DNA of 37,218 nucleotides from a virus. This document shows, piece by piece, positions 1 through 37,218 of the stretch (positions are counted from its first letter, which is position 1; the number at the start of each line of letters is the position of its first letter). The notes beneath the pieces are model-generated. The model was not told the DNA's origin and did not search any database. It worked only from the letters and a program-made list of their open reading frames with translations. A program made the translations under genes and the position numbers. The stretch is taken from positions 1-37,218 of IMG/VR virus record IMGVR_UViG_3300020183_000226. One strand, written 5' to 3'.

Positions 1-135
1 GGCTGTTGGAACGGCTGGATTCTTTGAGATACGAGCAACGCATCCACATGAACACCGTCACAATCAACTTGGTGAAATGCAAACGCCCAGCGTCGTTGCT
101 GTTGGATGACATGGATTATGAGATTGAACACGGAA
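1..135. repeat. Left copy of the 135-bp terminal direct repeat
   Basis: Bases 1-135 are repeated at 37084-37218 with one difference (A at 127, G at 37210). The repeat lies inside the helicase reading frame, and joining the two ends restores one uninterrupted frame. This is what an assembler leaves when it closes a circular or circularly permuted genome. A short physical terminal repeat is possible but less likely, because it would sit inside a gene. The mismatch changes a helicase codon from Glu (left) to Gly (right). Confidence 0.95.
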
Positions 136-239
136 CAGGCAGGCTGATTCCGCTCACGAACCACAACCTGCCGTCCTATGTACATAATCAACCCACCGCC
201 CCCGAACAGTTGGAGTTGGCTGTCATGGAGGACTGGTGA
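1..239 (+). CDS. DnaB-like helicase, C-terminal part (continues from 36255)
   Basis: This is the end of the helicase gene that begins at 36255. The frame enters at base 3 and stops with TGA at 237-239. It contains a basic KCKR segment that in DnaB-like proteins lies near the end of the RecA fold, and then an acidic tail. At residue 319 this copy reads Glu, where the copy at the right end reads Gly. Confidence 0.8.
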   Translation, partial: LLERLDSLRYEQRIHMNTVTINLVKCKRPASLLLDDMDYEIEHGTGRLIPLTNHNLPSYVHNQPTAPEQLELAVMEDW

Positions 240-1132
240 TACACCAACAAATCACTGGCATGTTCACCTCGCTGTTTCGTGGTCGTGGCGATGTGTACGG
301 GCACGAAGAGGGCAGATGCGTCAAGGAACCCTTGACGCATGAGGTGTTTCAACAACACTTGGACGGCGTTCGGGCTGTCGGCGTGTATCCGATGGTGCCC
401 ATAAACGACATTTATCATGTCGCATGGGGATGCTCCGACATTGACATAGACGATTTGGCTGGTGCACGAAAAATCCAGTCAGCCCTACGGGCAGTGGATG
501 TTGTTTCGTTCGTGGAGCGTTCACGCTCCAAGGGCTACCATGTTTGGGTGTTCGCCGAGAATGTCGTCCCAGCGTCCGACATGCGCAGGATGCTGTTGTG
601 CGCCCACCAAGTAGCCGAATATCCCGCACGGGAAGTGAACCCGAAACAAGAAACACTCGGCAGGGGGCAATACGGCAACTATGTGCGTTTGCCGTATTTC
701 AACGCCGAGGACATGTCCACGCCCCACAGGCGCATATTGGACGACGACAACAAACCGATGCACCTGAACGAGTTTGTCTCTTCTGCGCTGGTGTCACGCA
801 CACGACGGGAACTGATTGCCGACTTGGCGAAACTGTGGAAAGAACCCGTGACACCGCCCGCCGTCATTGACATGTCGCAAACCGTCGGCGTCAAAGAAGC
901 CCTGATGCAACTCAGCCCGCTGGGCAAGGTGATATGGCGTGACGGACCGTTGCCCACCAAAGACCGCTCCACGACCTTAGCGAGGCTGGGGCACGAGTGC
1001 GTCAGGTCGTGCATGTCGCCCAGCGAAACCAAAATTGTTTTGCTGGACGCCGACAGGCGTTGGGGCAAATATCATTTGCGCCCGAACGGCGAACTTGAAA
1101 TAGACAAACTGGTGGTCCGAGTTTTTTCGTGA
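236..1132 (+). CDS. Archaeo-eukaryotic-type primase (AEP/TOTE-like prim-pol)
   Basis: 298 residues starting at GTG, overlapping the helicase stop (GTGA). The metal-binding acidic motif SDIDIDD is at residues 67-73, the S-x-G-Y-H motif of AEP primases (RSKGYHVWVF) at 97-106, and the NPKQ...GQYGNYVRLPY signature, typical of the AEP branch seen in TOTE and phage prim-pol proteins, spans 135-154. These are the three conserved blocks of the AEP catalytic core. The residues after about 200 look like a helical accessory region with no motif I recognise. Expected role: making primers at the fork next to the coupled helicase. It may also have limited polymerase activity, as some family members do. No separate DNA polymerase was found in the genome. 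Confidence 0.85.
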   Translation: MIHQQITGMFTSLFRGRGDVYGHEEGRCVKEPLTHEVFQQHLDGVRAVGVYPMVPINDIYHVAWGCSDIDIDDLAGARKIQSALRAVDVVSFVERSRSKGYHVWVFAENVVPASDMRRMLLCAHQVAEYPAREVNPKQETLGRGQYGNYVRLPYFNAEDMSTPHRRILDDDNKPMHLNEFVSSALVSRTRRELIADLAKLWKEPVTPPAVIDMSQTVGVKEALMQLSPLGKVIWRDGPLPTKDRSTTLARLGHECVRSCMSPSETKIVLLDADRRWGKYHLRPNGELEIDKLVVRVFS

Positions 1133-1596
1133 AAAAACCGTTCGACCAATCCCTGTACGACGCCGACGACCCAGCGAAACAACTCGTATTGGACTGGTTG
1201 AAAAACTTGGGATTCGACGGGTACATAAACCCCGACGAATATGGCATAGACATAATCGGGACATTTGAAGGCGACAAAACCGTGTTTTTCGCCGCCGAGG
1301 TCGAGGTCAAACATAATTGGGTCGCCGAACAGTTCCCTTTTGACACGGTGCATTTTGCCGCCAGAAAACTCAAGTTTCTGGACCGCCACCCCAATGTGTG
1401 TTTCATGATGTTGAACCACCCAAGAACACGCATCCTAATAGTGGGGAAACAATATCTACAATCCGCTATAGTGATTTCCAAGGACACCATTTACACCACC
1501 GATGAACAATTTATTGAAGTACCTCTTGCCTGCTGTTCAATAGAAAATTTAGAAAGCAAGCAAGATGACAACGGAACGAAACGCAGAATCTTTTAG
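1129..1596 (+). CDS. Putative PD-(D/E)XK-fold nuclease
   Basis: 155 residues starting at GTG, overlapping the primase stop. The pattern GIDI (D41), then a beta strand ending EVEVK (E57/E59, K61), is the acidic...ExK arrangement of restriction-endonuclease-like folds. The N-terminal helix (AKQLVLDWLKNLGF) fits the helix that usually precedes the catalytic strands. The closest functional guess is a phage endonuclease acting on replication or recombination intermediates. The position between primase and RusA supports this. No family name can be given with confidence, and a non-catalytic relative is possible. Confidence 0.55.
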   Translation: MKKPFDQSLYDADDPAKQLVLDWLKNLGFDGYINPDEYGIDIIGTFEGDKTVFFAAEVEVKHNWVAEQFPFDTVHFAARKLKFLDRHPNVCFMMLNHPRTRILIVGKQYLQSAIVISKDTIYTTDEQFIEVPLACCSIENLESKQDDNGTKRRIF

Positions 1597-1936
1597 CAAC
1601 GAATCAATCTCGATTTTCGTCCCCGCAAAACCCGTCCCGAAGGGACGACCCCGCATGACCCGCCGTGGTCGTGTGTTCACACCGCAACGAACATTGGAAG
1701 CCGAGGCGCTCGTGCGTGCGGCGTGGGGCGACCGCCCCAAATTCGACGGTCCCGTGTCCCTCGTGTTGAACTTTGCGCCCGACGGCACATTGATTGTGGT
1801 GTGCCCGTATTATGGCAGCGAATCTCGGCTGCGGGGCGACATAGACAATTACATCAAGACCATAATGGACGGGCTGAACGGTGCGGCTTGGGGCGACGAC
1901 AGACAGGTGTTGCATGTGACGGCGGAAAAACAATGA
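1565..1936 (+). CDS. rusA: RusA-family Holliday junction resolvase
   Basis: 123 residues. The PKGRPR motif is at 25-30 and the acidic block at 92-112 reads GDIDNYIKTIMDGLN followed by DD (D92, D94, K98, D102, D111, D112), the RusA signature. The length matches the family (about 120). It cuts four-way DNA junctions and probably clears recombination or replication intermediates before packaging. It overlaps the upstream nuclease gene by 32 bases, an unusually long overlap, and the Shine-Dalgarno is weak. Confidence 0.93.
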   Translation: MTTERNAESFSNESISIFVPAKPVPKGRPRMTRRGRVFTPQRTLEAEALVRAAWGDRPKFDGPVSLVLNFAPDGTLIVVCPYYGSESRLRGDIDNYIKTIMDGLNGAAWGDDRQVLHVTAEKQ

Positions 1937-2094
1937 AAGTTAAATGTCTTAACTGTGATTATAGTTTTAGCGCCGACCCCCAAAAAACAGTCGGTTGCTT
2001 GTGCGACAGCGATGCTCCGACATGGTTGGGTTTGACACCAGATAACAAGTTGATGACCATGAGTTATGCCAAATATGAAATAGAAGAAAACTGA
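1933..2094 (+). CDS. Small putative zinc-binding protein (53 aa)
   Basis: ATG at 1933 overlaps the RusA stop (ATGA). The protein begins MKVKCLNCDY and later has GCLCDS, giving a CxxC plus CxC set suitable for one zinc ion. It carries no other recognisable domain. It belongs to the coupled replication cluster by its overlap. Function unknown. Confidence 0.7.
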   Translation: MKVKCLNCDYSFSADPQKTVGCLCDSDAPTWLGLTPDNKLMTMSYAKYEIEEN

Positions 2095-2095
2095 T

Positions 2096-2269
2096 ATGAA
2101 GCGTGTAATGGTTTGGATGTGGGAACACAGCGTTGAATCCATTGACCCGAAAACGGGCAAAAAAATCTATGTCACGATGCTCAGCGAAACGCCCGTCGAG
2201 GGCGGTAAACGCAGGCGTGTAGCCAATTATAGGGAAAAACAACACCGCCGTAAACCCGATGAAATATGA
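2096..2269 (+). CDS. Small basic protein (57 aa)
   Basis: ATG lies one base after the upstream stop (TGATATG). The protein starts MKRVMVWMWE and has a strongly basic C-terminal half (GGKRRRVANYREKQHRR). It overlaps the next gene by 11 bases. Probably nucleic-acid or acidic-protein binding; no family recognised. Confidence 0.65.
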   Translation: MKRVMVWMWEHSVESIDPKTGKKIYVTMLSETPVEGGKRRRVANYREKQHRRKPDEI

Positions 2270-2597
2270 ACCGACCGCACGACAGGGAGCCTCGCTGTAC
2301 GAAGTCCTCATGCAACCGTTTTTGTACGATGACCCGCACCCGCCGACGGACTGGAATTTGATTGACCTCGTACAGGAGGCGTTTGATACACTTGGGGATG
2401 CGGATAAACAAATTTTGAACGAAATTTTTTTTCAACAAAATACCTATGAAACGGCGAAAACCAACATAGGAATCAAGGCGAAATCCCATGCGTGGCGCAA
2501 GGCACGCAAGGCGTTGAACAATTTGAAATCTGTTTTATTGGAGAACGAAACATTCAGGAGCAAATATGCCAGCACCCTTACCGACCACATGGGATGA
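2259..2597 (+). CDS. Sigma-70 region-4-like DNA-binding protein
   Basis: 112 residues. From about residue 38 (LVQEAFDTLGDADKQILNEI) to 95 (RKARKALNNLKSVLL) the helix pattern follows sigma-70 region 4: a helix ending in D..IL, a short turn, a first helix (YETAKTNIGI) and a recognition helix (SHAWRKARKAL). There is no region 2, so it cannot be a complete sigma factor alone. It could be a phage transcription regulator that binds -35 elements or core polymerase. It ends overlapping the next gene by 32 bases. This is the only candidate transcription factor recognised for switching to the late genes. Confidence 0.55.
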   Translation: MKYEPTARQGASLYEVLMQPFLYDDPHPPTDWNLIDLVQEAFDTLGDADKQILNEIFFQQNTYETAKTNIGIKAKSHAWRKARKALNNLKSVLLENETFRSKYASTLTDHMG

Positions 2598-3117
2598 AGC
2601 CTCGTTGCAGGCGTTGGAATACATAATCAACATTGTTTCTACGGTCAAATACGAGGAACCCGCTTGGAAAAAATACAACGCCATATTGGACAGTCTTGCC
2701 AGTTTTGTTACTTGGCATGAAGCCGCCAGCGAATGGCAGGCGGTTTCCGTGATGGTTGATGCGGGGTGCATGGCTATGCACTCGTTGGTGCCCTTGACCT
2801 TGGGCGTGGACAAAACGGAGATGCACAAAATGTTGTGCCGCAAACAGCACGATTACGGGCATGGCAACATCAGCAAGTTCGGTTTGGTTGGGGTGGCTGT
2901 CCGCATGTGCGACAAAATTGCACGGGCGGAAAACATGTCCAGCAAAAACGGCGTGTCCGCCCAAATTACCGAACCCCTGAAGGACGCATACGAGGACATA
3001 ATCGGCTACGCCGTCATAGCCGTCATGCTGTACAGGGGGACATTCATGTTGTCGTTGGATTCGTCGGACTCAGCCAAACAAAAATACATGCCGTTAAAAT
3101 TGGATTTTGATGTATGA
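2566..3117 (+). CDS. DUF1599 / nucleotide-modification-associated domain 1 (Nmad1)-like protein
   Basis: 183 residues. The C-terminal half has the block KQHDYGHGNISKFG, then VGVAVRMCDKIARAEN, then EPLKDAYEDIIGYAVIAVML, which matches the DUF1599/Nmad1 pattern (KQ.DYG..N...FG..G...R..DK..R...; ED..GYA). This family is related to all-alpha nucleotide pyrophosphohydrolases and occurs in phages with nucleotide-pool or base-modification roles. The first 80 residues are specific to this protein. No base-modification enzyme was recognised nearby, so nucleotide-pool control is the simpler reading. Confidence 0.7.
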   Translation: MPAPLPTTWDEASLQALEYIINIVSTVKYEEPAWKKYNAILDSLASFVTWHEAASEWQAVSVMVDAGCMAMHSLVPLTLGVDKTEMHKMLCRKQHDYGHGNISKFGLVGVAVRMCDKIARAENMSSKNGVSAQITEPLKDAYEDIIGYAVIAVMLYRGTFMLSLDSSDSAKQKYMPLKLDFDV

Positions 3118-3323
3118 ACGAGGAACCAGTCAGCATGTACGGCATGAATCCGCTCGGCAAAAAAATAAACATCGGTGGAACAGAATTGCGCATAGATGAC
3201 GAGTTCGTGGCGGCGACGCTTCTTGCAATCGTCGCCGTATTGAACACGACAAACCAAGGGATAGACGAACAAATTTCTTTAGTGGGACAAAAAATTTATG
3301 ACGAAATCATTAAAACCAACTAA
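3114..3323 (+). CDS. Hypothetical protein (69 aa)
   Basis: ATG overlaps the stop of the DUF1599-like gene (ATGA). The protein has a beta-prone N-terminus (LGKKINIGGTELRIDDEF) followed by a hydrophobic helix (VAATLLAIVAVLN) too short and polar-flanked to call a membrane anchor. It overlaps the next gene by 26 bases. No family recognised. Confidence 0.6.
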   Translation: MNEEPVSMYGMNPLGKKINIGGTELRIDDEFVAATLLAIVAVLNTTNQGIDEQISLVGQKIYDEIIKTN

Positions 3324-3462
3324 CTTGGATTTGTTTGAACAAATGACGAAACATTTGATAGCCGAATCCCAAAAACTCGGGTTGCCGAACGCACGCATCC
3401 GTGACCTGCAAGAAATCAAGGTCGTAATCAGGGCGATACGCAAAGCAAGAGAAAAAACATAA
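3298..3462 (+). CDS. Hypothetical helical protein (54 aa)
   Basis: Starts with ATG at 3298 inside the upstream gene's end and stops with TAA at 3460-3462, where the next ATG begins (TAATG). It is predicted to be mostly helical, with a basic C-terminus (IRAIRKAREKT). Kept because both ends are coupled to neighbours and spacing is tight. Function unknown. Confidence 0.55.
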   Translation: MTKSLKPTNLDLFEQMTKHLIAESQKLGLPNARIRDLQEIKVVIRAIRKAREKT

Positions 3463-3710
3463 TGGACCCCAAAGAATTTGACCCAGACGACATGGAAGAA
3501 ATGTCCATCAAGTTTGCAAAAATCATGTCGGACAGCGACAAGGGGTACACGATGGAATTTTCCATCAGCCGACTTCAAGCGAAAGAACTGATGTCCATGT
3601 GGACGAAAGCGTGTTTGGGCGACGCTACATCAACGGCACAATGCTTGATTGAATACGGAAAAATAATGATGGAACTGGATTACGCCCTAACTTACGACGA
3701 GCGGGATTAG
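3462..3710 (+). CDS. Hypothetical acidic protein (82 aa); last gene of the rightward arm
   Basis: ATG overlaps the preceding stop by one base. Acidic, helical protein beginning MDPKEFDPDDMEEM, with no motif recognised. Its stop at 3708-3710 meets the leftward genes head-on, and the last four bases overlap the end of a small minus-strand gene. Confidence 0.6.
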   Translation: MDPKEFDPDDMEEMSIKFAKIMSDSDKGYTMEFSISRLQAKELMSMWTKACLGDATSTAQCLIEYGKIMMELDYALTYDERD

Positions 3711-3805
3711 TCCTCTTCGCTGTCGTCGGGTTTGTCCCCGCATGCGGGATGTTGCGGCAACGGCTTTTGCCGTTCCGTGCATGAACACAATTTTGCTTTG
3801 AACAT
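3707..3805 (-). CDS. Cysteine-containing mini-protein (32 aa), last of the leftward arm
   Basis: ATG at 3805-3803 overlaps the stop of the 2016-residue virion gene as TGATG, the same coupling used throughout this genome. The product begins MFKAKLCSCTERQKP, has a third Cys in HPACGD, and ends DDSEED. CxC plus C/H could bind a metal. There is no Shine-Dalgarno of its own, so expression would depend on re-initiation. Two hairpins lie inside it. It may instead be untranslated terminator sequence. Confidence 0.4.
   Translation of the reverse strand: MFKAKLCSCTERQKPLPQHPACGDKPDDSEED
3737..3774. terminator. Two hairpins at the convergent junction
   Basis: A perfect 12-base palindrome CCCGCATGCGGG (3737-3748) is followed by AACGGC-TTTT-GCCGTT (3759-3774). 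They sit exactly where the rightward and leftward operons collide, the place for a bidirectional terminator. Neither has a clear run of T on either strand, so if they terminate transcription the mechanism is not classical. Confidence 0.35.
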
Positions 3806-6800
3806 CAATTTTCTCTGGGAATAAGTTGTCGGTCAATCATCTCTTTGACGAAATCTCCTAAAGTGAACTGACGGTTAATAAACTCGCTGCGAACATCGCT
3901 GTCTTTAATGATTGTAATGGGGAAACCCAACTCGTTCAACCATGACTGACCCGTGCGGGTTTCGTAACTTTCCTTGCCACCCAAACGCCCGCCAGACAGT
4001 CGTTGCAATCTGGCAACCAACGGAATGGCGTTGCCCAACGCATATTGGGTAAAACCCGAAATGGTTTTATTGCCCTCTTTGTCGTAAATAGGTTTGAACC
4101 CTATTGCCTCCAAAGCGTTCACGACCGCCAACTCGGGACCACGGGCGGGCACACGCTCCTTGAACGGACCGACATCAATGCCTAATTGTCTGCCTTCCTT
4201 CAACTCGGCAGGCAATTTTATGAACGGATAAGTCTGACCAAGCAATCTATACGGGTCAAGGATGTTCCTTAAACCTTCGGTCAATCTTTGTTGGGGCATG
4301 TCAGCCCTGATGGTGTAGTAGCCTTTGCCCAAAAACGGAATATCGCCCTGACCGATGCCCAGCGGTTCGTAACCAATTTGCCATTCGGGGATAATTTGGT
4401 CGTCGTCAATAGGCAAGGCTTGTTGCACCTTTTCGTAAATGTTGTATGCGTTCGGACGCATAAACTGGTTTGTTATCTGATTCGGGATGTTTCGTGTCGC
4501 CCAAATCCAAAACGGCACAAATTGCAACGCAGTCTCATCCAATTTGGACAGGTCGGTGTAATCAAAATGGTAACGAGTTACCCGTGCAACTGCGTCATCA
4601 TAGGTGCCACCTTTCAATATGGTGTCCAAAGCCATCGGGAATCGCACCGCCGCTTCGACACGGGTGTTTGCACGACGGACACCCCTAGTGTATGAGTTTG
4701 TTGAAAAACCTTGTTTGCGAATAAACTCGGCTGCGTTCTCGGCAACGGGTTGCATCCGTGTGCCGAAACTAGAAGAATCCAACCCAGTTTTGTTCAATAT
4801 GTTGATTACACGCTCACCGAGCGTGCCAGCCAAAACGGGTTCACGCAAATCCGTAAACGACCCCTGCAAACCCGTCGCAATCGCCGCCTTGAGCGCCTCG
4901 TCGTATTGTTCCCGCAACACGGGGTCCACGATGCCCAATTCATCCAACCATTTCGCTGGACCATATTTGTTCAATGCGTTCATGGCACGAACACCGTTTA
5001 CGGCGGTTGTGCCATCCACGCCACCAACAAAATTCATAAACATGGACGAATACGAGTTGCGAACAACAAAACCAACGCTCGTCACCGCATAGGTTTTGAA
5101 CAAGTCTCTGCTCGCCGACAAAAATCGTGTAAGAATACTGGCGTTTGCTTTGCTAAGCATTTTTTGCAAATTGGGTTTCCATGTGGACAGCAACTGTTCT
5201 GGCGCCTGAACACCCAAAGCCATAATCGCCTCCCAGCCCTCCAAGGTGCGTGCTTCAATCGGTGCCATAATCGCACCAAATCTGCCGCTGCGTGCGATAT
5301 CCAAAAGTTCCTTGCTGGCGACAACCGCATCCTCCGCTTGCGCCAAACCAATTTCGCCGACATGTAACAACTGTGTTACACGCTCATACGCCGCTTTAAC
5401 GGTTTGGTCTTTAATGTATTTGGTTGATTCCACGCTGCGTTGCACGCTGCGCACCCACTCACGGGCAGCGACGCCCGCCTCGCCTCGTGCTGGCATGTCC
5501 AACATCGCTTGCCCCGTGGCGGCGAGTTCGTTGCGCAAAGCGTTGCCCGTGCCGTTACTCCACTGTTTTAATGTTTTGCCCTGTTCAAACAAAACCTGCA
5601 AACGGTCTTGATATTTTAGTAGTTGTCTTTCTGCCCCTACGATTGTTTGCGCTTTTGTACCAGAAGTTCCCATACCTGTTCCGAGAACGCCCTGATTTCC
5701 TGTGGGGACATTTCCGCCAACGGTTTGGGGGGTTGTACCAGTTCCACGAACTCCTGTTGTTTTTTCTCTACCACCAGTTCCTCCTGTCGGTATTTCTTGT
5801 TTATTTTTAACATCCCAAATAGCCTGCTGGTTTCTTTCACGACCAGCCCTGATTGCTTCGTCTTGTTTCAGTATATTATCAACAACATCCAAAACAACTT
5901 CATCATTTTTTTTGTCATGCCAAATACCAAGATAATTTTTGCCACCCAACTGTTCTTTTTTGCTGTTGAAATATGATTCCAATATGTTTACACCAGTTGA
6001 TTTTTCAAAGAAATCTGATGCGGGGACAATGCTGCTAAATTCTTTTCGTGCAACCATAAACCCAGCCGTAGGTTCCTTGCCCGTCAGCATGCGCACGGAC
6101 AAACCTTCGTTTGCGGCGACCTTTTCTATAATGGATTCCAATTCTCTCCGTTTTGGAACTGGAATTGTTGGCGCTGGCAACCGCACCCCAGAAACAGCCT
6201 GAGCAATAGAGCGCTCCAAGTTTGCCCGCAGTTTTGCTTCTTGTTTGGTCGCCGCCTCCAACGCCTTGGTGATGCCAGCACGGTCCAACACGACCTTTTG
6301 CCCGCCGATTGTGACTGTTTGTTTTCTGCCCTCGATTTCCGTCACCCTTGTCCTTGCCGAGGCAACCAGTTGTCGTCGCCCTGTTTTTTGTGCCGTCAAA
6401 AACCCCTGCTGGGCGGTCAGTTCGTTGATGCGTGCGTTGATGGCGCTGCGGGCTACATCAACCTCTTGGCGTGCGCCAGCAGCCGCAGCCAAACGACCCG
6501 CAGCCGCCTCGGATGCGGTCGTATAATCGGAACGCAATATGGAACCCAACACGGGGTTGTCGGCACCCTGAACAGGTGCCGTAGGCGCATTGGACGGCGT
6601 AACCATATAGTTCTGCGGTTTGACAATGACAATTGCGGTTTCTTCAGCCGTGTCGTCAAACAGTGTTGCGGGCAGCAACAACCCATCCATTTTTCTTTCT
6701 AGGTCGGCAGCCAAAGCCACATCGCCCAAAGCAGAATCTATAATCATTCTGCCAGTTTGTTCGGCGGCGGGGTCGCCCGACATGTGCGCAATGCCAACCA

Positions 6801-9800
6801 TGTTGGCAACAAAATCGTCGTAAATATTTTTGACCACATCGGGGTCGCCGCCAGCAGGCATCGCACGATTGATGTTGTCTAATATGTCGTCAATCAAATT
6901 CACCAAATCTGGGTAGCCACGCTCGATTTCTGGGTCCAGCGGCAAACCTTGTTTCAAATCAAAATAGGTTTTGATGAACACCCTGTCGGCATCTAAACCA
7001 GCGTCTTGTAATTGTGTGTCAATGCTTTTGACAAAATTGTCGGAACCAAAAATTTCTCGAACACCCTCCGATGTCCGTGAATCAACAACCTTGTTGTCGG
7101 GAAAGGCGTGGACACCGACGGTATCTGACGCCCCGCTGAACACGGTTGGTTCGCTATGAAGAAGTTGAAACGGGGCGTCGGGGGAGTTCAAATCGGTCAT
7201 GCTGGTATAAAGAAAACCGTTATCAGGCGCATAGGTTTGTGCGGAACGCACTTCGCCCATAATGCGATAGCCGTTCAACAAATCTTTGTAGTAGCCCTCT
7301 TGCTGTATCAATGCGGCATATTCGGGGCTGTTCGGGTCCACCAAATCCAATTGTGTGTTGATTTGGCGCAACTCGGAGGCTACCGCCCGTGCTTCACGGG
7401 AAGCGGGGGCGCCCCGTGCAGCCATGATGCGGTCAGCCAAAATGTTTATGTCGTCGGGGATTCGTCTGGCGTTCGGGAACATCGCCATATATGTTTGCTG
7501 CAAGGTCGTGCGCACCTCGTACAGTCCGCCGTCGCCGATAACGAGCGCTTGACGCAATTCTTTTATTTCCGCCAACAAGACCGAGTGAACCGCATCAAAA
7601 TTTTCCCGCATAGCAATTTCTATGTTTGCAGCCTGAAGTTTTGCCCGACCCAAATCCAGTTCCAACTGTTGCAATTTTGCGACAGTTGTTTTGATTTCAC
7701 GCTCGGTGAGTTTGCGTTGTTTCAAATTTTCTTTCACCAAATCATCGGCATATTTGATGCCCCGACTTACGATTTCTCCCAATTTTTGTCTTTGGTCGGC
7801 TGCTTTTCCACGCAACGAATTGCGGACGGCGACCAAACCTTTGTGCGACGCAATCAACTCTTTGACCAGCGCCTTGTTTGGTATTTCCTTGTCCAACAAT
7901 TTTTGTGCGGCGTCGTCACCATACGCCATCAGGCGTCTGGTGAACACCTCACGGCTTTTTTGTTTAGCCAAAGAATATGCGTATGAATCGGCGATGTTGC
8001 CGATATCGGTTTCAAAAAAGTTTATGTCGGTGTTAGAAACCTCTTTGAAAATTTTGTTGATTTCGTCAATGCCGCCTTTTTGCAATATGCGACCCATGAA
8101 CTCTTCGCCAGCCTTTAGGCTGCGATGTTTTAACGGTGCACCAACGGTAACAATTTCCTGATAACTAAGATTATTTGTGTTAAAAACAATATTTTTGTTG
8201 GTTTTTACATCAACAAATGTTATTTCTCCTTCGCCAAAAGCATTGACGGAACGCAACCAGTTTTTTGCTTTCTTGCTAATTGTGTGGTGTACATAGTTGT
8301 CAATAAAACTAAAATCAGGAATATCGGTACCAAAATCAACGCCGAACCGTTTATATTGTTGTTCAACCGCTTTGTAGGCGTCATTTTGCCAAGCCTTGTA
8401 GCGTTTAATCAACGCATCCTCAATGGCTGTTCTGGGCAGGTCGGGGTCCTCGATAAGGCTAATTAGTTTGCTGGCAACACCAGCCTCACGGGCTTCATCA
8501 ACAATCGTTTTGACACCATCTTTGAACGCAGAATACGAAAAACCTGTTTCCCCCTTGGCGGCATTGGCGGCAGACCATCCAGCCAAACCACGGATAACAC
8601 CAGCGTTGCTGAGGACATATTCGCCGCCCGCCTTGCGCCCAGCAGCGGCAACCACCTTTCTGCTTGCTGGAGTGAATATTTGCGGCAACACATCAATGCC
8701 CTTGGCACGCAACGGCGCCGACACAGCCCAACGGCTGATGTCCCCGATTTGTGCACGAGTTAAAGCCCAACCTTTGCCGATTACATCGGCGACGGGTTCG
8801 GTCCACTGTGCGGGTTTGCCAGCCAACCGCAAACCAGTATTGATGCCCTCAGCCAAACGAATTTCCCTAGGGATAGCCCACATACCTATGCGGGCAATCT
8901 CGTTAGCCTTGCCGACAAGTTGCGGATATTTTTCCAACATTTCAAGGGTTTGAAACTTAGCCGCCAATGCCGTGCGCCCAGCCTTGCCGACATATTTAAC
9001 TTCGCCAACACCCGTCACATAGTTGATTGGTTTGGTGATTTCTTCGGCAATAATGTTTTGGACATTGCCGAGGAATTTGTTGCGTTCTCTGTTCTGTTTT
9101 GCGATAATCGTTGTCTTGATGCCCCAATCGGGGTCTTTGGCTTGATTTACCAAATCACGCAAATTAAATTCAACTCTGTCCCCGCCGAGGTCGGAGCGTT
9201 GCAACAACTGTTCTTTTTTGTTGCCCATGCTCAAAATATCGGCAGCAGTTTGTTGCAGCGGCAACAAAACGCCACCAACGCCCTTGGCTGTTTCACGCAA
9301 CACAGGATTTTTTATGCCAAGTTGCAAATCGGACAACTCTTTGGTTATTGACTGTTGAATACGGTTGATTGGGTTCAAAATTGCGCCAACAGAAGTAATC
9401 AAAGCCTGACCTTGAGACTGCAAAGAATAGTCGCCACCAGCGGTGACAACCGCCCTGTAATTTGACCTGAAAGGCGACAAAACTTTGGAAATGGCTACAT
9501 CCTGTAATTTTTTCAAAAAAGACGGTGTTGGACCGCCAGTAGAAATTTGTCGTTTTTCACCAGTCCCAATGCGGTCAGCCTCCGCAATCAACTCCTGTTT
9601 CTGTTTAGGCGTCAAATAAGGGGAATTGTAAATTCTTTTTTGGGTTGTCCGAACCCCCTTGTAAAGTTTTTGTTCCTCTTCGGTGGTGGTTGTTTTGGGT
9701 TTTCTGCTGGTAATTAACGGTGGTGGTTGTTTTGGGTTGCTTGTTTTGGCGGCGCCTTCCTTCAACTGTTGAAGGTAGTCATCTAGTTTTGGTGGCGTCG

Positions 9801-9855
9801 GCGGTGTTTTACCGCTTTTACGAAAAGCAGTTACTGGGTTCGGTGTAATCGCCAT
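3805..9855 (-). CDS. Giant internal virion / polyvalent protein (2016 aa)
   Basis: ATG at 9855 is preferred over a TTG three bases earlier. The N-terminal 70 residues are proline/lysine rich. A conserved-looking FSFIDNYVHHTI segment lies near residue 515. Coiled coil runs at about 710-770 and again near 1140-1230. Around 1250-1350 a folded segment ends in LGIWHDKKNDEVVLDVV and RNQQAIWDV, resembling from memory a domain of large actinophage virion proteins. A Gly/Thr-rich linker follows (about 1350-1405). The C-terminal third (FVVRNSYSSMFMNFVGG near 1590; FVPFWIWATRNIPNQI near 1765) resembles large polyvalent or ejected virion proteins of podoviruses. It probably forms or crosses the DNA-ejection channel. 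It makes up 16 percent of the genome. Confidence 0.7.
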   Translation of the reverse strand: MAITPNPVTAFRKSGKTPPTPPKLDDYLQQLKEGAAKTSNPKQPPPLITSRKPKTTTTEEEQKLYKGVRTTQKRIYNSPYLTPKQKQELIAEADRIGTGEKRQISTGGPTPSFLKKLQDVAISKVLSPFRSNYRAVVTAGGDYSLQSQGQALITSVGAILNPINRIQQSITKELSDLQLGIKNPVLRETAKGVGGVLLPLQQTAADILSMGNKKEQLLQRSDLGGDRVEFNLRDLVNQAKDPDWGIKTTIIAKQNRERNKFLGNVQNIIAEEITKPINYVTGVGEVKYVGKAGRTALAAKFQTLEMLEKYPQLVGKANEIARIGMWAIPREIRLAEGINTGLRLAGKPAQWTEPVADVIGKGWALTRAQIGDISRWAVSAPLRAKGIDVLPQIFTPASRKVVAAAGRKAGGEYVLSNAGVIRGLAGWSAANAAKGETGFSYSAFKDGVKTIVDEAREAGVASKLISLIEDPDLPRTAIEDALIKRYKAWQNDAYKAVEQQYKRFGVDFGTDIPDFSFIDNYVHHTISKKAKNWLRSVNAFGEGEITFVDVKTNKNIVFNTNNLSYQEIVTVGAPLKHRSLKAGEEFMGRILQKGGIDEINKIFKEVSNTDINFFETDIGNIADSYAYSLAKQKSREVFTRRLMAYGDDAAQKLLDKEIPNKALVKELIASHKGLVAVRNSLRGKAADQRQKLGEIVSRGIKYADDLVKENLKQRKLTEREIKTTVAKLQQLELDLGRAKLQAANIEIAMRENFDAVHSVLLAEIKELRQALVIGDGGLYEVRTTLQQTYMAMFPNARRIPDDINILADRIMAARGAPASREARAVASELRQINTQLDLVDPNSPEYAALIQQEGYYKDLLNGYRIMGEVRSAQTYAPDNGFLYTSMTDLNSPDAPFQLLHSEPTVFSGASDTVGVHAFPDNKVVDSRTSEGVREIFGSDNFVKSIDTQLQDAGLDADRVFIKTYFDLKQGLPLDPEIERGYPDLVNLIDDILDNINRAMPAGGDPDVVKNIYDDFVANMVGIAHMSGDPAAEQTGRMIIDSALGDVALAADLERKMDGLLLPATLFDDTAEETAIVIVKPQNYMVTPSNAPTAPVQGADNPVLGSILRSDYTTASEAAAGRLAAAAGARQEVDVARSAINARINELTAQQGFLTAQKTGRRQLVASARTRVTEIEGRKQTVTIGGQKVVLDRAGITKALEAATKQEAKLRANLERSIAQAVSGVRLPAPTIPVPKRRELESIIEKVAANEGLSVRMLTGKEPTAGFMVARKEFSSIVPASDFFEKSTGVNILESYFNSKKEQLGGKNYLGIWHDKKNDEVVLDVVDNILKQDEAIRAGRERNQQAIWDVKNKQEIPTGGTGGREKTTGVRGTGTTPQTVGGNVPTGNQGVLGTGMGTSGTKAQTIVGAERQLLKYQDRLQVLFEQGKTLKQWSNGTGNALRNELAATGQAMLDMPARGEAGVAAREWVRSVQRSVESTKYIKDQTVKAAYERVTQLLHVGEIGLAQAEDAVVASKELLDIARSGRFGAIMAPIEARTLEGWEAIMALGVQAPEQLLSTWKPNLQKMLSKANASILTRFLSASRDLFKTYAVTSVGFVVRNSYSSMFMNFVGGVDGTTAVNGVRAMNALNKYGPAKWLDELGIVDPVLREQYDEALKAAIATGLQGSFTDLREPVLAGTLGERVINILNKTGLDSSSFGTRMQPVAENAAEFIRKQGFSTNSYTRGVRRANTRVEAAVRFPMALDTILKGGTYDDAVARVTRYHFDYTDLSKLDETALQFVPFWIWATRNIPNQITNQFMRPNAYNIYEKVQQALPIDDDQIIPEWQIGYEPLGIGQGDIPFLGKGYYTIRADMPQQRLTEGLRNILDPYRLLGQTYPFIKLPAELKEGRQLGIDVGPFKERVPARGPELAVVNALEAIGFKPIYDKEGNKTISGFTQYALGNAIPLVARLQRLSGGRLGGKESYETRTGQSWLNELGFPITIIKDSDVRSEFINRQFTLGDFVKEMIDRQLIPREN

Positions 9856-9895
9856 CAATTATGCCCAGTTTGTTCCCATAATGGGATTATGAAAC

Positions 9896-11092
9896 CTAAA
9901 ACTCTGGACGCCTTGCTGCTCGTGCGGCAGCAATTGCCGCTTCTCGTTCACGCTTTTTGCGTTCCTCTTCGGCGGCAGCCGCAGCAATCACACTGGGGTC
10001 CACGGGAGGGGCGGGTAGCGTAACGGCAACATCCGCAGGGGGCGGAGCCACAGGGGTTTCCCCATATGCCGCTGCTTCAGCCCGAGCCTGAGCAGCCCTA
10101 GCCTCGGCGTCCTGTTGTGCTTGCAGGCGCTGCATAGCCAACTGGTTAGCCAAATCCGAATATCTGGCATTGATTTGGTTTTGATACATTGTTTGACCCT
10201 GAGCCAACTGCTGACGACCAGCAGCAGCAGCACCCACCCCAGCATTACGCAAAGCAGCCATATAGTTTTGTGCACCAACATTCAACTGATTGGCGGTGTT
10301 GCGTGCCAACTGTGCATACTGTGCGGCTAAAGCCGCATCCATAGCCGACTGACCAGTAACACCAGCCGTGCTGGCACCCTCGGCACCCAAAGCACCCATC
10401 AACGGATTTACAGGCTGGGTCGTGGACAAATCCACCAACGGAACATTAGAGTAAGCCGTAGGCGTAACCAGCGAGGACAAAAACTGGTTTTCGGCACCAC
10501 TAATCTGACCCCGACCAGCAGACACCGCCTGCAACAAAGCATCCAAATCCGCTTGTCGGCGTGACGGCAAATCCTCCAGTTGGGCACCATACAACGCATC
10601 GGTTTGCGCACCTTGACCAGCGTAAATGTCGGCAACCTTGCTGTAGGCGGCAAACTTGCGTTGCCGTTCGGCAATCGCATCCGCTTTTTCCTGTGCTGAC
10701 GCCTCACGGTCATCTATCACTGCTTGTGCTTCACGGGCAGCCTTATCGTACTCGGCTTGAATCTTCAATCGTGCAAGTTCGTTAGCCAAACGCTCAGCCT
10801 CCGTCAAACCACCACGAGAACCACCACCACCAGTTTTGTTGTTTTTGGGACCAAATTTTTCTTCCGATTTTTCTTTTGCTATAAAAAAATCTGCTTGTTC
10901 TTTGGCACGCTTGCTTGCTGCTTCTAGAGCACGCTTTTTAGCCGCAGCGTCAATAGCCGTACTGGTGATTCGACCACCAACACCCGTAATGTCTTTGCCC
11001 GTTGAATCCACCCCATAAGCCCGAGCGATAGCAGAAAGACGGTCAGCCTCGGATTGTTTCTTTTTTTTGTTTTTGTCTTTGTCTTTTGACAC
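9896..11092 (-). CDS. Ala/Gln-rich internal virion protein
   Basis: 398 residues starting at GTG, 6 bases after a good GGAG. The N-terminus is highly charged (MSKDKDKNKKKKQSEAD) with coiled-coil-forming Ala/Glu/Arg repeats at about 60-155. The middle is Ala/Gln/Gly rich (residues 215-300) and the C-terminus alternates Pro/Ala stretches with charged helix. This composition and its position just before the giant virion protein fit a structural or ejected virion component. No enzymatic motif was seen. Confidence 0.6.
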   Translation of the reverse strand: MSKDKDKNKKKKQSEADRLSAIARAYGVDSTGKDITGVGGRITSTAIDAAAKKRALEAASKRAKEQADFFIAKEKSEEKFGPKNNKTGGGGSRGGLTEAERLANELARLKIQAEYDKAAREAQAVIDDREASAQEKADAIAERQRKFAAYSKVADIYAGQGAQTDALYGAQLEDLPSRRQADLDALLQAVSAGRGQISGAENQFLSSLVTPTAYSNVPLVDLSTTQPVNPLMGALGAEGASTAGVTGQSAMDAALAAQYAQLARNTANQLNVGAQNYMAALRNAGVGAAAAGRQQLAQGQTMYQNQINARYSDLANQLAMQRLQAQQDAEARAAQARAEAAAYGETPVAPPPADVAVTLPAPPVDPSVIAAAAAEEERKKREREAAIAAARAARRPEF

Positions 11093-11111
11093 AATAATCT
11101 CCTATGTGTTC

Positions 11112-11546
11112 CTAGTAGGAGGCGTACTGCTGCAAACCAGCAGCCGTAGCCATAATTTGTTGAGCCTTCTGCAAACGCAACTCCGCAATATAATCCTCAA
11201 GTTCAGCCTGCGAATCAGCCTCCTGCATCGCAATATTGTTCAAATCATCCTGAATGTTTTGTGTCTCGGCACCCAAATCCCGTTGGAATTTTTCCGCATA
11301 CCTGCTGAGACTCGAACGACGGATGCCCGATTTGATGTTCGGACCACCCAAACCACGCCGACCGAAACTGGAAACCAACGGCTGATAACCCTCGGAATAG
11401 ACACGGCTGATGTCCGCCAGACGCCGTGCACCACGCTTCTGTCCCTGAAACGCCGCAGCCTGATTGGCGAGACTGGCACGCTGACGGCGGCGCAAAGCGC
11501 TCGCCTCACGCAACCCGTAATCGCCATAATAGTCCATCATGCTCAT
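11112..11546 (-). CDS. Helical virion-associated protein (144 aa)
   Basis: Several in-frame starts exist. ATG at 11546 is best placed behind AGGAC. Mostly helical: an Arg/Ala-rich N-terminal part (ALRRRQRASLANQAAAF), a Gly/Arg loop, and a coiled-coil C-terminal half (DDLNNIAMQEADSQAELEDY). Placed among virion genes, so probably an internal head or tail-connector protein. No family recognised. Confidence 0.6.
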   Translation of the reverse strand: MSMMDYYGDYGLREASALRRRQRASLANQAAAFQGQKRGARRLADISRVYSEGYQPLVSSFGRRGLGGPNIKSGIRRSSLSRYAEKFQRDLGAETQNIQDDLNNIAMQEADSQAELEDYIAELRLQKAQQIMATAAGLQQYASY

Positions 11547-11552
11547 AATCAA

Positions 11553-11690
11553 CTAGTCCTGTTTTAGTTTTTCCAATCTGGCGTTCAACTCGTTCAACTG
11601 TTTGGCAATGTCAATGAAAATTTGGCGCAACACATCTGCGTCGTCACCCTCCAAAACATTGATAAAAGGAATATTGTAATTTTCAGCCAT
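11553..11690 (-). CDS. Short coiled-coil protein (45 aa)
   Basis: ATG at 11690 overlaps the upstream fibre gene's stop as TGATG and the frame ends with TAG at 11553. The product begins MAENYNIPFINVLEGDD and finishes with an amphipathic helix (QLNELNARLEKLKQD) suited to oligomerisation. Coupling and the fill of an otherwise empty gap support it being real. It may trimerise with the adjacent short fibre-like protein. Confidence 0.55.
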   Translation of the reverse strand: MAENYNIPFINVLEGDDADVLRQIFIDIAKQLNELNARLEKLKQD

Positions 11691-11989
11691 CAGCCAAACA
11701 CCTGCGAACCCAACACCAACTGGTCGCTGTCGCCCGTAACGCCGCTGGTGCCGTTTGCGGCGGAAGTGATGCGCCCCTTGGAATCAACCGTAATGTTCGC
11801 CGTCGTATAGGACCCAGCCGTGACACCCGTGGCGGACAACGAACCGCTGGTGATGGCGTCGGCGTCAATGTTCGTGCCAGCCGCCAAAGCCTCACAAAAA
11901 GTTTTGACATTGGAAAAATTGTTATTGACCTCCGCCGCAACCGCAGTCGTGCCATTAACAAAAGTGTAAGGAATAGTAAGTGTAGCCAT
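11690..11989 (-). CDS. Short fibre-like virion protein (99 aa)
   Basis: The protein combines VAAEVNNNFSNVKTF, common at the start of phage fibre domains, with a SYTTANITVDSKGRITSAAN motif that recurs in phage tail-fibre and appendage proteins. No receptor-binding tip can be assigned at this length. Its start overlaps the stop of the nozzle-like gene, so the two are coupled and probably neighbours in the tail. Confidence 0.6.
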   Translation of the reverse strand: MATLTIPYTFVNGTTAVAAEVNNNFSNVKTFCEALAAGTNIDADAITSGSLSATGVTAGSYTTANITVDSKGRITSAANGTSGVTGDSDQLVLGSQVFG

Positions 11990-13590
11990 TAGCCTTTAAC
12001 CCTTCGTGCCTGAAATTTGTAACCGATACTGTTGATACCCCATTTTTTGCCAAGTTCGCCAATGAACTCAAGTTGGACGCATCTGGCAAGACCCAAATTG
12101 GAGCCGCTGACAATCACGGCGCTGGCGGCGCCAGCACCCCAAACATCGGTGCCCCAAACGCCGCTGCCCCACACCAGCGCCGTGGTATCGGGTGTCAAGG
12201 TCAGGTTAAAAGTTCTGCGCTGGTTCCCCTCCGCTTCGTCAAAATTGTGGTAAACATCAACGGTGATTGTCGTGGTGGCGTTCGGTTCCTTCAAAACAAA
12301 CTCGGGTCGGCGAAACATTTTTTTCTGGGCGTAAGACCCAGCATCAAACCATTTCGTCCGATAGTAGGTGGTGAAATTGGAAGCGGTGCCGTCCAAATTG
12401 TCCTGTTCCTCTTCGTAGTTGTCCACGGAAACAACCCGCCCTATGTTCGCATGGCAAAACAAGCCGAACGCCGTGCCGCTGGCGTTTTCCCAATTGATGC
12501 CGCCGACCAGCCCGAACGAATCCGACGACTGGAACATCGTGTATGTGCCAGCGACATTGATTGACGGGTCGTAAACAAAATTGACCGTCGCCTTGGTGGC
12601 GGCGGTACCAGTCGTGGAATACGGCACCGCAAACCATGCACGGTTTTTGACCCAAGAAACATCAACTGGTTTCGTCGTCACATCCAAATAATTCAAATCT
12701 ATGATTGGTTGCAACTGGTTGAAAATGTTTTTGATATTGGAGCCGTTGTAGTAATGGAATCCTTCTGGGTACGAAAAAAAATATACCCCCACATCGGATT
12801 GTGCCGCACTGCGGGGCGTGTCAATCCCCAGACGGTTGGACAATTCAACGATTGTGAAACTGTCGGAATCGTAGCCGAACACCACAAAAATAGCCTTGGG
12901 TTTGAATATGACCAGTTGCCCAGCGACGACGACCAAACCCGTGATTTCTTTCCCGCCACCCTCGACATCCAAATAGTCGTCAGTCATCCAATCTTCGGGC
13001 AAAGAATCGTGCGACCAGCGCACACGATTCGGATAAGACACGCCATTTTCTATCGTGTTGGCGGCGAACATCTTGTTGGCGTGGACAGCCAGCAACTTTG
13101 CGCACGGCATGAACCCGCCCGTGGGCGAGGCGTATGGTTGAAAAGTTGGACCGCTGGCGGTCAAAGCCGACGCAAATGCGTTCGTTGTCTGCCATTTGTA
13201 GCCGCCGTTGCCGCTGGTGCCAGTGGAAATATACAAAGTCGTGCCCCACTGGGCGAAACCCGCACCAAAGTTTGAACCCACGGAAATATCGTTTCCCGCC
13301 GAAAATTGCAAAACCGTGAAATTGCCGCCAGTGGAGTGCAACACTTTGGTGCCGTTGGACAACATAATTCTTGGGGTGTCGCCGTCGAAACGGAACAACC
13401 TGTGCGGCGTCCAACTGGATATGACCGTGCTGTTAATAGCCGTGTAGCCACCACGAGAAAACACCCCGCCCCTCGGGTCCACATCAACATTCAGCATTCT
13501 CGGCGACTCGTTTTCAGCCAATTGAAACTGGTCCGCACGCAAATTCAGCCCGCCAGTAAAATCCTGTTGTTCAAAAATACTGATGGTCAT
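11989..13590 (-). CDS. Podovirus tail nozzle-like protein (T7 gp12 / P22 gp10 class)
   Basis: 533 residues. ATG at 13590 overlaps the adaptor gene's stop (TAATG), so an earlier in-frame start is rejected. The N-terminus FTGGLNLRADQFQLAENESP followed by MLNVDVDPRGGVFSRGG is the typical opening of phage nozzle or stabilisation proteins, followed by a long beta-rich propeller-like body. The position directly after the adaptor matches the adaptor-nozzle order in podoviruses. It would form the end of the short tail. Confidence 0.65.
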   Translation of the reverse strand: MTISIFEQQDFTGGLNLRADQFQLAENESPRMLNVDVDPRGGVFSRGGYTAINSTVISSWTPHRLFRFDGDTPRIMLSNGTKVLHSTGGNFTVLQFSAGNDISVGSNFGAGFAQWGTTLYISTGTSGNGGYKWQTTNAFASALTASGPTFQPYASPTGGFMPCAKLLAVHANKMFAANTIENGVSYPNRVRWSHDSLPEDWMTDDYLDVEGGGKEITGLVVVAGQLVIFKPKAIFVVFGYDSDSFTIVELSNRLGIDTPRSAAQSDVGVYFFSYPEGFHYYNGSNIKNIFNQLQPIIDLNYLDVTTKPVDVSWVKNRAWFAVPYSTTGTAATKATVNFVYDPSINVAGTYTMFQSSDSFGLVGGINWENASGTAFGLFCHANIGRVVSVDNYEEEQDNLDGTASNFTTYYRTKWFDAGSYAQKKMFRRPEFVLKEPNATTTITVDVYHNFDEAEGNQRRTFNLTLTPDTTALVWGSGVWGTDVWGAGAASAVIVSGSNLGLARCVQLEFIGELGKKWGINSIGYKFQARRVKG

Positions 13591-14300
13591 TAGTCCCCGA
13601 GCGTTCTGCCAAGTTGCTGCATCCAACCCTTGAAGGTCGGTCTGCCTCTGGTTTGTCCGTGCGACAACACCAAATGGGCGTGGCTGACAGGTTTAATTTC
13701 GGCGTTGCGTGCCAACGCAACCCCCTCATCGAAAGCACGCTTATATTCAGCCGACATACCCGAATCCTCAAGACGCTGATAAATGCGGCTGCACGCATAA
13801 TAAACCAAAGGCAAATGCAAATTCTTGGACGCATCAACATTGCCCAGTGTCGTAATCCAATCGGTCGGTTCCCGATAACCTCGGCAGGTCAAAGTGCGAA
13901 CATTGTTTGGTTTCGGATACAAATGGATTTGACCGTCCCAAGTCGCATAAAACAGCGGGTTGCCCGAAATGTCGTAACTACCGACATAGGTTTGTTCAGC
14001 CATGTCGTAACCAATCATGTCCAAACGGTTGCCGACAGCCGTATTGTCCACAACGGAAATAACTTCACGAATAGGGTCAGCCGTAAAATCTGCAATCGTA
14101 TAAGGACGCTGGTTCGTGACCGTGTTGAAAGTGAAAGTTTCTTCCAAAAACTTCCAACGCTTCTCAAGGTCCAATATGCGATAATAGCCGTCACGAATAT
14201 ACATATTCAACAAACTGTCCGACAGGTCGGAGGTGTCCAAATCCGTGATGTCACGGACAAATCCACGAAGCGTGGCGGCGGTCTGGGCTACATAAGCCAT
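13590..14300 (-). CDS. Head-tail adaptor / tubular protein A-like (236 aa)
   Basis: The N-terminal helical part (TLRGFVRDITDLDTSDLSDS, then MYIRDGYYRILDLEKRW) and the following TVTNQRPYTIADF with IHLYPKP are typical of podovirus adaptor proteins that dock on the portal (T7 gp11 / P22 gp4 class). Start and stop both overlap neighbours by one base (TAATG), showing strict translational coupling to the nozzle gene. Confidence 0.6.
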   Translation of the reverse strand: MAYVAQTAATLRGFVRDITDLDTSDLSDSLLNMYIRDGYYRILDLEKRWKFLEETFTFNTVTNQRPYTIADFTADPIREVISVVDNTAVGNRLDMIGYDMAEQTYVGSYDISGNPLFYATWDGQIHLYPKPNNVRTLTCRGYREPTDWITTLGNVDASKNLHLPLVYYACSRIYQRLEDSGMSAEYKRAFDEGVALARNAEIKPVSHAHLVLSHGQTRGRPTFKGWMQQLGRTLGD

Positions 14301-14551
14301 TATGAACCCTTCTTGGTTTTCCCAGCCTTACGATTATGCCCTACGCAAAACTGTGAACCCTTGGTGGCAAAACCCTCACAGGTGTCCTCGTTGGCGGCAC
14401 ACTTGCCCTCACGACCCAAATACGGGGCGCTGGGAGGCGCCAAACGGGCGCCCTCCGTGTGCGCCAGACGGTATCCATCAACTTTGGCTCCATAATAGGA
14501 TTGAAACGGCACTGCTTGGGGTTTGGCGTTTGTAGTCATCACAAATGCCAT
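14300..14551 (-). CDS. Small Cys/His-containing virion-region protein (83 aa)
   Basis: ATG at 14551 is chosen over a TTG 12 bases upstream; GGGAAC lies 5-10 bases before it. The C-terminal part contains GKCAANEDTCEGFA and SQFCVGHNRKAGK, a C-C-C-H set that could bind zinc. Similar small proteins occur in aquatic phages from memory. Function unknown. Confidence 0.6.
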   Translation of the reverse strand: MAFVMTTNAKPQAVPFQSYYGAKVDGYRLAHTEGARLAPPSAPYLGREGKCAANEDTCEGFATKGSQFCVGHNRKAGKTKKGS

Positions 14552-14572
14552 ATCTGTTCCCAAATAAGGGTT

Positions 14573-14965
14573 TTATTCGCCGCCCAATATCATGCTCAAC
14601 AAACGCAACTGTTTGATGGTTTCGGTTCCAGATTTGACAGTTTTATAGGTTTTGCCGCCCAATTTGGCAATCTTGCCCATAGGCAAAAAATTCAAACCAG
14701 AGTAACCAAGCCCAGCGGCAATTTGTTTTTTAGACATTTTTTTTCCTCGGTTCAAATCAAAAAGCAAAGTACCCAAACCACCCGTAGCAAACAGGTCGGC
14801 AGTCTTGGCGACGGAACCAATTTTTTGAGGAATTTTTTTTGTCAAAGCAGCATTGACCGACGACCCGTAGGCGCTGCGGGCACCAGCCTGTGCTTTGCCA
14901 GAAACACGACCATAATATTCCATTAGGTCATCTATGTCAAAACCACCCCTAGGCTTTTTAGCCAC
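14573..14965 (-). CDS. Basic virion-region protein (130 aa)
   Basis: Begins MAKKPRGGFDIDDLMEYYG, then Ala/Gly/Lys-rich helices. The start resembles the KP(R/K)KAFDG opening of two proteins upstream in the same operon, though only KPR and FD are kept. Lys-rich with no catalytic motif, so probably a structural head component or DNA-contacting protein. Confidence 0.55.
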   Translation of the reverse strand: MAKKPRGGFDIDDLMEYYGRVSGKAQAGARSAYGSSVNAALTKKIPQKIGSVAKTADLFATGGLGTLLFDLNRGKKMSKKQIAAGLGYSGLNFLPMGKIAKLGGKTYKTVKSGTETIKQLRLLSMILGGE

Positions 14966-14970
14966 GATGG

Positions 14971-15552
14971 TTACTTCTTTTTGTTGTTTTTATTGCGCAT
15001 CTCGGCACGCTTCCGCTGACGCTTCGCAATGTTCTCGGGCGAATTTCTGCCACCCTTAGCCTTGTATGCTTCTTTGCGTTCAGCACGCCCAGCAGCCTCG
15101 GCAATCTGCTGACTCTCGGACTTCTTCGTTTCACGCTGAACCTTCTTGGGCAAATTCTTTTTTAGCCCTCGGTCGGCGCCTTTGGCGTCACGAATTTGTT
15201 TTTTCGTAACGGGACGATTCCGCATTTCTCGTATAGCAAACAAACCAGAGTCCCCTTCGGCGATGCGTTTGTTCACCTGTTCGGCTTTGAGCGCATTGTC
15301 ATATTCCTTAAACAGTTGTTTGGTGCCCTTAGAACGCATTTCGGGTGTCAATCGTTCGGCACGCTTGGCGGCACGCTGGGCAGCCGTGGGGCGTGACGCC
15401 CTGAATCGTGCCGTTCTGGCTGCTTTGGCGGCATCATCAGCCTTCTTGACCGCCTTGCCGATGCTTCTCTTTTTTTTACCTGCGGCACGAATGGCGTTGC
15501 GAACAATGTCATCCAACGGAATTTTGATGTTGGGTTTCTTTTTACTAGCCAT
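14971..15552 (-). CDS. Very basic protein (193 aa)
   Basis: Begins MASKKKPNIKIPLDDIV and is lysine/arginine-rich throughout, ending RKRAEMRNKNNKKK. Its ATG overlaps the stop of a 17-codon mini-gene. The composition suggests a DNA- or RNA-binding head protein packaged with the genome. No domain recognised. Confidence 0.6.
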   Translation of the reverse strand: MASKKKPNIKIPLDDIVRNAIRAAGKKKRSIGKAVKKADDAAKAARTARFRASRPTAAQRAAKRAERLTPEMRSKGTKQLFKEYDNALKAEQVNKRIAEGDSGLFAIREMRNRPVTKKQIRDAKGADRGLKKNLPKKVQRETKKSESQQIAEAAGRAERKEAYKAKGGRNSPENIAKRQRKRAEMRNKNNKKK

Positions 15553-15605
15553 TACCTTTTCCCCTTACCTCTGGCAGTCTGTGCCGCTTTACGACCTTTA
15601 GCCAT
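15552..15605 (-). CDS. 17-residue basic mini-gene, coupled on both sides
   Basis: Reads MAKGRKAAQTARGKGKR then TAA. Its ATG overlaps the upstream stop as TAATG, and its own TAA overlaps the downstream ATG as TAATG, so a ribosome would pass through it between two virion genes. Seven of 17 residues are Lys or Arg. A GGGG run near its end may serve as Shine-Dalgarno for the next gene, which is the main alternative explanation for the frame. Confidence 0.5.
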   Translation of the reverse strand: MAKGRKAAQTARGKGKR

Positions 15606-15982
15606 TAGCGATATATTCGTCTAGCGGCTTTTGCCGCCTCACGAACAGTTCGTGGCTTAGCATAACTTTTGCGCCCAATCTTGCGACCCTGCTCCATCAT
15701 TACCGCAGTCGTCTTAGCATTGGCAACACTAAAGGCTTTGGATTTGTTTTTCTTTTGGGCTTTTACTTGGTCTTTTATATAGCCAGAAACACGCTTACGC
15801 AACATTTTATCTTCTAACTTGTCCGCAGCAGACATAATCCGATACGACCTTTTAGAAGTGCCAACCATCGCCTTATTGGCAATTTTGCGGGCACCTTTTT
15901 GGATTATCGGACGAACAACATCGTCAATGATTCCCGCTGGACGACCCACACCATCAAACGCCTTGCGAGGTTTACTTGCCAT
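15605..15982 (-). CDS. Basic virion-region protein with KAFDG N-terminal motif (125 aa)
   Basis: ATG at 15982 lies just inside the end of the upstream gene. It begins MASKPRKAFDGVGRPAG, nearly the same as the upstream neighbour's first 17 residues, then diverges into Lys/Ala/Arg-rich helices (SKAFSVANAKTTAVMMEQG). Likely an internal head protein. The shared N-terminus may be a targeting peptide or the mark of an old duplication. Confidence 0.6.
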   Translation of the reverse strand: MASKPRKAFDGVGRPAGIIDDVVRPIIQKGARKIANKAMVGTSKRSYRIMSAADKLEDKMLRKRVSGYIKDQVKAQKKNKSKAFSVANAKTTAVMMEQGRKIGRKSYAKPRTVREAAKAARRIYR

Positions 15983-16217
15983 AATATTTCTTAGCCATTT
16001 TTTCTGTTTTAGCCATTTCACGGCGCTTGGTTTTGCTACGAGCAATTTGTTGTTGAACCTTAGGGGACATAACCTTTTTGGCTGGTTTATTAACCAGCAC
16101 AGGTGAACCGCTTTTTATGGCTCTGTTCACAACAGCAGTTAGCAGGTTTTGCAAATCGTCACCTTTTCCCGCTGGACGACCGATGCCGTCAAAAGCCTTT
16201 TTGGGTTTATTGGACAT
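15972..16217 (-). CDS. Basic virion-region protein with KAFDG N-terminal motif (81 aa)
   Basis: ATG at 16217 follows a GGGAG Shine-Dalgarno. The longer frame upstream runs through a strong hairpin and is rejected. It begins MSNKPKKAFDGIGRPAG, matching the next gene's N-terminus, and continues with Lys-rich helices (KKVMSPKVQQQIARSK). Probably a small head component. Confidence 0.6.
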   Translation of the reverse strand: MSNKPKKAFDGIGRPAGKGDDLQNLLTAVVNRAIKSGSPVLVNKPAKKVMSPKVQQQIARSKTKRREMAKTEKMAKKYYGK

Positions 16218-16226
16218 CAACGCTCC

Positions 16227-16269
16227 CAACAGGGCTGGGTGGGGGCTTTTGTCCCCCACCCTCCCGTTG
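16227..16269 (-). terminator. Strong intergenic hairpin between decoration-like gene and basic genes
   Basis: A 9-bp perfect stem GGGTGGGGG / CCCCCACCC (16237-16245 with 16253-16261, 7-nt loop) is extended by GGG/CCC and CAAC/GTTG pairs separated by small bulges. It lies just after the end of the 134-residue gene and just before the Shine-Dalgarno of the next one. There is no T-run, so it may act as an attenuator or processing and stability element that sets capsid genes apart from the basic genes. Confidence 0.5.
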
Positions 16270-16271
16270 TT

Positions 16272-16676
16272 TTACTTGCGGTACACCTTGATGCTGCTGT
16301 CCGACTGGACCACACCAACAAAGGTGGCAGATGTTGCGGCAGGAACCGACGCAGAACCCGAAATTGTCACATTGGTGCCACCAGCAAGCGTAATCGCATG
16401 CGTAGCAGCAGCCAGATTGACAATCGTGAACTCAAACGAAGTTCCAGTTGATTCATCCGTCAAGGCGGCAACAATCAACGCCGCCGTAGCGGTCGTCAAA
16501 ATGCGTGTTGCCGTCGGTGTTTGTGTGAAGAGTTTGCTCTCCAACAATTGGGCAGCCGTAAGGGTTGTCGGGGCGTCAGCAACGCTGACCTCAACAATCT
16601 TTTCACTTGCCGTGATGTAATTTTCAAGGCGCTTGCGTGTCACCGCACCGCTTGTGTCGTTACCTAATAGTGGCAT
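16272..16676 (-). CDS. Head decoration / capsid-associated protein (134 aa)
   Basis: Good Shine-Dalgarno (AAGGAG) before ATG. Thr/Ala/Val-rich, beta-sheet-like (TLTAAQLLESKLFTQTPTAT; ITLAGGTNVTISGSA), ending SSIKVYRK. Directly downstream of the major capsid gene, where decoration or head-fibre proteins often lie. Exact role unknown. Confidence 0.55.
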   Translation of the reverse strand: MPLLGNDTSGAVTRKRLENYITASEKIVEVSVADAPTTLTAAQLLESKLFTQTPTATRILTTATAALIVAALTDESTGTSFEFTIVNLAAATHAITLAGGTNVTISGSASVPAATSATFVGVVQSDSSIKVYRK

Positions 16677-16703
16677 TGTTTTTCTCCTTGGTTGTTAATT
16701 CGA

Positions 16704-17645
16704 TTAGGCGGTTTTTGCCGTGAGTTTGCCCTGCTTCTTGCGGTTACGGCAGGTCAAATTGCCGTAGCACATAATCAGCGCATACCTAGCGTCCAAATCC
16801 TCTGGACGAACAAACTCTGTTTGCTGGAACCACTTAGCCGAGTGACCGACAAGCGTGAGATACTTCGTGTTCAAAAAGAACATGACACCCGCTGTGCACG
16901 ACACATCGTACATCACGGGGGCAGCCTTGAACAGCAGGTTCTGGAAACCCGAATCCGCCGTCTTGGTGTCCGTGTAACGAAGTTGCGGCTGCAACAAAGC
17001 CTCGTACTTTTCGTACAGGGTCTGGGTTGTCAAAACCACATCTGGGTGGTCGTTGCCGACCGACACGGTGTTGTAGGCGGTTGCCATCTGAGCAAGAGTC
17101 AAAGCGGTTGCTGTGTTCTCCTCGTATGAAGCCCAAAACGAGTTGCCCGCACCCGCTGGGTCAATACCACCCAACGAACCAGTCGCCTCGACAATGTTGC
17201 CCAAACCGTTCCAGTTTTTGTTGCTGTTGCCAGTTCCGTCACCATAGAACATGGTGTTGAAACCCTCTTGAATTGACTCTTCAGCCTGCATGATTTTGGC
17301 TTCCAACAGGTTGATGATTTCCTGTTCGCCGTTGTTCTTGGCTTCCTCGATGCCGCTGATTGAAATGGAACCAGCGTACTGTTTCCACTCGTACTCGGCA
17401 GCCGAAATGCCAGTCTGCGGGGTCAAAGAAATCGAGTCATAACCCGAGTATGAACCAATCGTGTCATTGGTTGCATAGACGAGCGGTTCCACAATCTTTG
17501 TGCCACCGTTCAGCATGCGGATGCGACCGTTCTCATTCAACATGTAGGTCAGCGGACGAGCCGTGAAAATGTTGTCTGTGAGTTGGTCACGGTAATTTGC
17601 GAGCGTTGTGCTTAACAACGCATCAAAATTGCTGTTACCAGCCAT
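16704..17645 (-). CDS. Major capsid protein (HK97-fold)
   Basis: 313 residues with a strong GAGGAG Shine-Dalgarno. The order terminase-portal-scaffold-this gene, the length, and segments such as LLSTTLANYRDQLTDNIF, GGTKIVEPLVYATND with YAGSISISGIEE, and PDVVLTTQTLYEKYEALLQP fit the N-arm, E-loop/P-domain and A-domain of HK97-type capsid proteins of podoviruses. Assembles the icosahedral head around the preceding scaffold protein. Confidence 0.85.
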   Translation of the reverse strand: MAGNSNFDALLSTTLANYRDQLTDNIFTARPLTYMLNENGRIRMLNGGTKIVEPLVYATNDTIGSYSGYDSISLTPQTGISAAEYEWKQYAGSISISGIEEAKNNGEQEIINLLEAKIMQAEESIQEGFNTMFYGDGTGNSNKNWNGLGNIVEATGSLGGIDPAGAGNSFWASYEENTATALTLAQMATAYNTVSVGNDHPDVVLTTQTLYEKYEALLQPQLRYTDTKTADSGFQNLLFKAAPVMYDVSCTAGVMFFLNTKYLTLVGHSAKWFQQTEFVRPEDLDARYALIMCYGNLTCRNRKKQGKLTAKTA

Positions 17646-17676
17646 TATAGTTTCTCCTCAAAATAGTTGTTGATAA

Positions 17677-18468
17677 TTACAGTTCTGCGCCAAGTTGCCG
17701 TTTGGCGGCAGCCCAAGCATCACGAATATTGGTAATAGGCTCAACAGATTCGTTCGTGGTACTGGCAGGATTGGACCCGCCAGAGACAACGGCAGCCTGA
17801 CGCTTGGCTTCAACAACCGACTTCTCGGTTTGTTGTTTCTTCGCTTCAGCCTGTTTTTGAATGTTTTGTTGTGCCATAATTTTGTCGAACATAAGTTGTT
17901 TATATGTTCCCTCTAGGTCGGTCGTGTTGTTCCGCAAAGCGGCTTGCACGACGGCTGGGACATCAAAATCGCTGTAACGCTGTTGAAGCCTTTGAATCTC
18001 TTTTTCAACCTCCATTTGAGATTGATATTCCTCAAAGTTTGCAACCCGCTTGTCCAGTTCACGCATTTTCTGTTCCTGCGGGTCAAGTGACTGTAAATCA
18101 TCAACCTCGTCAGCAACAGCGGCAGCCTGCGAACGACTAATGTTGTAGTGCCTAGCAAGTAGGTCAATAGTCGCCTCAGGGTCACGCTCCAAAGCCGCCT
18201 GAATAGTGGCGGCATACTGCATTTGATTGCGTTGCTCCGCCAATTCTTGCGTCTTACGGGTGTAATCAGCCTGTCGTTGATAACCAGCAAGCGCCTCCGA
18301 CAACGGAACCTGTAGTTCCTCACCGTCTAATTTGACTTTAACTACATGATTAAGGTAGTTGTCTGTCTCCAAATATGGTGTGTCAGAAACCTGCGTTTCC
18401 ATTCCAACATTTTCGGTTGCCCCAACAGCGGGGTCCATGTTTTCCTGTGTTGCGATTTCGTCGCTCAT
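17677..18468 (-). CDS. Capsid scaffolding protein
   Basis: 263 residues. ATG at 18468 sits 6 bases after GGAG. Acidic N-terminus, then a long coiled coil (about residues 75-200, with QRNQMQYAATIQAALERD and MRELDKRVANFEEYQSQME) and a final basic/hydrophobic tail (DAWAAAKRQLGAEL), which in scaffolds usually contacts the capsid protein. It lies between portal and capsid genes, the standard position. Confidence 0.75.
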   Translation of the reverse strand: MSDEIATQENMDPAVGATENVGMETQVSDTPYLETDNYLNHVVKVKLDGEELQVPLSEALAGYQRQADYTRKTQELAEQRNQMQYAATIQAALERDPEATIDLLARHYNISRSQAAAVADEVDDLQSLDPQEQKMRELDKRVANFEEYQSQMEVEKEIQRLQQRYSDFDVPAVVQAALRNNTTDLEGTYKQLMFDKIMAQQNIQKQAEAKKQQTEKSVVEAKRQAAVVSGGSNPASTTNESVEPITNIRDAWAAAKRQLGAEL

Positions 18469-18524
18469 GTATTTCTCCAAGAGTCCGTAAAATGGTTGCT
18501 CTCACCAATACAAAAGGCTGTTCC

Positions 18525-20234
18525 CTAGGCGGTTGGGGGCTGCTCCATCATCTCGGCGCCAAGTTCGGGTTGCGGAGGCAAAATCATCCCCTGAGGGCTT
18601 TCGGGCGCCCCCATGGGCGCAGCAGGGGGTTGCGGTGCCGACAAAAACTGTTCGGGCGCCTTGACACCGAAACCATACTGCAAAACATAGGCACCCAATT
18701 TGCGCATGTCAATTACGCCAACGCTGGCAAACGGCGCCATAGCGTCCACCATCTGCAACGCCATCTGGCGACGAAACGATTCGTTTTGCGGTTGGGTGGA
18801 CCCAGCCTCAACCTCATAATCAAAATCGCCTTCCAAATATTCACGGTCGTAGGTGACCCAAACCTGTTCACCGTTTTTGGCGGTGATGCGGGCAACCTGT
18901 TCGCCCGTCATAAACTGTTGCGTCAAAGCCACCAACCGTCTGGCAACCTCGGCGATGCCTTGTTCAACCGTAGCCAATTTGTCAGCCGTTCTGGCGTTGG
19001 CGGCGTCTTGCAGCAACGACGACTCGGTGGCGGTGCGGCGAATCTCGGTGGGTGCGCCACGCATAAATTCAGACACGCCAGAAATGCGGTCAATGTCACC
19101 AATAATCGTGTTGGACTGATTATAGAACTCTGGCGGCGTAATCGTCGCTGGCAAAGCCATCATCACATTCGGCAACGCCTCGTCCGTGATTACGGGCACC
19201 ATCACATTGTCCTCTTCGGATTCCAAGGCGGTGCGACCCAACTGGTCAAACGCCGATTCCTTGTACAAATATTTGCGTGCAAACCGTTTACGATGGTTCA
19301 TCATCTGGGTGCGGGTTTCGTTCAATTCTTTTTGCAACGGTTCGACAGCCTCAAGTTCCCCAATCGGATAAAAGGTGTCGGGCACATCGTAGTTGCGCAA
19401 CATGACGAACGGATGCCCAAACGAATACGGCATCTTTATCGGTTTCACCAAAAATTGTTCGCCGTTTTCGGCGAACACGCTCATCGTTCGGCTGGGAATG
19501 TCGTAATATTCCCATATCTCGGCATATCCAGTGTTTTTGTCGTAAATTTTGCGGCGGCTCGGGTCGTCCGAATAGCGGCTGACAGCCATGACCGTTACCG
19601 CCTCACGGGCGGCTTTGTTGTATCGTTTGTCCGACTTCACCTCGTTTATCGGACGGCGAATCCTTTGGGCAATCCAACGCAAATCAGCCATGCTGGTTGC
19701 GTCGGCATCAACAAAAACATCCATCGGTGAAACCCGTTCGGCAAACGGCGAATCCTCCAAAATGACGGAAACAGGGGCGGACTCGCCGCCCTCAATCGGG
19801 TCCGAAACATCGCCTTCTTCGCCAATTGCTTCTTCTTCAACGAAACGGTAGCCGACCTTAATCCAACCGTGACCGTACATCAAAAAATCTTTGACCGAAC
19901 GACGAAACTCGGTTTTGATGTTTCTGTGACGCCACCAGTAATTCACGACCGCTTCGGTGATGATTGCATTTGGCGCATTTTCGGGTTTGGTGGCATTGAC
20001 CACAATCTTGGGATAATTGATTGCGATACTGGGGGCAATCACATTGATGGTGGAAAACACCACATTCACCAGCAGGCGGTCCTCGTTGCTGTAATGCTCA
20101 TAATGGCGACCCTTATACAAGTCCGTTAGACGCTTCCACACGGCGTCGTAGCCGTCGTTCTTGCGCCACCTTTTGGACGCATCAAGTTTTTGTTTGTATT
20201 GTTTGAGATATTCCGACGCTGGTTTTCGTGCCAC
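18525..20234 (-). CDS. Portal protein
   Basis: 569 residues starting at GTG (20234), which overlaps the previous stop as TAGTG and sits behind AGGGA. An upstream TTG is less likely. The N-terminal helical region, central MDVFVDADATSMADLRWIAQ clip/stem-like part, and ELNETRTQMMNHRKR then GVSEFMRGAPTEIRRTATES crown part are characteristic of podovirus-type portals. It forms the dodecameric ring through which DNA is packaged by the terminase encoded upstream. Confidence 0.85.
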   Translation of the reverse strand: MARKPASEYLKQYKQKLDASKRWRKNDGYDAVWKRLTDLYKGRHYEHYSNEDRLLVNVVFSTINVIAPSIAINYPKIVVNATKPENAPNAIITEAVVNYWWRHRNIKTEFRRSVKDFLMYGHGWIKVGYRFVEEEAIGEEGDVSDPIEGGESAPVSVILEDSPFAERVSPMDVFVDADATSMADLRWIAQRIRRPINEVKSDKRYNKAAREAVTVMAVSRYSDDPSRRKIYDKNTGYAEIWEYYDIPSRTMSVFAENGEQFLVKPIKMPYSFGHPFVMLRNYDVPDTFYPIGELEAVEPLQKELNETRTQMMNHRKRFARKYLYKESAFDQLGRTALESEEDNVMVPVITDEALPNVMMALPATITPPEFYNQSNTIIGDIDRISGVSEFMRGAPTEIRRTATESSLLQDAANARTADKLATVEQGIAEVARRLVALTQQFMTGEQVARITAKNGEQVWVTYDREYLEGDFDYEVEAGSTQPQNESFRRQMALQMVDAMAPFASVGVIDMRKLGAYVLQYGFGVKAPEQFLSAPQPPAAPMGAPESPQGMILPPQPELGAEMMEQPPTA

Positions 20235-20431
20235 TATTTGTCCCTGCCTTTGTGCCAACCAATATGTTCATCCAATTTACTGCCAACCTTGTCCACTTTG
20301 GACGCCACCTGTTTCAACAAAGTTCTGGCTTCCGCATGCTGCTGGGTGTTCTCTTTGCGCAACATGTTTATCAAAACCACGACTGGACCCGTAATCACAG
20401 CAACCACAATAGGAACAATGACGGCTTCCAC
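20234..20431 (-). CDS. Small membrane protein (65 aa)
   Basis: GTG start at 20431, three bases after the preceding stop. It begins with one hydrophobic segment (about residues 3-23, VIVPIVVAVITGPVVVLI), then a charged amphipathic helix ending DEHIGWHKGRDK. Single N-terminal membrane anchor with cytoplasmic or periplasmic helix: this could be a holin-like or lysis-accessory protein. Similar HxxWHKGR endings occur in actinophage small membrane proteins, from memory. Confidence 0.6.
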   Translation of the reverse strand: MEAVIVPIVVAVITGPVVVLINMLRKENTQQHAEARTLLKQVASKVDKVGSKLDEHIGWHKGRDK

Positions 20432-20433
20432 AA

Positions 20434-20655
20434 CTACACCCAGTTGGTAACAGGTTCGGCATTGATGCCGTGAATGGCGGCATCCTCAACCTGTTTCCGT
20501 TGCCGTTCACGAACCGTAGGACCATGAAAATCCTGTTTACCGTAGGTGAACCCTAGGCGGACGGTGCGAATATGGCAGCCGAAACAAATAGCGCCCCGTT
20601 TAGGTGTTTTGTCGGCAATAAAATTTTTTTGACACGATTCGCACTGAATATCCAT
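20434..20655 (-). CDS. Zinc-binding protein next to terminase (73 aa)
   Basis: ATG at 20655, 29 bases after the large terminase stop. Zinc knuckle C5-x2-C8 ... C24-x2-C27 (MDIQCESCQK; GAICFGCHIR), then RLGFTYGKQDFHGPT and RERQRKQVEDAAIHGI. Short zinc proteins between terminase and portal are common in aquatic phages. It may be a packaging accessory or HNH-like remnant; no nuclease motif is visible. Confidence 0.6.
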   Translation of the reverse strand: MDIQCESCQKNFIADKTPKRGAICFGCHIRTVRLGFTYGKQDFHGPTVRERQRKQVEDAAIHGINAEPVTNWV

Positions 20656-20683
20656 ACAAACATGCTGGTTCTGTTCCCAAAAC

Positions 20684-22279
20684 CTAGCGCAGCGTATTGT
20701 TGCGCACATTATGCGCCCCAATAGGCACCTTGTTGGACGCCTTAACGCTGGTTAGGTGCTGTTCCCACCACATTAAACTGTTTTTGGGTACAACGGTATT
20801 GCTGCGATATTCGGGCAACCACACATATTTCAGCATCTGGTTGGCGATAGCCAAACTGATGGTGCGGTCATCGTAGGGGCTGCCAGACATTTTGCCGTTT
20901 GATTTACGGACATAGGTTTTTAACTCAGCCAAAGTTTTGGCGCAATACACCTCCAATGTGTTTGTGCGCAAAGCGCCAGCCAACTCGTCAATAGCCAGCG
21001 GTTTGCTGGAAACCGTGGTGCGCCACCCCAAGGTGTCGCTAGCCTGCGGATGAACCTTGGACAAGCGACGCTGACGATACAGGTTGCGATAACCCAAATT
21101 TTGCGCAGCCTTCAGGCTCGTCAAACCGTGGTTGTTTGATTCGATACCCAGCAGCGCCGTGTTGTACCACCAACCCATTTGAGCCAACATTTCGCCGAAA
21201 ACATCTGGCTCAACATGTCCGTGCCAATGCGCAGCCACATAGCCGTAGGTGGCGTTGATTATGTGGGCGGAACTGAAGTCGCCGTGCGCCAAACCTTCCG
21301 CAACATCCGAACCGACCACATACACAGCCTCGGGGTCGGGAAATTCCCAAACAAAAAAATTGCCGTTTTCGGTGGGGCGAAACTCGACAACATTGTTTGA
21401 ATATGCGTGCAGGAACCCGACCTCGGGTTCAACGGATTCAAAAGTGTTCAATAAATCTATGTCAAAGACGGGGTTGCCAGATTTGATAAACGCCTCTTCG
21501 GAAAAGCGTGGGTACTCCTGATGCAACTGCCAAGAAACCATGTTTTTTTCTTTGACCGCATACCACTCCTCGTCACGGTCGCCAGCGGACCAAGGGAAGA
21601 AAATGCCGACAAACTGGTTGGCGCCAGTTTGCGAACCAACCCAAAGATTGTGGAAAAAATTGCCAGAACCGTTGGCGGTGGACAAGCAGATGACACGCCC
21701 GCCGACATCCGCAATCGGCTCGATGGACGCCCACGCCTCCTCGGGGTTCGGCAAAAACGCCATCTCGTCCACGACCACCAGATACACCGATTCGCCACGG
21801 GCGGGGTCGTTGCCCGACGGCAACGACTCGATGGCTGACTCGTTGTCAAACAACATTTTCAACTGGTGTTCCGTAACCTGTTTCGGTCCTTTTTCTTTCA
21901 TCCAATATGGCAAAAATTTGTAGCCATATTTGCTTTTGGACAACAACTTCATTGCCTCACGCTCCGTGCGTGACAGCATGACAACAAAACGGTCCGACCA
22001 AAAAAATGTCAGCCAAAACGCATACGCCGCAGCCAAGGTGGAAAACCCGATTTGCCTAGCCTTGAGGACGATGGAATATCGTGAATCAAGCCAGACACGA
22101 ACAGAATCTATTTGCGCCGCACGCAACTTGAACAAAATACGGGCACGCTCGGGATGTTTGATAAACCAATAGTTTTCGCAAAAATAAACGAACGCAGCCA
22201 ACTGCGCCTCCGTGTCGGCGTCCTCGGCGCCCCTGCACAATCGCCATTCTTTCTCATGCAACAATTCGGACAATTCCAT
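20684..22279 (-). CDS. Terminase large subunit
   Basis: 531 residues. The ATPase has the P-loop KARQIGFST at 73-81, Walker B YLVVVDEM at 166-173 and coupling motif LSTANG at 199-204. The nuclease half contains VVGSDVAEG and LGIESNNHG, the acidic motifs of the RNase-H-like fold. ATG overlaps the stop of the upstream lysis gene (TAATG). It drives DNA packaging through the portal and cuts concatemers. Confidence 0.95.
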   Translation of the reverse strand: MELSELLHEKEWRLCRGAEDADTEAQLAAFVYFCENYWFIKHPERARILFKLRAAQIDSVRVWLDSRYSIVLKARQIGFSTLAAAYAFWLTFFWSDRFVVMLSRTEREAMKLLSKSKYGYKFLPYWMKEKGPKQVTEHQLKMLFDNESAIESLPSGNDPARGESVYLVVVDEMAFLPNPEEAWASIEPIADVGGRVICLSTANGSGNFFHNLWVGSQTGANQFVGIFFPWSAGDRDEEWYAVKEKNMVSWQLHQEYPRFSEEAFIKSGNPVFDIDLLNTFESVEPEVGFLHAYSNNVVEFRPTENGNFFVWEFPDPEAVYVVGSDVAEGLAHGDFSSAHIINATYGYVAAHWHGHVEPDVFGEMLAQMGWWYNTALLGIESNNHGLTSLKAAQNLGYRNLYRQRRLSKVHPQASDTLGWRTTVSSKPLAIDELAGALRTNTLEVYCAKTLAELKTYVRKSNGKMSGSPYDDRTISLAIANQMLKYVWLPEYRSNTVVPKNSLMWWEQHLTSVKASNKVPIGAHNVRNNTLR

Positions 22280-22698
22280 TATTTACCCCACGGATGCCAG
22301 CCGTTTTTGTTGTGCTTTTCGGAATATTGAAAAATTGCCAAAGCCGCACGCAAATTCGTTTTCGGGTGGGACAACTGCATGCACGAGGTCAAAATGTTTT
22401 GGGATTGCAACCAGCCTTCAGAAAAATATTTGCTGGGCAAACACCAAAAATAGTTGATTTGCAACAACCCCCTAGAACCGCCATTCGGGTCGTTCGCATT
22501 GAAAACAGTGGGCAAACATCTGGACTCACGCCACATCACATAATCCAACTTGGACAACTGCGCCCTAGACCAACCGACATCCAGCGCATCATCAAGCCAA
22601 TGACCACACCTGCCGACCAACTCCTTGGAAAAGGCGTTTACATAATTGGCGGGCACAACCAAACAAACGGCAACAATGGACAAAAACCATCTACGCAT
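22279..22698 (-). CDS. Secreted lytic transglycosylase-like enzyme (SLT fold)
   Basis: 139 residues. ATG at 22698 is 8 bases after AGGA and puts the signal peptide (MRRWFLSIVAVCLVVPANYV, then A) at the very N-terminus. The SLT signature has the catalytic Glu in MWRESR (E58) and the GSRGLLQIN block (74-82). Cleaves glycan strands outside the membrane after export. It is coupled to terminase by overlap. It is unusual in being short and ending soon after the core. Confidence 0.8.
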   Translation of the reverse strand: MRRWFLSIVAVCLVVPANYVNAFSKELVGRCGHWLDDALDVGWSRAQLSKLDYVMWRESRCLPTVFNANDPNGGSRGLLQINYFWCLPSKYFSEGWLQSQNILTSCMQLSHPKTNLRAALAIFQYSEKHNKNGWHPWGK

Positions 22699-22719
22699 AA
22701 ACACCATCCTAACTGGTTG

Positions 22720-23262
22720 TTATTTGGGTTGTTCTAAAAATTCTTTCACCGCTGCGGGCACGCCGTCCCCAGCAACATAACGGATATGCCAAGGCTCGGA
22801 TTGAACCTCGTGGCTGAAACCAAATTTTTCGTTGTTTTCAATAATCCATTTTAATATTTTTCCGTGAGCGTTGGCAACATCAACAGCCAACCCCAACATG
22901 TGTCGGCTGCAAGTTTTCGGGTCGTCATTCGGCGCAGCCAACGGGGCAAAACCTTTTTTAAGATACCATTTTTCTTTGTTCCAAGTACGAGTTGAGGCAC
23001 CCTCAATCGGTTCCCTGCTGTAGCGTTGCAGAAACGCCGTTCTTTGCTGGCTGATGCTGCGAAACTGGTCGCCCAAACTTGTCGGTTTCAAAACAACACC
23101 GTCTTTTTTGGCGGCGGCAACCATCGCATCCCACGCATCGGCGGCATGCAATTCCATTTTGCCGCCACCAGAACATTTACGCAAAATATCTGGCGTAATT
23201 TGACTGGGTTTTTTACCTTTGAGATGGCTGCAAAATTTGATGGGCGCAACCAACAGCGGCAT
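22720..23262 (-). CDS. M15 peptidase endolysin (VanY-like D,D-carboxypeptidase fold)
   Basis: 180 residues. Zinc-site motif S-R-H-M-L-G-L-A-V-D-V (H121, D128) and the EPWHIRY block (E156, H159), exactly the M15 pattern SxHxxGxAxD ... ExWH. No signal peptide, so release needs a holin. Cuts peptide cross-links of peptidoglycan. It is coupled by TAATG to the small hydrophobic gene upstream. Confidence 0.85.
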   Translation of the reverse strand: MPLLVAPIKFCSHLKGKKPSQITPDILRKCSGGGKMELHAADAWDAMVAAAKKDGVVLKPTSLGDQFRSISQQRTAFLQRYSREPIEGASTRTWNKEKWYLKKGFAPLAAPNDDPKTCSRHMLGLAVDVANAHGKILKWIIENNEKFGFSHEVQSEPWHIRYVAGDGVPAAVKEFLEQPK

Positions 23263-23459
23263 TATTTTTTAGCACCCCTACCAAAAGCAGGGTCGCTGCT
23301 GTTCGCCCAGCGCAAAATTGGCGGAATCAAGGCGGCGACAGCCGCTTTGCCCAAGTCGTCCAACGCATAATTGCCAGTGGCTGCCACGGCGACCACCGCA
23401 CCGAGTACGCTACGGGCGTATGATTCTAGTGCTGCTTTTTGTTGCTTGCTTACTTTCAT
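23262..23459 (-). CDS. Possible holin (65 aa)
   Basis: Good Shine-Dalgarno (AAAGGA). Contains two hydrophobic segments (SVLGAVVAVAATG at about 17-29; AAVAALIPPILRW at about 39-51) separated by a short polar loop and flanked by charged ends. Its position directly before the M15 endolysin with overlapping codons is the classic holin place. The segments are short for membrane spans, so this remains tentative. Confidence 0.45.
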   Translation of the reverse strand: MKVSKQQKAALESYARSVLGAVVAVAATGNYALDDLGKAAVAALIPPILRWANSSDPAFGRGAKK

Positions 23460-23514
23460 TGTTTATCCTTTTCTGGTAAAAACATTGATTGCCCCCATAT
23501 ATGGCGTTCCTGTT

Positions 23515-24165
23515 TCACGGGCGTTCCTTGAACCTGTAAAAATACAGTTCTTCGTCGGATTCCGACACCCAACGAGAACCCGTATGTTCGCACGAAAACT
23601 CCTGACTAAAAATTTTCCAATCGGGTTTATCCAAAGGTTTTGTAATCCAACTGCCGCCGTCCATCCACAATATGCGATTGTTCGGTTGAATAAAATATTG
23701 CCCACCCACCCCCTGAAAAACATGACCGCATTTGTGACCAGCCGCATATTCGCCATAACCGCCCGCATAATGGGGACCTAGGCACCAGTCAATAGTAAAC
23801 AAATATTTGGCTTGATGCTGCGTGTGGTCCTTTAACCAAATCATTGCCGCACGATTTTTGCAATAATCCAAAATCGTGACCGAAGCATAATAGGAAACCG
23901 AATCCCAAAGTTGCAGCCAATCCAAAGGGAAAGCCGTGTGTTCGTCCGTTTCCAATGACCACAAATAGTGGATTGGTACACGGGCGTGTTGGCTGCCATA
24001 TTCGGTCATTACAGAAAACATGCCGCACCTTTGCGGAATAGATGTGTATGCAAATACCTCTACAGGAATTTTTTCGTTTGACGGTGACGGGTCGCCGTCA
24101 TATAAAAAACCAATGTCTAAGCCTGCAAAAAAATATGGGATATTGACATTTAGATAATTGCTCAA
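23515..24165 (-). CDS. Hypothetical protein (216 aa) in the fibre-lysis interval
   Basis: Rich in aromatic residues (HYLWSLETDEHTAFPLDWLQ; KYLFTIDWCLGPHYAGG; ILWMDGGSW). Looks like a globular beta-rich soluble protein. Comparable proteins occur in marine and freshwater phages from memory but have no assigned function. It could be a virion appendage or host-takeover protein. No catalytic motif was recognised. Confidence 0.55.
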   Translation of the reverse strand: MSNYLNVNIPYFFAGLDIGFLYDGDPSPSNEKIPVEVFAYTSIPQRCGMFSVMTEYGSQHARVPIHYLWSLETDEHTAFPLDWLQLWDSVSYYASVTILDYCKNRAAMIWLKDHTQHQAKYLFTIDWCLGPHYAGGYGEYAAGHKCGHVFQGVGGQYFIQPNNRILWMDGGSWITKPLDKPDWKIFSQEFSCEHTGSRWVSESDEELYFYRFKERP

Positions 24166-24209
24166 AATGCCCCTTTTGTATCAGCCACCTTGTTAGATAG
24201 CGACCCACA

Positions 24210-24593
24210 TCACGGTTCTACAATTTCTATCCATTGACGGTTCGGCTCAAACCACGCATAGCGTTTGCCGTCTGTAGGCATTGGTGTTGGCGGTTGCCAA
24301 TCAAAGTTTTCGTCTAAAGTCCAAGAACCGTATGGTCGTGGGGCAACAAACACATCAGCGTCAGCGTCATAAGTAAAGCCGATACCTGCGTATTGTTTGC
24401 GAATATTGTGGTTATATGAAGTGCGTTTGCAGGTTAGCCCTGAGTGCCACGACTGCGACTCGTAGAACTGTTCCCACGCTTCGGTTGAACCGCCGACAAG
24501 TGTGCCGTTGTCGTCTTGCGTTATGTTCTCATCAACGCCCGTAATTACTTTCACGACAATGTTGTTGCTATCGAGAAATGCGTAGTGTGCCAT
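24210..24593 (-). CDS. Tail-fibre-associated hypothetical protein (127 aa)
   Basis: ATG at 24593 overlaps the stop of the glycine-rich adhesin gene (TAATG). Sequence pattern AHYAFLDSNNIVVKVITGVD ... AWEQFY ... CKRTSYN ... RKQYAGIGFTYDADADVFVA is widespread in aquatic phages next to fibre genes, from memory. Probably a virion or fibre accessory protein. Confidence 0.6.
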   Translation of the reverse strand: MAHYAFLDSNNIVVKVITGVDENITQDDNGTLVGGSTEAWEQFYESQSWHSGLTCKRTSYNHNIRKQYAGIGFTYDADADVFVAPRPYGSWTLDENFDWQPPTPMPTDGKRYAWFEPNRQWIEIVEP

Positions 24594-25477
24594 TATGTCC
24601 AACTCACATTCCCAGAACCAGCAGTAATCGTCGCTCGTTTGTATCCGCCAGATGCCGATGATTCTGAACCCGTCAAACCTGCACCGAAGGTAATAGTAAA
24701 ACTGTCCGAGTATCGCAAAATGACCACACCGCTACCACCACTCCCAGGCGTTGTTACTGGACCGTTTGAACCACCGCCACCACCACCTGTGTTTGCCGTT
24801 CCAGATGTGCCAGTCGTGCCACCAGCACCACCGCCACCGTTTCCGCCAGCACCGCCGTCAGCCGCACCGCCACCGCCCCCACGAAATACTGCGCTTCCCG
24901 TTATCGAACTTGAAAGCCCAACACCACCAGCGGCATTTGAAGAAGCACCAGCATTCGTTCCAGCCGCACCTGCACCACCACCACCACCAGCATTACCAGT
25001 CGGGTCGTTCATAGTGCCACCGTCAAATCCTTGAGCAAACGAGCCAACCCCTTTAAGTTTCGTTCCAGTAGCAGCCGCTCCGCCACCTGAACCACCGCTA
25101 GACGCATTCGCAACACTTCCACCGCCACGACCACCAGCAGTTGAACTTTTGTTGTGAAACGAACTGTCAGAACCGTTCGTATGAGCGGCACCACCAGCAC
25201 CGACTTGAACAAAATATGTATTCGTTGCGCCAGCCGTAGCGGTTATGCTTGTTTCTGCGCTTGTGCCGCCACCCGAAGTTTCACCGCTGACCGAGTTGCG
25301 ATAACCACCAGCACCACCACCAGCACCATAAAAGAAAACCGCATCACCCCTGCCACCACCGCCACCGCCAGCGATAACAAGAAAATCAACCGTCAAAGTT
25401 TGCGCCAACTCGTCGCCTGTCGGCAACCAAGCCGAAGTGTATGTCGAGACTCGTGTGCGTGTTCCGAAGCGTGACAT
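24593..25477 (-). CDS. Glycine-rich tail adhesin
   Basis: 294 residues. After a short N-terminal part (about 25 residues) and a strand (TVDFLVIAGGGGGG) the protein has at least ten glycine-rich stretches separated by short variable loops, and ends in a compact beta domain (VVILRYSDSFTITFGAGL). This pattern matches phage receptor-binding adhesins built of polyglycine sandwiches, where the loops determine host specificity. The glycine codons make this stretch C-rich on the plus strand. Confidence 0.75.
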   Translation of the reverse strand: MSRFGTRTRVSTYTSAWLPTGDELAQTLTVDFLVIAGGGGGGRGDAVFFYGAGGGAGGYRNSVSGETSGGGTSAETSITATAGATNTYFVQVGAGGAAHTNGSDSSFHNKSSTAGGRGGGSVANASSGGSGGGAAATGTKLKGVGSFAQGFDGGTMNDPTGNAGGGGGAGAAGTNAGASSNAAGGVGLSSSITGSAVFRGGGGGAADGGAGGNGGGGAGGTTGTSGTANTGGGGGGSNGPVTTPGSGGSGVVILRYSDSFTITFGAGLTGSESSASGGYKRATITAGSGNVSWT

Positions 25478-25486
25478 CGCTGAAAC

Positions 25487-25849
25487 CTAAACCGTGATTT
25501 CGTTTACATACCCTGCGATGCTAATAACATTCGCTGTAGCGGCGAACGCTCGAACCACGAGCGCAGTAGCGTTCCCCTGCAACACCAACCCAGGAACTAC
25601 GAGAACCAAACCTGACTCGGCTGTCACCGTCAATTCAATCAAGTCATCGGGCGACGATGTGCCGCCCCACTCGATAGTCAATTTGCGGTTCGTTGAATCC
25701 GAGTTCACCGCATACAGCCACACTTCGTGAAAAGTCGTCGTCGTAGTAGAACCTGTGTGTATCGTCGTGCCTGCCGTAGCGGTCTGGGCGACCTTAATCA
25801 TTCTGCCGTCAGTTGAACCGCTCAAATGATTCTTTGTGAATGTTGCCAT
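25487..25849 (-). CDS. Virion beta-sandwich protein (120 aa)
   Basis: A good Shine-Dalgarno (AGGAG) precedes ATG. Thr/Val-rich beta sequence (TAGTTIHTGSTTTTTFHEVW; SGLVLVVPGLVLQGNATALV) with no helix. Typical of small appendage or fibre-base proteins in this interval. Exact role unknown. Confidence 0.6.
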   Translation of the reverse strand: MATFTKNHLSGSTDGRMIKVAQTATAGTTIHTGSTTTTTFHEVWLYAVNSDSTNRKLTIEWGGTSSPDDLIELTVTAESGLVLVVPGLVLQGNATALVVRAFAATANVISIAGYVNEITV

Positions 25850-25881
25850 TGTTATCTCCTAATAAGTGGTTAAATCGTTCC

Positions 25882-26133
25882 CTACAAGAATACTGCGTTA
25901 GCCAGAATATTGTCGGCATCGGAATAATCAACCGTCACCGTCACTCCCGCAACCTCGCCATCAACATACGCCACCGTAGCCAACGACCCCAAGGTCGTAA
26001 TAGCGGTAGCCAATTCGGTTGCCGTAATTTTCTTGGTTTCCGTAGCCGACACATCAACGACAGGAAACACATCCGTGCTAGCCGTGTTGGCGCCAGTCAG
26101 CGCCGTCAAAGCGGTTATCTTCTTATCAGCCAT
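25882..26133 (-). CDS. Fibre/appendage N-terminal-type protein (83 aa)
   Basis: Begins MADKKITALTALTGANTAS followed by TDVFPVVDVS and TETKKITATELATAI, the motif by which many phage tail fibres attach to the virion. Here it stands alone without a fibre shaft, which may mean that the fibre is split over separate genes. Overlaps the upstream gene by 8 bases. Confidence 0.65.
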   Translation of the reverse strand: MADKKITALTALTGANTASTDVFPVVDVSATETKKITATELATAITTLGSLATVAYVDGEVAGVTVTVDYSDADNILANAVFL

Positions 26134-26437
26134 TACCAGCCTCCATTAAAACAAACGAACCATCCTCCAATAACAAGTCTGTTCCATCTTCCTGCTCCAA
26201 GTTGTAAACCTGATAATCGGCATCCGACCAAAACGCATTAGCCCTGTCACCCCAAGTCAATAGATTTTGCGCTTCACCCGACTTGTTCAATTCGGTGTTG
26301 TAAAACTCGTACTGCAACGAACCCCGATACTGCAACCCGTTATCCGACCAATACTGATACAACATGTCCCCCAGCGTGGTCAAAGTCGGATACTCCGCCT
26401 GCAAAGCAACAAACATCGCATCGTTGGTGGTAGCCAT
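26126..26437 (-). CDS. Small virion-associated protein (103 aa)
   Basis: Begins MATTNDAMFVALQAEYPTLT, ends with the hydrophobic repeat TDLLLEDGSFVLMEAGNG. The LLLEDGSxxLxE ending is frequent in phage structural proteins close to fibres, from memory. Located directly after the small terminase gene. Confidence 0.55.
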   Translation of the reverse strand: MATTNDAMFVALQAEYPTLTTLGDMLYQYWSDNGLQYRGSLQYEFYNTELNKSGEAQNLLTWGDRANAFWSDADYQVYNLEQEDGTDLLLEDGSFVLMEAGNG

Positions 26438-26439
26438 AT

Positions 26440-26889
26440 TTATAGTTCTTTCAGTTCCCTAGCGAAGTCGGCGGTTTCCTGCCGAATATGTTTCTCACCC
26501 AAAGCAGCCCTAGCAATCAAAGCATCCAACTCGGCATCCGAAATCTCATCCAACTTCTGCGAATGTTCAACCTTGATTTGCGTCGGAGCCAACCTGTTCG
26601 TAGCCTGAAGATACAACTGGGCAGCCTTGTTGTCGCCATCCAACGCTTTGGTGTACAACGCATCCAACAACTTTTGCGACCGCTCAGGGCTGCCCTGAAG
26701 TTCTTCGACCCGCCTAGCCCACTCAGCCTTGAAAGACGGTTTTTTTTGCCAGCGTCTAAGAGTCGTCGGGTCAATACCTTCCTGCTGAGCATACTTCTCC
26801 TGAGAGGCAGGTATCCGAGCAGACGCTGGCGTACATAACCAGTTCAAATATTTTTCTTGCCGCACATCAAGGATGTTTTCTTTGTCCAT
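26440..26889 (-). CDS. Terminase small subunit-like DNA-binding protein
   Basis: 149 residues. ATG at 26889 is preferred because the longer frame crosses the divergent promoter region. An N-terminal HTH (SQEKYAQQEGIDPTTLRRWQ, then KKPSFKAEW), followed by helices (QKLLDALYTKALDGDNKAAQ) and an acidic C-terminus, resembles phBC6A51-type small terminases. First gene of the late operon. It would recognise packaging sites and load the large subunit encoded 4 kb further on. No good Shine-Dalgarno is seen, so leaderless translation is possible. Confidence 0.65.
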   Translation of the reverse strand: MDKENILDVRQEKYLNWLCTPASARIPASQEKYAQQEGIDPTTLRRWQKKPSFKAEWARRVEELQGSPERSQKLLDALYTKALDGDNKAAQLYLQATNRLAPTQIKVEHSQKLDEISDAELDALIARAALGEKHIRQETADFARELKEL

Positions 26890-26906
26890 GCTACTAGTGT
26901 AAAATT

Positions 26907-26923
26907 TGTTCCCGCAGGGAACA
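26907..26923. promoter_or_regulatory. 17-bp perfect palindrome in the divergent intergenic region
   Basis: TGTTCCC-GCA-GGGAACA, 18 bases upstream of the late-operon ATG and about 118 upstream of the rightward genes. Only about 150 bp separate the two arms, so this inverted repeat is well placed as an operator or shared control site. It overlaps the region where a -35 of the leftward promoter would lie if TACACT (minus strand, just before the ATG) is the -10. Flanking G-runs (26925-26931 and 26940-26946) are also present. Confidence 0.5.
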
Positions 26924-27040
26924 GCGGGGGGGACTATAGGGGGGGTAAGGAATACTAGATGGTGTGGGGCGCCGAGCCACAGCGAGGTGCCCATAGCCAG
27001 ACAGTTTGTGCTGTTTACAATAACATAAGGCGTGGACAAA

Positions 27041-27436
27041 ATGTCGTACAACAAACCAGAACTACGAAAACGAATCGTAGCCGCCGTCAAGGCGGGCACC
27101 GCTGGCGGCAAAGCAGGTCAATGGTCGGCACGCAAAGCACAAATAGCCAACAAACGCTACCAAAAAGCAGGCGGTTCCTTCAGTGGACCCAAAACCGCCG
27201 CACAAAAATCGCTCAGTAAATGGTCCAAACAAAATGGCGCACCCAAATCAGGCAAACCATCCACCGTCGGACCTAAAGCCACAGGTGAACGATACCTGCC
27301 GACGGCAGCCATCAAATCCCTTAGCAGCAAAGAATACGCCGCAACCAGTGCAGCAAAACGCCGAGGCACAAAAGCAGGCAAACAGTTTGTAAAACAGCCC
27401 AAAACCATTGCAGCAAAAACGAAAAAGTACCGATAA
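27041..27436 (+). CDS. DUF5872-like basic protein (131 aa)
   Basis: ATG at 27041 is preferred over GTG at 27032 for its spacing from AAGG. The sequence matches, from memory, the DUF5872 pattern: ELRKRIVAAVKAGTAGGKAG, QWSARKAQIANKRYQ, LSKWSKQ, ERYLPTAAIKSLS, KEYAATSAAKRRGTKAGKQF. Very basic. Found in phages and some large eukaryotic viruses, function unknown, possibly a packaged nucleic-acid-binding protein. First gene of the rightward arm. Confidence 0.7.
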   Translation: MSYNKPELRKRIVAAVKAGTAGGKAGQWSARKAQIANKRYQKAGGSFSGPKTAAQKSLSKWSKQNGAPKSGKPSTVGPKATGERYLPTAAIKSLSSKEYAATSAAKRRGTKAGKQFVKQPKTIAAKTKKYR

Positions 27437-27555
27437 TGGCTAAACAAGGTCCATGCTGGGACGGCTATATAATGAAAGGCATGAAAAACAAAGGCAACAA
27501 GCGTGTCCCGAATTGTGTACCCAAAACAATGAAAAAAAAGAAAAGAACAAAATAA
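27436..27555 (+). CDS. Small basic Cys-containing protein (39 aa)
   Basis: ATG overlaps the previous stop (TAATG) and its stop overlaps the next ATG likewise. Begins MAKQGPCWDGYIMKGMKNK, then RVPNCVPKTMKKKKR. Short proteins with a KRVPNCVPK core are common in aquatic phages, from memory. Two cysteines and a strongly basic tail. Function unknown. Confidence 0.65.
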   Translation: MAKQGPCWDGYIMKGMKNKGNKRVPNCVPKTMKKKKRTK

Positions 27556-27818
27556 TGCCCAAAACCGCAGCATGGACAAGAAAAGAAGGTAAAAACCCCA
27601 AAGGTGGACTAAACGCCAAAGGACGAGCCTCATACAAAGCCCAAACAGGAGGCACACTCAAACCACCTGTCTCCGCCAAACAAGCAGCCAAATCACCCAA
27701 AGCGGCAAAACGCCGCAAATCATTCTGCGCACGCATGGGCGGCATGGCAGGACCAATGAAAGACTCCAAAGGACGCCCAACACGCAAAGCCCTAGCGTTA
27801 AGAAAATGGGACTGCTAA
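27555..27818 (+). CDS. DUF6321-like basic protein (87 aa)
   Basis: Coupled by TAATG to the upstream gene. Contains AAWTRKEGKNPKGGLNAKGR, RRKSFCARMGGMAGPM and SKGRPTRKALALRKWDC, matching the conserved blocks I remember for DUF6321 in phages and large viruses. Basic, without known enzyme motif. It ends the three-gene cluster; an AT-rich stretch follows at once. Confidence 0.7.
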   Translation: MPKTAAWTRKEGKNPKGGLNAKGRASYKAQTGGTLKPPVSAKQAAKSPKAAKRRKSFCARMGGMAGPMKDSKGRPTRKALALRKWDC

Positions 27819-28110
27819 AAGTTTAAAATTTTTATATATTATATTCGGGTCGGGGGACCCAAAACATTGACGGGGGGTATCCCGCCCCCCAAAAATTGTG
27901 CTCCAGCCCTAGGCTATAAGAATCATGCACGAGTGTGTGACCCGTGCCCCCCCATGCTCCCCCGCCCGAGGGATGTGACAGTGTGGATAAGTTGATATTT
28001 CGGTGATATATCAGACCGTAATCATTATGGGTTTCGATGGGTCGCATGATGTGGGTCATGATGCGTCATGATGCGCCGTGATGCATGCCATGATGTGGGT
28101 GATTCGGGCG
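27817..28110. other. Candidate replication origin: AT-rich stretch, DnaA box, phased iterons
   Basis: Non-coding. It begins with a run of mostly A/T (27817-27845), then two G/C hairpins (GGGTC-GGGG-GACCC at 27847-27860; six G / six C at 27872-27890), a perfect DnaA box TGTGGATAA (27982-27990), and five copies of C(A/G)TGATG at 28045, 28057, 28067, 28077 and 28089. These start 10-12 bases apart, about one helical turn. An AT-rich element, a DnaA box and helically phased repeats are the standard parts of a theta-type origin. The distance from the AT-rich element to the box is larger than usual. Confidence 0.55.
28045..28095. repeat. Five phased C(A/G)TGATG iterons
   Basis: Heptamers at 28045, 28057, 28067, 28077 (CGTGATG) and 28089, with spacings 12, 10, 10 and 12. 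The repeated face-of-helix spacing suggests cooperative protein binding, for example an initiator or a transcription regulator. They are too short and too closely spaced for a CRISPR array. Confidence 0.65.
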
Positions 28111-28134
28111 TGTAGCAGACTGTGAAACGGACTT

Positions 28135-28159
28135 TCGGCAACAGGGGGGGTTTTGCCGA
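28135..28159. other. Hairpin with G-rich loop
   Basis: TCGGCAA (28135-28141) pairs with TTGCCGA (28153-28159). The 11-nt loop contains seven consecutive G. Lies between the iterons and the promoter at 28239. Could be a termination or pausing signal for rightward transcription, or part of the origin. Confidence 0.4.
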
Positions 28160-28238
28160 CCATGTGTTTAGCGTGTGATTTCGGTGTGCGCATTATGCGT
28201 AGGGAAACAGGGGCAATAAAAGGCGTGCGGTCGGTGAC

Positions 28239-28269
28239 TTGACATTTGGTTTTGGGGGTGGCATATTAT
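28239..28269 (+). promoter_or_regulatory. Putative early promoter P1
   Basis: Perfect -35 TTGACA (28239-28244) and -10 TATTAT (28264-28269) separated by 19 bases. The spacer is longer than the usual 17, but the same spacing recurs at 31968. It would start a transcript near 28276 with about 440 bases of leader before the first coding sequence. Confidence 0.5.
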
Positions 28270-28275
28270 GGGGGT

Positions 28276-28696
28276 CGGTTTCGGATGGCTGATGACCCAA
28301 TGCGACAACATTGGCGAGGCTTACCGAACGAGAGAACACCCCGCCGTAATTGGTGGCTCATAAGTGTTCGCTGTGATTGATGATGGCGGGATGCCTCATC
28401 GGTCAAGTGCTCATTGTCTAGATGTTGAGCGGTTGCAATTTGGGTGCAGTGATTGTGCATCGTCATTAGGTGAATCGTGAGCGGTTCGGTTGCAACGACT
28501 GAGGCGAGTTTGCTCAGGTCATCGGCACAGGTGAACATACTGTTGCGGTTCGGGGACATGGGCAAATTTGCGGAGTGTGTCGGGGTGTGGTACCATTGTA
28601 CCTTTACGAACGGCATACGATGAGGTGCGCCTAGTGGTTTCCACGGCAGTGCGATTCTGTCGGCATCTACGATGCAATTATGCAGATTAAGTGAGT
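28276..28696 (+). other. Long non-coding leader upstream of the first SD-hairpin gene
   Basis: No open frame with a ribosome site was found on either strand. Local helices include CCAATG-CGACAA-CATTGG (28297-28314), GGTAC-CATT-GTACC (28589-28602) and GCATC-TAC-GATGC (28663-28675), plus two TGAGCGGTT repeats near 28426 and 28478. It may be a structured regulatory leader or encode a small RNA. No tRNA-like cloverleaf was seen. Confidence 0.4.
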
Positions 28697-28714
28697 ATGA
28701 ACTGGGAGGTTCAT
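28697..28714 (+). promoter_or_regulatory. SD-hairpin 1 (start-associated inverted repeat)
   Basis: ATGAAC-TGGGAG-GTTCAT: a perfect 6-bp stem with a 6-nt loop. GGGAGG, the Shine-Dalgarno, spans the loop and first stem base and lies 7 bases before the ATG at 28717. A 32-base identical block including this element occurs again at 28929-28960. Confidence 0.8.
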
Positions 28715-28716
28715 TT

Positions 28717-28899
28717 ATGAAGTTCACGAAGAATCAGAGAGTAGTCTCTAAGGCGACGGGCAAGGAATACACCGTAGTTCGTGACACCGCAGAGGGTAAC
28801 AAGTTCGTAGAGGTGTATGCACTCGCTTTTGTAGGTTCGTCCTACAAAATGGTGACGACGCTTGCCCCAGTGGATGCGGTAGTTGCGGTCAAGGATTGA
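28717..28899 (+). CDS. Hypothetical protein (60 aa), first SD-hairpin gene
   Basis: ATG at 28717, set by the SD-hairpin; an earlier in-frame ATG would translate through the hairpin. Begins MKFTKNQRVVSKATGKEYTV, continuing as alternating beta strands (KFVEVYALAFVGSSYKMVTT), which resembles a small SH3-like barrel. No family recognised. Confidence 0.65.
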   Translation: MKFTKNQRVVSKATGKEYTVVRDTAEGNKFVEVYALAFVGSSYKMVTTLAPVDAVVAVKD

Positions 28900-28932
28900 C
28901 CTCTTTGAGGAATGGCAGATTCAATAACGAGT

Positions 28933-28950
28933 ATGAACTGGGAGGTTCAT
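28933..28950 (+). promoter_or_regulatory. SD-hairpin 2
   Basis: Identical ATGAAC-TGGGAG-GTTCAT element before the ATG at 28953, preceded by a small CCTC-TTT-GAGG hairpin (28900-28910) just after the upstream stop. Confidence 0.8.
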
Positions 28951-28952
28951 TT

Positions 28953-29267
28953 ATGAAGTTAGCAGATATCGGGAATTTGACGACCTTTAGGTCGTCAGGT
29001 AAGGTTCGCAAGGTGGGCAAGTGGTCGTTTTACGACAGTTGCGACTACAGGCGTACTGTGTATCATCACGGTACGGAAATGGGCTACTTTGTGAACGAAC
29101 ACACGCACCACCACATTGATTCTTGGTACTTTGTACCAGTATCTACTGGTTGGGGCAGTGCATCTGACCAACAGGGCATGAACAAAATTATGCCTACGGC
29201 ATGGCGTTATCGTCGTAATGGTGGTCGTGCTAGGTATGAATTCAACGGAGTTGAATACAAGTTTTAG
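28953..29267 (+). CDS. Hypothetical His/Tyr-rich protein (104 aa)
   Basis: ATG at 28953 is fixed by the SD-hairpin. The centre is rich in His and aromatics (TVYHHGTEMGYFVNEHTHHH, then IDSWYFVP) and could bind metal. The C-terminus is basic (AWRYRRNGGRARYEF). The first eight bases of the coding region are the same as in the preceding gene, suggesting duplication of the control element with its start codon. Function unknown. Confidence 0.65.
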   Translation: MKLADIGNLTTFRSSGKVRKVGKWSFYDSCDYRRTVYHHGTEMGYFVNEHTHHHIDSWYFVPVSTGWGSASDQQGMNKIMPTAWRYRRNGGRARYEFNGVEYKF

Positions 29268-29302
29268 GTTTGGCGATTTGCTAAACTTAATTGAATACGG
29301 TG

Positions 29303-29343
29303 GACGGGTAAGGTGCCCGTCATTAGATGTCCGTGAACGGACA
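29303..29343 (+). other. Tandem leader hairpins before the MoxR-like gene
   Basis: GACGGG-TAAGGTG-CCCGTC (29303-29321) and, 6 bases later, TGTCCG-TGAA-CGGACA (29328-29343), both perfect. The SD-hairpin follows 9 bases downstream, giving three stem-loops in a row within 70 bases. The same layout recurs at 32020-32092. Confidence 0.6.
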
Positions 29344-29352
29344 GCCGAGATT

Positions 29353-29370
29353 ATGAACTGGGAGGTTCAT
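29353..29370 (+). promoter_or_regulatory. SD-hairpin 3
   Basis: Third exact copy of ATGAAC-TGGGAG-GTTCAT, 2 bases before the ATG at 29373. The surrounding sequence differs from copies 1 and 2, so the conservation is confined to the hairpin. Confidence 0.8.
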
Positions 29371-29372
29371 TA

Positions 29373-30629
29373 ATGAGTGCAGTACCATCCAAGCCCGTTG
29401 TTAGTTACAACGGGGCAATCCGTACCGTCAATTTTGCTGACGGTACGGTGAAGAATCTTAGTGATTGCACTAAGAACGAGTTGATTGCAACCGCCAAGCA
29501 TCTCAACATCAAGTTTGTGGGTCGTCCGCCGTTGCACTTTTCGCCCTTGGCGATTGAGTCGGCGATTGCGTACCGTCAGTCGGTGATTCGCTATAGCAAG
29601 CCGTCGCCGTCGTTGCCGTCGGTGCCACCAGTGCCACCAGTGATTCCGCAACCTGTGGTTGCTGGTTCGTTGGATTCGGCTGTTCAACTTGTGGTGCATA
29701 ATGCGGTGCAAGTTGCGCTTGACCAGTTCAAGGCTGGCGTGGACGAGACACAAGTTGGGCAACTTGTCGCCGATGCGGTGAAACCACTGTTCAGTGGGTT
29801 CAAGCATGAAGTGTCCAAGCAGATTGATTCGTTGCGTCCTCAGGTCACGAACATCACGGTCGCCAACCGTCCTACGGTTCAAATCAAGGGTGTTTTGCAT
29901 AATCGGTTCACCGACATTCTTCACACTGTCGGTGCTGGTGTTCATGCGTACCTCGTCGGTTCGGCTGGCACTGGTAAATCTACGATTGGCAAGCAGGTTG
30001 CCGATTCGTTGGGTGTGCCGTTTGCTAGCAAGTCGGTTTCGGGTCAGACGCCTGAATCTGCGCTGGTTGGGTACATGGCTGGTGGTGGCAACTATGTTGG
30101 CACCGAGTTTCGCCGTATCTTTGAGCATGGCGGTGTGTTCCTGTTGGACGAGGTGGACAACGGCAACCCCAATGTGCTCAATGTGCTAAACAGCGCCTTG
30201 GCGAATGATGCTATGGCGTTTGCGGACGGCATGGTTTCACGCCACCCGAATTTCGTGGCGATTGCTACAGCGAATACCTACGGTAACGGTGCCACCGCCG
30301 AGTATGTTGGTCGTAACCCGATTGATAAGGCGTTCCTCAATCGTTTTGCAACGATTGACATTGACATTGACGAGAGGGTTGAGGATGCGATGCTCAACTC
30401 TGTTGGGTTGCCAGTTGATGTTGCCCAGTCGTGGATTTCGGCGATTCGCAGGGCACGAGCCAATGTGTTCAGTGCAGGGTTGCGAGTGTTGGTTACGCCT
30501 CGTAACACGCTGAACGGTGCCAAGCAGATTGGCGCTGGGATGACCCCCGCCAAGGCGTTTGCGACACAGATTACCGCTGGTCTCAAGCCTGAGCAGTTGG
30601 ACAAGGTGATGGCTGGTGTCACCCTGTAG
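29373..30629 (+). CDS. MoxR-type AAA+ ATPase
   Basis: 418 residues. A unique N-terminal part (1-160) with a Pro-rich stretch at 77-94 precedes the AAA+ core: Walker A GSAGTGKS at 196-203, Walker B FLLDEV at 256-261, sensor 1 around N301 (IATANT), arginine finger R324 (FLNRF) and sensor 2 near R377 (VTPRN). The GGVFLLDEVDNGNP and ATANTYGNG sequences fit the MoxR/CbbQ branch. Such ATPases work with von Willebrand A proteins to remodel or insert cofactors into targets, and the next gene has that partner's look. The hairpin 30616-30637 spans its stop codon. Confidence 0.85.
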   Translation: MSAVPSKPVVSYNGAIRTVNFADGTVKNLSDCTKNELIATAKHLNIKFVGRPPLHFSPLAIESAIAYRQSVIRYSKPSPSLPSVPPVPPVIPQPVVAGSLDSAVQLVVHNAVQVALDQFKAGVDETQVGQLVADAVKPLFSGFKHEVSKQIDSLRPQVTNITVANRPTVQIKGVLHNRFTDILHTVGAGVHAYLVGSAGTGKSTIGKQVADSLGVPFASKSVSGQTPESALVGYMAGGGNYVGTEFRRIFEHGGVFLLDEVDNGNPNVLNVLNSALANDAMAFADGMVSRHPNFVAIATANTYGNGATAEYVGRNPIDKAFLNRFATIDIDIDERVEDAMLNSVGLPVDVAQSWISAIRRARANVFSAGLRVLVTPRNTLNGAKQIGAGMTPAKAFATQITAGLKPEQLDKVMAGVTL

Positions 30630-30637
30630 GGTGGCAC
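30616..30637 (+). other. Hairpin across the MoxR-like stop codon
   Basis: GTGTCACCC (30616-30624), loop TGTA, GGGTGGCAC (30629-30637): nine pairs with one G-T wobble. The TAG stop lies in loop and first stem base. No T-run follows, so it is more likely an mRNA boundary or stability element than a classical terminator. Confidence 0.5.
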
Positions 30638-30655
30638 TGGCTGTCGTTGAATGTT

Positions 30656-30679
30656 GTTTCTACGAAACTGGGAGGTTTC
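30656..30679 (+). promoter_or_regulatory. SD-hairpin 4 with a competing upstream arm
   Basis: GAAAC (30664-30668), loop TGGGAG, GTTTC (30675-30679) forms the same structure as copies 1-3 with two compensated pair changes (G-C to A-T; T-A to G-C). A further GTTTC at 30656-30660 can pair with the same GAAAC through a TAC loop, so the left arm has two alternative partners, one leaving the Shine-Dalgarno unpaired. The ATG is at 30683. Confidence 0.7.
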
Positions 30680-30682
30680 ATT

Positions 30683-31501
30683 ATGGGTACATTAACTACC
30701 GTTAATGGTAAGTCCAATGTTGTGTTGGACAAGTTTGAGTCGTTCGGTGAGATGTTGGCTTACGCCAATGCGAACACTCGCAAGGAGCAGTCGGACAAGG
30801 GTGAGCAGTCGTTTTGTGAGACTGCGAACTATGCGGAGGCTCACAGGTTGGCTACCGAGGGTTGGCATGCGGTTCGTCCCGAGGTTGAGCGCATCATGTC
30901 GCAACTGTCGGAGCAGATTGACAGCCGTTTGGATGTGGTGTCGGAGTTGGAGTATGCGGTTTCGGGTGGTGCCGTTGATGTGGGTCGTTGGCTCACTGGT
31001 GAGCCTGAATGTATGTTCAACTTCGTCCCGATGCCGAACGAGCGCATGGGTCGAGTCGTCAAGATTTTCATTGATTATGGCGCCTCGGCGATGTTCAGTG
31101 CCGAGTTCATCCGTCAGCGTGGCATTGTGTTGTGCGCTTTGGTGGACACTTTGCAGAAGATGCGTGTCGCTTGTGAGGTGTGGGGTGAGACTGCGGTTAC
31201 CTTCGGTAATCAGATTCACACCACGGTTGTCAAGTTGCATGATGCTACGACTCAAATGGACATTGACGAATTGATGTTCGCTTTGGCGAACCCGTCCATG
31301 TTGCGTCGCATCACATTTTCGGTTCGTGAGTTGGCTGGGTGTGGCAACAAGCATGCATATGGTCGCACGATTGAGACCGAGTATGCGGTGGATTATGGTG
31401 CGGACATTCGGATTGAGCGACTCAAGGAGAAGTACAGCACGATGATGCAGAATCCCGTGGAGTGGGTTGTGTCCACAATCAAGGGGATGGAGTTGGTGTA
31501 A
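30683..31501 (+). CDS. von Willebrand A-like partner of the MoxR-type ATPase
   Basis: 272 residues. ATG at 30683 is set by the SD-hairpin; an earlier in-frame ATG at 30647 lies upstream of it. A strand VVKIFI leads to D131-Y-G133-A-S135, then a long helix and RGIVLCALVDTLQKMRVACE, the beta1-alpha1-beta2 order of a vWA domain. The metal-site motif DxSxS is changed to DxGxS. Position directly after the MoxR gene is typical of MoxR-vWA pairs. It resembles phage proteins filed, I believe, under DUF7192 (unverified). The N-terminal 90 residues are helical. Confidence 0.55.
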   Translation: MGTLTTVNGKSNVVLDKFESFGEMLAYANANTRKEQSDKGEQSFCETANYAEAHRLATEGWHAVRPEVERIMSQLSEQIDSRLDVVSELEYAVSGGAVDVGRWLTGEPECMFNFVPMPNERMGRVVKIFIDYGASAMFSAEFIRQRGIVLCALVDTLQKMRVACEVWGETAVTFGNQIHTTVVKLHDATTQMDIDELMFALANPSMLRRITFSVRELAGCGNKHAYGRTIETEYAVDYGADIRIERLKEKYSTMMQNPVEWVVSTIKGMELV

Positions 31502-31534
31502 TTGGTTCGGCTCGTTGCGCCGATAATGCAACGG

Positions 31535-31568
31535 ATGGTGGGCGGGCTATGCACTCCCCGCCCACCAT
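31535..31568 (+). other. 12-bp perfect intergenic hairpin
   Basis: ATGGTGGGCGGG (31535-31546) pairs fully with CCCGCCCACCAT (31557-31568) around a 10-nt loop. It is one of the strongest stems in the window and lies between the vWA-like gene and the next start. No T-run follows, so it could be a 3'-end stabiliser, a processing site or a weak terminator. Confidence 0.6.
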
Positions 31569-31591
31569 GCACTGGAAAAAATTGACCCGAG

Positions 31592-31605
31592 AATCAAGGA
31601 GGTTC
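31592..31605 (+). promoter_or_regulatory. Degenerate SD-hairpin 5
   Basis: AATC-AAGGAG-GTTC just before the ATG at 31609. The right arm GGAGGTTCATTATG matches the family, while the left arm pairs only with one bulged T. It may be a decayed or weaker family member. Confidence 0.4.
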
Positions 31606-31608
31606 ATT

Positions 31609-31821
31609 ATGGGTTACGAAGTAATAATCAAATGGTTACCCGAGGACATACAGGGGCACCAGCCCGACTGGCACGAGTCCAAATGCGAGTTCGTGTTGGA
31701 CGAAGTTTCGCAAGAACTGATAGAGCGTGTCGTTGAGTTCGGTAACGAAGTTCTGGAAGAACTGTTGTCCGAGTGGATTGACGAGAGTGAAGAGCACTAT
31801 TGTGAAGAAGAGGAGGTGTGA
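31609..31821 (+). CDS. Small acidic protein (70 aa)
   Basis: ATG at 31609, directly after AAGGAGG. Begins MGYEVIIKWLPEDIQGHQPD and ends in a strongly acidic tail (WIDESEEHYCEEEEV). A small acidic phage protein of this type may act as a DNA mimic or host-protein inhibitor, which is speculative. Coupled by TGATG to the next gene. Confidence 0.6.
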   Translation: MGYEVIIKWLPEDIQGHQPDWHESKCEFVLDEVSQELIERVVEFGNEVLEELLSEWIDESEEHYCEEEEV

Positions 31822-31967
31822 TGACGATTTGGCAGATGTTTTTCGGGTTGTGGATGTTCATGCTCGTGATGGTGCTTGTGCTGGCGTACATGCTTACGCA
31901 TGAGTCAGGTTCACAGCGCCACAAGCATGGTCGTGACTATCCGTATGACCAAGATTTGGATTGGTGA
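31821..31967 (+). CDS. Small single-span membrane protein (48 aa)
   Basis: ATG overlaps the previous stop (TGATG). One hydrophobic segment covers about residues 4-25 (WQMFFGLWMFMLVMVLVLAY), followed by a charged tail (SQRHKHGRDYPYDQDLDW). Early expression of a small membrane protein suggests a role in host takeover or superinfection exclusion; unproven. Confidence 0.6.
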   Translation: MTIWQMFFGLWMFMLVMVLVLAYMLTHESGSQRHKHGRDYPYDQDLDW

Positions 31968-31998
31968 TTGACAGGCGCCGACTAGAATCGGCTATAGT
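31968..31998 (+). promoter_or_regulatory. Putative early promoter P2
   Basis: TTGACA (31968-31973), 19-base spacer, TATAGT (31993-31998), directly after the stop of the membrane protein gene. It shares the 19-base spacing and a similar GGTGA lead-in with the promoter at 28239. It would start a leader of about 90 bases containing three hairpins before the ATG at 32093. Confidence 0.55.
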
Positions 31999-32019
31999 TA
32001 TGGCTATGGTCAAATGATT

Positions 32020-32058
32020 TGCCACCTGACGGTGGCATCGGTGTGGACGATTTGTCCA
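32020..32058 (+). other. Tandem leader hairpins before the DUF3846-like gene
   Basis: TGCCACC-TGAC-GGTGGCA (32020-32037) and, 6 bases later, TGGAC-GATTT-GTCCA (32044-32058), followed by an SD-hairpin. The arrangement mirrors 29303-29370 although the sequences are unrelated. Confidence 0.6.
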
Positions 32059-32073
32059 TGCTAATTAGCAATA

Positions 32074-32092
32074 TGCAACTTAGGAGGTTGTA
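32074..32092 (+). promoter_or_regulatory. SD-hairpin 6
   Basis: TGCAAC-TTAGGAG-GTTGTA with six pairs including one G-T wobble. The AAC/GTT core next to the loop is kept, while the outer pairs differ from copies 1-4 by paired substitutions. AGGAGG straddles loop and stem, and the ATG at 32093 follows immediately. Confidence 0.65.
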
Positions 32093-32710
32093 ATGTTAGG
32101 CATAAAAATGGGTGCTGTTCTCAGCACCAATGTGAGTACACCGCCCGAGGCGTGTGTCATCGGCGATATCGCCGATATTCAGGAAAAAATTGGCGGTTGT
32201 TTCGACTGCGTGACCATCACCTGCAGGGGTGACAATGGCGCCAGTTTTCAACTGGTGGGCTATGTTCACGACGAGGGACGGATTCTCAATCCGCCGTTGC
32301 CGTTGAACCTGATGGCGTCGTCCATATTCAACCGAGAATTGCACGGTGACTGCGTGATTCTTAGCGGGACGAATCCTGACAACCACGACGACGACGGCGA
32401 CAGTTACGATTTGCCGTCCGTGTTCTACCAATATTTGGTAGAAGATTTTTTCCCGTCAATTCGTAAGGCGATTGTGTTCACACAAGTGTCTGCGACTGCC
32501 GTGAAGTTGGCGAAAGAGTTGGGCGAAATTTCGTCCGACGATTATGATTATGTGGTGGAAACCGTATCCGAGTTGAATCAAACCAATTTCGGTAAAGATG
32601 TGGGCAATTTGCCCGACCGTTTTCAACGCATCCTCGCCAAGAGCGTGGGGTTCGCCATGGTGTGCATGACCGAAATGGTTTTCGGTTCGCAAGATACAGA
32701 GGAGGAATGA
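32093..32710 (+). CDS. DUF3846-like protein (205 aa)
   Basis: The first 110 residues follow the DUF3846 pattern: VIGDIADIQEKIGGCFDCVT, then GYVHDEGRILNPPLPLN, then GDCVILSG. The remainder is helical and acidic, with no recognised domain. DUF3846 proteins occur widely in phages and plasmids with unknown function. Its stop overlaps the next ATG. Confidence 0.65.
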   Translation: MLGIKMGAVLSTNVSTPPEACVIGDIADIQEKIGGCFDCVTITCRGDNGASFQLVGYVHDEGRILNPPLPLNLMASSIFNRELHGDCVILSGTNPDNHDDDGDSYDLPSVFYQYLVEDFFPSIRKAIVFTQVSATAVKLAKELGEISSDDYDYVVETVSELNQTNFGKDVGNLPDRFQRILAKSVGFAMVCMTEMVFGSQDTEEE

Positions 32711-32988
32711 TGTCCGAATCCGATTTGATTTCGGATTTTGACGGTTGCGACGCACCTGTGGCACCAACGGCACCCAAGGTGCCTGTGGTGCCTATGGTGA
32801 CGGTTGTTCGCAAGCCCAAGATTGTGAAGCGTGTGGGGCGTAAACCGTCCCTCATGCCCGCTGGCACTTACAGGTGCCCGAAGTGCAGTAATGAAATCAT
32901 TGTGTTTATTCGCATGTCGGCTTTGCCGTTGTGCATAAATCATTCGGCGTCCAGTGGGGGTGCCGTACAAATGGAGGAGGTTAAGTGA
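32710..32988 (+). CDS. Proline-rich zinc-finger protein (92 aa)
   Basis: ATG at 32710 overlaps the previous stop (TGATG) and sits behind GGAGG; ATG at 32707 is an alternative. Ala/Pro/Val repeat (VAPTAPKVPVVPMV) followed by a basic segment and a zinc finger: CPKC, then C..H (LPLCINH). Looks like a small DNA- or RNA-binding protein. Confidence 0.6.
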   Translation: MSESDLISDFDGCDAPVAPTAPKVPVVPMVTVVRKPKIVKRVGRKPSLMPAGTYRCPKCSNEIIVFIRMSALPLCINHSASSGGAVQMEEVK

Positions 32989-33161
32989 TGAGGAAACATA
33001 ATTGGAATCCCGAAACTTTGCGTGTTGGGTTCAACGCCATGTTGCAATATGCGGAACGGCAGGAAGTTGAGCACGAGCACGACACCGTTTTGGGTTCGTA
33101 CTGGTCGGGCATCAAGGATGCTTTGCTGGTTGCAGTCACAATATTGGAGGAGGAGAAATGA
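32988..33161 (+). CDS. Hypothetical protein (57 aa)
   Basis: ATG overlaps the stop of the zinc-finger gene (TGATG) behind GGAGG. Helical (NPETLRVGFNAMLQYAERQE; GIKDALLVAVTILEEEK). No family recognised. Part of a run of six small coupled genes (32710-33725). Confidence 0.6.
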   Translation: MRKHNWNPETLRVGFNAMLQYAERQEVEHEHDTVLGSYWSGIKDALLVAVTILEEEK

Positions 33162-33334
33162 ATCAGAAGTATCAACTTGTGCAACTCGCACGGTTAAGCC
33201 GTGTCGTGTATGGCGACAACGCCGTGGAATTTTTAATTGGTGCGTTGTCGTCGGTGACAAGCGAATCTCAAATAAATGTGTTGATTGACAAATTGAACGA
33301 CGATGTGCGAGAATTGGTGCGAGGAGGAAAATGA
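33158..33334 (+). CDS. Hypothetical protein (58 aa)
   Basis: ATGA overlap with the preceding stop; strong GGAGGAGG Shine-Dalgarno. Helical protein MNQKYQLVQLARLSRVVYG, then FLIGALSSVTSESQINVLID. The product is probably soluble and small; unknown function. Confidence 0.6.
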   Translation: MNQKYQLVQLARLSRVVYGDNAVEFLIGALSSVTSESQINVLIDKLNDDVRELVRGGK

Positions 33335-33534
33335 AAACATATTTCTTGACCGCCACCCGTCGGTTTCGTAGCGAAACGGTGAAGTTGTACGCCACGGACG
33401 ACAACGATGCGATTGTGTCGGGCGCCCTGAAGGTCATGTCGCTTGCGTACCCGAATGTTGATTTGTGGGGCAACGGCGAGATTGTTCTTGAAGATGACCA
33501 CGGAACCGTGATTCAACGAATGGAGGAAAAATGA
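33331..33534 (+). CDS. Hypothetical alpha/beta protein (67 aa)
   Basis: ATGA overlap and GAGGAGG Shine-Dalgarno. Begins MKTYFLTATRRFRSETVKLY, then TDDNDAIVSGALKVM: strand-strand-helix pattern. No family recognised. Confidence 0.6.
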   Translation: MKTYFLTATRRFRSETVKLYATDDNDAIVSGALKVMSLAYPNVDLWGNGEIVLEDDHGTVIQRMEEK

Positions 33535-33725
33535 GAAAAAAATTGGTTGAGGTACCGTTCCCCGAATGTCCTCGTTGCGGGGGGTTTATCCCGAACGACA
33601 AGCATGCGGGCGAATACATGGGCGCCCTGTCTAGGTTGGACAACGAAACCGAGATTTGTTCTAAATGCGGTGAGATTGAGGCGTTGGAAAACATGGTGTA
33701 CGGCAAGATTTATGATTGGAGGTGA
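33531..33725 (+). CDS. Actinophage-type zinc-ribbon protein (64 aa)
   Basis: Two CxxC pairs, C13/C16 (ECPRCGGFIPND) and C42/C45 (ICSKCGEIEALE), separated by the segment GALSRLDNETE. This pattern closely follows a small protein common in mycobacteriophages and other actinophages, from memory. It supports an actinobacterial host. Probably a transcription or translation accessory; function unproven. Confidence 0.7.
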   Translation: MRKKLVEVPFPECPRCGGFIPNDKHAGEYMGALSRLDNETEICSKCGEIEALENMVYGKIYDWR

Positions 33726-33733
33726 CATCTATA

Positions 33734-34522
33734 ATGGAACAACCTGAGATGAGCCTTGATGATTTGTCCGATGTGAAGCCGTTGGGTGTGCGCATACAGG
33801 TTTCCGACGGCGTGCACGGCATGTGGATGGGGCGCCAGTTGTGCGAGGTGCGTGGATATTGTGCGCCTTGGACGGACGAAAAAATTTTGGACTATTTCCA
33901 AGATTTGTGCAAATTTTATGACGCTTGGTCGGAGTCTGCCTCCAATGCGGTTTTGCCCAACGCCGTGTCAGACCTACAGGCATTGGAACTTGAGGGCGAC
34001 ACATTCAACAGGTGGAAACTGATTCGTTCGTATGTGGATGGCGCCTACAACAAATATTTCGACGAGTCGTTGATTTCCATAATGAAAATGTTGGGCGTCA
34101 GCCCAACATCGTGGCTACAGGCGTGCACGACGGGCGGTTTCCCGAAATGCTTTGAGGTGTCCGACGATTTCATCGCCGAGTTGGAAAACTATTACATGTC
34201 CCACGAAAAAATCGTGTGGAAACACATGGGTGAACATTTCGGTTTGCACCCGAAAATGATGAAAAATTTGTGCCGTGTTTTCGAGAAACGGCACATGGTC
34301 AAGTACGGCTACAAGGCGCTTGACCGCAGGGTGGCTAAGAAGATTTTGAACGAACTGTCATTGACCACATCCATGACCCCGACCGCAATCTGCGACGAGG
34401 TGTTCAAGCGCACCGAGGTGCGGTTCCACCTCAGCGCCGTCACCAAGATTCGTAAACGAAAGCGGGCTACGGATGTGCTAGAATCGGGGACAACGAACAG
34501 CGAGGACGAACATGAAAATTGA
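33734..34522 (+). CDS. Putative DNA-binding protein with C-terminal HTH-like helices (262 aa)
   Basis: ATG at 33734, 9 bases after GGAGGTG. The N-terminal half is unrecognised (VRIQVSDGVHGMWMGRQLCE). Two helix-turn-helix-like segments follow, WKHMGEHFGLHPKMMKNLCR at about residues 164-183 and the CDEVFKRTEVRFHLSAVTKI segment near 225. The end is charged. Overlaps the nuclease gene by 11 bases. May regulate early transcription or take part in replication. Confidence 0.5.
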   Translation: MEQPEMSLDDLSDVKPLGVRIQVSDGVHGMWMGRQLCEVRGYCAPWTDEKILDYFQDLCKFYDAWSESASNAVLPNAVSDLQALELEGDTFNRWKLIRSYVDGAYNKYFDESLISIMKMLGVSPTSWLQACTTGGFPKCFEVSDDFIAELENYYMSHEKIVWKHMGEHFGLHPKMMKNLCRVFEKRHMVKYGYKALDRRVAKKILNELSLTTSMTPTAICDEVFKRTEVRFHLSAVTKIRKRKRATDVLESGTTNSEDEHEN

Positions 34523-35354
34523 TGCGATAAACAAGCGAATATATGTGCGCCAATCTTGGTTGAACGATGTGTTGAATTGCCCCGAACGGGCACGGCTTGC
34601 GCTCAACAATCCGCACATGCGCATGCCTTCGGACGCCACGATTATCGGCACCGCTTTGCATCATGCGATTGAAACCTTTATTGTCACCGCCGACGAGGTG
34701 GGCATGGTCGGTTCGGAGGTTGAAGAAATGGTCAGATGCGGGACAGCCGAATATCAGCGTTTGGCGTCTGAACCTCACCGCAAAACTGGGATTGATGAAA
34801 CCAAAATTTTGTCGTACATTGATGCGATGTGTGTTGCGTGGTACACGACAATCATGCCGTATGTGGAGTTGGGTGGCAAAACCGAGCATCGTTTTGTGTT
34901 GCCTATCGGCGTCAATGTGGGCGGTTTTGATGTTTTCATTGAGGGCACAATGGATTATATTTCTCCGTCTGGTGTCATCTGGGATTGGAAAACGGCTGGT
35001 CGCTCGTATTCGGGCGCCGAGAAACAGAAGAACGCCGTGCAGGCGTCCATGTATGCGATGGCGGCGAACATAATGAATTTGGTTCCCGACCCGAATGACA
35101 TTGAGTTCAAATATGGTGTAATGATTCGGCAAGAAGCCCCGAAAGCGCAGGTGGTTGCGTTGCACCGCAATCAGGAGCATGTCCAGTGGATACGCAACCA
35201 AATTATTTCCGCCTGCCGTATGGGTGTCTCGTTGGGCACCGATACGGGCTGGTTGTTGAACGACCAAGGCAATTTGTGTTCGCCCAAATGGTGTGATTTT
35301 TGGTCTATGTGCAAGGGCGCAACCGTGTCCGAGCAGTCGTTGTTGTTGAGATAA
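34512..35354 (+). CDS. Cas4/RecB-like PD-(D/E)XK nuclease with predicted Fe-S cluster
   Basis: 280 residues. GTALHHAIE at 46-54 supplies the GxxxH...E motif, D148 in EGTMDYI and D158-x-K160 in IWDWKT form the catalytic core, and QASMY (177-181) is the QxxxY motif. C23 together with C256, C261 and C267 matches the four-cysteine Fe-S arrangement of Cas4 and AddB-like nucleases. Expected 5'-3' exonuclease activity for recombination or host-DNA degradation. There is no Cas1/Cas2 or CRISPR array, so this is a phage recombination nuclease rather than an adaptation module. Confidence 0.85.
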   Translation: MKIDAINKRIYVRQSWLNDVLNCPERARLALNNPHMRMPSDATIIGTALHHAIETFIVTADEVGMVGSEVEEMVRCGTAEYQRLASEPHRKTGIDETKILSYIDAMCVAWYTTIMPYVELGGKTEHRFVLPIGVNVGGFDVFIEGTMDYISPSGVIWDWKTAGRSYSGAEKQKNAVQASMYAMAANIMNLVPDPNDIEFKYGVMIRQEAPKAQVVALHRNQEHVQWIRNQIISACRMGVSLGTDTGWLLNDQGNLCSPKWCDFWSMCKGATVSEQSLLLR

Positions 35355-35686
35355 TGGCGGGAACGGGCATGCGTGAACCGATTGAACTGACCGTCGCCAC
35401 CGCAGTGGCGTCGGGTCAGCCGTTGTCGTTGCCGATTGTGGAGGTGCAGTGGATTGACGCCGTTGGTTCGGGCGACCGCTGGGACACCCCCGAAAATGTT
35501 GATTCGATGTCGCCGTCGAAAAGTTTTGCGGTCGGATATTTGTGGCACGAATCCCGAACACATGTAACATTGATTATGTTGGTGAACGATGTCGGTACCG
35601 TGGGTCATTCGTTGGTTATACCGAAAGGCATGGTTGTCGGTGTGCGCACGCTGGTTCGTGCTGACACGGGCGCACTGGATGCGTGA
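35354..35686 (+). CDS. Hypothetical beta-rich protein (110 aa)
   Basis: ATG overlaps the nuclease stop (TAATG). Beta-rich: VEVQWIDAVGSGDRW, SFAVGYLWHESRTHVTLIML, HSLVIPKGMVVGV. It is probably a small globular protein. No family recognised. Confidence 0.6.
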   Translation: MAGTGMREPIELTVATAVASGQPLSLPIVEVQWIDAVGSGDRWDTPENVDSMSPSKSFAVGYLWHESRTHVTLIMLVNDVGTVGHSLVIPKGMVVGVRTLVRADTGALDA

Positions 35687-35790
35687 TATGATGGACGATG
35701 TAAAGGCTGACAGGGTGCCACATGGCAAGTGTGACAACCTCCCCTCTGTCAGCCGATTTGTAAGTAATACAAACAAGACAGGAGAAAAAA
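35687..35790 (+). promoter_or_regulatory. Leader with strong hairpin and possible promoter
   Basis: A TATGAT -10-like hexamer (35687-35692) follows CTGACA (35661-35666) at 20-base spacing. GGCTGACAG (35705-35713) then pairs perfectly with CTGTCAGCC (35746-35754), enclosing a smaller TGCC-ACAT-GGCA stem (35716-35727). A GGAG Shine-Dalgarno near 35780 precedes the ATG at 35791. This is the only sizeable non-coding gap before the helicase-primase block, so it could start and control a second early transcript. Confidence 0.5.
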
Positions 35791-36255
35791 ATGAATACCA
35801 TAAGTAAGGACCAATCCATAATCACGCAGGTTGCGGCGAAAATCGCCGCCGACTTGACGCCACTGACGGACGATGTGAACATGAACATCTCCAACTGGCT
35901 CATAGCGTTTGACGCAACATCGGATGCGTTGCTGGAAAAACACGGCATGACCGCCTTGGACGACCAACAGATAACCGAGGTTGTGCAACAGGTGTTCCCC
36001 AATTCGGTGGCGGTGACACAATCATCGGCGCCACAATGGGCTGTCGAACAGGCGCAGTTGCCGAAATTTCAGGTTCGCATCAAAGGTCGCCAGCACGGCG
36101 ACATTCCAGCATGGTTGCATGCGGAGTGCGCAAAGAAAGGCGTGACCGAGGTGTGGGACAACCGTGACGGTTTGTCCATCAACCCGAAGCGCCCTTGGTT
36201 CAAATCAACAACATCCAACGATGCGTTTTGGGCGCCAAAAACATCTAGGTCATAA
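35791..36255 (+). CDS. Replication-linked protein of unknown function (154 aa)
   Basis: Starts after a GGAG Shine-Dalgarno; its stop overlaps the helicase ATG (TAATG). The helical N-terminal part (IITQVAAKIAADLTPLTDDV) precedes a conserved-looking C-terminal domain: QVRIKGRQHGDIPAWLHAEC, then KKGVTEVWDNRDGL, then NPKRPWFKS. This C-terminal pattern appears next to replication genes in other phages, from memory. It may be a DNA-binding or helicase-loading protein; not established. Confidence 0.55.
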   Translation: MNTISKDQSIITQVAAKIAADLTPLTDDVNMNISNWLIAFDATSDALLEKHGMTALDDQQITEVVQQVFPNSVAVTQSSAPQWAVEQAQLPKFQVRIKGRQHGDIPAWLHAECAKKGVTEVWDNRDGLSINPKRPWFKSTTSNDAFWAPKTSRS

Positions 36256-37218
36256 TGCAAGACCCCGATTTCAAGGGGCGATGGTCAGCGCTAGGGCGGG
36301 GAGAACAACTCCCCGCCTTTGACGCATCAAAACAACCCGCACATTTTTTCAAACCGTTTGCGCTGGCGGCTGACGAATATGTGCACTGGGCGCAAAACCC
36401 CGACGAACGCATCTACTTGGGGTTCGCCGACATAGACGAACAGATGCGGGGCATCGCCCCGTCCGAAATGTGTCTGATAAACGGGTACAGCCACAGCGGT
36501 AAAACTTTGTTTTTGTTGCAAATTTTGTTGGCGAACAAAACAAAACCCGTAATCTATTTCTGCCCCGACGAACCCCGCACGCTGACGCTGATTAAGTTGG
36601 CGTGCCTGACCCACGGCATAGACGCCAACCTGTTGGAACAGGAAATCAGCCGAGGCGTCCCCGAAGCCATTGAACTGCTCCGCAAAACCTCAACCGAAGA
36701 GTTCCCGAACCTAGCGGTCTTTGACCAAATGCTGTCTTTGGCGGACATGGAGCGGGCTTTGGGCGAGGTGCGTGACGCTTGGGGTCAGCCCGCCTTAATC
36801 GTTTTTGACTATTTGGAACTGCTGGTGGGCGGTGGCGAAGATGTCCCATCCAAAGCCAACACGCTCAAGGCTTTCGGCAAACGCCATAATGTGCCGCTGC
36901 TCGTGCTGCATCAATCCTCTAGGTCCGCAGGCGCCGACGGTCGCAAAATGACCATCTCCTCGGGCGCCTACGGCGGTGAACAACAATCGGCGCATGTAAT
37001 CGGCGTCCGCCGAAAACGGTTCGAGATAGAGGCGCAAATCCGTGAGATAGAGGACAAACTGGACAAATCCAACTCAACCGAACGGCTGTTGGAACGGCTG
37101 GATTCTTTGAGATACGAGCAACGCATCCACATGAACACCGTCACAATCAACTTGGTGAAATGCAAACGCCCAGCGTCGTTGCTGTTGGATGACATGGATT
37201 ATGAGATTGGACACGGAA
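36255..37218 (+). CDS. DnaB-like replicative helicase / RecA-fold ATPase (5' part; continues at 1-239)
   Basis: Joined across the circle this encodes 355 residues. A P-loop GYSHSGKT lies at residues 77-84, a Walker B strand ending in D at about 180-185 (LIVFDY), and an HQ sensor-like motif at 219-220 (LLVLHQ). The order matches the RecA-fold C-terminal domain of DnaB/gp4-type helicases. The protein lacks a full DnaB N-terminal domain, so it could also be a shorter RepA/RadA-like ATPase. The ATG overlaps the previous stop as TAATG. The primase follows with a GTGA overlap, so helicase and primase are made as a coupled pair. Expected role: unwinding the fork and recruiting the primase. Confidence 0.8.
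   Translation, partial: MQDPDFKGRWSALGRGEQLPAFDASKQPAHFFKPFALAADEYVHWAQNPDERIYLGFADIDEQMRGIAPSEMCLINGYSHSGKTLFLLQILLANKTKPVIYFCPDEPRTLTLIKLACLTHGIDANLLEQEISRGVPEAIELLRKTSTEEFPNLAVFDQMLSLADMERALGEVRDAWGQPALIVFDYLELLVGGGEDVPSKANTLKAFGKRHNVPLLVLHQSSRSAGADGRKMTISSGAYGGEQQSAHVIGVRRKRFEIEAQIREIEDKLDKSNSTERLLERLDSLRYEQRIHMNTVTINLVKCKRPASLLLDDMDYEIGHG
37084..37218. repeat. Right copy of the 135-bp terminal direct repeat
   Basis: Matches 1-135 at 134 of 135 positions. It gives a unique genome length of 37,083 bp, a multiple of three, so the helicase frame continues across the join. Confidence 0.95.

Follow-up and report, generated by a model that had tools for sequence, protein, structure and literature searches.

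Gene content and missing words of the window

The window, i.e. the whole stretch of DNA analyzed here, is a 37,218-base virus record (IMGVR_UViG_3300020183_000226) from a podovirus-like phage family. A 135-base direct repeat on the plus strand is present at both ends (positions 1-135 and 37084-37218); apart from a mismatch close to the end of the repeat the copies agree, which supports a circle of 37,083 bp. The following genes bear on the analysis:

236-1132, plus strand: archaeo-eukaryotic type primase (AEP-TOTE; Pfam PF22548, E=4e-21)
1129-1596, plus strand: 155-aa ORF with a PD-(D/E)XK-like pattern recognized by eye
1565-1936, plus strand: RusA Holliday junction resolvase (PF05866, E=2e-15)
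3805-9858, minus strand: 2017-aa protein, probably virion-internal
11989-13626, minus strand: virion structural protein (phrog_3287, E=1e-16)
16704-17645, minus strand: major capsid protein (phrog_9953, E=1.5e-74)
18525-20258, minus strand: portal protein (phrog_156), the basis of the family tree
20684-22279, minus strand: terminase large subunit (phrog_2)
22279-22707, minus strand: lysozyme-like (SLT_3) protein, slightly under the Pfam cut-off
22720-23262, minus strand: VanY-type endolysin, 52% identical to its counterpart in phage DSL-LC01
26440-27111, minus strand: terminase small subunit (phrog_2538)
29373-30629, plus strand: CobS-like AAA ATPase (phrog_249, E=4e-54)
30647-31501, plus strand: DUF7192 protein adjoining the CobS-like gene (PF23822, E=1e-37)
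34512-35354, plus strand: PD-(D/E)XK (Cas4/RecB-like) exonuclease (PF12705, E=9e-11)

A sequence-only reading of the window had claimed that GATC, GGCC, CCGG, AGCT and CGCG are absent and, after a less careful scan, had not noticed ACGT. Direct counting confirms that each of these six words occurs 0 times in the 37,218 bp. The first-order Markov expectations are GATC 105, GGCC 165, CCGG 168, AGCT 67, CGCG 218 and ACGT 176. Under a null of 200 synonymous-codon shuffles, which preserve the protein and the codon use of each called gene, the expectations are GATC 84, GGCC 135, CCGG 121, AGCT 99, CGCG 149 and ACGT 130 (z -12 to -16), and the lowest number of sites found for any of the six words across the shuffles is 66. 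Thus, by both models the words are at zero with far higher expectations, and the minimum count among the remaining 250 tetramers is 29.

That palindromes are not generally avoided also proved correct: CATG (151, expected 135), GCGC (147, expected 167), TGCA (146, expected 154), AATT (192, expected 209), CTAG (44, expected 43.5) and ATAT (133, expected 130) are at or near expectation, and GTAC (70 versus 100), TATA (48 versus 81), TTAA (52 versus 107) and TCGA (41 versus 139) are partly depleted. Two words beyond those listed in the earlier reading are eliminated or nearly so, i.e. GTYRAC, the HincII site (0 versus 42.5 expected), and CCWGG (2 versus 38 expected). With avoidance defined as fewer than 10% of the expected sites at an adequate expected count, the window avoids the six tetramers, GTYRAC and CCWGG. 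The residual sites of CCWGG and TCGA are located as follows:

24744-24748: one of the only two CCWGG sites in the window
25590-25594: the second CCWGG site
1142-37024: 41 leftover TCGA sites, scattered along the genome; none lies within a six-base palindrome or occurs as RTCGAY

Purging across the family

Relatives were gathered via terminase and portal, and contigs of at least 8 kb were tallied (n=66). All 66 are purged of between 1 and 8 tetramers, with a median of 6. AGCT is purged in 66 of 66, followed by CCGG (54), GATC (48), GGCC (44), ACGT (37), TCGA (37), CGCG (34 of 65), TTAA (10), CATG (5) and AATT (2); ATAT, TATA, CTAG, GTAC, GCGC and TGCA are purged in none. GATC, CCGG, GGCC, CGCG, ACGT, TCGA, TTAA, CATG and AATT thus differ from AGCT in being eliminated from certain lineages only, with near-normal counts elsewhere in the family. 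On the portal tree most words change state separately and 2-8 times (TCGA 8, GRCGYC 8, CCGG 6, CGCG 6, GGCC 5, GATC 4, AATT 4, CCWGG 4, ACGT 3), and for most words the differences in purge set between lineages do not follow which genes the phages carry.

Purging is far rarer in the controls. Among relatives of the predicted actinophage DSL-LC01, 52 of 68 have no purged tetramer and the maximum is two; among distant or MW202803-like contigs, 19 of 21 have none. In principle, site-bearing reads could have been lost through an assembly, library or contamination artefact, but no observation in favour of this was made. Other phage contigs from the same ten metagenomes, however, contain the words at normal levels, the contrast being the same in all ten comparisons, and the purge sets follow phage phylogeny over many metagenomes. 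These same-metagenome controls rule out a library or assembly artefact, and we assign such explanations a negligible probability.

How sites are removed can be followed in a pair of genomes, L109 and L111, that differ by 8.8% and have 0 and 26 CATG sites, respectively. All 19 of the 19 aligned CATG sites differ (5.9 expected), 18 of them by one substitution, and for six palindromes used as controls the changes are as frequent as under neutrality. Of the CATG-removing substitutions, 13 of 20 are synonymous and most fall in third codon positions. Comparable pairwise comparisons agree (ACGT 48/48, TCGA 36/36). The L109/L111 pair permits a substitution-by-substitution study of the purging of a single site.

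These data also bear on the possibility that composition, codon usage or mutational bias removed the words and that no selection for restriction escape took place. The mild general depletion of six-base palindromes, TTAA and TCGA is in line with such a bias. Nevertheless, codon-preserving shuffles retain 84-149 sites (minimum 66), exact zeros vary word by word among close relatives, and between lineages only 9% apart CATG alone was removed and the other palindromes drift neutrally. We therefore give this explanation practically no credence.

The purging of GGCC has consequences at the protein level. The Trp-Pro dipeptide is lost from the proteome in 11 of 11 GGCC-purged genomes (0 occurrences, with 6-10 expected in each), a necessary consequence of the purge because the sole coding sequence, TGGCCN, contains GGCC. 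The reverse dipeptide Pro-Trp occurs 4-12 times in the same proteomes, and relatives in which GGCC is not purged have 2-7 Trp-Pro. Hence, elimination of a restriction site also constrains the proteins.

Purged words, Type II sites and the probable source of cutting

Beyond the tetramers, nearly every longer word that is purged is a known recognition sequence of Type II enzymes. Of 2,249 tested hexamers with a single symmetric pair departing from the palindrome, 27 are purged, versus 4 of 16,500 other hexamers. The former are GTCAAC, CCACGG, GACGCC, CTCAAG, GAGCAC, GAGCCC, CGACCG, GGCACC, GGGCAC, CACGAG, CTGAAG, CTCCAG, GAATGC and TTCAAA; among the latter, GAAGAC is recurrent (three genomes). 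Except for TTCAAA, these words, GAAGAC included, belong to the sites of HincII, BtgI, BsaHI, SmlI, HgiAI, BanII, BsiEI, BanI, BaeGI, BssSI, AcuI, BpmI, BsmI and BbsI. Nearly all of the purged near-palindromic hexamers are off-palindrome members of known degenerate Type II sites, for example GTYRAC, GRCGYC, CCRYGG, GGYRCC and GRGCYC. TTCAAA (TTYRAA) and CCCAGA are not known to match any enzyme; TTYRAA is purged in two genomes. The purged pentamers are CCWGG, CGWCG (the Hpy99I site), GGWCC, GCWGC and GCSGC; two exceptions, CCAGA and CTCGA, are confined to one genome each. Interrupted palindromes such as GAAN4TTC, GATN4ATC and GACN3GTC are also purged; as single cases of this kind have an expectation of only 10-13, weight is placed on recurrence.

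Which organism would encode the nucleases? Conceivably, the phages themselves could carry endonucleases that attack DNA of the host or of competitors at specific sequences, with the sites missing from the phage genome for self-protection. The ORF at 1129-1596 is a candidate in that it is restricted to the window and the three full-length genomes closest to it, and all four are purged of GTYRAC; its structure model is uninformative, with a pLDDT of 36, and it has no sequence relative in the PDB. However, genome G027 is purged of GTYRAC and lacks this ORF, which is thus dispensable for GTYRAC purging. In a gene-content association, in which an ORF cluster must occur in all purged and no unpurged genomes, no cluster was found for CCGG, ACGT, CGCG, TCGA, TTAA, CCWGG, GRCGYC or GGWCC, and the ORFs associated with purging of AGCT, GATC and GGCC are small, structural or antisense. 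No nuclease gene tracked the purge of a word in this association, on the basis of which phage-encoded nucleases are rejected for most words; overall we regard them as a highly improbable cause. The Cas4/RecB-like exonuclease (34512-35354) occurs throughout the family and also in MW202803.

The phages would also have to withstand restriction with no modification enzyme of their own, as the earlier reading had maintained: no C5, N4/N6, D12 or Dam methyltransferase family was detected in the related records (PF00145 and PF01555, 0 of 50; PF02086 and PF05869, 0 of 22). Tyrosine and serine integrase families are likewise absent from 22 records, which fits, indirectly, a lytic, non-temperate lifestyle.

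The hosts are probably aquatic Actinobacteria. The VanY endolysin points in this direction through its similarity to that of DSL-LC01, a metagenome-assembled phage with WhiB genes. WhiB, which is considered an actinophage marker (PMC10202952), exceeds the cut-off in a single record of the family, G043 (E=1e-19), and is absent from the window; the 220 phage matches of this WhiB are all actinophages except for two whose names give no host genus. When 84,980 species genomes were searched for hosts and prophages with an alignment of the terminase, only one distant Ktedonobacteria MAG was returned, which at 35% identity was rejected as host.

One finding speaks against restriction by such hosts: draft genomes of Lake Biwa Actinobacteria (acI, CL500-29) revealed neither methylated motifs nor methyltransferase genes (PMC6329791), although the genomes were incomplete and m5C is hard to detect. 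Restriction genes are also reported to differ within lake populations (PMC9426551). Given partial drafts, poor m5C detection and variable restriction genes, it is plausible that the selection came from host strains whose population changes over time. A single host would need unusually many Type II systems, making pressure from many host strains likelier. Alternatively, the cutting could be done by host restriction-like nucleases that lack a partner methyltransferase, or by a sequence-specific defence such as DISARM. The one study in which abundant lake Actinobacteria had no detected methylation or methyltransferases (PMC6329791) would agree with this, but the words purged are those expected for ordinary Type II systems, and a host without methylation would need to have its own genome purged as well. 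We consider this alternative very unlikely.

In total, we suggest that this lytic podovirus-like family very likely evades many host Type II restriction enzymes by carrying no sites for them. In this model, (i) on hosts with a given enzyme, site-bearing genomes would be cut upon entry, (ii) single-base and mostly synonymous substitutions that remove sites would be fixed until zero sites are left, and (iii) differing hosts would give rise to a lineage-specific set of purged words. The sequence-only reading had likewise proposed several host restriction systems as the selecting force; the word spectrum and the variation between lineages support this, and for the host side we, too, infer that cutting by restriction enzymes is the selective force. 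The differences between lineages even give a hint of host changes. The nearest clade (G001-G003), 85-91% identical to the window in terminase and portal, has a G+C content of 44-46% versus 50.5% in the window and is purged of TCGA (none left), which is partly present in the window and in L001 and L002, the genomes closest to it. If the window lineage had moved to hosts that lack an enzyme cutting TCGA, both the G+C and the TCGA differences would be accounted for.

Tentatively, and with more doubt than confidence, the purge set might be read as a near-complete record of the Type II repertoire that a viral lineage has met, with some specificities that are still undescribed (TTYRAA), in hosts thought to be restriction-poor; gains and losses of words would then mark host switches. 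Even close relatives have different word sets, so that each set can serve as a barcode for comparison with the restriction genes of uncultured bacteria. Such a barcode would provide a signal for host prediction where CRISPR spacers are missing, as is the case in acI Actinobacteria (PMC10202952).

Comparison with known site avoidance

Restriction-site avoidance by viruses is already known. In the survey by Rusinov et al. 2018 (PMC6286503), eliminated sites made up 3.9% of virus-site pairs and concerned about one-tenth of genomes, and complete or near-complete elimination was found mostly in lytic phages and for orthodox Type II sites. The phage described here resembles those viruses in that particular Type II words are strongly depleted in a lytic dsDNA phage without a methyltransferase of its own. 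Unlike in that survey, the window has no copy of seven words and almost none of an eighth, and the sets are combinatorial across the family.

Individual phages display the same kind of avoidance for fewer words. Staphylococcus phage K has neither GATC nor GGCC in its first 40 kb (0 each), i.e. only two words, and phage T7 has 6 GATC versus 149 expected, i.e. only one. Helicobacter pylori phage 1961P is purged of only two tetramers, ACGT (0/57) and GTAC (0/39), in a host species known for its many R-M systems; it has an integrase, whereas none was found in 22 records of the family of the window. The nearest named relative, Podoviridae sp. ct52p938 (MW202803, Manatee Spring), with 44% identity in the portal and 49% in the terminase, is purged of CCGG (0/215) and TTAA (2/59) only and, unlike the window, has AGCT, GATC, GGCC and CCWGG near or above expectation.

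In the literature on complete purging of multiple words within a virus family we found only general avoidance studies. The many complete purges in lineage-specific combinations therefore appear to be a new extreme of a known phenomenon, in which many enzymes would be defeated simultaneously through sequence alone.

Residual TCGA sites and base composition

The window retains 41 TCGA sites, spanning positions 1142-37024, and none of them lies in a palindromic six-base context or in RTCGAY, where about 13 would be expected from the flanks; the pattern looks as if longer TCGA-containing sites were still being counter-selected. The partial presence of TCGA coincides with a shift in G+C content, which is 50.5% in the window (1-37218) and 44-46% in G001-G003, the TCGA-purged records of the nearest clade, a gap of approximately five to six points. 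Despite this gap, the terminase and portal proteins of the window are 85-91% identical to those of G001-G003.

Individual genes

1129-1596 (+), ORF of 155 amino acids
29373..30629 (+), CobS-like AAA ATPase (phrog_249)
30647..31501 (+), DUF7192 protein

The homologue of ORF 1129-1596 in G003 (G003:C1:6233-6694) contains an internal TGA stop and, therefore, this gene is either decaying or misassembled there. The DUF7192 protein adjoins the CobS-like ATPase (29373-31501), and this pairing is kept across much of the phage family of the window.

Purged words in other phages

In the predicted actinophage DSL-LC01 (L143), ATAT (0 observed/59 expected) and TTAA (0/77) are purged in the first 50 kb; the tetramer ATAT is not known to be cut by any restriction enzyme. 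TTYRAA is purged in the related records G027 and G034 (L161-L162 and L165-L166; TTCAAA 0/20 and 1/18), a word that is not known to be the site of any enzyme. In G036 (L167-L168), the asymmetric five-base word CCAGA/TCTGG is purged (1/44), possibly reflecting a non-palindromic system.
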